Of a stretch of DNA of 64,000 nucleotides, positions 1 to 64,000 are shown piece by piece. The notes under the pieces are model-generated. The model worked only from the letters and a program-made list of their open reading frames with translations. It was not told the origin of the DNA and did no database searches. Position 1 is the stretch's first letter. The number at the start of each line of letters is the position of its first letter. Both the position numbers and the translations under genes were made by a program. Origin of the DNA: Tridacna crocea (taxonomy: Eukaryota > Mollusca > Bivalvia > Cardiida > Cardiidae); contig OX031063.1 of the NCBI GenBank assembly GCA_943736015.1, positions 42,982,672-43,046,671 of the forward strand. Reading direction: 5' to 3'.

Positions 1-119
1 GGCCCCAAGTGTACAGCTCGCCTGTGATAGTAATAGCCGCACTGTAGGTACTGCCACATTTAATACTGACAACCTGCTTGCCAGACAGGGCACTGACTAC
101 TGTTGGCTCATCTCGTGAA
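1..119 (-). CDS. HERC2: HERC2 exon, RCC1 propeller blade (runs off left edge)
   Basis: The minus strand reads SRDEPTVVSALSGKQVVSIK, then CGSTYSAAIT and GELYTWG. This matches the first RCC1-like propeller of HERC2 (human EEPKVISAFSGKQ...CGSTYSAAITAEGELYTWG, recalled). CGSTYSAAIT and the closing YTWG are standard RCC1 blade motifs. The acceptor is ttctag just right of position 119. The preceding exon leaves two bases (at) and this one starts with t, restoring an Ile codon. RCC1 repeats in HERC2 are protein-interaction propellers; the catalytic HECT domain lies thousands of residues downstream, outside the window. Confidence 0.92.
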
Positions 120-391
120 CTAGAATACAGAACATTACAATTTGTCATACAACATTTTCCAGAAAATTTAAGTTTAAAAAAAGTCAGATGTAGTGGGAGG
201 CAAAAGTGGTATTGTACAATGAGAACATACAACCAAAGTCTAAACTAATTGCTTTCTCCCCAAACACATGTCAGTATTACAAGCTTAGAATTTTGAGTTC
301 CAGTCTACTCACAGAAAGAAAAGAGTAGAATACAGACAGATTTATAAGATAAATTCGCAGAACTTGTTATTAAAACTAAAGCTCAAGATTT

Positions 392-621
392 ATAACTCTT
401 TACCAAACACCAAAATTTTAGACTATTCCAAATTGAAAGCATATACAGATGAAAAAATAAACATGATAGAAAAATTGAAATTTGACATCAGAAAGAGTAG
501 AAAACATTGTGGGAAAAGAAGGAAATGCTAGATACCAGCATTTTCTCCTTTTCTCACAGTGTTTTCAGAGGGCTTCTTCCTATGGGTTGTAAAAACTACA
601 GATTGTTTGGGAAATGGTTAA
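392..621 (+). repeat. Hairpin MITE, family A
   Basis: Begins TAACTCTTTACCAAAC and ends TTTGGGAAATGGTTAA. The central hairpin is slightly decayed (GGAAATGCTAG/TACCAGCATTTTCTCC). Family A design: TTAA, 13-17 bp terminal inverted repeats, ~80 bp arms unlike each other, and a central 32-bp inverted repeat. No coding capacity; non-autonomous. Confidence 0.85.
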
Positions 622-646
622 CTCAAGCAAATCACTAATGTCTTAC

Positions 647-798
647 ATATTGTCACCGTGTCCCAATCTCCCTCCATCTCCATTGCCCCACGAGTAGACT
701 TCCCCTTCTTTAGTCAGAGCAAGATAATGTTTCCCATCCGGATGTGCAGCCAGCTTGGACACTTCTTTATCCCCAAAACCCCCAACAATCCACATAGA
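647..798 (-). CDS. HERC2: HERC2 exon, RCC1 blade
   Basis: The minus strand encodes SMWIVGGFGDKEVSKLAAHP, then DGKHYLALTKEGEVYSWGNG and DGGRLGHGDN. The human counterpart reads NIVKIAAHSDGHHYLALAATGEVYSWGCGDGGRLGHGDT (recalled). The GEVYSWG..DGGRLGHG block is the diagnostic RCC1 signature. The acceptor is tatttcag and the donor at|gtaaga; the exon is 152 bp and starts in phase 0. It follows the 2007-2210 exon across a 1.2-kb intron holding one MITE. Confidence 0.95.
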
Positions 799-1720
799 CT
801 GAAATACAGACAAACTCCTAGCTTACAAAAGCTGTAAATACATGTTACGACTGTATCCAGTACAACACTCTATCAACACATTATAATCTGCACGTGACTT
901 TTGTTTTCACATTTGAACTCCAAATGGAATGACATAGGTAGATATCCTGAAAAGCTTGACAGGGTTTAGCAGTGACAGGAAAGGGGTCTGCTGAGACTTT
1001 GAAGATGTACTTCTTTGATCCTCTCTTGTACTTTTCATATGAGATTGTACATCAGCAAACACACCATACAACCTGAGCCTTTTACAGGTGAAAACAGGAA
1101 TGACTATCGTGACTGATTTCTTTTATTATTTGAACAAATTGACCTGAAAAAGACCTTTATGCAATGATTAATTAGAGAGTGAATATCTATATCATCATGT
1201 ATATTTGGACGGTACGGAAATTCTGTTAACGGCAAATTTCAGGTTTGACCCTTTAAATACCATTGGCAAAATAAGAAGCTTTTGAGATGACATGAATCCA
1301 AATCTGACTGCACAGAAATTGCATACACCTTGTAATTTACCAATTTTGCAAAACAATAAAATCATGTTTTTAATTATGTTTTCAGTAATCTTTAAGGCCA
1401 CATAAAGAGTTGAAGATGTTTCACGTAGTTCCACAAGCAGAAGACCATAGCCAAAGCTAAGTTCAGACTGTAATTCAAGCATGTAATATATAGTAAGAGA
1501 GGTCATATATCTCATGTTAATTTGTTGAAGTAATATCAATCACTTAAATCCATCATAAAGTATTCATGCTCTGAAAAACTAAGTCCTGGTAAGACAAAGA
1601 GTTGTAAAAATGTTCTCCTAATTTAGGACATTCAATTGAGTGATCATTGTTTATTCAGTATCCCTTAAAAACCTATTTGTAGTGGATATCTGACCACAAT
1701 CTGTGGCAAGATAAAAAGGA

Positions 1721-1940
1721 ATTATCCACACAATCATTACTTTTAACAACCCTGAGAATCAAAGCCTTTAAAAACATACTGGGAAAAGGAGAAAATGCTG
1801 GTAACCAGCATTTTCTTTTTCCCACAATGTTTTCTACCCTATCCAAATCAAATTTAAATATTTGATAAACTTTTATATTGTTGTCTGCAAAATGCTTCCA
1901 ATTTGGACTAGTCCAAAATTTTGTCCAGGTAAAGAGTTAA
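1721..1940 (-). repeat. Hairpin MITE, family A
   Basis: Intact hairpin at about 1784-1835. The left end is eroded; the right end GGTAAAGAGTTAA is good. Confidence 0.8.
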
Positions 1941-2006
1941 ACTCATGACATATTTTGGCCTATTCCTTACCAAGTATTAAGAAATGAAGAAATTTCTAGA
2001 ACTTAC

Positions 2007-2210
2007 TGCGGCCTCTGAAGTATAGGAGACGAGATACACTTTTCCATTTCCTGCAAGAACCAACATTGCTCTCTCTGCACAGACTATCTGTTTGACTCCA
2101 CCCACATCATTCAGGAAGTCCAATGTGACCGGTCCACCACCAGACTTCCCTCCTCTCCATGCAAACCATCCCCAAGCTATCACTTCTTGTGTTGCATTTG
2201 TTTTCTGACC
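2007..2210 (-). CDS. HERC2: HERC2 exon, start of first RCC1 propeller
   Basis: Translation begins GQKTNATQEVIAWGWFAWRG and continues GVKQIVCAERAMLVLAGNGKVYLVSYTSEAA. It matches human ...SLQEVIGWGLIGWK...GVTQIACAEKRFLILSRNGRVYTQAYNSD (recalled). The acceptor is gtttag (exon end 2210) and the donor gca|gtaagt (exon start 2007); phase is 0 at both ends. Good conservation of the GxxQIxCAE core supports a functional gene. Confidence 0.95.
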
Positions 2211-2375
2211 CTAAACAAGTGAAATAGACACAGGATACAGAAGGATCAGAATTAATGTTATGATATTTCTACACCATAGAAGAAAAATCACAGAAAAATT
2301 TCTTTGACATTTCTAAACTACATGTATTTTAATGATTTACTAAAAAAAATATATAATTCATGTATGTGGTTGAAG

Positions 2376-2520
2376 AAAACAAACTAAATGTTCCTCAAAG
2401 ATTACATTTGTCAATGTACGGGTGGAAAGCTTTCTGTAGAAAAAAGAAAAAATGCTTTCAGCCAACATTTTCTCCTGTTTTCTGGTATGTTTTCAAATAC
2501 TTCATCCTGAGAAAAGTTAT
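2376..2520 (+). repeat. Decayed family A MITE piece
   Basis: Recognisable by CTCAAAGATTACATTT, a weakened hairpin around 2450 and TCATCCTGAGAAAA; both ends are lost. Confidence 0.45.
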
Positions 2521-2549
2521 TCTGAAAATGAAAATCAACCCAATCTGTA

Positions 2550-2779
2550 TTAACTTTTCACCATACAACAAAATTTTAGACTGGTCCAAATTGAAAGCAT
2601 TTGCAGATGACAAAATTAATGTACCTCAAAAGTTGAAATTTGTTCTAGGATCGGTGGAAAACATTAAGGGAAAAGGAGAAAATGCTGGTTACCAGCATTT
2701 TCTCCTTTTCCCAAAATGTTTTTAAAAAAAATTCTTTCTCAAAGTTGTGAAAACCAGGGATTGTTTGGTAAAGAGTTAA
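2550..2779 (+). repeat. Hairpin MITE, family A
   Basis: TTAA to TTAA copy with a perfect inner hairpin (GGGAAAAGGAGAAAATGCTG and its complement). Confidence 0.9.
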
Positions 2780-2905
2780 GCAAGCATCTATGGGACACTT
2801 GGAATAAAATTAAAAATTGACAGTATCAAATAATCACAGCAATAAATGCACTTGTCCAGAGATTGATTTTTTATTTAACTAGACAAGTACATGTAATATC
2901 TATCG

Positions 2906-3134
2906 TTACCCTTTACCAAAGAATTCCTGATTTTAACGACCCTGTGAAATACGCCTTTTGAAAACATAGAGGGAAAATAAGAAAATGCAGGAAACCAGCA
3001 TTTTCTCCATTACCCACAATGCTTTCTACCCTTTCAAAAACAAATTTCATTTTTTTCACTGATATTTCAATTGTCATCTGCAAACCCTTTAAATTTAGAC
3101 AAGTAAAAAATTTTAATGTCTGGAAAAGAGTAAA
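2906..3134 (-). repeat. Hairpin MITE, family A (diverged)
   Basis: Start TTACCCTTTACCAAAG; hairpin with several mismatches at about 2968-3020. It sits 46 bp past the donor of the 3181-3339 exon. Confidence 0.75.
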
Positions 3135-3180
3135 GATTTCAAAACCTGCAGATTTGTCATGGTTTGATGTTGAATTTTAC

Positions 3181-3339
3181 CTTCTGAGTGATTGTTTGTG
3201 GAAGGTAAGGCTGGCAAAGTCTATCTACATGTGACATGATGACAACAGCACTCATTCGTAGATCTATTGCTAGACTGTGGTCCTCTGGGTAGGTCAGATA
3301 TCGCAGAAAACATTCTGTTGGGCTAACATAATAATTATT
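3181..3339 (-). CDS. HERC2: HERC2 N-terminal exon
   Basis: Encodes [20 protein letters not shown], then [20 protein letters not shown] and [13 protein letters not shown]. Human HERC2 has [43 protein letters not shown] (recalled), in the alpha-helical region before the first propeller. The acceptor is ttttcag and the donor aag|gtaaaa; 159 bp, phase 0/0. The preceding intron (3340-4406) is nearly filled by four abutting MITEs. Confidence 0.95.
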
Positions 3340-3487
3340 CTGAAAATGAAAAGTTGTAAACCATGACAAGTTTGGTATAGAGTGTACTGCCAATTTTTGA
3401 GACAACAATTATTGTGGATATATGAAAACAAGGACAGTAAAGATAGCATATTGTTCAAATTGAACACAAAAGCATAACAAATGGTCC

Positions 3488-3703
3488 AACTCTTTAGCAC
3501 ACAATCCTGAGGAAGAACCCTTTTGAAAACATTGTGAGAAAAGGAGAAAATGCTGGTTACCAGCATTTTCTCCTTTTCCCACAATGTTTTCTATCCAATC
3601 ATAGACAAATTCTATAACTTGAGCCATGATGAAATTGTTGTCTGCAAATGCTTTCAGTTTGGACAGGTCTAAAATTTTGTCATAATTTATGGTAAAGTGT
3701 TAA
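3488..3703 (-). repeat. Hairpin MITE, family A (cluster member 1)
   Basis: First of four copies that abut in the HERC2 intron 3340-4406. It ends at TTAA 3700-3703, where the next begins. Confidence 0.88.
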
Positions 3704-3936
3704 GAAACCATTTACAAGACGATTCCAGCTTTTAATAACAACCCTGAGAAGAACAGCTTTTGAAAACATTGTGAGAAAAGGAGATGCTCCTAACCAGCAT
3801 TTTCTCTTTTTTTTTTTCAAACATGTTTTCTTCACTACCGAGACAAATTTTAGTTTCTGTGCAACCTTTATTTTATCATCTGTAAATGCTTTCAATTTGG
3901 ACAAGTCCATAATTCTGTGTTTAGGCAAAAGGTTAA
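3700..3936 (-). repeat. Hairpin MITE, family A (cluster member 2)
   Basis: Shares its left TTAA with member 1 and its right TTAA (3933-3936) with member 3. One hairpin arm carries a small deletion (GGAGATGCTCCTAACC). Confidence 0.82.
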
Positions 3937-4169
3937 CTCTTTTCCTAACGACAAAATTTTAGACTGTTCTAATTAAAAATATTTGCATGTGTCACAATAG
4001 AAGTGACTGAAAATCTGAAATTTGTATTTGGGAAGATAGAAAACATTGCGGGAAAAGGATAAAATGCTGGTAAACAGCATTTTCTCCTTTTCCCACAATG
4101 TTTTCACAATTCAATTCCATCTGGGCTGTTAAAGAGTTAGAAACACAGGATTGTTCTGTAAAAGTTTAA
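3933..4169 (+). repeat. Hairpin MITE, family A (cluster member 3)
   Basis: Hairpin with AAAATGCTGGTAAACAGCATTTT. Its right end is extended to TTAA 4166-4169, shared with member 4. Confidence 0.82.
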
Positions 4170-4392
4170 CTCTTTACCAAACGAGAAAATTTTAGACTGG
4201 TCCAAAGTGAAAGCATTGCACATGACAAAATAAAGGTGACTAAAAAAATAGAAATTTGTTCTGGGAAGGGTAGAAAACACTGTGGGAAAAGGAGAAAATG
4301 CTGGTTACCAGCATTTTCTCCTTTTCCTACAGTGTTCTCAAAAGGCTTCTTTCTCAGGGGCATCAAAAGTAGGTCTTGTGTGGTAATGGGTT
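4166..4392 (+). repeat. Hairpin MITE, family A (cluster member 4)
   Basis: Intact hairpin with a B-like stem base in both arms (AACACTGTGGG / CCTACAGTGTT). Ends 15 bp from the 4407 exon boundary. Confidence 0.9.
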
Positions 4393-4406
4393 CAAAGTGA
4401 ACTCAC

Positions 4407-4692
4407 CTCATCCCATTTTGGTTGCTCCACAACTCTTGACTTGGTACTCTGAATATTATGGAATCTTTTCAGTAATGGTATCAGTGGGGCACTGTACAAA
4501 TTACTGCTCACTCTATTGTCATAGTCATGGCGACTGTTGTTCCACAGGTTGAGTAGCAGTAACACACATGATAAAACATGACTGAGGGTGCCTCTTTGTA
4601 CAGCAAGTTCGAGGATCAAGGCTAGAGCTGTCTGCTGGTCTTGTACAGGAACCTTTGTTTTACCGCTTGCACTTCCACTGGAATTCACATCT
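4407..4692 (-). CDS. HERC2: HERC2 N-terminal exon
   Basis: Encodes DVNSSGSASGKTKVPVQDQQ, then TALALILELAVQRGTLSHVL and SCVLLLLNLW, continuing to SAPLIPLLKRFHNIQ and WDE. Human: LQDQHLALAILLELAVQRGTLSQMLSAILLLLQLWD...APLLPLLQRFQSI (recalled). The exon starts with one base (a) completing Gly with gg from the upstream exon; the donor is gag|gtgagt. At 286 bp it is the longest exon here. A MITE ends only about 15 bp beyond the donor (4392). Confidence 0.95.
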
Positions 4693-5080
4693 CTGAAATA
4701 GAGCAATGAACAATACCCTCAGCTTATAAATAACTAGAAAGAATAAATGTGAACCTCTTTCAAAATAAAGCAGGCAAATTTGCATATGCGTCCAACTCTG
4801 TAATGAAAATGAGAAGTCATTTGTATAAAGCCTTTCTTTTTTCCTTTTGCAATATCTTAATAAGAGGTGAGCAGTAAGACACGGAGGCTTGTAGCAAGCA
4901 GTAATGAGATGCTAAGAGGTCAAAAGACCACAAAGGAAATGCCTTGAAAAAGAGATGTATAATCATTTCACTACAATTAATACAGCGTTCATATCTTGGC
5001 AGACCAATTTCAGCATTGTTAATATTTTACAGGAATCAGAGCTATAAATTTTGTGTTTTGCAAGGATTAATGTTGAGAAT

Positions 5081-5461
5081 AAATTTCAGTTCTGGTTCTT
5101 TTAATATAAAACACCAAATAATAATCTCTTTTCACCAGACGCTGACATTTCTGTGTTATTTGTATCTAACTATTTGCCATACAATCTCCAGATTTGACAG
5201 CCCTGAGATAGAAAGATCTTGAAAACATCATGAGACAGGGAACAAAATTATGCGGGTATAAAATTTCAGTTTTGATTCTAATGATAAACCTCATTACTTT
5301 TAATATAAAAGATCAAATAATAATCACTTTTTTTTTTTCACTTTTCAATGTTCACCAGATGCTGACATTTCTGTGTTGTCCATATCTGACTACATGTATT
5401 TACCACACAATATCCAGATTTAACTACCCTGAGCTAGAAAGATCTTGAAAACATCATACAA
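5081..5461. repeat. Imperfect tandem duplication (~180-200 bp unit)
   Basis: 5081-5235 and about 5262-5461 share TTTTAATATAAAA, CACCAGA, GCTGACATTTCTGTGTT, ATCCAGATTT and GAAAGATCTTGAAAACATCAT. The unit includes the left arm of a family A MITE, so the duplication postdates that insertion. Confidence 0.75.
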
Positions 5462-5722
5462 AAGGGAAGAAATGCTGGTAATCAACATTTTCTCTTTATT
5501 CACTATGTTTTCTCCAATTTAATATCCAGTTCCACTATTCTAGTTCCACTTTTCTAGGAAAATTCATATTTGTTATCCAAAAATCCGTAGAATTCAGACA
5601 ATTCTAAAATTTTGTAGTTCTGTAAAAAGAAAATGCTTAAAACAAGCATTTTTCTCCTTTGCCCACAATACTTTCAAAGGGCTTTTTACTCAGCTTCATA
5701 AAAACAAAGGAGTATCATTAAC
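5395..5722 (-). repeat. Family A MITE followed by half a copy
   Basis: A decayed minus copy (to about 5625) runs into a plus right half (AAATGCTTAAAACAAGCATTTTT to 5721). Its terminal TTAA is the left flank of the next element. Confidence 0.6.
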
Positions 5723-5945
5723 CCTTTACTTCATAGATACTCATTTCTATGCATTGCTTGTAGGAGCCTTTTGAAAACATTGTGGCAAAAGGTGAAACTG
5801 CTCGTAACGAGCAATTTCACCTTTTGCCACAATGTTTTCTACACTATCAAAAGGTGTCATATACACATAAGAAACGGCTTCATGCTTGCTGTTATTTAGG
5901 GTCAACTAGAGATACCATAGAAATTCCTTATGGGGTAAGGGTTAA
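5718..5945 (+). repeat. Hairpin MITE, family C
   Basis: TTAACCCTTTACTTCATAG to GGGGTAAGGGTTAA. Hairpin stem TGGCAAAAGGTGAAACTGCTCG and complement. Family C keeps the A/B architecture but differs at paired stem positions. Ends 19 bp from the 5965-6222 exon. Confidence 0.92.
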
Positions 5946-5964
5946 GAAATCAACTGTATCTCAC

Positions 5965-6222
5965 CCAGCAACAACAGAGTGTAGGAACTTTGTTGCTCTT
6001 TCCACAACATCCAGCCATACAGCTGACACCGTTCCCTCCTCAAATAGACTAGCTTCCTGTAGGGACTGCAGGGCCTCTAGGGATTCCTGTAACAGCTCTG
6101 AACAGAGATCAGCATCTTCTCCTGACCTCCATGCCCTTCTTAAAAAGGCAAATGCGAAACTGAGAGCTGCTCTCGATCCAACTCGTGCTAGTCCCATGGC
6201 CTTTTCTGCTGGTTTTATGTTA
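5965..6222 (-). CDS. HERC2: HERC2 N-terminal exon (most conserved block)
   Basis: Encodes [40 protein letters not shown], then [20 protein letters not shown] and [19 protein letters not shown]. The [38 protein letters not shown] stretch is almost identical to human HERC2 as I recall it, making this the strongest identification in the window. The acceptor is tttttcag and the donor gg|gtgaga. A family C MITE ends 19 bp past the donor and a family B MITE starts 17 bp before the acceptor. Confidence 0.97.
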
Positions 6223-6238
6223 CTGAAAAAGAAACGAT

Positions 6239-6466
6239 TTAACCCTTTCCCAAACAAGCCCTTGTTTTTAACTGTCTGCAGTACAAGTCTTTTGAAAACA
6301 CGATGTGAAAAGGAGAAATTGCTCGTAACGAGCAATTTCTCCTTTTCCCACAGTGTTTTCTACCCATTTAGAGAACTTTCTGCCATTTTTATCAAATTTG
6401 AAATTGTCGTCTGCAAACTTTTTGAGTTCGGAAGAGTCTAAATTTTATCGTTTAGGAAAGGGTTAA
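6239..6466 (-). repeat. Hairpin MITE, family B
   Basis: Family B: TTAACCCTTTCCCAAAC ends and the core GAAATTGCTCGTAACGAGCAATTTC. Near-perfect, and 17 bp upstream of the exon acceptor at 6222. Confidence 0.92.
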
Positions 6467-6820
6467 GAACAAGTGCGGAAAAAAGGTTCCATATTGCTCT
6501 TTTAAGTAAACAAATTGGTTAATAATGCCCAATTTTGAAAACATGGGCTACCTGAAAAATTCCAGGGAAAGGCTGTGTATGCTTTCAAAAATAGGTAAAC
6601 ATTGGGGTAGGGCATTTCCCAAACCTAGGCACATGACTCTTGCAAACGTTTAGTACAAGGCCATTACATGATGCTGCTTGCAAAATATAATAGTTTCATA
6701 GTTATGGTAAACTTTTTCTCTACTAAGTAAATAACTAAGTTACAATTTTTCAACAGCCATTATTATACATTATATTTCTGCTGCAAGAAGAAGGATCAGT
6801 TTGAATATAATCTAGAGGTA

Positions 6821-6890
6821 GAGGACAGTGTAGATCAGAGATCAGACTGCACAGAATGTGCAGTCTGATCTTGATCTACACTGTACACAA
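6821..6890. repeat. Hairpin repeat family D (ACTGCAC core)
   Basis: GATCAGACTGCACAGAATGT then GCAGTCTGATCTTGATCTAC: an inverted repeat around a ~5-nt loop, with CAGTGTAGATC / GATCTACACTG outer arms. Recurs at 17.7, 31.6, 36.6, 37.0, 42.2 and 47.4 kb. Full copies start near GAAATGAAACTCTCAAGCC. Confidence 0.8.
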
Positions 6891-7268
6891 AAACTTCTTG
6901 TGTTGTCTACAGTAAGAAAAGACTTAAACCCTCTATCAAACGTTCTCAACTTGATCCAGTCTATTACATTTTCATCTGTTAAACAGTGTTAAGATATGTA
7001 GACTCTATGCATTTTGCCATGATAACTCCATATAAACAAGTTACCCTGGGCGTCTTGACACATTTGAACCTCAGAAAGTTAATTTCAATTAGTGGACAAG
7101 CATCATCCTCAGGACTGTGCCTCATGATACTGAATCAATAAGTCCCAGACCAACCTCCCATTTGCAATGCACAAAATTGCTTATTATTTTCTGTTGAAAA
7201 CATTTGAAATGTACAAAATTGCTAAACATTCTATCTACAGTCTGAACTGAAATTGTAAGCTTTTCAGA

Positions 7269-7497
7269 TTAACTCATTACCACACAGTCCCTACTTTTGA
7301 CGACCCTGAGAAAGAACTCTTTAGGAAACATTGTGGGAAAAGGAGAAAATGCTGGTAACCAGCATTTTCTCCTTTTCCAACAATGTTTTCTACCCTTCAC
7401 AAAAAATAATTCAAAATTTCAGTCACTTTTATTTTGTCTTCTCCAAATGCTTTCAATTTGGACCAGTCTAAAATCTTGTCGTGTGGTAATGAGTTAA
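7269..7497 (-). repeat. Hairpin MITE, family A
   Basis: Complete TTAA-to-TTAA copy with an intact hairpin, 37 bp from the weak donor at 7535. Confidence 0.92.
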
Positions 7498-7534
7498 CGA
7501 CCCAAACTGGCTTCAAAAACATCTGTCTTCAAAC

Positions 7535-7754
7535 CTTTTCTGTTTGTTTAGGTTAGTTTGATTGGCTTGACTCTTTTTTGATGGTCCACTTTTCTCAGGC
7601 GGGGCTTGTCGTGACATGGCACTGAAATATCTCTCTATCACAGCAAGGCGTTGTTGTAGTCGGGTAGTTGAGAGGCTGGTGCAGGCTGCGTCCATACATA
7701 ACTGCTGGTTCTCCTGGAGCAAGGACTTCAAACAGGTCTTAATGGCATCTGTGT
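7535..7754 (-). CDS. HERC2: HERC2 N-terminal exon
   Basis: Encodes TDAIKTCLKSLLQENQQLCM, then DAACTSLSTTRLQQRLAVIE and RYFSAMSRQ, followed by a polar linker (PPEKSGPSKKSQANQTNLNKQK). Human: DVNELKECLSVLVKEQQALAVQSATTTLSALRLKQRLVILERYFIALNR (recalled). The acceptor is tatttcag. The donor must be ag|gtttga, because the frame then joins ag+t to the next exon; this is a weak GT site, the least certain junction of the nine. A family A MITE ends 37 bp past it. Confidence 0.9.
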
Positions 7755-7992
7755 CTGAAATAAAAGGTTATTAAAACAATCCCCCCATAATGAACAAAGT
7801 CTTTGTTTCTTTTATGCTTTACAGTGGTTTACAGAAATCTAACAGTGAATTATTTTCTTATAATTCACTGGTGAATCCCATAACTTTTATTTTTGATACA
7901 CCATGGATATTCATAGAACATGAATGCATTTCAATGGGTAAACGTCTTGTTTTATGACGTCATCAACATCACGTATGACATCACTATTCTAC

Positions 7993-8150
7993 TTAACAGA
8001 ATGGATCTGTTTCCCTAGCACTCACACATATACATTTTACATTTTTTCCCCCACAAAGAAAAATCAGTGGTTAACAGAATGGATCTGTTTCCCTTAAACT
8101 CACACTCATATACATTTTACATTTTTTCACCCACAAGTTAAAGTCAGAGG
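7993..8150. repeat. Tandem duplication, ~78 bp x 2
   Basis: TTAACAGAATGGATCTGTTT starts both units (7993 and 8071), which share TATACATTTTACATTTTTT and end in GTCAGAGG/ATCAGTGG. Confidence 0.85.
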
Positions 8151-8345
8151 TTAAAAGATAAAAGTAACACATTCATAGTGTAAACTGCTGCATATCATAT
8201 CAACCTAACTTGGTTGTGAGAATTGATAATTGTCACCAAGGCTCCATAAATACCAATATATTTCAAAGCGGATAACTATGAAAATGTTCTTTCAAAATGG
8301 GATAATCAAAATGAATTAATGAGCCATGCTTTGTGAAAAGTGGGC

Positions 8346-8569
8346 TTAACCCTTTACTCCATAGATACTCATTTCTACACATTGCTTGTCCTTTGGAAAA
8401 CATTATGGCAAAAGGTGAAATTGCTCGTGACAAGCAATTTCACCTTTGGTCACAATGTTTTCTATGCTATCAAAAGGTGTCATTTACACATAAGAAATGG
8501 CTTCACCCTTGCTGTTATTTAGGATCAATCAGAGATGCCATAGGAATGCCTTATGGGGTAAAGGGTTAA
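8346..8569 (+). repeat. Hairpin MITE, family C
   Basis: TTAACCCTTTACTCCATAG to GGGGTAAAGGGTTAA; complete. Confidence 0.92.
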
Positions 8570-8675
8570 TGGATCTGCAAAAAAGGACTTAATAGGTTGA
8601 CCTGCATAGTCATGAGAAGAGAGCATTGAAAGAAAACTGTGACAAAAACTGTTGAAGAATGTACTACTGTGTATA

Positions 8676-10350
8676 ACAAGAGGGCCATGATGGCCCTGTA
8701 TCGCTCCACTGGCTTTTTAACCCTTTACCACACAAATTGAAGTGTTCATGACCATGAAAAAGAGGGCCTTCAAAAACAATGACCACTGTCAGGCAATACA
8801 AGTAGATTAATTCATTGGCATGAAAGGTAAAATCCTTGGAAAAATAAGCTGAATGATAGAAACCTTACTCTGAATTTATTATTCACCTCATGTGAGCATA
8901 ACTATTAGCATCAAAATGAATCACACTCCTTGAAAACAGAATATTTTCTATCAAAAAACTTAATGTCTAGCACCAATCATGTATCAAAGCAGTTTGATAA
9001 TCAAGGGAAGTAAATAGTACCAAACTTAATCTTTCATGAAAAGAGTTATTTCTCTTGATTAATGTTTAAATTGAAGTGACTATATTTTGAAGCCCATGTT
9101 AAACTTGTGATCCCTGAATGGAGGCAATTTTTACCCCAGACCTACAATATGAAACTAGAATGTGTGTTTATAAACAAGAACATTTTTTAATCTTACCCAA
9201 TAAAAAGCCCTGTAAAACAAGTTTGCTCAATAAAAGGCCCTCTAAAATATGTGACCTATGAGACAGGTTTATCAAGTTTTCACTGTAAAAGCCAATGTGA
9301 AACTTGTGACCCCTGGGATAGGGTCAACTTGACCTCCAAAGTTAAAATTTGGGCCCTCTTGGTAGAGGCCCATAAGATAAAGCTACACGCAAAATTTGGT
9401 AGCCCTAGGCCTTATGGCTATGTACGAGTAGATTATTAAAGTTTTCCTATATAAGCCCATCTAAAACTTGTGACCCCCTGTGACGGGGCTAAATTTGACC
9501 CCAGGGCTATAATTTGGGCACCCTTTGGTAGTGACCCCCTAGATAAAGCTACATGCAAAATTTGATAGCCCTAGCCCTTACAGCTAGGTACGAGTAGATT
9601 ATTAAAGTTTCCCTATATAAGCCCATGTAAAATTTGTTACCCCCCCGGGGTGGGGCCAAATTTGACCCAAGGGCTATAATTTGGACACCCTTGGTAGAGG
9701 TCCACTAGATAAAGCTACATGCCAAATTTGGTAGTCCCAGGCCCTATGGCTAGGTGGAAGAAGAAATTTAAAGTTTTCCCTATATCAGCCCATGTAAAAC
9801 TTGTTACCCCCGGGGCAGGGCCAATTTTGACCCCAGGACTATAATTTGGACACTGTTGGTAGAGGTCCATTAGATAAAACTACATGCCAAATTTGGTAGC
9901 CCTAGGCCCTATGCCTAGGTAGAAGAGGAATTTTAAAGTTCTCTCTAAATAAGCCCATGTAAAACTTGTGACCCCCGGGGCGGGGCCAATTTTGACCCCA
10001 GGGCTATAATTTGAAGAAACTTAGTAGAGGTCCACTAGATAAAGCTACATGCAAAATTTGGTAGCCCTAGGCCTTACGGTTTCAGACAAGAAGATTTTCA
10101 AAGATTTTTAAAATTTTTCAGTTTTGTTGCCATGGCAACCAGAGTTTTTGAAGGAATTACATTCTTTCAAAAAATTCTGAAGAGGACTATGACAGGATCA
10201 TTTCTGTGAAGTTTCATCAAAATTGGATGGGTAGTTCCAGAGAAGAAGATGTTTAAAGAAAAAGTTAACGCACGGACGGACGGACGGATGGACGCATGAC
10301 GGACAACGGGCCATGACATAAGCCCGCTGGCCTTTGGCCAGTGGAGCTAA
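8676..10350 (+). mobile_element. Helitron-like non-autonomous element 1 (1.67 kb)
   Basis: Starts AACAAGAGGGCCATGATGGC, with a GGGCCATGATGGCCC hairpin and then GCTCCACTGGC. Ends with hairpin CTGGCCTTTGGCCAG, then TGGAGCTAAAA. The 5' GCTCCACTGGC and 3' GCCAGTGGAGC are exact inverted repeats. Inside are five to six tandem units of about 166 bp (GCCCATGTAAAACTTGT..., about 9092-10090), then GTTGCCATGGCAACC and a (GGAC)n tract near 10275. No open reading frame. Helitron-like placement is inferred from 3' hairpins and lack of an obvious target duplication; sequences of this kind are common in bivalve genomes. Confidence 0.8.
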
Positions 10351-10516
10351 AAATGAATCGCTCATAGTATAAAGTAATATAAAGCCGTAGATCCTGATGT
10401 TACATATCCCTACCTATATCTAGAAAATAGATTTGGTAAATGCTGGAATATTTACTACATGGCAACAATGTCAAACTGGTACACCAGTACTGAGAAGGTT
10501 AAACTTGTAAACATAC

Positions 10517-10717
10517 CAGGCTGCTGACCCCAAGTCCAACTGTCAATCATCGGACCTGAGGGTTTGAACTGTTCCTCGACTAGAGTCAGCCTATCTTGTT
10601 CCTCTTTATCCAGGGCAGCACAAGGTGGACAGTTACATCCATTGTTGGGGCCACAGTGTCCATCACAGCATGTACAGGACAATACTTTCATCCCACAGTA
10701 GTATTTCCCTGTCTTTC
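10517..10717 (-). CDS. HERC2: HERC2 exon with eight-cysteine motif
   Basis: Encodes GKTGKYYCGMKVLSCTCCDG, HCGPNNGCNCPPCAALDKEE, then QDRLTLVEEQF and GPMIDSWTWGQQP. The C-terminal part matches human KSILDSWVWGKQPD (recalled). The N-terminal part holds eight cysteines in 26 residues (spacing C-x6-C-x-C-C-x3-C-x5-C-x-C-x2-C) that I do not recall in human HERC2; it looks metal-binding or disulphide-stabilised, but no function is claimed. The acceptor is gttacag and the donor g|gtatgt. Partial copies of this exon's 5' end lie just upstream of it (10797-11130). Confidence 0.92.
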
Positions 10718-10796
10718 CTGTAACATACAAATAAAAAATGAGCACTGACATTTAATAAAGGGTCATAAAATGGTTTGAGAATGGACAGTAAATCCA

Positions 10797-11130
10797 TTTT
10801 GGGTCCACAGTATTCATCAAAACATGTATAGGACAAGACTTTCATCCCAAGTACCTCCCTGTCTTTCCTGTAACATACAAATACCTAGACAGTCATGGGC
10901 AAACACAAGGTTTGAGGGTAGGCAGTAAATTTGAGGTGTCTATCAATAGGTGCAGCACTAAGCTGTCATTCAAAAGAGGTATTGTCAAGTCTTTCCTGTA
11001 ACATAAAAATACCTAGACAGTCATGGGCAAACAAAAGGTTTGAGGGTAGACAGTAAATTTAGGGTGACTATTAACACGTGCAGCACTAAACTGTCATTTA
11101 ATTGCCAAGTCTTTCCTGTAACATGAAAAT
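10797..11130 (-). pseudogene. Decayed partial copies of the HERC2 cysteine exon
   Basis: 10797-10885 repeats, with substitutions and small deletions, the intron acceptor and first ~70 bp of the 10517-10717 exon (CCACAGT, CATCAnnnCATGTA, GACnnnACTTTCATCCCA, then CTGTCTTTCCTGTAACATAC). The acceptor segment GTCTTTCCTGTAACATA recurs at about 10990 and 11109, together with a shared stretch CCTAGACAGTCATGGGCAAA (10884, 11014). A weaker match lies at 12720-12765. The pattern is of stepwise tandem duplication of an exon edge. None looks usable as an exon. Confidence 0.7.
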
Positions 11131-11171
11131 TTGATAGCATATTGTAACTTATATATTAAAGGGCTTTCATA

Positions 11172-12674
11172 GTAGTGTTTATTCTAGAGCGGAATAGCAG
11201 GGCGCGCCGCCCTGCCCCTTTTTCACTCCGCCCTTCTGCCCTCGAATCTGTGAACACCCGCCCTGTTGCCCTTATCAAATACTTGTTTGTGTATTGTTCT
11301 GGTTTCAGAACAAACCACCGGGCTACATGGGCAAAAAACTCATCTTCAGTGTCTCGGCTCTGTCTCGTCAAGCTTGCACAGTCACAAAAAGTCGCCATAA
11401 ATTTCTTCCGACCTGACTATATCCATGAAATACAGCCAATCTAAGACTAAGGGTGACACTAATTATCCTTTATCAACTTCGTCAGTTAAGACAGGACAGC
11501 AGGGTGTTATAATCCTTCTACGTCATTAACTTGCTAAACCATCCCTTTATCCCTCGAAACCCTGACTTTTTTCCCCCACCGGTACTTTAACGTCTGCTAA
11601 TTTCTTTAAATGACGTCACACAATCAGTGAAATTTATCAATACTTGAATGGTTTTAAAATAAAGCTGAATTAGCTCTTATTGCAGCTGGAGATTATCATT
11701 CCGTATATTTTTTACATAAATTACAAGTATGGATGGTAAACCAAAGTTGCCAACTATCTTGAAAGTACTCGATGTTTGCTATTCAAGCATCGGCAATTTT
11801 TTTAAAGCAAAATCTGCATTGCAGTGTTCTATTTTTAGCAGTCTATTTATAGAATGGCTATGCAGTAGTACACTACTCCATCAGTAGGCCTGCCTACACA
11901 TTTTGTAATTCTTTCTATGTAATAATTAAGTTTTTTTTTATTTTTTTTAATCAAAATTATTGTCATTTCGTAAAACAGCTGAGAAGAAGGGTTTTTTTTT
12001 ATAACTACTCTGGACATTTTTTGTTATCTGACGAGAATGTAATAGAAAACAGCTATTTCCACAATATTATTATCCTACAAAATTTGCTAAAATGAGCAAT
12101 TATTGTACTACTTTAACTGAGCCAATTTTTCCTTTTTTTTCCTTCCTAGAATTATTATTTATAAATCCAAAACCGTTGTATTCTCATTACAAAGCAAATT
12201 AATAATTACCTCCCTTTTCTGAAAACCAACAAAATTATCAACAATTGATTTTAAGAGACATCAAAGGCAAGTCTAGTGGGTCAAAAATATGCATAAGTAT
12301 TTTATCTGTATAAATCTGTATTTATCAACTATCAAGAACTTTTATTCCATGCTACACCAGAAGTGTTACGGGTCTACTACATTAAAGCTAAGTCAGTGTG
12401 ACAGTGCATCATGGGATCATAAATTACATGGCAATCAAAACCTGTATAGTCAGATTGTGTTGCTTTGAGTCTATGAGTTGATAAGAATCTTTCCTTATTC
12501 TTTTCTTTAATATGCAATTCATATCCAAAGTTATAGTTAGAACTTGTTTCGAAAAGAGTGAAGGACACTGATTTGCCTTAATCTGATATGAGAAGTCATT
12601 CAACAAGGCAATGTTCCTCCCTGCCCCTTTTTCCTGCCTCCCTGCCCTTTTGCCTGGTCTAGAATAATCACTAC
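11172..12674. mobile_element. TIR element, 1.5 kb, non-autonomous
   Basis: Left end GTAGTGTTTATTCTAGA and right end (reverse) GTAGTGATTATTCTAGA form 17-bp inverted repeats with one mismatch. ATA flanks both sides (possible 3-bp target duplication). A strong hairpin GCAGGGCGCGCCGCCCTGC lies just inside the left end. The body is AT-rich with no transposase frame. A diverged second copy lies at 60352-61424, which confirms it is a mobile repeat. Superfamily uncertain (PIF/Harbinger would fit a 3-bp duplication). Confidence 0.72.
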
Positions 12675-12956
12675 ATAGTGCCGATCAAAATTAGTTAGGG
12701 TATCATTAATTTTCCTCTCCACAGTAGTATTTCCTTGTCTTTCTTGTAAAATACAAATGCATTGACATATAATTATGTACTGAGCGGTAATTCAGGCTTA
12801 TTCAGCCTTATGGCTGGTTAGCCAGTGAACCTGTTGAAGACCTTGTGGAATTGTTTTTACCTTTACCTAAACTTTTTGAAATAAAGTTCTGTGTTTAGAG
12901 AGGAATAAAGTCTGTGGTATTGTAGCAATGACAGAAAAAGATAGGCCCAGCTGGAT

Positions 12957-13186
12957 TTAACTTTACCAAACAACAAAATTTTAGACCTGTCCAAATTGAA
13001 AGCATTTTCAGATGACAAAATAAACATGACTCAAAAACTAAACCTTGACATTAGAAGGGTAGAAAAAATTGTGGGAAAAGGAGAAAATGCTGGTTACCAG
13101 CATTTTCTCCTTTTTCCATCATGTTTTCAGAGGGCTTCTTCCTCTGGTTTAAAAAAAAAAACCTGGGATTGTTTGGTAAAGATTTA
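12957..13186 (+). repeat. Hairpin MITE, family A
   Basis: TTAA to TTAA. Inner hairpin intact; the right arm has a run of A (13150-13160). Confidence 0.9.
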
Positions 13187-13508
13187 AAACACATCACCAC
13201 TGGATTACTAGCACTGATGTTTTAAACTGAGCTCCCTGCCTAGGTGCAAATAACATTAGTTGTAAAGATAATTTTAACCTTAAAAAAAAAAAACTACTTT
13301 AACAAAGAGCTTTAATCAAGATAAGTCTGCACAGAAGATGTACCCTGCCCTGAGATCAACACTGATAATTCACTGAAATTCTTGTACAGATAGCTGTTAA
13401 GTTAAAAGGGAAGTTTTTCCTTGGAATTGAAAGTAGAATGAACCATTTGACTGCCATGTCTGCCACATAAGTGATTTTTCACAATACAAAAACAATGTTT
13501 TGTTGTAT

Positions 13509-13600
13509 TTGGTTGGTTGATTGGTTGGTTGGCTGGCTGGTTGGTTGGTTGGTTGGTTGGTTGGTTGGTTGGTTGATTGATTGATTGATTGATTGATCAA
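13509..13600. repeat. (GGTT)n / (GATT)n microsatellite
   Basis: About 15 tetranucleotide units of TTGG followed by six of TTGA. The read-through open frame on the minus strand (NQPT repeats) is not a gene. Confidence 0.95.
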
Positions 13601-13838
13601 GTCACTCATTAGACTGAGGTCTCTATATTTAGACTTTCTAATCTTCAAGATTTCTGAGTTAACTGAATTATAAGGATGACCAACTCAGAATCTTGTATAT
13701 GTGCCAGATTGCTGTAAAAATACCCTGTTCTGATTCTAATTACACATGGTAAACATCCTGGAGTTCATAAATTCTTAACCTAGGGGAAAAAAACAATACA
13801 TGTCAGTTCTTATTAAACTTCATTCAAACCATCTGACC

Positions 13839-14322
13839 ATACCTTCACCCTTCATCAAAAAAGGAAAGTTTAGACTCATCCAAATTAACCCATTACCACA
13901 CAATCCTTACATTTAATGACCCTGAGAAAGAAGCCTTTTGAAAACACTGTGGGAAAAGGAGAAAATGTTGGTAACCAGCATTTTCTCCTTTTCCCACAAT
14001 GTTTTCTACTCTTCACAACACAAATTTCAAATTTTCAGTCAATCTTTTATGTCATCTGCAAATGCTTTTGATTTGGACAGCCTAAAATATTGTCATTTGG
14101 TAACAAGTTAAAAGCATTTTCCAGACGACAAATTCAACATTCAACTGATGGAACTAGTTTCTGAAGAAGAAGACAAAAATTTGGTAAAGGGAGTAAAATA
14201 CTGGTCACCAACGTTATTTTTTCCTTTCACCACAATAGTTTTTAGACCCTACTTTCCAAGCTAGCTCACTCATTCTGGGCCTTACTTTCCCAGTTCACTT
14301 CAACATGGGATTGTTTAGTATA
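13839..14322 (+). repeat. Outer family A MITE split by another MITE
   Basis: Left part 13839-13888 ends CTCATCCAAATTAA; right part resumes TTAAAAGCATTTTCCAGACG at 14108. Together they restore the family A order CCAAATTgAAAGCATTTgCAGACG around a TTAA created by a g-to-a change. The right part is diverged. Confidence 0.75.
13885..14111 (-). repeat. Hairpin MITE, family A (inserted in another copy)
   Basis: Complete copy lying exactly between duplicated TTAA within the outer copy 13839-14322, so TTAA is the target duplication. Confidence 0.9.
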
Positions 14323-14543
14323 CTACAAAAGTCAAGACGAATTTCCCATCACCAGATAATACCACAGACCACTTCCTGTTCAGAAAAGAGAAACTCTTTC
14401 TCTTAGCCTACAGACAACAAGGTTGTTTTTTTTGTTCTATAGCAATAAGACTAAGTTTTGAAAACATTGCATGGAAAAGAGAAATTCATTGTGATGCCCT
14501 ATTTCTCATATTGTCATACAGTTGTTGTCTGTTTGCACCTTAT

Positions 14544-14772
14544 TTAACTTTACCAAACAACAGAATTATAGACTGGTCCAAAATTCAAAGCATTTTTAGG
14601 CGAAAAAATAAATGTGGCTGAAAAACTGAAATATGGTCTGGGTAGGGTAGAAAATATGGTGGGAAAAGTAGAAAATGCTGGTGACCAGCATTATTCTCCT
14701 TTTTCCACCATGTTTTCAAAAGGATTCTTTTTCAGGGTAGTTAAAAGTCGGGATTGTTTAGTAAAGGGTTAA
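14544..14772 (+). repeat. Hairpin MITE, family A
   Basis: Complete. Loop altered to GCTGGTGACCAGC. Confidence 0.88.
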
Positions 14773-14845
14773 TGCCAATTTCAACATTGTAAATCTTTAG
14801 TTTTATGTGGTGGCAGTAAGTGCACCAGTCTAAGCATTCTAAGAA

Positions 14846-14923
14846 TTTCTTTTACCAGCACTGTTTTCAGAAGGCTTCTTCCTCTGGGTCGTAAAAATCA
14901 GGGATTGTTTGGTAATGGGTTAA
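14846..14923 (+). repeat. Right-half family A MITE
   Basis: Only the right arm, from ACCAGCACTGTTTTCAG to GGTAATGGGTTAA. Confidence 0.75.
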
Positions 14924-14993
14924 CAATTTTGTTGTGTAGCAAGCAGTTTCATGCAGTGATAAAGTTGTCAGACTCTGGCAAGCAATGCAACGC

Positions 14994-15221
14994 TTAACCC
15001 TTCCCCAAACGATAAATTTTGGACCCTTCCAAACCATAAAAGTTTGCAGACCACAATTTTTGATTTGGAGAAAATGGCAGAAAGTTCTCAAAAAGGGTAG
15101 AAAACACTGTGGGAAAAGGAGAAATTGCTCGTAACGAGCAATTTCTCCTTTTCCCACAGTGTTTTCAAAAGACTTTTACTGCAGACACGAAAAAACCAGG
15201 GCTTGTTTGGGAAAGGGTTAA
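14994..15221 (+). repeat. Hairpin MITE, family B
   Basis: Complete B copy with a perfect hairpin. Shares TTAA 15218-15221 with the family A copy that follows (GGGAAAGGG-TTAA-CCCTTTCCC). Confidence 0.93.
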
Positions 15222-15446
15222 CCCTTTCCCAAACTATCCCTGGTTTTTACGTGTCTAGAAAAGTAGCCTTTTGAAAACACTGTGGGAAAAGGAGAAAATG
15301 CTGGTAACCAGCATTTTCTCCTTTTCCCACAATGTTTTCTACTCTATCATAGACAAAAATCATCTTTTCAGCAAGAGTTGAATTGTCGTCTGCAAATGCT
15401 TTCAATTTGGTATAGCCCAAAAGTTTGTTGTTTGGGAAAGGGTTAA
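15218..15446 (-). repeat. Hairpin MITE, family A with B-like ends
   Basis: Termini CCCTTTCCCAAAC are those of family B, but the core is A-type (AATGCTGGTAACCAGCATT). This is an A/B intermediate or chimera. Confidence 0.9.
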
Positions 15447-15707
15447 AAATACCCTGCATACTCCTCTTGGAGAATATTTCTACATCATATCGTAACAAGA
15501 GGATTTGTTGAATAGCATACATATTTCCAGTTTCAGTGAGAACAATCTTGTCTCTGAATCCCTCATTTCTGTTTGAAAAGACTATTACATGCTTTCAACA
15601 TTGTTGTCTGTTATGTTTACAGTCCTACATAGAAGCCCAATTTCTCGGAAAATCCCAGATTCTGGTGAACTGTTACCCTGTCAGGTAGTCTCAATAATGA
15701 GATGCTC

Positions 15708-15800
15708 CGGTGATCTTTTTCATATTTGGACATTTACTGTACACCAGAGGCGACCCGTCAATAAGTAACATCGCCTTTGGGGACAGTTATCTGTATGTAC
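15708..15800. repeat. Dispersed repeat, also at 62.5 kb
   Basis: CTTTTTCATATTTGGACAT, then CCAGnnGCGACCCGTC and ATCGCCTTTGGGGACAGTTA. The same order recurs at 62494-62580 with about 80-85% identity by eye. Confidence 0.75.
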
Positions 15801-15995
15801 TACCCTGTCAGGTACCCTGATGGGACAGTAGTCAAAGTATAATTCATTGTACTAGAATATAATTACTCCCAATCAGTCTGACCAAAAATTCTATTCTCTG
15901 GGTCATTGTGTGAAACTTGATCATAAAACTGATAAGCCTTGTTTATGTGATAGCTTGCCTGTCCTGAGTTTACAAGTACAATACAGCTTAGTTGT

Positions 15996-16200
15996 CTTGC
16001 GTGGCTCGGGGTAAAGCGTAGGACTTGCAACCTGAAGGCCTTGGTTCAATCCTCACTAGAAGCACTGAAACTTTCAAGGAAGGGTTCTTGGACATGGCAC
16101 TTCAGAGCCTTTGCATAGTACTGGTAAAACCCCAGACATACATGAATTAGAGAGTTGTTGCCATGGATGTTGAAAACTGTAAGACAATTTATCAATCAAC
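15996..16200 (+). mobile_element. tRNA-derived SINE
   Basis: An A-box-like GTGGCTCGGGG (about 16001) and a B box GGTTCAATCC (16043-16052) followed by a tRNA-unrelated tail (CTTGGACATGGCACTTCAGA). Same family as 25927-26165. Not a functional tRNA: no cloverleaf closes. Confidence 0.7.
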
Positions 16201-16389
16201 AATACGTTTCAAAGGGCAGGCAAATACCTCTGTTAATTCTAAATCAATCAAAATTTAATCAAAATTTCCATTGCACAGTGGCATGAGAAATTTTTTTTTC
16301 CATCCTTTGCTTAAACCTTTTTAACTCTCTCAATAACTTTGTTCGTTTCTTTCTTTGTGCAAGACTTCACATACCTAACCTACAAACAT

Positions 16390-16594
16390 TTTTACTCTTT
16401 GACTAGCGACATGTTAGACTTGTTCAAATTGAAAGCATTTACAAAACTGATTACAATTTCAATGAGGTTCAAATGACTGGAATTTTTCTCTAAGTGAAAA
16501 AGAAAGTACTGTGCAAAATGGAGAAAATGCAGGTTACCAGCATTTCTCCTTTATCTGCAAAAATTTCAATACACTTCTCTTGCTAAGTCTTTAA
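16390..16594 (+). repeat. Diverged family A MITE
   Basis: Weak ends; core GAAAATGCAGGTTACCAGCATTTC. Its right TTAA (16591-16594) is shared with the next copy. Confidence 0.65.
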
Positions 16595-16817
16595 CCCATT
16601 ACCACATAATCCCTACTTTTGACGCCCCTAAGAAAGAAGCCTTTTGAAAACACTATGGAAAAAGGAGAAAATGCTGGTAACCAGCATTTTCTCCTTTTCC
16701 CACAGTGTTTTCTACCCTTCCCAGAACAAATTTCTGTTTTTAAGTCACCTTTATTTGTCGTCTGCAAATGCTTTCAATTTGGACCAATCTAAAATTTCTC
16801 GTGTGGTAAAGAGTTTA
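16591..16817 (-). repeat. Hairpin MITE, family A
   Basis: Complete, with an intact hairpin (stem base AACACT/AGTGTT). Confidence 0.9.
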
Positions 16818-16886
16818 AGCTCTACTTCAGAAGTACGTGAAAAAATACTGACAAATGACTTGGGTCATATTCAGCAGACAGTATTA

Positions 16887-17026
16887 GTTGTACGGTCAGG
16901 TGGCAGGGGACTTGGAAACTTGTTCACGGTTGTGGTTAATCATGTCGCCTCGAGTAGGCTCAGGGCGACATGATTCACCATAGCCGTGAACAAGTTTCCA
17001 AGTCCCCTGCCACCTGACCGTACAAC
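16887..17026. repeat. Long inverted repeat (~63-bp arms)
   Basis: GTTGTACGGTCAGGTGGCAG starts the left arm; CTGCCACCTGACCGTACAAC ends the right. Arms are nearly perfect except GTTGTGGTTA/CACCATAGC in the middle; the loop is about 14 nt (tcgagtaggctcag). It ends six bases before the TIR of the next element. Confidence 0.92.
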
Positions 17027-17032
17027 GAATTT

Positions 17033-17616
17033 ATTATACTGCAAAGTTTTACCCTTTCAAAGCGCGTTAAGCGAAATTTTCCTGTATTATAATCTCACGA
17101 ATCGAGTATGCTGACAAAACAAAAATTCCCTTCTGAGTGCCCCAATTCAATGAAAACTGACGTCACTGGAAACTGACGTCACGAATACATGCAGTTTGGT
17201 GTATAAATGTGCAGTCTGGTGATCGATCGACGCTGCCATTTTGGATGTTGTGTTGCACGTGCAGTGATGTTTACGGGGCACTCAAAAGGGAAACTGGCTT
17301 TACCTGGTTTTTGCCTGTATTATAATCTCACGAATCGAGTATGCTGACAAAACAAAAATTCCCTTCTGAGTGCCCCAATTCAATGAAAACTGACGTCACT
17401 GGAAACTGACGTCACGAATACATGCAGTTTGGTGTATAAATGTGCAGTCTGGTGATCGATCGACGCTGCCATTTTGGATGTTGTGTTGCACGTGCAGTGA
17501 TGTTTACGGGGCACTCAAAAGGGAAACTGGCTTTACCTGGTTTTTGCCAGGGAACATGACATATGTTCCCGGCATGTTAACCAATCAGATCACAAGAAAT
17601 TTCTTTGCAGTATAAT
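17033..17616. mobile_element. 584-bp TIR-bounded block with exact tandem duplication
   Basis: Bounded by perfect 14-bp inverted repeats ATTATACTGCAAAG / CTTTGCAGTATAAT. The interior is a 233-bp unit present twice with no difference that I can see (17081-17313, 17314-17546), followed by GGGAACATGACATATGTTCC, an imperfect palindrome. No clear target duplication. Confidence 0.75.
17081..17546 (+). promoter_or_regulatory. Duplicated promoter-like module (2 x 233 bp)
   Basis: Each unit has two perfect CRE palindromes TGACGTCA about 16 bp apart, then GTGTATAAATG about 40 bp on (TATA-like), GCCATTTTGGAT (YY1-like) and GCACGTGC (E-box). Order and spacing suit a CREB-driven core promoter pointing right, but no open frame or donor was found downstream. 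Function is inferred only. Confidence 0.45.
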
Positions 17617-17650
17617 GATAACTGTTGGAAAGGTTTTATTATGTATCAGC

Positions 17651-17832
17651 CCTTGTCTTGCTAAACAGAAGAAATGAAACTCTCAAGCCAATAGAAATAA
17701 CCCAAATTCTCCTATTTCAAAGATATCTTCCTATTGGACAGTATAGAATCAAAATTAGACTGCACGTTCTGTGGAATCTGATCTTGATCTTTGCTGTCCG
17801 CAAGAGATTGGTGAGTCACCCTTAGAAGACTC
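17651..17832 (+). repeat. Hairpin repeat family D
   Basis: Full-length-like copy: GAAATGAAACTCTCAAGCC, core TTAGACTGCACGTTCTGTGG (right arm mutated), GTGAGTCACCCTTAGAAG. Confidence 0.7.
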
Positions 17833-18054
17833 AGGTTTAGGTTTTATAGGCCTACCAGGTATGTTTGCCAACAATCAAGTGCCTGTGGTCAATAAACAGG
17901 AGGGAATTAGAAAAGAGTAATAACTCATACATATTTTCCTGTGCTTTAGTTCTCAGTGAAGGTAAAATATGGCACTTAAAGATAATTTGTAAACATTTTC
18001 CTCAAAATTACTTCATGCCATCTTGCTACTGTCTTGTTCCTTTGCCACAACATT

Positions 18055-18177
18055 CTAAGTTTTAACGACTACAAGAAAAATGCTTTTGAAAATGCTTTTC
18101 TCCTTTTCTTACAATGTTTTCTACCTTTTCAAGAAAATACACTATCACTTGAAAAACATCTGATTTTTTGTCTTTAA
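18055..18177 (-). repeat. Family A MITE piece (hairpin collapsed)
   Basis: TTTTAACGACTACAAG...AAATGCTTTTCTCC: left arm and right stem joined, loop missing. The following TTAA is shared with the next copy. Confidence 0.6.
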
Positions 18178-18391
18178 CTCTTTACCAAATGACAAAATTT
18201 GGACAAGTCCAAATTGAAAGCACTTTCAGATAACAAAATAAATGTGAATCAAAAACTGAATTTTGATTTTGGAAGGGTAGAAAACAAAGAAGTGGGAAAA
18301 GGAGAAAATGCTGGTTACCAGCATTTTCTCCTCTTCAAAAACATTCCTTCTCAGAGTCGTTAAAAGTTGGGATTGTGTGGTAAAGAGTTAA
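18174..18391 (+). repeat. Hairpin MITE, family A
   Basis: Complete ends. The hairpin's right stem is shortened (CTCCTCTTCAAAAACATT). Confidence 0.85.
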
Positions 18392-18639
18392 ATTCTTGGC
18401 AAAACTGGCAAATCTAAAATTTTGCCATGCAGTAAAGAGTTATATAACTTTCTGGTACATTTTCTGCCTGGAATAAGACTTAGATCCTTGTAGTTGTAGA
18501 CTTGTTTTGAATTCCAGGCTACAATGAAAGAGCAAAGTGATTCTTCAGTCATCCTCCCTGTGTGATACCTAATTGGTGAATTAACAAACTTGATGATGTA
18601 CGTCATCTTAGATTCTCTATCAAGTGCCGTCTATTAAGC

Positions 18640-18851
18640 CTAAACCCATTACCCTACAATCCCTACTTTTAACGACCCTGAGAAAGAAGCCTGTAGATAA
18701 CATTGTGGGAAAAGGAGAAAATGCTGGTCCCACAATGTTTTCTACCCTTCACAAAACAAATTTCAAATTTTCAGTCAATTTTGTTTTGTCATCTGCATTA
18801 ATGCTTTCGATTTGGACAAACCTAAAATTTTATCGTTTGGTAACCAGTTAA
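18640..18851 (-). repeat. Family A MITE lacking one hairpin arm
   Basis: Left arm reads to GAAAATGCTGG and continues directly with TCCCACAATGTTTTC: most of the right arm is missing, a typical hairpin-loss deletion. Confidence 0.85.
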
Positions 18852-18853
18852 GC

Positions 18854-19082
18854 CTTACCCCTTTACTCCATAGATACTCATTTCTAGGCATTGCTTGTAG
18901 GAGCCTTTGGAAATCATTGTGGCAAAAGATGAAGTTGCTCGTCACAAATAATTTCACTTTTTGTCACAATGTTTTCTATGCTATCAAAAGGTGCCATATA
19001 CATATAAGAAACAGCTTCATCCTTTCTGTTATTTAGGGTCAATTAGAGATACCATAGAAATGCCTTATGGGGTAAAGGGTTG
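18854..19082 (+). repeat. Hairpin MITE, family C (diverged)
   Basis: Ends recognisable (CCCCTTTACTCCATAG; GGGGTAAAGGGTTGA). Core mutated to TTGCTCGTCACAAATAATTT. Confidence 0.85.
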
Positions 19083-19214
19083 AGGCCTACAAAAGTATTT
19101 GTGTTTAGGGTTTCCTGATCCTAGTTTGAAAATGCTCCAGACTCTAAACTTTTTCCACTATGATTGGAAAAAAAATCCTATCCGATGTGATTTGGGTATG
19201 TGGTCCAGATAAAA

Positions 19215-19495
19215 AGTTTCAGGGGTTGGTTGGTTGTATTGGGGTTTAATGCCACTTTAACAGCTAAGGTCATATCATGGCGGTCGGTGACACACATGTG
19301 TTTCCTGGTTTTCTCATATCAGTATCAACACAACTTTCTTTCCAAAGCCAGCAGCTACTTTTCTCACATGCTTCAGCAGAGGTGAGAGGCGAAAGTACGC
19401 CGGAAAGAAAGTTCCCCTCAACCAGGTATCGCAGTTTCAGGGGAAAAAATTCCTACCAACCTACCTACAGCATCTCCGAGTGAGACTCTAAAAGC
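19215..19495. repeat. Mollusc-type interspersed repeat (unclassified)
   Basis: GGGGTTTAATGCCACTTTAA, then CATATCATGGCGGTCGG, resembles the GTTTAACGCC...ATGGCGG repeats I know from molluscs. Contains TAGCAGTTTCAGGGGAAAAA-like unique tail. Boundaries approximate. Confidence 0.45.
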
Positions 19496-19512
19496 ATACT
19501 AGTATATTTTCT

Positions 19513-19741
19513 GTTAGGCCTTATCACACAATCACAAGTTTTAATGATCCTGAGAAAGAAGGCTTTAGAGAAAATAGTGGAAAAAGAAGAATGTGCTGGC
19601 AACCAGCATGTTCTTCTTTTTCCACAATTTTTCCTAACCTTTTAATTTTTTTTTTCCAATTTTTGAGTCACATTTAATATGCCATCTGCAAATGCTTTCA
19701 ATTTGGAGAAGTCTGAAATTTTGCTGTTTGGTAAACAGTTG
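19513..19741 (-). repeat. Hairpin MITE, family A
   Basis: Both stem arms carry GGAAAAAGAAGAA / TTCTTCTTTTTCC instead of the usual GGGAAAAGGAGAA: paired changes. Confidence 0.85.
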
Positions 19742-19969
19742 GATATTCTCTAAGCAAAGTCTTTTTACCTGTGATTTTTTTCTAAATCCATATCAATTTT
19801 CTGATCACAAATGATAAGAAATCATTTTTCCTCTCTTGTAATGTTTAAAATGTTTTTTACCACTTATTTTCTTGAAAATTTTCCCACAGCATATTGACTG
19901 CATTATCTGATTCATCTAATTCTGCATTGAATAGGGGAATAAATTCACTTTTAAAACTTTTTTCCATAG

Positions 19970-20182
19970 ATGAGTCCTGGTTTTTATGACCCTGGGAAGG
20001 AAACCTTTTGAAAACCTTGTGGGAAAAAGAAAAATGCTGGTAACCAGCATTTTTTCCTTTTCCCACAAGGTTTTCTACCCTTTCAGAGACAAATTTCATA
20101 CATCTAGACACTTTAAATTTGTCGTCTGCATATTTTTTCAATATGGACCAGTCTATCATTTTGTCGTTTGGTAAACAGTTAA
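19970..20182 (-). repeat. Hairpin MITE, family A
   Basis: Both arms changed from ACATTGTGGG/CCCACAATGT to ACCTTGTGGG/CCCACAAGGT, a clear compensatory pair. Left terminus replaced. Confidence 0.85.
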
Positions 20183-20220
20183 TTTAACATATTTTCATAT
20201 CTTCATATCTTCAGCAGTTG

Positions 20221-20609
20221 CTTCACCCTTTCACACACAGTAACAGGTTTTTATATATATGACAAAAAGAGTTTTGAAAACATTGTTGGAAAAAAGATAA
20301 AATGCTGGTAACCAGGATCATTTCCATTTTACTCAGTGTTTTCTGCTCTTTTTATATGCAAGTTTCATCATTCCAGCCACATTGTTGTCTACAAAATACA
20401 TTTTACTCCTTACCTGAATCAACAATGTCCAAATTGAAAACATTTGCAGACGACAATTTCAATTTAGCTCAAATGATAGGATTTGTATTTGAAAGGGAAA
20501 AAATCATTGTGGGAAAAGAAGAAAATGCTGGTTCCAGCATTTTCTTCTTTTCCCACAATGTTTTTAAAAGACTTTTTTCTCAGGGTTGTTAAGTTTGGTA
20601 AAAGGTTAA
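20221..20609. repeat. Two diverged family A MITEs, back to back
   Basis: 20221-20418 (minus, decayed) then 20401-20609 (plus). The second has a perfect hairpin with GAAGAAAATGCTGG / CCAGCATTTTCTTC in both arms. Confidence 0.72.
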
Positions 20610-20930
20610 TATGGATAAGGATAAATTACTTTGTATGGTCATTGGAGTTAATGAGGCCTCTGAGCTCTGATTAAATTTTTCAACAATTATATAAGACCAG
20701 AAAACTATAGATTTGTCCAAACAGCAAGAATTTGAGCACAACATATTAACTGCTGAAATTGGTCTTTCTAAAGGCTGGAAAAAAATTGACCTGTATAGTG
20801 TCCTTACCAAGCCACTGGTTGCTATTCCAAATTTATAAATGTCATCAAAACAATGTTCTACAGTGACAGAAGGTATTATTTGGTAAAATGTTTACATAGG
20901 TTTTACATCAAACGACCCTGTACTTATTCT

Positions 20931-21155
20931 TTAACTCTTTACTAAACAACAAAATTTAGGACTTTGCTAAACTGTTGGCATGTGCAGACGACAAAATACA
21001 TGTAAATGTAGCTAAAATGAGAATTTCTGTCTTTTATAGAGTAGAAAATACTGTGGGAAAATCTTTACCAGCATTTTTTTCATTTTCTCATGATGTTTTC
21101 AAAAGCCTTTTTCCTTCGGGGTTGTTAAAACTTGGGATAGTGTGGTAAAGAGATA
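20931..21155 (+). repeat. Family A MITE, hairpin core deleted
   Basis: Ends intact; stem GTGGGAAAA joins TCTTTACCAGCATTTTTTTC. Confidence 0.8.
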
Positions 21156-21377
21156 AGAAGAGGGCTAAGAGGTTATGTTCCTGGTGCAGTAGAACTCACA
21201 TGCTGATAAAATGGCAAAAACTACAAAAAATTGCAAATATCATTTCAATGTGTGCACATTTGGCATTCTGATTTTCAAAGATAAGCATGAAAAGAAAGCT
21301 CTGAATTTCGTAAATTATAAAAAAAGACAAAAAATTACCTACAGCAAGCTTAAATGTTAACAAAACTATTGCATGTT

Positions 21378-21608
21378 TTAACCCATATTATCACACAATC
21401 CCTATTTTTGACAACCCTGAGAAAGAAGCCTTTAGAAAACATTGTGGGAAAAGGAGAAAATGCTTGTAACCAGCATTTTCTCCTTTTCCCATAGTGTTTT
21501 CTACCCTTCACAAAACAAATTTCAAATTTTCAGTCACTCTTATTTTGTCGTCTGCAAATGCTTTTGATTTGGACAAGCCTAAAATATTGTTGTTTGGTAA
21601 TGAATTAA
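21378..21608 (-). repeat. Hairpin MITE, family A
   Basis: Complete. TTAA 21605-21608 is shared with a truncated copy to its right (21605-21745). Confidence 0.9.
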
Positions 21609-21745
21609 CAACCCTGAAGAAGACCACTTTTGAAAACATTGTAGAAAAAAGAAGAGAATGCTGTTTCAAATTTGCTGACTGCAAAAGTTTTCAGTATTGT
21701 TTTCAATCTTCATAGACACAGGAAAATAAATTAATTGCCAATATT
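21605..21745 (-). repeat. Truncated family A MITE
   Basis: Left arm and stem (AAAACATTGTAGAAAAAAG), then diverged sequence. Confidence 0.6.
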
Positions 21746-21797
21746 CAGGAACAGGTCTAAACCATTTTCAAATTGAATTGGGAATGTTTTGTAAAGA

Positions 21798-22029
21798 GTC
21801 AACCTATTACCACAAAATCCCTACTTTTGACAACCCTGAGAAAGAAGCCTTTAGAAAACATTGTGGGAAAAGCAGAAAATGCTGGTAACCAGCTGTTTCT
21901 CCTTTTCCTAGTTTCTGCCCTTCACAAAACAAATTTCAAATTTTCAGTCACTTTTATTAAAAATTTTGTCCTCTGCAAACGCTTTTGATTTGGACAAGCC
22001 TAAAATATTGTTGTTTGGTAATGACTTAA
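21798..22029 (-). repeat. Hairpin MITE, family A
   Basis: Right stem eroded (CCAGCTGTTTCTCC); preceded by a 40-bp right-end scrap of another copy. Shares TTAA 22026-22029 with the next. Confidence 0.85.
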
Positions 22030-22252
22030 CCCTGAAATAAACAATCCTGTGTTTTCATGGCCGCTTAGAATAGAATTTTTGAAAACATTGTGGGAAAAGA
22101 AGAAAATGCAAATAACCAGCATTTTCGCCTCTTTCAAAACTGTTTCCTGACCCTGTCAAAGAACTCAAGTTCATTTGTACCACCTTGTGATATGTTGCTT
22201 ACAGATGCTCTAAATTTGGAAAAGTCTAAAATTTGTCATCAGGGAAAGGATT
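22026..22252 (-). repeat. Hairpin MITE, family A (old)
   Basis: Many substitutions; core GAAAATGCAAATAACCAGCATTTTC. Confidence 0.75.
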
Positions 22253-22477
22253 GCAAAGACCTAATCCAGGAATATGGTAGCAGTATTTTGTTATACTACT
22301 TGGCAGCCTTACAAACAAATTAGACCAATTGTTACAAGTCTGTTAGGCTGCCAGGTCAGGTTGGGGAGTGCTTAACAACAAACTTTGTAGAATATTAATT
22401 TTCTAGACTCTTCTTGAGGTAAAAAGAGGCAATATAAAAGATGGGAGTGAAGGGGGGGGGGGAAGAAGAGAGATAAA

Positions 22478-22484
22478 GAGAAAT

Positions 22485-22519
<35 letters not shown>
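22478..22519. repeat. (GA)n microsatellite
   Basis: About 15 GA dinucleotides after a G-rich run at 22452-22462. Confidence 0.95.
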
Positions 22520-22521
<2 letters not shown>

Positions 22522-22658
22522 TGTGTGTCTGGCAATACAACAGTAAAACTAACAACAAAATTTTTACAAGGTCAAAATCGTGTCCAAGTTTAGTCCATGC
22601 TGATTGTGACAAGATCATCCTGTGACAAACTGTTGTTCTACCACTGGGTCTGTTTTCA

Positions 22659-22834
22659 CCAACCAGTCCTAAGAACATTCTTCGTCTTATTTTCCCAAGA
22701 TATTTGACATTTGAAAGTAACACAAGCTCTTATTGGCTAACCAAAATGATTTAGCCAATCAAAGGTTAAGTTACTATCAAATTTAGAAACTTCTGGAGAA
22801 TAAGACTGAGAATATTTCTTAAGAGTGGTTGATG
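22659..22834. repeat. Foldback repeat family G
   Basis: Outer arms CCTAAGAACATTCTT.../...ATATTTCTTAAGAGTGG and inner arms TTATTGGCTAA / TTAGCCAATCA. A second member lies at 25598-25797. Confidence 0.7.
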
Positions 22835-22864
22835 AGGGACCCCAATCATGATAACTTTACCATA

Positions 22865-23031
22865 TTATCCAAAGTTTCAACGAAAAAGTCTTTCATAATT
22901 CATAAACAATAAAGTAAAAGCAGAAAATCCTGGTGTCAAGCATTATCTAGTTTTCCAACCATGTTTTCTAACCTTTCAAGGACATAAACCATACATTTGA
23001 CCATATTTGAAATGTCTTCAGGTTATTTTAA
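22865..23031 (-). repeat. Decayed family A MITE
   Basis: CAGAAAATCCTGGTGTCAAG core and ATGTTTTCTAACC; ends at the TTAA where a B element begins. Confidence 0.55.
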
Positions 23032-24669
23032 CCCTTTCCCAAACAACAAAGTTTGGACTCTTCCAAACTGAAAGAGTTTGCAGACGACAGTTTTAGATTG
23101 TGAGAAAATGGCAGAAAGTTCTCAACAAGAGGGCCAAGATGGCCCTGGATCGCTCACCTGAATTTTTGAGATGACCATAGTCTTTTTTTTTTGAGGTATT
23201 GAAACATTGGAACTAAATTTATAATTTTGCCAAGCAATTTTCAAAAGGTCACCTGTAAAAGTCATTTCGAAATCTGACCATCAGTTTCAAAAAGAAGAAT
23301 TTTTAAGAATTCTTCATTTCTGTGTAAGAGCAAGTAGCCCCCATCCATGACAGCCATGTTTCTTGATGGATCAAAATTTACGAACAAGTTTTGAAAAGGG
23401 TCACCCAAGGAACATCTCTCTGAAATTATTTCAAAATCTGACCAGGGGTTTCAGAGAAAGAGAATTTTAAAGAATTTCTTCATTTCCATATAGTGCAAGT
23501 AGCCCCCATTCACCAGAGCCATGTTTCTTGACGGATCAAAATTTTGTGAACAATTTTTGAAAAGGGTCACCCAATGATCATCCCTGTGAAATCATTTCAA
23601 AATCTGTCCTGCCGTTTCAGAGAAGAAGAATTTTTTAGAATTTCTTCATTTCCCTATAGTGCAAGTAGCCCCCATTCACCAGAGCCGTGTTTCTTGATGC
23701 ATCAAAATTTTGTGAACACTTTTTGAAAAGGGTCACTAAAGGAACATCCCTGAGAAATTATTTCAAAATCTGACCAGCGGTTTCAGAGAAGAAAAAATTT
23801 TAAGAATTTCCTCATTTCCCTATAGTGCAAGTAGTCCCCATTCACCAGAGCCATGTTTCTCGACGGATCAAAATTTTGCGAATATTTTTTGAAAAGGGTC
23901 ACCCAAGGAATTATTCTGTGAAATTATTTCAAAATCTGACCAGCGGTTTCAGAGAAGAAGATTTTCAAAGAATTCCTTCAATTCTGTATAGTGCAAGTAG
24001 CCCCCATTCACCAGAGCCACATTTTTTGACGGATCAAAATTTCACGAACAATTTTTGAAAGGGTCACCCAAGGAACATATCTGTGAAATTATTTCAAAAT
24101 CCGACCAGCGGTTTCAGAGGAGAAGATTTTTAAAGAATTCCTTCACCTCTGTATAGTGCAAGTAGCCCCCATTCACCAGAGCCACAATTTTTGACGGATC
24201 AAAATTTCACAAACAATTTTTGAAAAGGGTCACCCAAGGAACATATCTGTGAAATTATTTCAAAATCCGACCAGCGGTTTCAGAGGAGAAGATTTTTAAA
24301 GAATTTGCTAAAAAATTCCATTTCGTTGCCATGGCAACCAGAGTTTTTGACGGAATCAAATTCTGTGAACAATTTTTAAAGAGGACCTCCCAAGGAACAT
24401 TCCTGCCAAGTTTGGTCCAAATTGGCCCAGCGGTTTAGGAGGAGTTGATGTTTAAAGAATTGTTGACGACGCACGACGCACGACGGACACCTTGTGACCC
24501 TAAAAGCTCCCCTTGAGCACGTTGTGCTCAGGTGAGCTAAAAAGGGTAGAAAACACTGTGGGAAAAGGAGAAATTGCTCGTTACGAGCAATTTCTCCTTT
24601 TCCCACAGTGTTTTCAAAAGACCTTTACAACAGACACGAAAAAACCAGGGCTTGTTTGGGAAAGGGTAA
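23028..24669 (+). repeat. Family B MITE split by a Helitron-like element
   Basis: Left part 23028-23124 stops at GCAGAAAGTTCTCA; right part resumes AAAAAGGGTAGAAAACACTG at 24540. The intact B consensus has GCAGAAAGTTCTCAAAAAGG, so the insertion site is the A-run. Confidence 0.9.
23125..24540 (+). mobile_element. Helitron-like non-autonomous element 2 (1.4 kb)
   Basis: Starts ACAAGAGGGCCAAGATGGCC with CGCTCACCTGA; ends with hairpin TTGAGCACGTTGTGCTCA, GGTGAGCT and A-run. 5' GCTCACCTGA and 3' TCAGGTGAGC are inverted repeats. Six internal tandem units start at CAAGTAG positions 23331, 23496, 23662, 23828, 23994 and 24159 (period 165-166 bp); these unit sequences are unlike those of element 1. 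Both elements share GTTGCCATGGCAACCAGAGT before the 3' end. Its boundaries are fixed by the split B MITE. Confidence 0.85.
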
Positions 24670-25175
24670 ATTTTGATGACACTTAAGTTTTGTCATTGGC
24701 AAAGAGTTAAATAGCACTATCAACAGTAATCACATTGTTCTTCAAACTGATTTTTTTTTTCTATAAAAATTGTTTCAATTTGTTGATAAGCTCAATAAAA
24801 TCAGTAATGTATATAGTTACTGGAAGTGTCTGATGATCAGTTTTGAAGTAAATAGAACATTGTGTCAGTATTGTCTTGGTTATATATTTCAACCCGATTG
24901 ATGGATTGGCCATGCCTAAGTCATTTTTTAGTTTGGAAAAAATGGGACTGTGTTAATGGGTGGGGGGATAGGCAGTGAGAGTATTAACTCTATAAAAGGA
25001 TTCAATTCTAGACTCGCGCGAATTCACAGTAGTTTAAGATGACAAATAATGTGTCGTCCAAAAAACATTTTTTTTTTCTTTGAGTGATAAGGAGAATTAG
25101 ACTCTGCAATAGCTTCATCAAATCCAACTTTATCTCATAACATCACATAGTGGGAAAAGACAAACATTTACCTAC
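24670..25175. other. Intron, no feature found
   Basis: AT-rich unique-looking sequence before the HERC2 exon at 25176; nothing beyond short T runs. Confidence 0.6.
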
Positions 25176-25293
25176 CTTTCTTACTGACGAAGCCTGCACT
25201 GTTCATCAAAAAATTGGTGCTGTCATTGATGATTTCCCCATCTCGGACTAACTCATTCCACAGTTGGCTCAGTCCATCATGCGAAAATACCTC
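25176..25293 (-). CDS. HERC2: HERC2 near-N-terminal exon
   Basis: Encodes EVFSHDGLSQLWNELVRDGE, then IINDSTNFLMNSAGFVSKK. Human residues LAFTRDGLCGLWNEMVKDGEIVYTGTESTQNG (recalled) align without gaps over the first 20. The acceptor is tttttgtag and the donor g|gtaggt; the left-over g joins ga of the 10517-10717 exon to give Gly. The downstream intron is 14.5 kb. Human HERC2 has about 30 residues before this point (MPSESFCL...KWLKTDIQ), so at least one more coding exon is expected to the right; I could not find it with confidence. Confidence 0.93.
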
Positions 25294-25314
25294 CTACAAA
25301 AACAAAGGGTTTGT

Positions 25315-25531
25315 TTAGCTCTCCACCAAACAATTCAATGCTTTTATTACTGACTCTGATGAAAAAAAAAATTGCAAACATTGTGGTAAAAGGATATAAT
25401 GATTGTGATCATATTTTTTACCTTTTTCTACAATTTCTTTTTCTTTTGAAGATAAGTCCTATCATTTGTATTACACTAAAATTGTTGTCCACAGGTGCTT
25501 TCAAAATAAGTCATTTTGGAAAAGGATTATC
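25315..25531 (-). repeat. Decayed family A MITE
   Basis: Starts CTCTCCACCAAACAATTC; core GGATATAATGATTGTGATCA. Lies 22 bp upstream of the 25176-25293 exon's acceptor. Confidence 0.6.
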
Positions 25532-25597
25532 TGATCTCTGATCTACAGTTTTCCTTTGCTGAGACATTTCGGGCAACAGAAACCCAGGCCCATCTTC

Positions 25598-25797
25598 ATC
25601 AAGCATTCTTAAGAACATTCTTAGTTTTATCTTCCAGAATTTTATATAGTTAAAAGTAACACAACTTCTGATTGGCTGAACCAAGTGGTTCAGCCAATCA
25701 GACTTGGTTCAGCCAATCAGAAGTTGCGTTACTTTCAAAAATGGAAAACTTTGAGAATAAGACAAAGAATGTTCTCAAGAATGATTGGTGGATACAG
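25598..25797. repeat. Foldback repeat family G with CCAAT-bearing core
   Basis: Arms CATTCTTAAGAACATTCTTA / AGAATGTTCTCAAGAATG; the core repeats TTCTGATTGGCTGAACCA and its complement, with one arm present twice (25672-25726). Carries three ATTGG/CCAAT motifs. Confidence 0.8.
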
Positions 25798-25926
25798 TTC
25801 CTTGAATGTGCAATCATTTACATCCTCTTCCATTACTGAAAATGTCTGTTTATGTGTTGGTTATCTTTGGTAAACTTAACCTGGTAAAACCTCATTCATC
25901 TTGAAAAAGAGAACCTCCTTGGTTAG

Positions 25927-26165
25927 AGACCTCCTTGGTTCAGTCCTAGACTGTAGAGCTTGTAACGTGAAAGCCATGGGTTAAAGCCTCACTGGGATTT
26001 TCATGGAAAAATCCATGAGCCCTTGGACAAGACACATCAAAGCCCTGGCCAAGTACTGATGAACCCCAGGCATACATTAATGTGTAAGCTGTTGCAGTTA
26101 CGTCTATATGACCAATAATTATACAGATGAAAGTGCCATTAAACACTTCATCATGCAATCAATCA
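25927..26165 (+). mobile_element. tRNA-derived SINE
   Basis: Same family as 15996-16200: CTTGTAACGTGAAAGCCATG, decayed B box GGGTTAAAGCCTC, then TTGGACAAGACACATCAAAG and a tail ending ATCATGCAATCAATC. Confidence 0.68.
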
Positions 26166-26180
26166 TCCTTTAAAATCATG

Positions 26181-26637
26181 TTTAAAATCATGTTTTACTT
26201 GGGACTTTTCAAAACAGCTGTCTGCTGCAGTTTTTTGCTGAGAGAGAAAGAGTGTGTGTGTGGAAGGAAGAGTCAAACAAAGGAAGCAAGAAATCATTTC
26301 TTAACCCATTGCCAAACGACAAAATTTCAGGTTTGTCAAAATTGAAAGGAATTGCAGATGGCAAAAAAAAAAGTGATTGAAAATTTGAAATTCATTTCAT
26401 GAAGGGTAGAAAACATAGTGAGGAGGAGAAAATGCATTTTCTCCTTTTCTTACAACATTTTCTATAGGCTTCTTTCTCAGGATCGTCAAAAGTAGGGATT
26501 GTGTGGTAATGGGTTAAATCATGTTTTACTTGGGACTTTTCAAAGCAGCTGTCTGCTGCAGTTCTTTGCTGAGAGAGAGTGTGTGGACTGTGGAGGGAAG
26601 AGTCAAACAAAGGAAGCAAGAAATCAATTCTTAAGTG
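26181..26637. repeat. Tandem duplication (~119 bp) split by a MITE
   Basis: ATCATGTTTTACTTGGGACT...GGAAGCAAGAAATCA occurs at 26181-26300 and 26518-26637. The MITE 26301-26517 lies exactly between them at TTAA. Confidence 0.88.
26301..26517 (+). repeat. Family A MITE, shortened hairpin
   Basis: TTAA to TTAA; loop lost (GAGAAAATGCATTTTCTCC), leaving a minimal palindrome. Confidence 0.9.
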
Positions 26638-26723
26638 TAAATAAACATCAGCAGACCAGTTACAAAGAGCCAAAGCTGCCAAGAGCAACAAATAATTTCA
26701 TACTACTGACCCTGTCTGTCTTG

Positions 26724-26946
26724 TTGACCCATTCTGATATATACTTGTCCCGACTTTTAACAACTCTGTTAAAGAAGCCTTTTGAAAACATTGGGGGAAA
26801 AGCCAGAAAATACCGGCAACCAGCATTTTCTTCTTTTCCTACGGTGTCTTTTACCCATCCAAAACATTATTTAATTCTCAGTCACGTTTATTTTATATAA
26901 ATGCTTTAAAACTGGCACAGACTGGAATTTTGTTGTTTGATTATTA
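26724..26946 (-). repeat. Family A MITE (old)
   Basis: CCCGACTTTTAACAACTC; hairpin with mismatches (AATACCGGCAACCAGCATT). Confidence 0.65.
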
Positions 26947-26949
26947 GTA

Positions 26950-27063
26950 AGAACAGTTGATAATGTTATGGGGAAAGAGAAAATAGGCTGGTTAACAGCA
27001 TTTTCTACTTTTTCCACATTGTTTTTCAAAAGCCTACATTAGATTTGTATGGTAAAGCAATAA
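26950..27063 (+). repeat. Partial family A MITE
   Basis: Core AATAGGCTGGTTAACAGCATT and right arm only. Confidence 0.6.
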
Positions 27064-27560
27064 GATAGGAATCAAAGATATAACTGAATCAATATTGCAA
27101 AACCAGTCTCTAGGTGACCTGACCATCCATCTTCGCAAGCCAAGGCTGACAATTCACTACACTACTCTATCCTTGGCGGATCGAGCTTGATTATTAAGTT
27201 CATCCGATACGTTTTTTCATTGCTGCAACGAATGAAATCGCTTGTAGCATTTCATCTTTGATAAAAATAGAATAAGGTCTCTACCTTTCGAATCGAAGGT
27301 AAAACACGGAAACCCACATGGATGTCTGCTTATTGCTTCATGTGTATTCATAAGCGGTATGTAAAACGATATTTCATTTACTTTTAGAAATATGATGTAA
27401 AGGGGGGTAATAATCAGCATCCAATAGAGGGCGCATCACAGGAATCTCGAAATCGGGCTTAATTAGCCAAGGTAAGATCCATGTAGATGTGGCCATCTGA
27501 CTTACCAAGACAAAATGTCACAGCCAATAAGATGCAAAAAATTGAATTCAAGTTAGCCCC
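27064..27560. other. Intron, no repeat recognised
   Basis: Unique-looking; somewhat higher CpG at 27140-27220 (TCCTTGGCGGATCGAGC). No exon with good junctions found. Confidence 0.5.
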
Positions 27561-27785
27561 TAAACCCATTACCACACAATTCCTACTTTTGATGACTCTG
27601 GGAAAGAAGCCTTCAAAAACAGTGCGGGAAAATGAGAAAATGCTGGTAACCAGCATTTCTCCTTTTCCCACAATGTTTTCTACCCTTCACAAAACAATTT
27701 CAAATTTCAGTCACTTTTATTTTGTTGTCTGCAAATGCTTTTGATTTGGACGAACCTAAAATTTTGTCGTGTGGTAATGAGTTAA
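27561..27785 (-). repeat. Hairpin MITE, family A
   Basis: One hairpin arm is one base shorter (CCAGCATTTCTCC). Shares TTAA 27782-27785 with the next copy. Confidence 0.88.
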
Positions 27786-28001
27786 CTCTTTACCACACAA
27801 TCCCACCTTAACGACCCTAAGAAGGAAAAACTTTGAAAACATAGTAGAAAAAGGAGAAAATTCTGGTAACCAGCATTTTCTCCTTTGTCCACAATGTTTT
27901 CTACTCTTCAAAAATAAATTTTTGAGTTACATTCATTTTGTCGTCTGCAATTGCTTTGAATTTGGACTAGTCCAAAATTTTTGCATGTTGTAAAGAGTTG
28001 A
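27782..28001 (-). repeat. Hairpin MITE, family A
   Basis: Abuts the previous copy in the same orientation; core GAAAATTCTGGTAACCAGCATTTTC. Confidence 0.85.
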
Positions 28002-28105
28002 AAGAGAATAAAATCTTACACATGTTCAAAGCATTTGAAGCTGACAACACTCAATTTCGAATGTATGTACACCTGTGCATTTCCTCCCTTTTCTAAATGC
28101 TATGT

Positions 28106-28339
28106 TAACACTTTACTCCATAGATACTCATTTCTACACACTGTGTGTAGGAGCCTTTTGAAAACATTGTGGCAAAAGGTGAAATTGCTCGTGATGAGCA
28201 GTTTCACCTATTGTCACAATGTTTTCAATGCTATCAAAAGATGTCATATACATGTACACATAAGAAACGGCTTCATCCTTGCTGTTATTCAGGGTCAATT
28301 TGAGATACCTTAGGAATGCCTTATTGGGTAAAGGGTTAA
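28106..28339 (+). repeat. Hairpin MITE, family C
   Basis: Complete; a 6-bp ACATGT expansion in the right arm (about 28253). Confidence 0.92.
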
Positions 28340-28796
28340 AAGCGGTCTATATCAAGTTAACAGACAACAGAATTGTGTGACAAAGGTTGAAAGCTGCCTT
28401 GCCAGGTTGAGATATTGCCTAGGTTAAATTCTTTGACCAACAAAACATGAAAATGTTTAGTAATTTCCAGCCTCTCAGTAACAGACCTCAGTTATTGCAA
28501 TAAATCTTCTATCAAATCATAAACACATTTCCAGGTATTCTAGTTCTTAGCATGGAACATCTTAATTGTTCATCATCATTTCACCAACCATGGCATGCTT
28601 ATCAGTACATTGCTTTATTGGCAGTTAAATATGAGAGATAATGTACCTGTAGTACACAGAAACTTTCAGCGCTTCTGATAACTGACCATACCTTCCCTCG
28701 TTATAACATTTTTCCAAAGTTTCAAGTTTCAAATTTACTTTTTTTAAATTCTTACCTTAATTCAATAGAAAATCCATTAGTATGAAAATCCTAAAG
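28340..28796. other. Intron; weak exon-like stretch
   Basis: Minus strand 28647-28738 is open and reads LETLEKCYNEGRYGQLSEAL KVSVYYR before AG|GTACAT, but there is no convincing acceptor and the frame does not join the HERC2 exon at 25.2 kb. Left unannotated as a gene. Confidence 0.3.
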
Positions 28797-28907
28797 AACA
28801 AGACTTTTAAAAACACAGACAGAAAAGGAGGTTACCAGCAGTTTTCTCCTATTTCCACGATTTCCCTCAAAGTTGTTAAAATTTGGGATTGTGTAGTAAA
28901 AGGTTAA
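28797..28907 (+). repeat. Right-half family A MITE
   Basis: GGTTACCAGCAGTTTTCTCC to AGTAAAAGGTTAA; its TTAA is shared with the next element. Confidence 0.65.
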
Positions 28908-29104
28908 CCCTTTACCACACAATGACGACTTTTGACAACTATGAGGTAGACCTTTTGAAAACATTGTGGGAAAAGTAGAAAATGCTGGTAACCAGCATTT
29001 TGTCCTTTTCCCACAATGTTTTCCACCCTTCCCAAATCAAATTTTGATTTTTCAGCCACATTTATTTTGTTGTCTGCAAATGCTTTCAATTTGGACCACC
29101 CCTG

Positions 29105-29430
29105 CGAAACAAAATGCATGAAATCAAGAATTTTTCACTCCTTTAAGAATACTTCATGAACAATTCTTAATCAATGCTTGAGGTCATATTCATGAAGTTT
29201 TATTCATGAAGTATGTCACTATCCACTTCATGAAGTGGTCAAGAATTATTGAAGAGTTCCAAATGTTCATGAAGTATTCATGATAGTATCACAGGGATTT
29301 TTTTTGAATATTTCATGAATAAATGTGTTCCTTAAAAGTTCAAGAATCATGAATTACTAGTTTTCAAATTAACATCAACCTGAAATGGACAACCTTTCAA
29401 GAATAATTCATGAATTTCTAAAGTAGTTGG
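29105..29430. repeat. Left TTCATGAA cluster
   Basis: At least eight TTCATGAA or one-off variants, e.g. TATTCATGAAG at about 29191, 29206 and 29269, and ACTTCATGAAG at about 29226. Confidence 0.9.
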
Positions 29431-29570
29431 CCAATTGTTTTAAGAAAGTTGTGTTATTAACCAAGGGTGGTTTTACATAAATGAATGAATCCTATATAAT
29501 TATTCTTTAAATATTTTACAAAAATTTCTGTATTCATATTTAATACACAGCTGATTTTTGGACACTTAAT

Positions 29571-29697
29571 ACTTAAAAGACTCAGAACTTTTACTGACCC
29601 TGAGGAACTAGGCTTTTGCAAACATTAGAAAAGGGAAAAATGCCAATACCAAGTTTTTTCTCCTCTTCATACTATAATTTTCACCGTCTAGACATAA
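29571..29697 (-). repeat. Family A MITE fragment
   Basis: ACCCTGAGGAACTAGGCTTTTG, stem and TTTTCTCCTCTTC; interrupted by the Helitron-like piece that follows. Confidence 0.55.
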
Positions 29698-30145
29698 AAA
29701 GGAACATCTCTTTAAAATTATTTCAAAATCTGACACATGGTTTCAGAGAACAATAATTTTTAAGAATTCCTCCATTTCTGTATAGTGCAAGTAGCCCCTA
29801 TTCACCAGAGCCACGTTTCATGATGCATCAAAATTTCACGAACACTTTTTGGAAAGGGTTACCCAAGGAATATCTCGGAGAAATTATTTCAAAATCTGTA
29901 TTGCGGTTTTAGAGAAGATCTTTAAAAAAAATTTGTAGAAAATTCCATTTGGTTGCCATGGCAACCACAGTTTTTGATGGCATCAAATTTTGTGAACATT
30001 TTTTAAAGAGGACCTCCCAAGGAACATTCCAGCCAAGTTTGGTCCAAATTGGCCCAGTGGTTTAGGAGGAGTTGATGTTTAAAGAATTGTTGACGACGCA
30101 TGACGGACACCGGGTGATCAGGACTAAAAGCTCCGCTTGAGCAGT
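29698..30145 (+). mobile_element. Helitron-like element 3 (5'- and 3'-truncated)
   Basis: Shares 1.5 tandem units and the 3' region (TTGCCATGGCAACC, AAAGAGGACCTCCCAAGGAA, GTTGACGACGCA) with element 2; stops at CTTGAGCAG, before the terminal hairpin is complete. Confidence 0.82.
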
Positions 30146-31493
30146 AAAAGACAAAAGCAGAAAAGAAGAAATTGCTGTATACAGGTGTTTTCTCAATTTC
30201 CAACAATGTTTTCTATCTTAAGGTTACAAATCCCAGCATTTGAATCATGTGATGTAAGCATACCAATTTTTTTTTTTTCCTACATGTAGATCCTGACATA
30301 ACAGTGCATAATGCCTTTGCAGTTGATTGTGATTTTGATTCCATAATTCACGAGTTGAGAAGTAGCAAATTGGTATTAGTCTTCAATAAAATTAAAAAAC
30401 TGCCACAATAAAGCTTAGCTTTGTGTCCTGGATTAAGTGTTGTGAAGAACAAGAGGCTCTTGGAAGCCTGAATTTGATTGACCAACAAGGATTTTGCTTA
30501 TTTTCCAGCAAAAATCACTAATTCTTGACGGAAAAATGTAACATTTCGGAAGTGAAATAAAACTTTTTGACATTTTAAAGGATATTTTGCTTAAGTATTT
30601 ATATTTCATAATCATTGATTAAGAATGGGTGCCAGCCAAGTTTAGTAGGGTGCCGGGTCACACGTGAGCAAGTAAAAGATACTGCGAATGGAATGGATTA
30701 GCAAAAAAATGAACGCAAACGAAAATAGGGACGAATGTATTCCTACCATTTTACCCGTGTTCGCCTTACAAAGATTTATGAAAGTAATACCATGTGTCGG
30801 CCAAAGCAAATGCTTACAGACGTTGAAATTTTTCTTCTGATAAATCGCCTTTTTACACATTGTAGCAAGACCTTTCGATGTTTTACATCACTCATCTCCG
30901 TGACTCTTGGACGACGTAAATAGATGACGAACATTACACCGGATATTGTTTTTAGCCAATATGCGGGTAACCGTTTCAAACAGATCATATTTTGCACCTG
31001 TTAAACTTCTCTTAGTGTTTGTATCATTTTTTTCGATAGAAATCTCGTATTAATTCACATTTTCACGGCATTCCTTTCCAAATGAAATTAAAGAAATTAC
31101 CTCGGAAAGTTTCGGCAATTTCCGACATTTACCATGTGTTCAAACTCGAAGCGGGTCCTGTCGTAGCAAAGAAACAGAACTTTCGAATACATTTCCTGAC
31201 GATTTGGACCCAAGAAAATGCTTGGCTGTTGCAAACACCGATGGAAGGAGACAGGACATCGACGAGATTTAATGGAATTGTTTATCAAGCTCTAATAGCG
31301 GACTACAAAAACTGTAAGTGGATTTCTTGGTGTAAGTATTCGCCCCCTTGAGTTATCACCCCAATTTGATTGGGAACCAATTCTCTGGAGAAATCGTACC
31401 AAAGTTCATGTTGGAAATATAAATTCAAGATGTCAACTTTAAAACCTTTTTCCTTTTATCTTCTAAGTATTTTATTTACCCCCTTTCCTGCTT
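30146..31493. other. Unassigned DNA inside the 6-kb insertion
   Basis: 30640-31340 is relatively CpG-rich with overlapping open frames on both strands (e.g. plus 31082-31351, MKLKKLPRKVSAISDIYHVF...). I recognise no protein family; it may be element-internal. Confidence 0.4.
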
Positions 31494-31672
31494 AATGGGT
31501 GAAATGAAACTCAAACCGATAGAAAAATTCAAATTTAGTTGTTTTTAACGTATTTTTTAGGGAATGATAATACTTCCTTTGAGAGTGTAGATCTAAGATC
31601 AGATTGCACGTTCTGTGCAGTCTGATCATAACCTACACTAGCTTTAAACGATCAGTGAGTCAGGCTTAGCAA
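31494..31672 (+). repeat. Hairpin repeat family D
   Basis: GAAATGAAACTCAAACCGAT; core ATCAGATTGCACGTTCTGTG CAGTCTGATC. Confidence 0.78.
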
Positions 31673-31872
31673 ACTAGTAAGAAATACAAGTGTTGTTTGA
31701 TTGCCATGTCATTCTTGCTAGTGTAAATTTCACACAAACGGGGTTGTTTCAACACCTGTCACAGACATTTATGGATGAAGAGCGAGCGAGCGACTGGCTC
31801 AGATCATAATGACTTGCTAATACATTGGATTCCAGTAACTTGCAAGTCTCATTTATTGGGGTAAATATTTTG

Positions 31873-32041
31873 ATTAAACCTTTACCACACAGTCCCGACT
31901 TTGACGACCCAGCATCTTCTCCTTTTCTCACAATGTTTTCTAACCTGCTGGTAACAAATGTCAATTTTTGAGTTACCTTTATTTTGTCGTCTGGTAGTGC
32001 TTTCATATTGGACCAGTCTAAAATTTTTGTCCTTTGGTAAA
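31873..32041 (-). repeat. Family A MITE, one hairpin arm lost
   Basis: GACGACCCAGCATCTTCTCC joins the left arm directly to the right stem. Confidence 0.75.
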
Positions 32042-32065
32042 GTAATTTTTGTTGTAAAAGTAAAC

Positions 32066-32112
32066 AAAGATCAGACTAAAAGTAAGTGCAGTCTGATCTT
32101 AAATCAACTATG
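32066..32112. repeat. Family D hairpin fragment
   Basis: AGATCAGACT...GTGCAGTCTGATCT. Confidence 0.6.
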
Positions 32113-32202
32113 TCCATATTTTTACCAAAACAAGATAAAAGAAGCCACATTTTTGCCATTTTTTTCTGCCTGAAAATTACATTTCATTTATTTCTACACT
32201 AA

Positions 32203-32333
32203 TCAGTTTCCAGATTTAACAACCTAGACATTATAGGCTTATGAATACATTGCGGAAAAAGAAGAAAACGCTTGTACCCTTCCAAAGGTAAAAACCAATT
32301 TTGAGAGAGTTTTAATTTTTTGTCTGCAATTGT
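32203..32333 (-). repeat. Decayed family A MITE
   Basis: CAGATTTAACAACC and GCGGAAAAAGAAGAAAACGC. Confidence 0.5.
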
Positions 32334-33371
32334 GTCGACCGATGCACCAGCTTGATACAATATACAAGCAAAGGCTACGTTGTCACAGCCAAGATATAGT
32401 TGTATGCATTTATTTCAGATTAAGATTATGTAACAGAGAAAGGTGCATATTTACAAGATTTCGTCGATGTTGTCTTGATGGAGAATGAGTTAGAGGCATC
32501 TAAACATGTGGAGAGGATAAGATAGGACTATGGTAAGCATGAATCATCATTTATCTATATTTTAATAGTTTTTTTTTTTCCTGAAACATTTGATAGACAG
32601 TTGACAAAATTTTTCAAACATCGACTGATCATCAGGGGCACTTAAAACTAACTTTTCATTTTTTATGATGGATTTCAAGAGTAAATAACATGGTGTACAC
32701 AAATTCATGTTTAAAGCATTATCAGTATAAAAATTACGAAAAACTGTGGTCGCATTTGGAATGAAAATATGTAACAACCAATGGATTAGATGAGGATGCG
32801 GAAAGAATGGAGGTTGGACCTTCTTGTTTTACAGCATAAGCACTTAATAAACAAAATATCAGAGAAGAAGTAAATAGACAAAAAAAATGACTAAATTTAG
32901 ATTTCTGCAAATGTCTGGAACATGATTGAGTCTCTAACTTTTGTTGTTTATTTAACAGTTATAAAAATGAATGCATGCCAGAGCTGCAAGTTTTTCTTTC
33001 CACTTCATTCTAAGAAGTCTGTGTACATAAGATCGGTATTCCCACTAATTTTTTAAATCAAATGTTCACTTGCCCCTAGGCTAAAAATCTGTGGGTAAGA
33101 TTTCATATTAGAGGGTATAGCACTAATGGTTCCCATCCAGGGGTAAAGCAATCCATATTGAAAATTTGCAGCAAAAAGGTCCGTTATATTAAGATACTTA
33201 TGTAAATCTATTGCTTACAATCAATAAAAAAACTGAAAAGGCAATTTGAAGTGGCTGATTGGACAATGGGTAGAACAAGGGAACCTGTAAAATATTAAAA
33301 ATCATTCTCTGTAACCAATCGCCAGATTTTGAAATGATTTTGTAGTTCACTAAATACTGTTGTGAACCCTT
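32334..33371. other. Unassigned AT-rich DNA
   Basis: No exon, hairpin or TIR seen; belongs to the interior of the 6-kb insertion. Confidence 0.5.
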
Positions 33372-33609
33372 TTAACCGGCTTTACCCCATAAGGTATTTC
33401 TATGGTATCTCTAATTGACCCTAAATAACAGCAAGGATGACACCATTTCTTATGTGTATATGACACCTTTTGATAGCATAGAAAACATTGCGACAAAAGG
33501 TGGAATTGCTCGTCATGACTCGCGAGCAATTTCACCTTCTGCCGTAATGTTTTCTAAAGACTCCTACAAGCAACGCGTAAAAATGAGTATCTATGGAGTA
33601 AAGGGTTAA
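33372..33609 (-). repeat. Hairpin MITE, family C
   Basis: Only reverse-oriented C copy. The loop has grown by an ATGACTCG insertion (GCTCGTCATGACTCGCGAGC). Shares TTAA 33606-33609 with a family A copy. Confidence 0.9.
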
Positions 33610-33811
33610 ACTAGTTACCAAACAAGGAAATATTAGATGTCCAAATTGAAGCACTTGCACACAAATTAAATGGAACTCTAACACTGAAACTTGTTTCCAG
33701 CAGGGTAGAAAACATTGGGAAAAGGAGAAAATGATGGTAACCAGTATTTTCTCCTTTTCCCACAATGTTTTCCAGAGGCTTCTATCTCAGGGATTGTTTG
33801 GTTAAGGGTTA
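33606..33811 (+). repeat. Hairpin MITE, family A
   Basis: Core GAAAATGATGGTAACCAGTATTTTC; right arm shortened. Confidence 0.85.
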
Positions 33812-34080
33812 GAAATTGTCTGATTTTTTTTTAAACCATGGCAGCCAAAAGGGGGGGGGGCTTATTTTTACTAGGTGCAACCTCAACAAACGTTGCATGA
33901 AGTTGACTCACATATTGTAAGAGTTGTACATATCAGACTTGACTTCAAATTCAAACAAACGAATCACAGTTTTAATTTGATTTTTACAGTGCAGTTGTGA
34001 AGAGTCCACTCTTGGTCGCAAATTTGTGACATAGAACCAGGAATACTAAAGGCTTACTGAATCTGCTCAAACATGACAAA

Positions 34081-34354
34081 AAGGTAGAGAAGAACAAATG
34101 AGCTGCTAATAAGCCCCATGAAGAGGAAACTGAAGAAAAAATTCACAGATTTTAGAAAAAACAGATGACGGAGAAAATCCAGTTAATAAAGAAAAAATTC
34201 AGGAAAAATGAGAATACAGATGAAGATAAATCTTACAGTCCGATTTGATGGTAACCAAACAATCCCAAGTTTTAAACACTCCTATGAAGAAGGTGGAGAA
34301 GAACAAAGTGAGCTGCTTATAAGTTCCATGAAGAGGAAACTGAAGAAAAAATTC
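34081..34354. repeat. Direct repeat pair (~64 bp)
   Basis: GAAGAGGAAACTGAAGAAAA with flanks GAGAAGAACAAA.GAGCTGCT occurs at 34081-34144 and 34290-34354. Confidence 0.8.
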
Positions 34355-34574
34355 AAATCACATTCAGTGACCGCTCTAGTTGTATTTTTGTGTTAGATCA
34401 ATGAGCAGTTTCAGTTAGACCATGGTCAGTTAGGCCATAATGGTCACTATCACCATAAATTAAAAAAGGAAATATTCTACTGTATGAATTGTTCTTGAAT
34501 CTCTATTTCATGCCTGAAATACTGTTGAAAACAGCGTAAAACACAATTCAATCAATCCACATTTCATGAGATTT

Positions 34575-35077
34575 TAATGCATTTTGCACATCTTCAGCTT
34601 GCCTCATATTCATGAAGTATTCATGAATTTGACCAATTTAAAAACTACTTGTCTTCATGAAGTATTCATGAATACTCTACTAGACAATATTCATGAAATT
34701 TCAAGAATATTAATTCATGAAGAATTCATGAAGAAGAAGTGAACAGAAAATGAGACATTGAATTTATGAATAAAAAAATGCATGAAAACTTCATGAAAAA
34801 TGTATGTTCATAAAAAATTCATGAATTTTTCATGAAGATAAACCAATGCTTCATTCATGATTTTTTTAAGAACTTGTATGTGTTCTTGAATTATGAATGT
34901 TTTATGCATTTTATCCTTCATGAACAATTCATGAACCATCATTTCACGATTTTTTCATGAATTTGTCTCATTTTCTGTTCACTTCTTATTCATGAAGTAT
35001 TCATGAATTCAACTCATGAACACTTCATGTTGTTTTCATGAAATGTTCATGAAGAATTCATAAACACGACACAGGGG
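34575..35077. repeat. Right TTCATGAA cluster
   Basis: More than twenty TTCATGAA-type octamers in about 480 bp, both as TATTCATGAAT and ACTTCATGAA forms, reaching the CAGGGG terminus. Confidence 0.92.
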
Positions 35078-35417
35078 CAGTCTATAAATTTGTCCTTTTG
35101 TAAAGAGTTAAAGCACACTAATAATTACTTTTGCAAGATTACTTGACAAAAACTACAGTACAGTGTGGTCTTGAATCTGACAGACTACTGGCTGTACCGA
35201 ACAGTTTGACCAGAATTTCTAGTGAAAGGCAACATTGAAATCCTAAAAATCTTTTGATCCTGGTACCAGCTTAGCCAGTTTTTATACAGGCCTGAAGAAA
35301 AAAGTTTTCAAAAAGAATGTTCTGAGAAAAATTTCAGAATTTGAGTCAGTTTAATTTTGTTATCTTCAATCACAGTCATGTCAATGCCGGTAAGTATAAA
35401 ATTCATATTTACAAGAC

Positions 35418-35648
35418 TAATCCTTAATCACACAATCTGGAGTTTCAATGACCCTGAAGAGGAAGGCTTTTGAAAACATTGTGGGAGGAAAAGGATAAGA
35501 TACTAGTATCCAGCTTCTTCTCCTTTTCCAACTTTGTTTTTTATGCCAATTCAAAGACATCTTCATTTGAGCGGAATTTATTTTGTCGTCTGCATTATGC
35601 TTTGACTTTGTCCGAGTCCAAAAATTTTATAGTTCGGTAAAGAGTTAA
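35418..35648 (-). repeat. Hairpin MITE, family A (old)
   Basis: Hairpin mutated (AAGATACTAGTATCCAGCTT) though a new palindrome GATACTAGTATC has arisen at its tip. Confidence 0.75.
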
Positions 35649-36069
35649 TAATCTAAATGGATGAGATGGACTGCTTATGCCAATTATTTAGATGGTTTGT
35701 CCTAGAAATTAGACTTAAAACAGCATCTTAAACAGTTGGTGAATAATGTCTCTTGGTTTTGTCAAGGTGATTTGTCATTCAAGCATTTTTTCAACAGTGT
35801 TGCTATGGCTATTAATGTCCCAGTGCTTCATGATAAACACCATTTGTAACCAACAAGCCTATCTGTATCCATAGGATGTTACAAGAATAACAGTTATCTA
35901 AAGGATCTGACAGGTAAGACCTGTTTTTTATCCCCCTTCACTTGTCGGCTCCAAACTCTTTCTGTTACTCAACTCTTTCACCAGAGTGAAAACTTTGACT
36001 AGCTAAATTCAAAGCATTCATAGAATGACAAATAGATGTGGCTTACAGGAAATTGTCTTTATAATAGTA

Positions 36070-36360
36070 TTAACTCTTCAACAAATGACAAATTTATAGA
36101 CTTATAGACTGATCCAAATTGAAAGCATTTGCAGATGACAAAATAAATGTGACTGAAAAATCAAAATTTGATTTGGGAATGGTAGAAAACATTGTCACTT
36201 GCAGATGACAAAATAAAGGCAACTCAAAAATTGAAATTTGTTTCCAGTTGGGTAGAAAACTTAGTGCTGGTTACAAGCATTTTCTCCTTTTCCCACAATG
36301 TTTTCAATAGTCTTCTTTCTCAGGGTCGTTAAAAGTCAGGATTGTGTGGCAAAGAGTTAA
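36070..36360 (+). repeat. Chimeric family A MITE
   Basis: The left arm is present twice (GCAGATGACAAAATAAA at about 36131 and 36204) before a single hairpin that lacks its left stem; ends intact. Confidence 0.8.
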
Positions 36361-36439
36361 GCAACATTAAATTTGTCATCTGCAAATGCTTTGAATTTGG
36401 ACCAGTCTAAAATATTGTTGTGTAGTAAAGACTTTTAAC
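36361..36439 (-). repeat. Right-arm family A piece
   Basis: TTTGTCATCTGCAAATGCTT to GTAGTAAAGAC, directly after the previous copy's TTAA. Confidence 0.7.
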
Positions 36440-36465
36440 TGTTATCCTACTAAATAACTAGAATC

Positions 36466-36642
36466 AAACTTTTAGTTCTATAGTAGAAACCAAAATATTG
36501 ATATTTCAAAGTTTTGTTTGGGGAATAATATCTCCTTCTCGAATAGTGTAGATCCAGGATCAGACTGCACATCCTACGCAGTCTGATCTTGATCTATATT
36601 GTGCAAAAGGTCAATGAGTCGCGCTTAGAAGCTTAAGAGTTA
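36466..36642 (+). repeat. Hairpin repeat family D
   Basis: Core ATCAGACTGCACATCCTACG CAGTCTGATC; right end CGCTTAGAAGCTTAAGAGTTAA. Confidence 0.78.
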
Positions 36643-36944
36643 AAGACAGAATCCGATATCTTCACTTACTTCTGTTTTCTACACCTGTGGATAATAAAAC
36701 AAGTATTACTGGAAAGTAAGAAACAATAATGCCCCACATGAGCTCATCTAAATCTCGTAAGGTCTTTCATAGCATCTTGCATGTTAAGTTATATTTGAGC
36801 AAACTTGGCTGCTTCCCACATTAACCAAAACCAAAAACAGCACTAGCCTCATAGATCAGAAATAAACCTATCAATTTCAAACAAATCTAAGAAATATGAC
36901 TAAATAATTGCAATGTCAATGTTGCTTCTACCGACAGAGTTTTA

Positions 36945-37055
36945 GCAAGGCAGACAGCATACGTCAATGACCAGGCTGTGCACTTTGTGCAGCCTGATCT
37001 ACATCTACACTGGCCACAAAGGCAACTATAGTCATGAAAGACGCTGTAGGGGTTA
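36945..37055. repeat. Family D hairpin with paired base change
   Basis: Core CAGGCTGTGCACTTTGTGCA GCCTG: the usual AGACTG/CAGTCT pair is AGGCTG/CAGCCT here, so both arms changed. Confidence 0.75.
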
Positions 37056-37224
37056 ATGGCTCCATGTAATCTGTTTGCACAAATACCGAGGATAAAATGG
37101 AAATTTTCTCATTTTACTTTTCTCAGCACCAAATAGATCTAGATAAATTCAACTTCTTCCAACTACTAAAACTAAAATCTATTAACACTAAAAAAAGGAA
37201 TGCAATGCTCTGTAAAAAGGGGGC

Positions 37225-37451
37225 TTAACCCTTTACCATACGATGACTTTTAACACCCCTGAAAGAAACGGCTTTTGAAAACATTGTGGTAAAAGGAGAA
37301 AAATGCTGGTTACCAGCATTTTCTCCTTTTCCCACAATGTTTTCTTCCCTACCAAAGAAAACTCATTTAATATGAGCCACGTTGAAACTGTCATCAGTTA
37401 ATGTTTTCAATTCGGACAGGACTAAAATCTTGTCGTGTGGTAAAGGGTTAA
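37225..37451 (-). repeat. Hairpin MITE, family A
   Basis: Complete; one extra A in the left arm (GAGAAAAATGCTGG). Confidence 0.9.
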
Positions 37452-37591
37452 TGCATCTCTATTATGCATAATACCAGCCCAAGTCATCACATTATAATGA
37501 ACCATAAAAGGCACTTTTTGAACAACCAACTTGATCATGTGGTAGACTGGTCCTTTGACTTACAGTAAACTGACTAAAATCCAAAAGTTTC

Positions 37592-37634
37592 GGCCCAGGT
37601 CAGCCCGCACAGACTGCCCAGGATGACCTGGGCC
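37592..37634. repeat. Hairpin GGCCCAGGTCA...TGACCTGGGCC
   Basis: Perfect 11-bp arms around a 21-nt spacer (GCCCGCACAGACTGCCCAGGA), part of a small bivalve-type hairpin repeat that probably spans 37560-37690. Confidence 0.75.
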
Positions 37635-37970
37635 TATACATTTTTAGCAGATGCATTAAGCCACCTTTTCACAGAGTACAGCTCATTTTTTTTTTTTAAA
37701 TTTTAAAGGCTTGATAATAAAAGTGAAGCATTTCAAAGTCACACAGCACATTCTGTGCAGTCTGATTAGTCAACGAAAGCCCAAGTACTTACTTTTTGTG
37801 CTCAAAAGTGAATGCAATAAAATAAAACTCACGATCACTTTCTAATTCCTCTCTATATAACAAAATAACATATTTTGAGAAATTCATTTCATTGCCAAGA
37901 CAGCTGTGTTTACAGGAACATTTCCCATTCATAATGTTAACATATCCCTGCAATCATCTAGACTCTTCAA

Positions 37971-38197
37971 TTGAACTCTTTACCAAAAACAAAATTTTAG
38001 ACTGGTCCAAATTGAAAGCATTTGCAGACGACAAAATAAAAGTTACTGAAAATTTGAAATTTGTTTTGTGAAGGGTAGAAAACATTGTGGAAAAGAAGAA
38101 AATGCAGGTAACCAGCATTTTCTCTTTTTCTCACAATGTTTTCAAAAGGCTTCTTTCTCAGGGTCGTAAAAGTCGGGCTTGAGCGGTAAAGAGTTAA
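37971..38197 (+). repeat. Hairpin MITE, family A
   Basis: Left TTAA degraded to TTGA; right TTAA 38194-38197 shared with the next copy. Confidence 0.88.
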
Positions 38198-38728
38198 CTC
38201 ATCATCACACAGTCCTGAGTTTAACCATACAACAAAATATAAGGCATGATGATAATCCAACTCGAAAGCATTTGCAGACGATAATTTTCATTGTGGCTCC
38301 AATGACGCAATTTTTCTTTGATGGAGTAGCAAATTTTGTGGGAAAAGGAGAAAATGCTGGTTACCAGCATTTTCTCCTTTTCCAACACAGTTTTCTAGCT
38401 TTTCCAAGACAAGTTCCATCTGTTGGGATACATTTAACCCTTTACTCCATAGATACTCATTTCTACACATTGCTTGTAGGAGCCTTTGGCAAACATTGTC
38501 GCAAAAGGTGAAATTGGTCGTGACGAGCAATTTCACCTTTTGCAACAATGTTTTCTATGCTATGAAAAGGTGTCATATACACATAAGAAACAGCTTCATC
38601 CTTGCTGTTATTTAGGGTCAATTAACAGATACCATAGAAATGCCTTAAGAGGTAATGGGTTAAATTGTCATCTGCATCTGCTTTGAATTTGAGCAAGTCT
38701 ATATTATACTCCTATGGTAAAAAGTTAA
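38194..38728. repeat. Family A MITE with two like arms, split by family C
   Basis: Left flank of the hairpin carries the plus left arm (CGAAAGCATTTGCAGACGAT); the right flank carries its inverse (ATTGTCATCTGCATCTGCTT), so nearly the whole copy is one long inverted repeat. It is interrupted at TTAA: 38434-38437 ... 38660-38663. Confidence 0.78.
38434..38663 (+). repeat. Hairpin MITE, family C (inserted in family A)
   Basis: Complete C element between duplicated TTAA; the outer copy reads ATACATTTAAATTGTCATCT across the empty site. Confidence 0.93.
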
Positions 38729-39162
38729 AAGCCCTCTTGCCATAGCATGACTCATCTTCAAGAGAACAATTGAAAATATTTTCTATAAATTTCTTCTTTT
38801 GCCATAATATTCTCACCACTGCATGATCTTTATATACAAAATATTGTCAGCAGGAGTTAATTAGATAACAATATCTTGAGAGAGTTCAAACACCGAGCTC
38901 ATAATTATTATCATCAGAGATATCTACAGCTTTCTAATTTAGGCACCTACAGCTGGTATTCTAATTTACCTTGATTGTATACAAAAAAATAACCTGGTGA
39001 TTGATCTATAGGTTAAAATGCTCTTGTAATGCCAGAGAAAAAAATACTCCAGGAAAATTATTATTGTGTATGCTTTCTCATGCATTTGTATCACAACACT
39101 AAATCATTTTTCACTGCCTTATTTTCTTTACAGTTTTACCTCTATCATAGTTGCCAGTGCAT

Positions 39163-39390
39163 TTAACCCATTACCACACAATCCCTACTTCTGACGACCC
39201 TGAAAAAGAAGCCTCTTTAAAACATTGAGGGAAAAGGAGAAAATGCTGGTTACCAGCATTTTCTCCTTTTCCCACAATGTTTTCTACACTTCACAAAGCA
39301 AATTTCAAATTTTCAGTCACTTTTTTTTTGTTGTCTGCAAATGCTTTCAATTTTGGCAAGCCTAAATACTGTCGTTAGGTAATGAGTTAA
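39163..39390 (-). repeat. Hairpin MITE, family A
   Basis: Complete, intact inner hairpin. Confidence 0.92.
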
Positions 39391-39408
39391 CTGTAAAGTC
39401 CAGGATTT

Positions 39409-39628
39409 CCACAAACCTTTTCCTGCGTTGTTACGACTCTGAGGTTGAAGCCTCTTGAAAATATTGTGGGAAAAGGAGAAAATGCTGGTAACTAGCATTG
39501 TCTCCTTTTCCCACAATGTTTTCTACCCTTTCCAAATCAAATTTCAATTTTTGATTCACAGTTATTTTGTCGTCTGCAAATGCTTACAATTTGAGCAAGT
39601 CCAAAATTTTGTCATTTGGTAAAGAGTT
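39409..39628 (-). repeat. Hairpin MITE, family A
   Basis: Left terminus lost; hairpin has two mismatches. Confidence 0.82.
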
Positions 39629-40194
39629 TAGGATATGCCGCCATAGTGATTGAGATTTGTGAAAGATCACCTTTCATCACCAAAATCGTACCTATTTGGC
39701 TAAAATACGCGTAATCCTTAATCAATGTGGGAAACAAGTATTTAATCTGCCAATCAATTACGCAATATTAGAGTCTAAGCCAAATCTGTTTTTTTTTTTG
39801 GCAATGAAAGGCGATGTTACTCAAATCCCATTGGCGTGCCTTATCCTAAGTCTGTATGTAAAACACCATTTCGAACCCACTGCATTGTATTTGAACAAAT
39901 CCTTTCACAATGGCTATAATTGCTTCTATACAAAAATGTTGCTCTATCACAACTCGCTTACAACTTCTGGTTAACAAACCTTCCAGCATAACCAACTGTA
40001 TTTCAATTTTTATGCCATGATTTCTGTATAAGAGTGAGAAAACAATGTTGAGATATCCAAGAAAATAATAAATTTATATACTGTGAACTTAGAATTGTTT
40101 TTAAAAGCATCCTGGGTTGGTTGTATCCATCATAACAGTCTCAGAAGGACAATTCTTTAGAGTATATCCATGGCATATGTTTCTGTAAAAAACT
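39629..40194. other. Unique-looking intron
   Basis: Contains a 92-codon open frame (39696-39974, MAKIRVILNQCGKQVFNLPI...) without family resemblance or splice context; judged chance. Confidence 0.45.
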
Positions 40195-40423
40195 TTAACC
40201 CATTACCAAACGACAGAATTTTAGGCTTGTCCAAATTGAAAGGAATTGCAGACGACAAAATAAAAGTGACTGAAAATTTGAAATTCGTTTTGTGAAGGGT
40301 AGAAAACATTGTGGGAAAAGAAGAATATGCTGGTTACCAGCATTTTCTCCTTTTCCAACAATGTTTTCTTAAAGCTTCTTTCTCAGGGGCGTCAGGAGTA
40401 GGGATTGTGTGGTAATGGGTTAA
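40195..40423 (+). repeat. Hairpin MITE, family A
   Basis: Complete; one stem arm has GAAGAATATG against CATTTTCTCC. Confidence 0.92.
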
Positions 40424-40554
40424 AAGACACTACACTTTTATACAAAAGGAAAGTCTTCCCTCATCACACTCTGACTTACCGGTAATTTATGGATCATCAT
40501 ATGCCATTATGGATGAAGAAAAATGAAGCATCATCAGCCATATTTTTGTATTCT

Positions 40555-40782
40555 TTAATCCTTTCCCAAACGACAAATTTCAGACTCTTCGAAACTGAAA
40601 GAGTTTGCAGACGACAATTTCAAAAATGATAAAAATAGCAGAAAGTTCTCCAAATGGGTAGGAAACACTGTGGGAAAAGGAGAAATTGCTCATTACGAAC
40701 AATTTCTCCTTTTCCCACAGTATTTCAAAAGACTTGTACTGCAGACACGTAAAAACAAGGGCTTGTTCGGGAAAGGGTCAAC
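40555..40782 (+). repeat. Hairpin MITE, family B
   Basis: Core TTGCTCATTACGAACAATTT. Right end GGGTCAA is shared with the following A copy. Confidence 0.9.
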
Positions 40783-41003
40783 TCTTTACCAAACGGCAAC
40801 ACTTTTGATAAGACCAGATTGAAAGCATTTTGCAGACGAGAAATTCGGTGCAGCTAAAATGATTATTTCTGTCATAGATACTAAATGGAAACATTACAGG
40901 AAAAGGAGATAATGCTAATTACCAGCATATTCTTCATTTCCAGTAATATTTTCAGAACTTCTTCAGGGTTGTTAAAACTCAGGACTGTGTGGTAAAGTGT
41001 TAA
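40779..41003 (+). repeat. Hairpin MITE, family A (old)
   Basis: Starts TCAACTCTTTACCAAACG; core GATAATGCTAATTACCAGCATATTC. Confidence 0.8.
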
Positions 41004-41309
41004 GCAACTTAACTTTATTAGGCTCTTTCTGAAATGGCAAAAATATCTAAAAACATTTTATTTTCCCACTAACTGACTCTCTTCTTGATTCTGGATTTTA
41101 TCAAACAAAAATTGTACAATTAGCTTCCATAATGAGAAGATTATGATGCTTCATTAAATTTTAGACTTTTGTTTGTTGTGCAGTTATATTTTGAAAATTG
41201 CACCCAGAAACTGTGAGCTATCTGTATTTCTGAAACAATCTTTTCATATCATGTTCATATTACATAATATTGTTTACAGCTTGGAAACATTACATGATGT
41301 TCTTTGTGC

Positions 41310-41450
41310 TATCCCTTTACCATTTTGAGTTTTAAAAACCCTGAGGATGAAAGCCTTTGAAAATCTTGTCAGGAAAGGAGAAAATGCTAGTGTCTCCAAA
41401 TGCTTTCAATTTGGACAAGTTCAAAATTTTGTCATTTAGTAAAGAATTGA
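41310..41450 (-). repeat. Family A MITE, internal deletion
   Basis: Left arm to GAAAATGCTAG, then jumps to TGTCTCCAAATGCTTTC. Confidence 0.75.
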
Positions 41451-41544
41451 ATCACATTCAGTTTTGTTCTCTGCATAATTTAGCCTTGGAATTGGACAAG
41501 TCTAAAATGTTTGTTGATGAGATATAAACAATTTAACACTTAAG

Positions 41545-41735
41545 GCTGAGCCCAGGTAGCTCTGTAGGTAGCCTGCAAGACTTGAGAATAGGAGTTCCAT
41601 CTCTAGTTTGGCCAATTTCTCTCCGAGGATAGATGATAGTCATTGCGATAGGATTCATTCCTCTATCACTGTTGACCAGTGTTTTGGCAATGGCTATTTG
41701 GAAAAGCTACCAGTGGCATGGTATTAAGAAAACTG
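41545..41735 (+). mobile_element. SINE-like element
   Basis: A-box-like AGGTAGCTCTGTAGGTAG and B-box-like GGAGTTCCATCTC, then GATGATAGTCATTGCGATAG. Different family from the other SINEs here. Confidence 0.55.
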
Positions 41736-41870
41736 TATGAAGTACTGTTAAAAAAGACTCCCAGAAAGCATGGATAGTAACACTGACTGCCGCGATATAA
41801 CAGGAAAAATGTTGCAGATAGCATTAAACACCATACAATAAATAAATTAACATTTAGGCTGTTATATAAG

Positions 41871-42100
41871 TTAACCCATTACCACACAATCCCTACTTTT
41901 GACGCCACTGAGAAAGAAGCCTTTTAGAAAACATTGTGGGAAAAGGAGAAAATGCTGGTAACCAGCATTTTCTCCTTTTCCCACAATGTTTTCTACACTT
42001 CATAAAAGGAATTTCAAAATTTCAGTCACTTTTGTTTTGTCGTCTGCAAATGCTTTCAATTTGGACAAGCCTAAAATTTTGTCGTTTGGTAATGAGTTAA
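41871..42100 (-). repeat. Hairpin MITE, family A
   Basis: One of the best-preserved copies; perfect hairpin. A family D repeat starts directly at its right TTAA. Confidence 0.93.
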
Positions 42101-42275
42101 ATGAAACTTTCAAGCCGATAGAAAAAAAACAATTAGTTCTATCTCAAAGGTTTCTTATGCAGAAAATTCCTCCTTATCGGACAGTGTAGATCCAAGACCA
42201 GACTGCACATCTTGTGCAGTCTGATCTTGAATTGTACACAGTGCAAACTGTCCTTCAATCGGGGACAGCAACCTA
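42101..42275 (+). repeat. Hairpin repeat family D
   Basis: GAAACTTTCAAGCCGATAG, core CAGACTGCACATCTTGTGCA GTCTG, outer arms CAGTGTAGATC / weakly paired right side. Confidence 0.8.
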
Positions 42276-42527
42276 AGGATTACAGCATAACAACCTCCAT
42301 CTTCAAAGATCCATACACCCACAACCTGTAATTTTCAATTTATAAACATTATCTCATAAATTAAGTATGCTAGAGGCTTAATTACCTGAACACAAGAACA
42401 TTCATAATTGCAAACACATGTAATTTCTTCCAAAATACAAATCTCAACCTTGGCAGTTCTGTTTCTTTCAAATACCTGCTGTATATTCCACTCAATCTGG
42501 ATATTCCACTCAATCTGGATTTTTAAT

Positions 42528-42658
42528 AACACTTATAAAAAAATTATTTTGAAAATATAGTGAGAGATGGATAATATGCTGGTAGCCAGCATTTGCTCCT
42601 TTTTCTACAATGCTTTTTACCATAAGACAGAACACTACTATGTTTGAGTAAGGGTTAA
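42528..42658 (-). repeat. Family A MITE, internally deleted
   Basis: AATATGCTGGTAGCCAGCATTT core; most of the right arm absent. Confidence 0.65.
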
Positions 42659-42696
42659 GAGTAAGCTACAAGATGAGGTAACCTATCATTGGTCAA

Positions 42697-43007
42697 TAAC
42701 TCTTTACCAGAAAACAAGACTTTAGACATGTCAAAACACATTTTATTTGGCTCAAATGATGGAATCTGTCTTTGATAGAGTCATTATCTCCCGCAAGTAT
42801 AATGGCATTCTACAAATACACATCTATCTAATTTGGGCATCATCATTCTTCGATGACTATGACATGCACAGACAATGTTGAAAGGGTAGAAAATGTTGTT
42901 GGATAAGGAGAAAATGCTGGTTATAAGCATATTTTCCATTTTCACCCATGCTTTTGAAACTTTCCTTCTCGGGATCTTCAGCACTTGAAATGAGTGGTTA
43001 AAGGTAG
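42697..43007 (+). repeat. Family A MITE with a ~96-bp insertion
   Basis: Left part ends CTTTGATAGAGT (42781); right part resumes GAAAGGGTAGAAAATG (about 42878). The insert starts CATTATCTCCCGC. Confidence 0.72.
42782..42877. repeat. Small dispersed repeat (also at 51.3 kb, inverted)
   Basis: CATTATCTCCC, ATGGCATTCTA and ACATCTATCTAAT recur in reverse complement at 51326-51372 (GGGAGATAATG). Termini CATTATCT / AGACAATG suggest a tiny TIR element. Confidence 0.6.
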
Positions 43008-43206
43008 CTCATTTTCCACAGGGAGCAAAGTTACAGGGAACACATTCTAAGACACACTAGTCTTGTAAAATAAAGTAATCAGAAATGAACGATTTTTCTA
43101 AATCTATATGGGAAAACATTGTAGAACAAGAGTACCAAATGCAACCGCCAAATTTTGTCTGCATTTGCTTATTTATTGGCAATTTACAGTAGTTAAAAAC
43201 AGAAGT

Positions 43207-43430
43207 TTAACATTTTTTACCAAATGCTACAATTTCAGACTTGCCAAAATTGGAAGCATTTGCAGGTGGAAAAAAAATATTTTCTCTCTTTGACAAGGTG
43301 GAAAACATTGTGGGGAAAAAGGAGGAAATGCTGGTAATCAGCATTTGCTCCTTTTCCTTACAACAATTTTTTCAATAGCCTTTTCTTCCTTCGGGTCCTA
43401 AAAAGCCAAGATTGTGTGGTGAAGGATTAA
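43207..43430 (+). repeat. Hairpin MITE, family A
   Basis: Core GGAAATGCTGGTAATCAGCATTTGC; moderately diverged. Confidence 0.82.
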
Positions 43431-43474
43431 TGAGTCAAAAATAGTTTGTGGCCTTTCTGGTACACTTCATCTAT

Positions 43475-43788
43475 TGACTCTTTACCACACAATTCCAATT
43501 TTTATCAACCCTGAGAAAGAAGCCTACAGAAAACGGCAAAGGAGAAAATGCTGGTAACCAGCATTTTCTCCTTTTCCCACAAATTTTCTACCATAAAAGG
43601 CCTACAGAAAACATTGTGGGAAAAGGAGAAAATGCTGGTAACCCGTGAACATTTTCTCCTTCTCCCACAATATTTTCTAACCTACATGTATCAAGGTCAG
43701 AAATCGATACAGTACCAAGATGTAATTTGCTGTCTTCAGATACTTTGAATTTGGTCCAGTCCAAAATTTGTCCTTTGGTAAAAGACTT
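43475..43788 (-). repeat. Family A MITE with duplicated hairpin
   Basis: Two successive hairpins (43532-43585 and 43610-43680), each preceded by GGCCTACAGAAAAC or AAGCCTACAGAAAAC; the second loop has gained CGTGAA. Confidence 0.85.
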
Positions 43789-44197
43789 AAAAGCTTAAAA
43801 CTGCCTAGAGGTTGTTCTCAGTAATGACTGGGATATAAAAAAATGTTAATAGAAAAATATTGTTTTCCAACAATTTGTCTATCTTTTTTATTGATGGTAT
43901 TCCAACTGTTGTATTCCCTTATTCATTAATGAATAATTCTGCATATTTCTTTTTAATTGAAACAATAAAAATCTGCATCTTTTGCAAAACAGTTCCAGGT
44001 CTAAACAACCCCGAGGAAGAGGCCTTTTACAAATATTGTGAGAAAAGGAGAAAATGCTGGTAATCAGCATTTTTCTTCTTTCCCCCAATGTTTTTACCCT
44101 TTCAAAGATGAAAGTAATCAGTTTGGCCATATTTAATTTGTTGTCTGCAAAATACTATTAATTTGGACGAGTCTAAAATTTTGCCATGTGGGAAGGA

Positions 44198-45223
44198 ATG
44201 AATGAATGAATGAATGTTGTTTTATGGCGCATCGACAGCTTTGGTCATTTAGCGCGCATATCTATGTTAAAAGATAATAAACGAAGTGTTGTTTAAACTG
44301 AATGAAGTTTAAATGACAATAAAAGAATTGAATTAAGAAAACTTAATGCATAAAGGGCATCATCGAGTTACAGGGCAATCCCCATATACTCAAAAGTTTT
44401 AAATGATAAGATCTAAGAATGCGACAAATAAGGTTTAAACTCAATGCTGGTTTGATAAAAAGAAGTTTTTTAAATGAAAAAAAAAATTGTCATTTATAAT
44501 ATGCATAAAATATGATATTGAGTGGCTGGGCATTCCCTGCCTACTCCAAAGCTTTAGGTTAAAGGGTAAGACTGATAATATTGTTTTTCCTTGGAAATGA
44601 GGTTAAAACTGATAAAGATTGGAGCCTCCAATGGGATCAGATACTCCCATTAAAGAGGTCCTGTCTCCAATGAGATAAGATGTCTCCAAGAGAGCCAATC
44701 CTCCCATTAAGGAGATGCAAATTGAATATTAATGAAGTAAAGAATGTTGTAAAAAGATGGGTAAGAAACTCCAGAGTAAATATCACAGTTTATTGTAAAT
44801 GCCAATCTCCTTTATGAAAGCGATAATAGATTCAACGCTGACAGAATCAAAAAGATTTTTCAAACTATCGACGTTGAAATATTTTGAACGAACTGGCTGA
44901 AAGTCAATGCAATCTAGTAGGATATGTTTTACAGAAAGGGTTGCATTGCATGGTATACATTCAGGGGCATCATCTCTTGTCAAGAGCCAGGAATGTGTGA
45001 TGCGTGAATGGCCAATTCGAAGTCGTGCAATTATCACTTCTTCTCGACGAACAGATCTGTAAACGGGATACCATTCACCAAGGGATGGTTTAACTGAATG
45101 CAGTTTATTGAAAATATCAGCATCCCACTGGGATTGCCAAGAAGATTGGATATGTGATAAAACGGAGGATTTAAAATCAGTGTGTGGAACTTTAAAATCT
45201 GAAATGGGAAGGTTAAGTGCAGA
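44198..45223 (-). mobile_element. 5'-truncated non-LTR retrotransposon (LINE)
   Basis: Flanked by a 14-bp target duplication CCATGTGGGAAGGA (44184-44197, 45224-45237). The 3' end (left side) is a CATT tetranucleotide tail (44194-44213), as in several LINE clades with simple-repeat tails. About 1.03 kb remains: the end of ORF2 and a 3' UTR of roughly 570 bp. Confidence 0.88.
44783..45222 (-). CDS. LINE ORF2 C-terminus (RNase H/zinc-knuckle end)
   Basis: Open from the truncation point: WSALNLPISDFKVPHTDFKS, ... WDADIFNKLHSVKPSLGEWY, then RREEVIIARLRIGHSRITHS WLL, a C-x2-C-x8-H-x4-C knuckle (CIPCNATLSVKHILLDC) and a leucine-rich tail ending in a stop. ARLRIGHTRLTH...C..C....H....C is the standard C-terminus of non-LTR polyproteins following RNase H. 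No stop or frameshift in the surviving 146 codons, so it is young. Reverse transcriptase and endonuclease are missing. Confidence 0.88.
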
Positions 45224-45665
45224 CCATGTGGGAAGGAGTTAATGGGTATGAAATTAAAATTTCAAGCAATACAAATGCTGCACTTACAACTGCATACATT
45301 TTGATGAAAAAAAAAAACAACCCAAAATGCATAAATAAAAGATTATCAACTGAGAAGAAAAGAAGTTATCTACCTGTAATTTTTGCACATCCTGACACTA
45401 CAGTTTACCAGGACAACAGAACAACTACATGGTAACCAAGGCAACTTATCACTGCAGGAGCCACAATGGTCTACCTTCCATTCATTATAACTCATACTAC
45501 AGTTATCCCGTTTCCTTACTAACATGGATTTTTTGGGTCCCCATTGCTGATAGATTTTGAAAATAATGCGAGAAAAGGACTGATTCCTGGATACAGTGAT
45601 GTTACAAGTAATTCCTCCCTTTCAATCAGTAATTTCGATACAATCTGAGACCAACTGTTTTTCCT

Positions 45666-45893
45666 TTAACTCATTACCAAATGACAATATTTTAGGCTTG
45701 TCCAAATTGAAAACATTTGCAGAAGACAATATAAAACTGACTGAAAATTGGAAATTTGTTTTGTGAAGAGTAGAAAACATTGCGGGAAAAGGAGAAAATG
45801 CTGGTTACCAGCATTTTCTCCTTTTTCCACAATGTTTTCTAAAGGCTTCTTTCTTAGGGGCATCAAAAGTAGGGGTTGTGTGGTAATGGGTAA
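45666..45893 (+). repeat. Hairpin MITE, family A
   Basis: Complete; right end GGTAATGGGTAAA. Confidence 0.9.
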
Positions 45894-46345
45894 ACCTTTT
45901 CCGATAACAAAATGTTAGCAATGTCCAAATTGAAAACATTTGCAGACAACAATTCTAAGGTGGTTCAAAAGGTGCAATCCTGCCTTGATATTTAGGAAAC
46001 ATTGTGTAAAAAGGAGAAAATGCTGGTAACCAGCATTCCTCCTTTTCCCACAATGTTTTTTTTAACCCTTTACTCCATAGATACTCCTTTCTACACATTG
46101 CTTGTAGGAGCTTTTGGAAAACATTGTGGCAAAAGGTGAAATTGCTCGTGACCAGCAATTTAACAATTTGCCACCATGTTTTCTACACTATCAAGAGGTG
46201 TCATATACTAATAAGAAACGCCTTCATCATTGCTGTTATTTAGGGTCAATTAGAGATACCATAGAAATGCCTTATGGGGTAAAGGGTTAAAGTTCTCTTC
46301 TACACCGTTGAGAACGCTAGGCATCGTTTGGTAAAGAGTGAACCC
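45890..46345 (+). repeat. Family A MITE split by family C
   Basis: Left part 45890-46065 ends CACAATGTTTTTTTTAA; right part from TTAAAGTTCTCTTC (46287) to GGTAAAGAGTGAA. Confidence 0.82.
46062..46290 (+). repeat. Hairpin MITE, family C (inserted in family A)
   Basis: Complete element between duplicated TTAA of the outer copy; right stem slightly eroded (TTTAACAATTTGCCACC). Confidence 0.92.
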
Positions 46346-46500
46346 TTTACAACATGACAAAATTTTATAGTCATTCATATTGAAAGCAATGGTGATGGAG
46401 AAACTAAATGAGGTATTTATTTCAGAAAGAAGAAAACATTGGTGCACAAGGAGAAAAATGCTATTAGCCAGCATTCTTTTCTTTAATTCTTCACTTGTCC
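46339..46500 (+). repeat. Truncated family A MITE
   Basis: CCCTTTACAACATGACAAAA; core AATGCTATTAGCCAGCATT; right arm absent. Followed by a 29-bp direct repeat (GAGATATCATTGA, 46499-46556). Confidence 0.65.
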
Positions 46501-46799
46501 GAGATATCATTGAGACAAACATGCTGACCGAGATATCATTGAAACAAAGATTGAGACCAAGTTTCATGAGTATCAGACTGATGCACCACATTACAACGTG
46601 TGGTCTGCGCATGTCATATTCTTCGAAGGTTCAACCTGTCTGCTATGATGCATCCACCAAATACCTGGGAAAAGTAGGGGTTATACCGAAGTTATTAGCC
46701 TACTACCCAAGCATGTAGGGGCTGTTTTAATGAATAGTTGTTACATGATAGCAGATTATAGCTGAATGAATCGCACCAAGTAGCTTGTTGTTTTGAAAA

Positions 46800-47062
46800 A
46801 TTAGTCCACTTCTGCACCCAGCATGCCCAAATAGGGTCCGAAAGTCTCGTCACGTGACCGCGAGAGTTCATCACTTCCGGGATCGACCGTAAATTTATTG
46901 CCTTTACATCACAGTATGTTGAGAGATACACGAAGCAATTACGAATGATGAAGTAAGATTTAAGAAGTCCGAGCAATTTGAAAATTTCGGTAGTCGATCA
47001 GAGAACGATATGTGACTATGAATACGCCACAGTAAAGAAGAGACCGTGTTCAGCGCAGGTAA
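46800..47062. promoter_or_regulatory. Housekeeping-promoter-like motif cluster
   Basis: In a stretch free of recognisable repeats, a ZNF143-like CCCAGCATGC (about 46816), a perfect USF/MYC E-box TCACGTGAC (about 46851) and an ETS site ACTTCCGG (about 46872) lie within 65 bp, with more CpG than the surrounding introns. On the plus strand a good donor, GCGCAG|GTAAAC, lies at about 47058. The direction is unclear: it could start a plus-strand transcript, or HERC2 on the minus strand. Confidence 0.4.
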
Positions 47063-47377
47063 ACAGGTTGATGGTTCAACCTACTTTCGGTTTCGTATTC
47101 AATAGAATCATGCTTTTTTGACAGAGTTAAATCAAAAAAGGTGAATCACGTTTCTTTCACAAAACTACAGCTTTGTGAAGGCATAAAATGAAAGCAAAAG
47201 TACGACACAAGACGTTTTAAAGCAGATATTTATAGATCTATTTGTAATCCGCAATTTGCCGAGGGTGATCGTGCAGCGAGATCTACGTTGAGCCGCTGTT
47301 AATTTCAGCCTTAGGTAATATTCAAGTATTTTCAAGACAGCCACTCCAGTATTATGTCTTTAAATATCAAATATAAG
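47063..47377. other. Unique-looking sequence beside promoter-like cluster
   Basis: No repeat or exon recognised. Confidence 0.4.
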
Positions 47378-47455
47378 AGAGATCAAATTCAAGATCAGAC
47401 TGCATGTTCATTGCAGTCTGATCTAGATCGACACTTTGTTGAAAAGTATGTAATT
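47378..47455. repeat. Family D hairpin
   Basis: ATCAGACTGCATGTTCATTG CAGTCTGAT: the left arm's C is mutated. Confidence 0.72.
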
Positions 47456-47467
47456 ATCTTCTTAGCA

Positions 47468-47697
47468 CAAGACAGAATCTTTGACTGATCCAAATTAAAA
47501 GGATTTGCAGATGACAATTAATGCCGTATAGAATAAAGATCTAGTACTCAAATGATGGAAATTTATTTGAGAGGGTAGAAAATATTATTGGAAAAGGAAA
47601 AAAATGCTGGTTACCAGCATTTAATCCTTTTCCTACAATGTTTTCATAAGGCTTCCTCCGGGTCTTTAAAAATCAGGATTGTGTTGTAAAGGATTAA
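47468..47697 (+). repeat. Hairpin MITE, family A (old)
   Basis: Left terminus lost; core AATGCTGGTTACCAGCATTTAATCC. Confidence 0.75.
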
Positions 47698-47836
47698 TTG
47701 TGCTTCAAAAGCCAAGGGTCATTTAAGAAAAATGCAGTATGCTTGTTCACCATGCACACTGAATATTATCTTTGTGCATAGTACTTTGGAAAGATACCCA
47801 TGACCAATTGCACTAACTGGCACATGAATGAAATGT

Positions 47837-48222
47837 TTAACCCTTTCTGTACAGAAAACAGTTTATGAAAACAATATGGAAATAAGTGAAAATGCTGGTA
47901 ACCAAACCAGCATGTCTTCTTTTTCTTAGGGTATTATCAACCATTCCATAAATAAATTTCAACTTTATAGCCACTCTTACATTTTTGTCTGCTAGTGCTT
48001 TCAATTTGTACAAGTCATTTACCCTAGTGCTTTCAAGGAAGAAGCCTTTTGATAACATTGTTGGTAAAGGAGAAAATGCTGGTAACCATCATTTCCTCCC
48101 TTTTCCACAATGTTTTCTACTCATTCAAAGACAAATTCCATTCTTCCAGCCCCATTTAAATTGTTGTTTCCTAATGTTTTCAATTGGAAAAGTTTAGGAT
48201 CTGTCCTGTGATAAAGAATTAA
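47837..48222 (-). repeat. Two overlapping family A MITEs
   Basis: 47837-48015 lacks its right terminus; 48017-48222 starts CATTTACCCTAGTG. Both minus. The first loop is expanded (GCTGGTAACCAAACCAGC). Confidence 0.75.
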
Positions 48223-48223
48223 G

Positions 48224-49125
48224 CAATTTTTGCTCTAGTTAGCTGAAAACTTGTATTAAGAAATACTATACATGTATTTACAAACGTTTCTTCCTAATAT
48301 ACTTTCAGAGCTTTCTCCGGCTAGAAGAATGACACCAAAAAAGGAACCATGATTCCAAGACAACTGCACCTTACAGGGACCACATGTTATGCAATATGGT
48401 TCTCATATATGTATAATTGGACATGCAGTCATTTAAACATTTAATTAAAGAAAAATAGTGCTGTATAGTATTAATTTTCTATGTTTACCATCTTTGCACG
48501 GCAAAGAAGTTCATGCTAGTATTTACCGGTACTGCTCAATAGTGAAAAGGGTATTAAAATCCTAACCGAGAAATGACACTAAATTAAAATAGCATTGCAG
48601 TAGACTGCTTTTGATTGCTTTTGATTGTGATTGTGATCAAATATGTTGCTCACAGTCAGCAATATCTATTTGCCATACTGTTTTCATCTCATTCTTTCAA
48701 TTATTTTTCTCCATTTGCCTCAGATTTTATCTAGTGTTAAAAGTAAAGTAAGGTTTCATGACTTTGTTAAATAAAGGACAAGCAATATTCTTGTTTATGT
48801 TTAGAACAAAATCCTTAATGCTCCTTGAAGAGTGAAAGCAATATACATGTAGTAAAATTCAGTCATTGACATTGTGTGGAAAAAGAAATTTCGTTACATA
48901 CAAGTCTTATTAGCTGCACAAAATTAATAGTCCTTTGAAAACATTGTGAGAAATGGCAAATTAAGAAACAATTTTGCATTTTTTAACAACATTTTTTTCT
49001 GAAGCAGAAATTTGCTTCATCAAGGGACCCAAATAACATGAGAATAATGCAAAAGTGTTTTGTTACTACAAATGTAATACAGATAAATATCTACAAAACT
49101 TTTAAGATTTCTCATGTTTATTTTG
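48224..49125. other. Mostly unique intron
   Basis: Only a short family A scrap at about 48930-49005 (CTTTGAAAACATTGTGAGAA). Confidence 0.5.
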
Positions 49126-49342
49126 TTTAATCTTTACCAACTGATAAAACTCTGCACTTCTTCAAATTCAAAGCATTTGCAGACAATTGATTGATTTTGA
49201 CTCACATTTTGCAATTTACCTATTAAAAGGTAGAAAACATTGTGTTGAAAGTAAAAATTATTAGTTGTCTTTTCACACAATGTCTCCTAAAGTATTTTTC
49301 TGCAGGGTTGTTAAAACTCAGGACTTTTTGGTAAAGACTTAC
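49126..49342 (+). repeat. Family A MITE, hairpin replaced
   Basis: Arms recognisable; the centre is AAAATTATTAGTTGTCTTTTC. Confidence 0.68.
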
Positions 49343-49673
49343 AAGTCACCAAAAATAATAAAATTGCTTCTGAAACATATTTGGAGCACAAAACTTCAGA
49401 AGCATCCTTGTGAATGTGAAAAAAATTAATCAAGGAGTAAAGCTTGAGTATTCGTTAAATCATGTCAAAATCAGACATTACTTATTTTGACCAATTTGTC
49501 CTTAGGTAAAAATGTTTTCAAAATTGGTCTGCTGCAAGACATAAAAAGTTATCTACAGGAGACAGACCACTGACCCCTTTATCTACTGGTATAAAATTAC
49601 TGGGCTGTCTCTGGTCCAACAACACTTGCAAGGATGAATTAAACAAGGGCTATATAAGAAGACATGCAACCAT

Positions 49674-50090
49674 TTTAATCTTTTAACATTTAACAAAATT
49701 TTCATCATGTCTATTTTGAAAGCAAAGTTGGAGGATGAAAAATTTTAGCCTAAATGAAAGGAAACGTGAGAAATGTATAAAAAGCTGATGACCAGCTTTT
49801 TTCTCATCTTCCTTCAATGTTTTCAAAAGCCCTCTGCTTCAGGGTAATGAGGAACAAAATTGTTTGGTAAAGGGTTAACTCACAGAACAAAATTTCGAGT
49901 GGGTCAAGCCGAGAGGATTAGCAGGTGATATGCAAATGAACTGTTGAAATTTGTTTTTGAATGGGTGCAAAACACCGCAGAAAAAATGATTTCCAATATT
50001 TTCTCTTTTTCTCATATTTATTGTCCTGGCTTCCCTCCCCCTGGCTGTTTTGACACAAGCTTTTTTGATAAAGAGCCAACAAGATGCCTA
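49674..50090 (+). repeat. Two old family A MITEs sharing TTAA
   Basis: 49674-49878 and 49875-50090. The first has a short hairpin AAAAGCTGATGACCAGCTTTT. Confidence 0.7.
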
Positions 50091-51144
50091 TTCTTCTAAG
50101 TAGAAGAAAATGCCCTGCAAATCATAACTTGTGTAGTACATCCTGTTGCATCTGCTGTCATTTGGACAGTCATGAATTAATCTTCTGTTTTATTGGTTTG
50201 GCATTTCCAATGAGTCTAAAGTAGGTGATGTTTCATGTGGCACTGTACAGATGTTTTGGACAGTTATTGTGTTTGTTAGGATTTCATGGCCTATTTGCCC
50301 TCCTGCAAAAAAAACAGGCTAAAGCAATGTATTCAAATAGACTTTCTGCAGAATAGATCATTTCATCATTAGAAACATTACACTTGTAAAGGCTACATCA
50401 AAATAGGCAAGCACAAGTACTGATTCTGAGTATTCAAATAGTCCACAATTCCTTGTTATAACCCTCTAAGTGCCTTTGACCACTTTATTTGCTTTTGTGA
50501 TCAATCATACAATCATGACTAGACTTTAGATAGTCTGCAGTCTGGTCTCTGATCTACATTGATCGCTTTACTAAGACTGTCCAGACGAGGGCAACTTCAG
50601 CATTATTCTCACGATCTTATTTATAGAATGTTCACGCGTCTTTGATTTATTCCGTGCTCTTTAAAGGGTTAAGCTCATATACCTAGTTTTGAACTAGAAA
50701 TGATGAATTTAACTGAAAATAATTCCAGATAAGATGCCAAAATAGGTTTTGAAGCCAATAATTCACGACCAGTTTAGAATGGCTGCTTAAGGCAATTCAA
50801 TGAATAAAATGAGGCCGAATAATTCCAACTGTCATTACCGGCAACATTCAATATGGTGCAAAGGAGACTTGGGTGCGAAACTGCAGTGGTGCGAAACGTA
50901 TCAAAAACGCTTTATGTTTCTAAACGCCCCTGAAGACGCGATATGAGTGCATTTCTTGAATGAAATGCTAAAAAAACATTATTTTATTGCCATAACTAGG
51001 TTAGTTTGACCTCCTGAGATCAGAAATCGACCGAGTACCTGTCCATTGCAAGGATGTACGAAAACTGGGTTACGGATTTTCGCTTATTTCCACGGCCTGT
51101 ATTTAAATCACAAAATTATTTCTAAACAATATTTTAACCCTTAC
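50091..51144. other. Unique intron / promoter-proximal region
   Basis: Family D scrap at about 50530-50575; from 50800 on CpG becomes denser (GGGTGCGAAACTGCAGTGGT), consistent with the start region at 51.1-51.3 kb. Confidence 0.45.
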
Positions 51145-51290
51145 CAACATCTATCATCTCCAGTTTTTCCTCTCCAAACCCATTTTTGAGAATTTGAATA
51201 ATATACACATCGGTGTTGCGTCACGAATGTCGGTACATGCATAAGCAAAATAGTGGAAAAAATCTCGATATAGCGACCAGTGCCCCCGGA
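51145..51290 (-). promoter_or_regulatory. Candidate HERC2 5' exon and promoter
   Basis: The minus strand shows an exon-like end ATGTTG|GTAAGG at 51145, preceded by unique, CpG-containing sequence with an ETS-type ACTTCCGG (51286-51293) and a CRE-like GTGACGCA (51217-51224). A short upstream ORF (ATGGGT..., ten codons including the stop) lies in it. If the final ATG TTG is joined in phase 0 to 25176-25293, translation would start M-L-E-V-F-S-H-D-G. That is only a possibility; a separate start exon is equally plausible. The right boundary (transcription start) is a guess. Confidence 0.35.
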
Positions 51291-51576
51291 AGTGCATTTC
51301 ATCCAAACGAGACTTGCAGACCCTATTAGATAGATGTATATTTTTAGAATGCCATCTAGTGGGAGATAATGCACACACCAGACTCAGTTTACAGACCTGC
51401 AAAGCATTTTTCCCACACAACAATTTTGTATTCATGGTTGTGCTGTTAAAGAAGCGCATAATTGATAATCACAATATCCTTGCCATAGGAAAGGTACCTG
51501 CTCAGTATAGGTACCTTTCAACACATTTATCTTGTCTGGAAATTCAATCTATCTTAGCAAAATACATGTTGCATAA

Positions 51577-51805
51577 TTAACTCATTACCACACAATCCCT
51601 ACTTTTGACGCCCCTGAGAAAGAAGCCTTTAGAAAACATTGTGGGAAAAGGAGAAAATGCTGGTAACCAGCATTTTCTCCTTTTCCCACAATGTTTATCT
51701 ACCCTTCACAAAACAAAATTCAAATTTTCAGTAACTTTTATTTTGTTGTCTGCATATCTATCAATTTGGACAAACCTAAAATTTTGTCGTTTGGTAATGA
51801 GTTAA
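51577..51805 (-). repeat. Hairpin MITE, family A
   Basis: Complete with a perfect hairpin. Confidence 0.93.
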
Positions 51806-52262
51806 TAGAAAGTAGTGCTATGATTGCTCATATCTTATGCTATCATACTATACTAATACTTTATTCGTAAATAAAGGCCACTGGCCCATAATACAACAAA
51901 GTATGCATACTTATAGATAAATACATGTACATTAGGTTGTATCCCTCCATTAATAAAAATGAAATAGAGGTAATTTTTACTACGACAGTTTTGCACATTC
52001 ACCTTTTAACACATATTGGTTTTTCAAGCATAGTTGAATAGATCATAATGATAAAATAAAAGTCACAAGAAAAAGTTGATACAAAGCATCAAAGTCGCCG
52101 CAAAAAATTTGTTTAATGCTTCAAGAAAGCCAGGGCAAGTAAGTAAATGTCAGTTTTCATCAGCAGATTTTTTTTTTATGCATTATGAAATTGATGTGAC
52201 TGTGAATCTATATCAAAACTTGTCTTCTGTTAAAGTATCTTATACCCTCGCACAGCGCTCTC
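51806..52262. other. AT-rich sequence, possible LINE 3' scrap
   Basis: TTTATTCGTAAATAAAGGCC at about 51860 resembles a reverse-oriented retroelement 3' end, but no frame supports it. Confidence 0.35.
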
Positions 52263-52490
52263 TTAACTCTTTTCCAAACGACAAATATCAGACTCTTCCA
52301 AATTCAAAGAGTTGGCAGACGACAATTTAAAAAGCTGCAAAAATGGTGGAAAATTTGCTAGTAGTGGGAGAAAAGTATTTGATATAGGAGAAAATGCTTA
52401 TAACTAACAATTTCTCCTTATCCAACATGTTTTTCCAAAAGAATTTGATAGCACACATGTGATAACCCGTGTTTGTTTGGGAAAGTGTTG
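52263..52490 (+). repeat. Hairpin MITE, family B (old)
   Basis: Ends CTCTTTTCCAAACGAC / GTTTGGGAAAGTGTTGA; hairpin half A-like (GAGAAAATGCTTATAAC), half B-like (TAACAATTTCTCC). Confidence 0.8.
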
Positions 52491-52613
52491 AAAACAGGGC
52501 TAAGTTACTAAAATGTTGCTGTCCTAGGAAAGTATGATTTAAGAGGACATAAGTTTGCAAGGCATGCTTTCAATTTAAAGTCTTGTTTTCGAAAAATAAG
52601 AAGCCCCATGTAT

Positions 52614-52880
52614 TTATAAAATGAAGTTATAATTTACTCTGACATCCTGAAAAGACCAATGTTCACTGAATTCTAAAGGGCCCCCTCTTCGGAATACAAT
52701 TATTTCATTTTTTTGCATATTAACCTGTAGGTGGAATTGATTACAGAAGTCTGAAATACAATTCAATTGTTGCTGCAAGCTGTTCACCGTACATGTATGT
52801 ACACAGTGAGTGACATCGCCTGCATAAAGTATAAACTGATCTGGACTTATCTGATCTATGATAAAAATACCTTGACACTT
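52614..52880 (-). pseudogene. LINE reverse transcriptase fragment
   Basis: Minus-strand frame: QISPDQFILYAGDVTHCVHT, then LQQQLNCISDFCNQFHLQVN MQKNEIIVFRRGGPLEFSEHW. It matches the YADD(V/I)...LQ.QLD.L..YC..W.L.VN..KT..(V/I)F.(R/K)GG block of non-LTR reverse transcriptases; the catalytic YADD is YAGD here, so the copy is dead. Bordered on the left side by a family B MITE at 52886. Confidence 0.85.
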
Positions 52881-52885
52881 CTCCT

Positions 52886-53117
52886 TTAACCCTTTCCCAA
52901 ACAAGCCCTGGTATTTATTTACCTGTCTGCAGTAAAAGTCTTTTGAAAACACTGTGGGAAAAGGAGAAATTGCTCGTAACGAGCAATTTCTCTTTTTCCC
53001 ACAGCGTTTTCTACCCTTTTTGAGAACTTTCTGCCATTTTCTCAAAATCTAAAATTGTCATCTGCAAACTCTTTCAGTTTGGAAGAGTCCAAAATTTATT
53101 GTTTGGGAAAAGGTTAA
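52886..53117 (-). repeat. Hairpin MITE, family B
   Basis: Complete, perfect core GAAATTGCTCGTAACGAGCAATTTC. Confidence 0.93.
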
Positions 53118-53266
53118 GAGGGTAGATAACCCTTAGATGAATAACAGGAATATGACAGGGCTATTTATATCCCCTTATCTTGTTCAAATGTTGCATGGGA
53201 AAAAATTCAAAATTTTATCAAATCTCAAACTTGACTTTAATCGTGAGTATATTGACTTTAGACAGT

Positions 53267-53495
53267 TTAACTCATTACCACACGACAAAATTTTAGACTG
53301 GTCCAAATTGAAAGCAATTGCAGACGACAAAATAAAGGTGACTGAAAAATTGAAATTAGATCTGGGAAGGATAGAAAACACTGTGGGAAAAGGAGAAAAT
53401 GCTGGTTACCAGCATTTTCTCCTTTTCCTACAGTGTTTTCAAAAGGCTTCTTTCTCAGGGGCGTCAAAAGTAGGGATTGAGTGGTAATGGGTTAA
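53267..53495 (+). repeat. Hairpin MITE, family A
   Basis: Complete; stem base AACACTG / CAGTGTT in both arms. Confidence 0.93.
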
Positions 53496-54250
53496 TACAT
53501 TTCCATGTAATCGTCTTTTAGTAAGAATTTGAAAGATTTCAACATCCTTTTTTTTTATAAACTGCACAGGCTAGCATAATATTATATTAATACTTTTTGT
53601 AGATGTCTTTAACCCCCTTTTCACACGCCTAGACTCACACTTTCTGTATGCCCATATGTACCAGTGATGTCATAACAAAATAATATATTATTAGATTAAC
53701 AATAGGACTACATTGGACGAAAAGGATGAAAAACAATATTCATCAATATGGAGAACACTGTGGGATAAGGAGTAGTTGCTTTTCATAAGCAATTGCTCCT
53801 TTCCATTTAACATTTTCAAATACAGTCATTGAATGGTGTTTTGCACCACTTTCAACATTATTTCAGTCATATCATAACGACAACTCACAGATTGATGTGC
53901 TTCCCGGGTTTCACCTATATAAGGCTAGACTTATAAAGTGTAAGTAAAGACACTCCCACAAAAAAAAAAAACAGTGGATGACTGTGGATCTAGTGAGGCT
54001 CGTATCTAGACAAGTCCTACACTTTGTGACTGACGACCCCAATTTTCAAATTGGATAACCACTCCCTTGAATTTTCAAGGTACGCACTTTCCTCCTGAAA
54101 TTTTGACCAAGTAGGAATGTAGCAGTAAGATCCTTGTATATTGTTTGCGGGTATGTTGTGCCCGATCATACCAGTACACACACTCACAGGAAACACAAGA
54201 TGTTTCATGGCAGTAGACCTTGTAGTTTTTTAGTAATCACGGGGTCCCTT
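53496..54250. other. Mostly unique sequence
   Basis: A decayed B-like hairpin at 53742-53815 (TTGCTTTTCATAAGCAATTGCTCC). Minus strand 54017-54091 reads EESAYLENSREWLSNLKIGV VSHKV-stop after a fair acceptor (AATTTCAG), but no partner exon was found. Confidence 0.4.
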
Positions 54251-54478
54251 TTAACCCTTTACTCCATAGATACTCATTTCTATGCATTGCTTAAAGGAGC
54301 CTTGGGAAAACATTGTGGCAAAAGGTGAAATTGTTCTTGACAAGCAATTTCACCTTTTGTCACAATGTTTTCTATGCTATCAAAAGAGTCATTATACCCA
54401 TAAAAAACGGCATCATCCTTGCTGTTATTTACGGTCAATTAGAGATACCATGGAAATGCCCTATGGGGTAAAGGGTAA
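54251..54478 (+). repeat. Hairpin MITE, family C
   Basis: Complete; right end GGGGTAAAGGGTAA. Confidence 0.92.
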
Positions 54479-54676
54479 CTGGAGTTTAGTGGACAAACAA
54501 ACTCATAGACAAACTGTCATTCAGATAAAGAGCAAGTCTTTCAGTTTTTTTTTTTTTACTTACGTATCAATGTGTTTTTACCTCTCGTCTGTTTGTACCT
54601 TCATGTGAACAGTAATTGTACCTCTTACCAAAAAAAAAGTTAAATTATGCTGCAGCTCTAAAACTTCTATGTCATG

Positions 54677-56552
54677 CAGTGATTGGGAAACCCCTGCGCC
54701 ATGCGCCATTGGCGCATAAAAACCAAAAATGTCTCATTCAAAATCCTAGAAATGCGCCCAACTGTCTCATAGAAATATGGAAGTTGCGCCAATATTTTTT
54801 TTGAAATCTTCTAAAACTAAAACAAAAGAAAAGTGAAGTTCAGTATTCTCGTATTTTGTGAATATCATTATTGATTGTATGTGTTAGAATCTAATTTTAA
54901 CATCGGTATTCGGGAATGTTACTCGATACTACGTTGATAAAGTACGACTTTATATCCAAGGTATTGTGATTGAATCATCGGGACTGAGCCATAAATTAAA
55001 CTGCTCATTGCAGGAAGTCCTTGTATCTATCACTTAGTCGGTAGGCCGACGACCGACTACAGTCAAAAGTTATTTGGTTTTGGCTTCCGATTCCGATTTA
55101 TCGATTGAGAAATCGCGGAATCGATTGTAGTCGGACCTTGAACTCGCTTAGTGCCTAAACTTGAATTCTTGGTTTTGTGACTATTATTAATCACAATCAT
55201 CGATTAAACAGTGGATAACAAACATCAAAACTGGCCGCAAAAATGAGAAAGTTTTGTCCATGGATTATTTGACAAAACTTTACAACTTGGCACGCTTCTC
55301 ATTTGATCTCTGAGCCCGGGTTTTGAGACTTGGACATTTGAAATGACTTGTCTTTGACAATGGAAAATATCTGCCAAAATGTCAATATGACACATGAAAT
55401 TATCGTCTAGAGCTTCATATAACCTAGCTTGCGTGCATCCGGCAGAATATTGGGCTAAACAGGATCAGTAGGCCTATAGAATGCGAAGGACATGCGGATG
55501 ATAATGAGGCTGTCGAGTCATTTATGACAGGGTAACAAAGGTGTTATTCCTCTTATCTAGTGTAAAGTGACAGATTTTTAACTTATTTGCTATTTAAACT
55601 GACGAATGATGTCAAATCATGTAGCAATACTTCTCCAAAAATCAATTGTCACGAAAAAATAGATCGCCAAAAAAGCGTGAAAACCCATGACAATACAATG
55701 AGCAGCTTGGCATCGTCCGATCAGGGGGACTTCAAACTATCTTCTCATCAATAATAATGAATTTATACAGTGAATTTACACAAATCTCTGAATAAAGCAA
55801 TAACTGAAAGCTAAAGTTCCGTTCATGAGTGAACAAAAATGTTGTTTTATGAAATGAAAATATAGAGTTATAGCAGAAGGATGATAATGAAGCTGGCGAG
55901 TCATTTATGACACTAGTAACAAAGGTGTTTTTCCTTTTATCTAGAGTAAAGTGACAGATTTTTATGTTACTTGCTATTTAAACTGACTAACTGATGTCAA
56001 ATCATGTAGCAATACTTCTCCAAAAAGTAATTGTGACGAAAAAATAGATCGCCAAAAAAGCGTGAAAACCCATGACACTACAATGAGCAGCCTGGCATCA
56101 TCCGATCAGGAGGACTTCAAACTATCTTCTCATCTTTAATAATGAATTCAAACAATGAATTTATACAAATCTCTGTATAAAACAATAATTGCAAGCTAAA
56201 TTTCCGGGTTCATGAGCAAAAAAATGCTGTTTTATGAAATAAAAATTAGATGTTTAGCAGACGGGGGGGAGGGGGGATTTTAAGTCGTCGCCTGCAAATG
56301 CTTGATATATGTCTGTTTGGGTTTTTTTTTTTTTTAACTTTTTTGGAAATTAAAATACAGACTGTATATGGAAGAAATGAACAGTATTGATTATTCATTC
56401 GTTGAAACAATAAAACGGAAGAAAGTTTTACTTGAAATCTTTTTAATGTCTCATCTGAAAATAAAAATGTCTCATTACTTTTGAAAAAGTCTCATTGGTT
56501 TTCAAAAACAGGAGACATTGTCTCATTGAAATAAATTCTTTCCTGATCACTG
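54677..56552. mobile_element. hAT-like non-autonomous element (1,876 bp)
   Basis: Left terminus CAGTGATTGGGAAA and right terminus (reverse) CAGTGATCAGGAAA are inverted repeats; CAGTG ends suit the hAT superfamily. GTCATG lies flush on both sides (54671-54676, 56553-56558), a 6-bp target duplication (hAT usually 8, so two bases may have decayed). TGTCTCATT motifs recur near both ends (54756, 56443, 56468 and on). The body is non-coding and contains an internal tandem duplication. Confidence 0.8.
55493..56265. repeat. ~386-bp tandem duplication within the hAT-like element
   Basis: Units begin GGATGATAATGA (about 55497, 55878) and share GTCAAATCATGTAGCAATAC, AAAAAATAGATCGCCAAAAA and GGACTTCAAACTATCTTCTC with about 90% identity by eye. 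Confidence 0.92.
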
Positions 56553-56634
56553 GTCATGTAACAATGTACTTCTTCAATCAGTAGTAGTTCTTACAGTACC
56601 TGCAGGGAAATGTTTCAAAGAGAAAAAGGCATAC

Positions 56635-56754
56635 CTGCAAATCTGTTTTCAGCCATTTTTGGTCCAGCCTTGACTGTGGACGCAGCTGTGTTGTATTTGT
56701 CCAACTCATCCTTGATCAATTTGTTATCGATAACTTTGTTTGTATCATATTTAC
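56635..56754 (-). CDS. Unidentified coding exon
   Basis: A 120-bp open exon with a strong acceptor (tttatttcag) and donor (gcag|gtatgc). It reads GKYDTNKVIDNKLIKDELDK, then YNTAASTVKAGPKMAENRFA(G): hydrophilic, probably helical, Lys/Asp rich. It begins with two bases and leaves one, so it cannot be joined in frame directly to 25176-25293. I do not recognise the protein. It may be an extra 5' exon of HERC2 with an unseen partner, or part of another minus-strand gene upstream. It lies 83 bp from the end of the hAT-like element. Confidence 0.5.
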
Positions 56755-56907
56755 CTGAAATAAACAAGATACAAGTTCTATCACTATGTTCATGAAGTCT
56801 AAATGAAATGACAGCATTTATCACTTCATATGGAACTTTTGTGGACAATTCCTGTTTTCAGCAATACAATATTAAGCCTCTATTAATATTAGTTAAAAGA
56901 TAACCCT

Positions 56908-57080
56908 TTAATCCTTACCCAAACAATCCGGACTATTCAAGATCCTGGAAAAAGTTTTTTTTTATAAGAAATATATGTGAAAAGGAGAAAATGTGGGTAA
57001 CCGGCATTTTCTCCTTTTTCAACAATCTTGTCTACTGTGCCCAGGTTAAAAAACCTCACAATTTGAAAAATTTGAATTAC
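56908..57080 (-). repeat. Truncated family A MITE
   Basis: TTAATCCTTACCCAAACAAT; core GAAAATGTGGGTAACCGGCATTTTC; right terminus missing. Confidence 0.75.
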
Positions 57081-57253
57081 ACTAAGATACCTAAGACCTG
57101 TTTAAAAATTTGTTGCTTGTTTAAATATAGTGGGGTATCTTTCTTTACATAATTATAATCGTTCTATAATTAAATGATGAACTGGCCAATTTTCCAATAC
57201 CCTCTTTTTCATGTGTCGTGTGCTTAACTCAATGCTCTATTACTTCCTTCATT

Positions 57254-57474
57254 TTAACTCTTTACCTAACAACAAATTTTTAGATTGCTTCAAATTGAAA
57301 GTACTTGCAGATGCCAAATGAATGTGACAAAAAAAAAATCAACATGTGTTGTAAAAAGTGAAGAAAGCATTGTGGGAAAGGAGACAATGCTGGTTACCAG
57401 CATTTTCTCCTTTTCTCACAATGTTTTCAAAGTCGCAGGGTCGTTAAAGTATGGATTGTGTGGTAAAGGGTTAA
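57254..57474 (+). repeat. Hairpin MITE, family A
   Basis: Complete ends; core GACAATGCTGGTTACCAGCATTTTC. Confidence 0.88.
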
Positions 57475-58516
57475 ACTGTCATCGATAAAGCATGGGCAAT
57501 TTTCTTCTGCAGTGACAAAATGAATAGTGCTGACTCTGTTTAAGGCTTTGACAAAATTTCAAATTATATAATTTGCAGTAAACAATTGCCCTTGACACAC
57601 CGATAATTGGGATGTTAAGCTTTGGTAAAATTACAGGAATAAAAATGACACCATTCTTGCCTGTACCTGTTCAACAATTAACCTCCTTCGAGTACACAAA
57701 ATATGTTCATTCATTTTGAAATATTCACAAAAATAATAGACACACTGGACACATAGCAGCCATTATTTCATGCTTTCCGGTAGGAAATCGAGAAATAGCA
57801 GTGAAAATATTCTTCGATCTTACACAGGTACGACCAGTGAAAATACCCATTTTCATGTTCTAGGTTAATTGCGTGTGCCTGACAACTAGATGGGAAATAT
57901 GACATCATTTATTTTACATTCCTGGTGTGTGACGAAATATTGTAATGCGTTGCTATGCGGGAGGGGTATGCCACGGGGAATAACAGAAAATAACTGTACT
58001 GGATTTTGATAAAGCTCCTCCCAGAAAGGGTTAAAAGCATGAAATAAATAGGATATTTTTTTTTTCAGTGAAAGATCGAAATTTATTTCATCTCGTGAAC
58101 ACCATAGGTAATATTTTCAGTCCATTCTTTGTGGAATTGTTAATACTTTTTTTCAAATGGAGTCTAATCTCGAAATAACCTGTAGTTTTCATGGCAAGGG
58201 TATTTTGCATTAGTGGAATGGTGTGTATTGAAAATGAGTTTATACAAATTTGCCTCTCTAAATCTCATTTTCCTGCAATTTTTACAGACAATAATAACAT
58301 AAGTATGTGGTATCATCTGACTTGGTTTTAGTATGGTATCATGTGACTAACAAGAAAACAAAATTGTCACAAACTTCCATTTACCACAATTGTTGACAAT
58401 TTGACAATAAATTTAGCCAATGTGTTGAAAGTTTTCTTTGAAATAGGTAGAAACATTGTGGTAGAAAGAAATAATGACGCTTTGCAGCATTCTATCCTTT
58501 TCAATGCTCCACAGTT
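57475..58516. other. Unassigned, with a weak inverted repeat
   Basis: TTATTTCATGCTTT (57766) and AAAAGCATGAAATAAAT (58033) are inverted, as are CAGTGAAAATATTCTTCGATC and GATCGAAATTTATTTC further in; possibly an old foldback element. A decayed family A piece lies at about 58430-58515. Confidence 0.4.
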
Positions 58517-58717
58517 TTAACCCTTTCCCAAACGACAGATTTTGGACTCTTCCAAACCAAAAGAGTTTGCAGACAACAATTTTTGATTTGGAGAAAAAGG
58601 CAGAAAAGTTCTTAAAAAGGGTAGAAAACACTGGGGGAAAAGGAGAAATTGCTCGTTACGTCAAAAGACCTTTACTGCAGGCACGTAAAAACCAGGGCTT
58701 GTTTGGGAAAGGGTTAA
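58517..58717 (+). repeat. Family B MITE lacking right hairpin arm
   Basis: Stem GAGAAATTGCTCGTTACG runs directly into TCAAAAGACCTTTACTGC; both TTAA ends present. Confidence 0.9.
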
Positions 58718-58747
58718 AAAACAAGGGACTGTTCGGTCTATCGAGGA

Positions 58748-59438
58748 TAAGCCCTTTATCATACAATGCCGATTTTTTAAGACCCTGTGAAATAAGCCTT
58801 TTGAAAATGTAGTATACTGGTCTGTCCCACAGACAGATGCACATGTAGCCAGGTACTGGTATTTGGCGATATGTTGTACGTCCGTATCAACATGTGGTTC
58901 AGTAGTGCAGTTGGTTAGAGTGCAGGAATGGTGTTCCTGAGGCCCTGGGTTCAACTCCTGGTCGAGCCGCGATATTTTTCACCACTTGTTACATACGTAA
59001 ATAACACACTTATTAGAAAGATAGGGTAGCAGTGATTGAGTGATTCGTGGATGAATCTTCATGTAGCATGGAAGTATGTAGTATACTAGTCTATCTCACA
59101 GATAAATGTAAATGTAGCCAGGTACAGGTATTTGGCAATATATCGTGCGGCCCTATCGACATGTGGTTTGGTAGCTCACTTGATTAAAGTGCAGGAACGG
59201 TATTCCTGAGGCCCTGGAATCGAATCCCAATTGAGCTGCAATATTTTTCACCACCTGTTACAAAAACATTGTAGGAAAAAGAGAAAATGCTACTAACTAG
59301 TACTTTCTCCATTTTCCACAATGGTTTCTACACAATCAAAGAAAAGTTGCACAATTCCAGCCACACTGAAATTGTCGTCTGCAAATACTTCGAATCTGGA
59401 CTAGCATACAATTTTGCATTTGGTGAACAGGTAATTAA
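58748..59438 (-). repeat. Family A MITE split by a SINE pair
   Basis: Left part ends AAGCCTTTTGAAAA (58807); right part resumes AAAAACATTGTAGG (59262) through to GGTAATTAA. Confidence 0.82.
58808..59263 (+). mobile_element. tRNA-derived SINE, two units in tandem
   Basis: Units 58808-59076 and 59077-59263 both start TGTAGTATACT and contain TGTAGCCAGGTAC, CCTGAGGCCCTGG and ATATTTTTCACCAC. Unit 1 has a good A box (TAGTGCAGTTGG, 58892) and B box (GGTTCAACTCC, 58948); unit 2's B box is decayed (GAATCGAATCC). A-rich flanks AAAA suggest a short target duplication. Confidence 0.78.
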
Positions 59439-59439
59439 C

Positions 59440-60351
59440 ATATCAGGTTTGGTAACATTATTGACCCTTCATTTCAATGGACACAGGTTGACGGCTACCA
59501 TACATGTATACGAAGATCAGTAAAAAAAATAGCATCGGGGCAGACACCTTCAGACTGGCGGCTTGGCTTTGCCTTTGATGAAAAAAAAAGTAAAGTTTTA
59601 AGAAATTTAGCCTGAAGAAGGCATTAAATTCAATAGAACCATCAAATTTAATATCGGGTGAACTGCGGAATACAATGAAGTAAAGAAGGATCAAAGTTTA
59701 GATACCTACTGCCTTTTTGTCATGACAATTCATGAAAAACCCATTTCCCTTTTCACGGGAGGTAACTATGACCCAAATTATGTAGAATGGTTGCCTACAT
59801 TCAATGATGTTTTGTCTCAATTTAAGCAATATATTGGATACCATTCAGGAGAGCAATGGGCCCAATGAAAAAGAATGTATGCAAAGGAAATATATTAATG
59901 TATGTGTTATTAAATAAAATAACAATACATGATTTGAAGCGTGTTTATTTGTACTAATTAAAGGTACATATACAAGTAAATATAAAAAATTATGTTTTTG
60001 TACCACTAAATTATTCAATTATGCAGATCTGTATTCTCAGATGGCAAAATAGAAAATTTACCAAATAACTTATACAATATATTAAGCCCAAAATGTTAGT
60101 TTAAACGTATCTTATTCATCAATTGATTACAAATGTATAAGGACAATTCAATAGAACAACAAAAAAAACCTGACGAAATGGACAGAACCCAAAATGTTAC
60201 AGATCTAGGAATGGATTGTCAAAAGAAGGATTATTATTGCAATTTCTGTATGCTATAAGTACAAATGTTAAAACCTTTTTAATTTCCTTTGTGCGGGGCT
60301 AGCGCAATGGAAGAGAAAGTATGTATTGGAAATATATTATATATTTGTAAA
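59440..60351. other. AT-rich, nothing recognised
   Basis: No hairpin, TIR or exon with good junctions. Confidence 0.5.
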
Positions 60352-61424
60352 TAAGTGTTGCTAGAGCGGAATAGCAGGGCACGCCGCGCTGCCCCTTTTT
60401 TTGCTCTGCCCTTGTGCCCTGAAATCGGTAAGCACAGGCCCTGTTCCCTTATCATATAGATACAAAATTTGGCTATCTATTGTTCTGCATTCAGAGGACA
60501 AGCAACCAGGCTACATGGGCAAAAGACTCGCCTTCACTATCTTAGCTTCGTCTCGTCAAGCTTGCAGAGTCAAATAACATAAGTTCGCCATAAATTTCTT
60601 CCGACCTGACCGTATTCATGAAATAGAGTTAGTCTAACACTACGGGTGATACTGTTTATCCTTTAACAACTCTGTCAGTTAGACAGGACAACAAAGTGTT
60701 ATTAGCCTTATCTGTCATTAACTGGCCAATCCACCGCTTTATCCCTCTTAACCCAGTCTTATTTTAGCATCTGCTAATTTGCTTAAAACTTAATGACGTC
60801 TCACAATCAGTGATATTTCTCAATACATTAATAGTTTTAAAATAAAGCAGAATTAACTCTTTGTACAGCTGGAGATTATCATTACATATATCTTTTGCAT
60901 AAACTACAATTATGTATGGTAAACCAAAGTTGCAAACAATCCTGAAAATAGTTAATGTTTGCTCTTCTAGCATCGACAATTTTTGAAAGCAAAACATGCA
61001 CTGCAGTGTTCTATTTTTAGCAGTCTATTTTTAGATTGGCTATGCCGTAGTACGCTACTCCATCTTTAACATAGTGGACCCTTAATAGGAAACAGCTATT
61101 TCCAATATATTATTATCCTACAAAATTTGATAACATTGAAAATGAGTATATTATTGTACTACCTTTACAGAGCCACTTTTTTTCCTTCCTGGAATTATCA
61201 TTTCTAAATCTAAAACCACTATATTCTCATTAAAAGAGATATGATGATTACCTCCCTTTTATGGAAAACTTACAAAAGTATCAAAAAATAATTTCAAGAT
61301 AGATATGAAAGGAATTTCTGCTTTGTTAAAGATGTATTAAAGTATTACATCTTTGTAAATCTGTCTTTATCAACTGTTAAGAAAATTTATGCCATGCTGC
61401 ACTAGAAGTATTACGCGTCCACTA
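60352..61424. mobile_element. Diverged copy of the 11.2-12.7 kb TIR element
   Basis: CTAGAGCGGAATAGCAGGGC, then TCCGACCTGAC, AGCTGGAGATTATCATTAC and GCAGTGTTCTATTTTTAGCA follow the same order as in 11172-12674. Lacks the poly-T tract at 11930-12000 and the last ~270 bp. Confidence 0.82.
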
Positions 61425-62493
61425 TCTCAAACCTACACAGTTTATATAAATTTACAACCCTATGACTATCAGTACGAAATCTTGTTAAGTTTGTTACTCT
61501 TTCTTCATAAGTCATAATAAGGTCCTATTTATGTATTTAATTCAAAATTGTTGCAAAAGAAGATAAATATTCCCGTCAAATGTAGTTCATGGTGGAATTC
61601 GTTATGGAAAGAGAAGCTTTTTTCTCAAATAGATGAACATGATAAAAGATCGTTGAGTAAAAATAAACACATTTGAACTTGAATCATACATAGTTGTTTT
61701 ATTTCATAAAATATACATATTACAGTCCATTGGGTACTTTCTTTTTCATTTTCGATTGCGCCAGTCCCGTCCTATGGATGTCTAAAAGGAAATTTCGGCA
61801 TCTGTAACTTATGTACTTCAAAAAAGGGGAAACACACTTCAAAGTATCAATGGTGTGGTAAAACATTCCGTTATTCATTCATTTATCTAGTACAGCTTCT
61901 TTAAGTTAATGTATTTCATGAACACTTTTACTTTTTTCCACTGTTTACACTTATTTTCGTCAATTGGAAGTTCTGTGTGGCACTGAACATGGATCAATAC
62001 ACCTAAAATAAAGAATAATTGATGGTCAAAGGGAGTAAACTCGTATATACTGATACCACTTTTTAATGATAGAGTTATGTCCCTTGTATTTGTGGACAGC
62101 ATAAAACCGAAGGCGAATAAACACCATTGCCGTTTGTGAAGACGATCTGTATCGAAAAGAAAAAAAGTTTGTAGAGCTGTCATTATTTCTGGTATGATTT
62201 AAGACAAGATTGTATATGCTGTTTTCTTTCAGACAAAAGAAAGAAAAACAAATTGCAGGCGTGGTTACTATTTTGTAAATAGGTGGTAGTCTCCCTTGTA
62301 TTTTATAACATGTTACATGTATATGTAAACAAGGCGGCCGCCAATATTTAAACTTGGAAGTAACAATTCGGTCTTTAAAGTAAGTGCTCTCGCAGAATCT
62401 AAATATAAATTTTATATAACAAAAAAGTATCATCTGATGAATGTATACGATAAAAAAGCTTCAGATTATGTTACAATTTAAACTTATAAACCA
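61425..62493. other. Unassigned AT-rich DNA
   Basis: Several open frames on the minus strand (61887-62433) but none with recognisable domains or codon pattern. Confidence 0.45.
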
Positions 62494-62580
62494 ACGGTGA
62501 TACTTTTTCATATTTGGACATTGCGCACCGTACCACCAGTCGACAAGTAAAATCGCCTTTAGGGACAGTTATCTGTACTA
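62494..62580. repeat. Dispersed repeat, partner of 15708-15800
   Basis: CTTTTTCATATTTGGACAT, ATCGCCTTTAGGGACAGTTA. A family D scrap (GTGCAGTCTGATCC) follows at about 62719. Confidence 0.72.
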
Positions 62581-63089
62581 CATGAGGGGAGGCCACTCTC
62601 TATTAATTTCAAAATAACGCTGCAGTATCAGGACTGCCTTTGACAGAAAAATACCAGCGGGCAAACCATAACTTTACTCTTGAGTCAGTACAGACTAAAC
62701 TTAGGTGTACTTATGAACGTGCAGTCTGATCCTTTATCTGCATGGGCCAATCAGAACATTTTCCAAAAGAAAACTCCTTTGAACTAGCCAAGATAAGGTT
62801 TTTAAAATCGGCTGGGAAGTTTCATTTTACCGTTTTAGCAGGATAAGGGTTAACAAAGGGTCTGGGTTTTTCCGATAGATCGTATGGGTATAAATTAACC
62901 CTGCACCGGTTCTTGAAGATTCGGTGTGACTGTTTCTAGTGGATGGAAAAAAGACTATTCCGTGGAGGGGGGGGTTAAGGGAGAGTACTCTTCATAACTA
63001 ATTGATAAACAGATTGTACGAGTTTCTTCCCTTTGACCATAAAATTACAATGGAATCTGACGGTGACCGTTTCCAGACCCGAGATCGAT

Positions 63090-63650
63090 CCACAATGATT
63101 TTTTAGGCAATGAAGTCTGCATTTGTTATCAGATTTTCGCGAAACTTGCAGTTTGTTGATCTTATTCATAGCATAAACCCTAATGATTTTGACGATAGTA
63201 TAACAAACAGTATGGGAAAAGTAGTTATTTCAAGTTAAAAATATCCACTTCTTGTTTACGTGATAAAGTCTACATTTGTGGTCAGATTTTTCTGAAACTT
63301 GCACTGTTTATTTATCTCAACAATTGCTTGAACCCTAATTATTTAAAAAAGAAACCCAACAAACAGTATGGCAAAAGTAGCCAATTCAAGTTGAAAATTT
63401 CCATTTCCTGTTTACATGATAAAGTTTGCATTTGTGGTTGGATTCCCGTGAAACTTGACCGATTTGTTTATCTCATCAATGGCTTAAATCTTATCGATTT
63501 TGAAAACAGTCTGATAACCAGTATGTGAAAAGTAACCATTATAGTTGAAATTTTGCATTTCTTGTTTACGCGATGAAGTCTGCATTTGTGGTCAGATTCT
63601 TTTGAAACTTGCACATTCGCTTCATATCATCAATAGCCTGAACCTGTATG
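63090..63650. repeat. ~150-bp tandem repeat, four units
   Basis: Each unit has TTTACGxGATxAAGTCTGCAT, TTTGTGGTCAGATT, GAAACTTGCA and CATCAATxGCxTGAACCxTA (about 63100, 63250, 63410, 63560). Confidence 0.85.
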
Positions 63651-63651
63651 A

Positions 63652-63732
63652 TTTTCTCCTTTTCTCTCAGTGTTTTCAAAAGGCTGCTATCTCAGGGTCG
63701 TAAAAACCAGGGATTGTTTGGTACAGGGTTAA
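63652..63732 (+). repeat. Right-half family A MITE
   Basis: TTTTCTCCTTTTCTCTCAGT to GGTACAGGGTTAA, at the end of the tandem repeat. Confidence 0.75.
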
Positions 63733-64000
63733 GGGATAAGCATAATTCTTTCGTCATCAGAGAATAGACACATAAAAGTAAAAATATCACTACAAAAATA
63801 TTGTTAGCGATACAATAACATTTTTGTATTTTACCTGTTTAAATACTTATAAAAGTTATACGAGTACAAATAAATGCGTTTGAAATCAATTATAGTAACT
63901 GTTTGTGGGAACGATTTCATTTCGTCTATATAATATATAAATATTTACATATCGTACGTTCTTTTCCATTGCGCCCATAATATTTCCATTGCGAACTTTA

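Follow-up and report, generated by a model that had tools for sequence, protein, structure and literature searches.

A central palindrome as a possible transposition signal in short piggyBac-type elements of Tridacna crocea

Why should a short, non-coding element that is packed densely into a stretch of bivalve genome carry a large hairpin at its centre? The question is raised by a window of 64,000 nt (the whole stretch analysed here) of Tridacna crocea contig OX031063.1. The original prediction had described some 80 copies or pieces of a ~228-bp element filling about a quarter of it, and had proposed that the hairpin either helps the element to move or has been kept for some other reason. Our reading, to which we give a probability of about 0.55, is that these are one superfamily of non-autonomous piggyBac-type MITEs whose central palindrome would act in cis as a transposition signal, most probably by providing a platform for transposase binding.

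Extent of the superfamily and its TTAA target

Iterative nhmmer searches gave 108 non-overlapping pieces in the window, in both orientations, 59 of which are near full length (~229 bp). Bases under any match number 19,932, or 31% of the window, which is a large share as proposed, and nearer one third than one quarter; the predicted length agrees with consensuses of 228-229 bp, and the count of pieces has risen to 108. With up to two mismatches allowed, TTAACCCTTTACC occurs 105 times, against 2.3 expected. Strong palindromes (defined by 24-bp arms, at least 85% paired, with a spacer of 0-4) numbered 31, and none were left after masking the 108 pieces. Three shuffled windows (approximately dinucleotide-preserving) yielded neither nhmmer matches with the second-round models nor strong palindromes. 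The TTAACCCTTTACC matches, the pieces and the shuffle controls bear out a superfamily present in both orientations. The copies and pieces from the nhmmer searches are as follows.

Families A and B, and a possible mosaic
5718-5945, plus, A, near full, TTAA at both ends
8346-8569, plus, A, near full
18855-19083, plus, A, near full
28105-28339, plus, A, near full
33374-33609, minus, A, near full, 7-bp insertion at hairpin apex
38434-38663, plus, A, within C copy, target TTAA in C consensus
46062-46290, plus, A, within C copy
54251-54479, plus, A, near full
6239-6466, plus, B, near full
14994-15221, minus, B, near full, perfect palindrome, TTAA in common with next copy
40555-40781, minus, B, near full
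52263-52491, minus, B-like, degenerate
52886-53117, plus, B, near full
58517-58717, minus, B, 28-bp deletion in hairpin
15218-15446, plus, counted as C but possibly mosaic, with ends and left spacer of B type, hairpin of C type, right spacer ambiguous

Family C
392-621, minus, C
1715-1940, plus, C
2550-2779, minus, C
2905-3134, plus, C
3486-3703, plus, C
3704-3936, plus, C, shares TTAA with next copy
3933-4169, minus, C
4166-4394, minus, C
5392-5633, plus, C, diverged
7269-7497, plus, C
12955-13187, minus, C
13885-14111, plus, C, within another C copy
14542-14772, minus, C
16591-16817, plus, C
18174-18391, minus, C, 13-bp left-arm deletion, within another C copy (weaker case)
18641-18851, plus, C, 20-bp deletion in hairpin
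19513-19742, plus, C, diverged, three compensated pairs
19953-20182, plus, C
20402-20609, minus, C
20931-21156, minus, C, 11-bp deletion in hairpin
21378-21608, plus, C, within another C copy, target TTAA in C consensus
21799-22029, plus, C
22026-22254, plus, C, diverged
26301-26517, minus, C, 11-bp deletion in hairpin
27561-27785, plus, C
27782-28001, plus, C
33607-33812, minus, C
35417-35648, plus, C
37225-37451, plus, C
37972-38197, minus, C
39163-39390, plus, C
40195-40423, minus, C
40778-41003, minus, C, diverged
41871-42100, plus, C, perfect 35-bp-arm palindrome at 41925-41995
43209-43430, minus, C, diverged
43974-44202, plus, C, diverged
45666-45894, minus, C
47454-47697, minus, C
49126-49342, minus, C, diverged
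49675-49878, minus, C, diverged
49869-50079, minus, C-like, very degenerate
51577-51805, plus, C, perfect hairpin
53267-53495, minus, C
57254-57474, minus, C

Partial copies, end pieces and a longer relative
2367-2513, minus, partial
5167-5257, plus, partial
5627-5714, minus, partial
8718-8781, plus, left-end piece
14104-14257, minus, partial
14848-14922, minus, left-end piece
16394-16594, minus, partial
18039-18213, plus, partial
20224-20394, plus, partial
20696-20782, minus, partial (weak)
21605-21665, plus, remainder of C copy split by 21378-21608
22855-23022, plus, partial
23029-23119, minus, right-end piece
24538-24667, minus, left half, perfect B-type palindrome
24996-25084, minus, partial (weak)
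25317-25524, plus, partial
26747-26947, plus, partial
26920-27039, minus, partial
28807-28906, minus, partial
28905-29099, plus, partial
29579-29697, plus, partial
30160-30248, plus, partial
31909-32042, plus, right part, left arm lost
32198-32335, plus, partial
36071-36195, minus, partial
36196-36359, minus, partial
38221-38397, minus, partial
38660-38727, plus, right-end part of C copy split by A insertion 38434-38663
39421-39628, plus, partial
41311-41391, plus, left part of deleted copy
41391-41447, plus, right part of deleted copy
41447-41510, plus, partial (weak)
42505-42656, plus, partial
42697-42781, minus, right-end piece
42877-43005, minus, partial
43477-43592, plus, partial
43596-43783, plus, partial
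45505-45657, plus, partial
45894-46078, minus, C piece adjoining A insertion 46062-46290
46341-46484, minus, partial
47853-48016, plus, partial
48035-48220, plus, partial
48928-49028, plus, partial (weak)
53748-53819, plus, diverged hairpin, TTAA ~54 nt leftward, none at expected right end
56909-57067, plus, partial
58380-58515, minus, partial
58751-58808, plus, left-end piece
59262-59430, plus, partial
63651-63731, minus, left end and ~27 nt of left hairpin arm, opening into ~156-bp tandem array
62895-63732, candidate 838-bp relative containing the preceding piece

At 228-229 bp, the consensus is too short for a transposase gene, which upholds the description of the element as non-coding. The sole ORF of at least 150 amino acids with a start codon spans one A copy and one B copy; reading from stop to stop adds one further such ORF (44783-45238), outside the copies. 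No transposase domain was found in the window's ORFs that were scanned (7 in one set, 49 in another), and no autonomous relative sharing these ends among the window sequence.

Of the 59 near-full copies, 32 have an exact TTAA no more than 4 bases from each end, 21 have one that close to a single end and 6 to neither; the chance of a TTAA this close at a random place is 7.5%. Five near-full copies are nested in older ones (38434-38663, 21378-21608, 13885-14111, 46062-46290 and 18174-18391), and once the flanks of each are joined, the C consensus aligns across the junction and one target is restored. For the first two, the C consensus has an exact TTAA as this target, and for the other three a sequence 1-2 bases off TTAA; a paralogue of the 13885 target site carries exact TTAA. 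TTAA is a real target-site duplication. The consensus termini are CCCTTTAC, CCCTTTCC and CCCATTACC, of the CCC...GGG type, with the right end of family C reading CTC. The combination of a duplicated TTAA with CCC...GGG termini is characteristic of piggyBac, and since both are seen here, the former at the nested insertions, the piggyBac-type assignment first made is supported.

Palindrome, layout and families

The centre of the element is a 67-bp palindrome with 33-bp arms (up to 35) and a 1-nt spacer that is identical in all four family consensuses; arms of 32 bp and a loop of 2-4 nt, as first described, were not what we measured. The layout, with 55 bp from one terminus to the palindrome, 67 bp for the palindrome itself and 106/107 bp onward to the opposite terminus, is constant across the four consensuses despite turnover of spacer sequence, in keeping with the proposal of one layout in three families. 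The outer arms had been called unrelated. Those of B and C are homologous (66-71% identity) and the left outer arm of A is weakly similar to both (p 0.002-0.04), while for the right outer arm of A the similarity is not significant (p 0.09-0.26); judged by these alignments, only A's spacers appear largely unrecognisable against B and C. Among the inverted repeats listed for the region covered, those in the copies are either terminal repeats or the central palindrome. Five pairs separate the consensus hairpins of the families (8, 14, 21, 26 and 31), with both arms changed each time; at a further one, pair 13, one arm only has changed, in A, to give G.T. All the other pair differences between families are from Watson-Crick to Watson-Crick.

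Rates of change in hairpin and spacers

We compared hairpin and spacers in 57 copies (49869 and 52263 were dropped) by a column bootstrap over four groups. Singletons were taken as mostly post-insertion changes and shared variants as source-level ones, a split that is only approximate, because shared variants include recurrent mutations. The hairpin/spacer ratio was 0.90 (CI 0.72-1.11) for singletons and 0.50 (CI 0.36-0.67) for shared variants, giving a ratio of ratios, shared over singleton, of 0.56 (0.38-0.80). Considered apart, A/T sites gave 0.46 and G/C sites 0.63 (CI to 1.02), point estimates in the same direction. The ratio of ratios was not significant in Old C alone (0.68, 0.42-1.11) or in family A alone (0.62, 0.00-2.46). 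Tree counts over the 57 copies put internal/terminal changes at 0.17-0.22 in the hairpin versus 0.42-0.45 in the spacers, and at 0.14 versus 0.30 in C alone. Divergence among the 44 C copies was 0.080 in the hairpin, 0.159 in the terminal repeats and 0.20 in the spacers.

Because shared variants are halved and singletons lie near the spacer level, these comparisons suggest a palindrome that is constrained in source lineages and decays about neutrally after landing; in inserted copies the hairpin is under no detectable constraint, and a weak one may still act. The proposed comparison of arm divergence with neutral sequence, run within the window, gives two answers: after insertion the arms diverge at close to the neutral rate, and between source lineages at about half of it. 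As to the two explanations first offered, help in movement gains from this pattern, with no gain for cruciform or hairpin-mediated copying specifically, and retention for some other reason, taken as retention by the host, is left unsupported because no constraint on inserted copies is detectable.

What may keep the palindrome in source lineages

Since the palindrome looks constrained in sources and neutral after landing, we favour a transposition signal over a host function. The MITEs insert into TTAA, duplicating it, and the palindrome would be a putative binding platform for a piggyBac-type transposase acting in trans; sources that lost it would cease amplifying, and inserted copies could then rot freely. 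In piggyBac and piggyBat, CRD dimers bind palindromic internal repeats, and the palindrome here may be their counterpart, larger and placed at the centre. As the element is almost without an interior, the inner repeats of both ends would meet and resemble one hairpin, and the arms may represent inner repeats that have fused. In piggyBac, the internal repeats are CRD-bound palindromes, and extra binding sites raise activity (PMC7351741, in part). The 838-bp relative carries the left arm alone, plus, in each of three tandem units, an inverted motif with 17, 16 and 14 of 20 arm bases matched, an arrangement that would count for the binding-platform reading.

MITEs are usually held to require no more than the regions at their ends. 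In the present elements, a large palindrome in the interior seems to change more slowly in source lineages than the tips do, and to decay freely in inserted copies; for that reason it is probably required for mobilisation although it is not terminal. The needs of piggyBac-type transposases beyond terminal repeats become a testable matter, with the 55/107 spacing providing the geometry. A bolder version, which we offer tentatively and think unlikely, is that the 67-bp palindrome is a single assembly site common to both transposon ends, at fixed spacings of 55 and 107 bp. This would be a new transpososome layout, with one inner palindrome in place of piggyBac's separate end-proximal CRD sites; if true, the MITEs would serve as substrates of unusual quality, and their extreme density would be accounted for.

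The likeness to piggyBac (Ifp2) of Trichoplusia ni extends to TTAA targeting, to an asymmetry of the ends, with the left short and the right long, perhaps to palindromic inner repeats, there bound by a CRD dimer (PMC7351741 and PMC11707139, in part), and to TTAACCC at both ends (PMC12324416, in part). As a counterpoint, piggyBac has a 19-bp palindrome near each end and a transposase gene in between, whereas here a single 67-bp palindrome lies mid-element and there is no gene. Human MER75, MER85 and Looper likewise have TTAA duplications and inner inverted repeats, which could in theory form hairpins or cruciforms, but theirs are subterminal, whereas here 33-bp arms abut in a central palindrome; the human piggyBac-like genome scan concerned arms of 5-15 nt and spacers of 2-10 nt (PMC12324416, in part). 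The Myotis lucifugus piggyBat shares a repeated motif and an imperfect palindrome, transposase-bound in that element, but has three short imperfect palindromes, at its left end only (PMC11707139, in part). The excerpts of PMC7351741, PMC11707139 and PMC12324416 describe no single 67-bp mid-element palindrome for piggyBac-type ends. The original view that such a hairpin is not standard in piggyBac MITEs is therefore half right: these excerpts are in keeping with it as to central position and size, but inner repeats as such are carried by piggyBac ends and the human relatives.

Selection might instead act on DNA structure itself, a cruciform or single-strand hairpin extruded in replication or transposition, which we consider improbable. 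All five left-arm consensus differences are compensated on the right arm, the 1-nt spacer is invariant across the consensuses, the fold of 41871-42100 is strong (z -9.9), and compensated changes in the 59 copies number 25 versus 14.4 under a simple shuffle (p 0.0005). However, that excess becomes smaller under a null that allows for copy and site rates, and sequence is conserved too, not just pairing. A strict pairing requirement is not favoured, because internal-branch hairpin changes are mostly one-sided (27-46, versus 1-3 paired, in tree counts). Deletions of at least 4 bp show no excess in the hairpin (8/26 versus 34% expected), hence no sign of cruciform fragility. In the piggyBac mechanism it is the tips, once excised, that form TTAA hairpins (PMC7351741, in part), and the mechanism so described would seem to need no inner hairpin structure.

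Of similarly low probability is homogenisation without selection, by recombination or gene conversion at the palindrome or by template-switch correction between arms. Recombinational homogenisation could have acted on copy 15218-15446, with its B ends and left spacer and a C hairpin that has a pair-8 mismatch within the left arm, but the mosaic reading is weak because the pair-8 C is also one-sided in two other C copies. Compensated changes exceed expectation among the 44 C copies (20 versus 11.7, p 0.009), an excess that falls to 17 versus 11.3 (p 0.047) once the shared pair-8 variant is removed. If one arm corrected the other and nothing else acted, changes should come in pairs, with no lowering of shared divergence, and conversion that halved shared variants should erase singletons too, yet these are near spacer frequency.

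We give little credit to the hairpin acting as RNA, with read-through dsRNA processed or edited so as to alter silencing or nuclear fate and selected in sources. The near-perfect 33-bp stem would suit it; no copy has an Rfam match at gathering score, and the Watson-Crick replacements noted above (bar pair 13 in A), though compatible with RNA, do not advance it. Equally doubtful is another TTAA-targeting transposon with convergent ends, unrelated to piggyBac: the scanned ORFs gave it an opening in yielding no transposase domain, but TTAA duplication and CCC...GGG termini oppose it, as does TTAACCC being common to Ifp2 and Tcr-pble ends (PMC12324416, in part). A host function of the copies, for example as chromatin or regulatory elements, is very improbable despite their density, given that singletons are about equally frequent in hairpin and spacers and that in several copies the hairpin carries deletions or is broken.

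Between its TTAA ends, the 838-bp relative also carries a tandem core of ~156 bp. In this it resembles the tandem-repeat-containing MITEs that have reportedly been found in another bivalve, Donax trunculus.

Copy census and family geometry

The presence of the predicted hairpin MITE superfamily was borne out. The reported terminus pattern TTAACCCTTTACC has 105 matches in the window with no more than 2 mismatches, compared with 2.3 expected. Iterative nhmmer searches of the window, with one seed element from every family (A, B, and C), identified 108 non-overlapping pieces, 59 of them near full length (~229 bp), and the bases under any match total 19,932 (31% of the window). Second-round nhmmer models gave no MITE match in three shuffled windows. 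Near-full copies were assigned to families by the likeness of their outer arms (the spacers between the terminal repeats and the central palindrome) to one reference per family, yielding 8 A, 6 B, and 45 C copies, with both orientations represented. Family C was further subdivided by eye, based upon terminal repeats and outer-arm likeness, into 16 young and 29 old copies (28 without 49869).

All 59 near-full copies were used for family assignment, the simple-shuffle compensation test, TTAA ends, and the deletion count. Copies 49869-50079 and 52263-52491 were excluded as too degenerate from the tree counts and the singleton/shared test (57 copies). The former was also left out of the compensation test in C and the C-wide divergence and mosaic comparison, and the latter out of the B group for the consensus comparison and the first, cell-based variant count.

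There are 31 strong palindromes in the window (24-bp arms with ≥85% pairing and a spacer of 0-4 nt), and none is left once the MITE pieces are masked. The family consensus palindrome comprises 33-bp arms and a 1-nt spacer; pairing is perfect in the consensuses of B and both C groups, whilst A has one G.T. Consensus geometry (left spacer, palindrome, right spacer) is 55-67-107 bp in A and both C groups, and 55-67-106 bp in B. The original prediction considered the outer arms of the three families to be unrelated, which does not hold for B and C, whose spacers are 66-71% identical; we prefer these consensus figures to the between-family identities of 0.69-0.81, which are inflated because that alignment used cheap gap extension and gaps were left out. 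Compared with the other families, the left spacer of A is barely recognisable (p 0.002-0.04) and the right is not (p 0.09-0.26). Two further hairpins were noted:

53748-53819: diverged solo hairpin of the MITE kind, possibly an older fourth family; a TTAA ~54 nt leftward fits the geometry, with none at the expected right end
6839-6871: perfect hairpin outside any MITE, with 15-bp arms (AGATCAGACTGCACA/TGTGCAGTCTGATCT) and a 3-nt loop

TTAA target sites and the piggyBac assignment

Exact TTAA is present at both ends of 32 of the 59 near-full copies, at one end of 21, and at neither end of 6; the chance of finding TTAA equally near a random position is 7.5%. In two cases (3933-3936 and 15218-15221), a single TTAA is common to two adjoining copies. 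Five copies are nested within other members of the superfamily, and their joined flanks align across the junction to the C consensus:

38434-38663 and 21378-21608: consensus target is an exact TTAA
13885-14111: consensus target is TTGA; the paralogue at 44129-44181 has TTAA
46062-46290 and 18174-18391: consensus is 1 or 2 bases off TTAA, and the alignment is weaker

Since the empty site has one target and the filled site has two flanking TTAA, TTAA is the target-site duplication, as in piggyBac, in support of the predicted assignment. A blast candidate for the empty site of copy 41871 was discarded, as its alignment was poor.

No transposase remnant was found in the 7 + 49 open reading frames scanned (the 49 being at least 75 aa long and <35% MITE), which are a subset of the 145 frames of at least 70 aa in the window. 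All four pairs of matching ends spaced 260-4000 bp apart, considered as longer elements, join the ends of separate copies. A 31-base hairpin pattern had no match in viral contigs. Matches to a 21-base arm pattern outside the window, one among viral contigs and three among genome contigs, were judged to be due to chance, because the MITE models align over only ~55 bases or fewer (best E 8.5e-6) and the ends are absent; for one of these four loci (L001), the sequence itself was inspected.

Conservation of the central palindrome

We took a variant confined to one copy of a group to approximate a post-insertion mutation, and one found in at least two copies to approximate a source-level change, a split that recurrent mutation blurs in hairpin and spacers alike. 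Among the 57 copies, the hairpin/spacer ratio per column is 0.90 [0.72-1.11] for singleton variants and 0.50 [0.36-0.67] for shared variants, giving a ratio of ratios (shared over singleton) of 0.56 [0.38-0.80]. By site, the latter is 0.46 [0.23-0.78] at A/T and 0.63 [0.38-1.02] at G/C; by group, it is 0.43 [0.13-0.98] in young C, 0.68 [0.42-1.11] in old C, 0.62 [0.00-2.46] in A, and 0 in B (5 copies, no shared hairpin variant). An earlier count by cells had the same outcome for both C groups and B, with neither difference significant in A. These ratios support the suggestion that the hairpin helps the element move. A host role for the inserted copies, as another reason why the hairpin might have been kept, is disfavoured by singletons being about equally frequent in hairpin and spacers.

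Parsimony counts of internal over terminal changes gave 0.22 in the hairpin vs 0.42 in spacers on the all-site tree (Fisher p 8e-5), 0.17 vs 0.45 on a tree of non-hairpin sites (p 2e-9), and 0.14 vs 0.30 for C alone (p 1e-4). The non-hairpin-site tree is biased toward a result of hairpin constraint, so the all-site figure is the fairest. Terminal-branch changes per column are lower in the hairpin (3.3-4.0) than in the spacers (5.0-5.8), as expected if the long branches of old copies include time as source elements. The 44 C copies diverge from the old-C consensus by 0.080 in the hairpin, compared with 0.159 in the terminal repeats and 0.20 in the spacers.

Arm sequence, structure, and proposed transposase binding

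The palindrome could act through its structure, as a cruciform. Compensated changes number 25 vs 14.4 expected under a simple shuffle of the 59 copies (p 0.0005), and 20 vs 11.7 when copy and site rates are modelled in the 44 C copies (p 0.009); however, omitting pair 8 from the same rate-aware null reduces the excess to 17 vs 11.3 (p 0.047). Hairpin changes on internal branches are also overwhelmingly one-sided rather than paired (46:3, 37:3, and 27:1), and deletions of at least 4 bp in the 59 near-full copies show no hotspot in the hairpin (8/26). Between families, the B-C arm differences lie at pairs 8, 26, and 31, every one changed on both arms; those between A and C are two-armed at pairs 14, 21, 26, and 31, and on the right arm only at pair 13. 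By simple counting, such coincidence has a probability of ~7e-6 (B-C) and 1.5e-6 (A-C) if the arms were independent. Given the one-sided internal changes, the shrinking excess of compensation, and the lack of a deletion hotspot, the data ask for conservation of arm sequence plus, over longer times, arm-to-arm agreement. This is the pattern that two protein-binding sequences read by one transposase would show, like terminal repeats.

Other explanations are that the hairpins are kept alike by homogenisation, or that the hairpin works at the RNA level. One copy is a possible mosaic:

15218-15446: B-like ends and left spacer, C-like hairpin

Both of its terminal repeats (1.0 each) match B, as does the left spacer (0.94), whereas its hairpin is 0.99 identical to C vs 0.93 to B. 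The right spacer is ambiguous, with an inner half at 0.63-0.76 to all families and an outer half nearer to young C (0.89) than to B (0.80). It is possibly a recombination product, or an intermediate lineage.

For arms read by a transposase, precedent comes from two papers (PMC7351741, PMC11707139), which describe piggyBac and piggyBat transposases binding palindromic inner repeats via a CRD dimer, full activity of the native enzyme in cells only with asymmetric piggyBac end pairs, and increased activity with extra binding sites; inner inverted repeats in human piggyBac-like elements are likewise described (PMC12324416). By analogy, we infer that a transposase may bind the central palindrome, which would be an enlarged, fused form of the CRD-bound inner repeats. 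Among the literature matches listed, drawn mostly from outside subscription journals, we recognised no piggyBac MITE described as having a large palindrome at its centre.

The window also contains a longer relative:

62895-63732: TTAA-ended composite of 838 bp, in which one left MITE end and a lone hairpin arm accompany a tandem array

Its ends, TTAACCCTGCACC and TTAACCCTGTACC, are alike at 12 of 13 positions. A C-like left end and ~27 nt of left arm are followed by an array of ~156-bp units. In three of these, an inverted motif agrees at 17, 16, and 14 positions with a 20-base segment of the B arm; the short final unit lacks it (9/20). The best arm-like match has p <=0.006 by array shuffling, uncorrected for choice of region. 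If the motifs are real, this single element (n=1) would hint weakly that arms can also occur outside a hairpin.

Open reading frames are sparse in the window; from this and from the RCC1-repeat stretch listed below, we take the DNA to be eukaryotic, and its satellite arrays may point to a bivalve host. The remaining features of the window are as follows:

9274-10073 and 23264-24306: two tandem arrays with a repeat unit of ~165-166 bp (copy numbers 4.8 and 6.3) and no MITE match inside
17077-17548: 233-bp unit duplicated in tandem, probably recently, given 99% matches
44786-45238 (-): 151-aa open frame with no Pfam match, which we take to resemble the terminal part of a non-LTR reverse transcriptase
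52614-53048 (-): frame overlapping a B copy, with a weak reverse-transcriptase match (RVT_1, E 0.076) that falls short of the curated threshold
58896-58970 (+): tRNA-Thr-like sequence (anticodon GGT), the sole Rfam match, which might represent a pseudogene or the head of a SINE
2-244 (-): stretch with an RCC1 repeat and HERC2 as closest PDB match, probably exonic; the window may belong to an intron, or to the flanking region, of a HERC2-like gene
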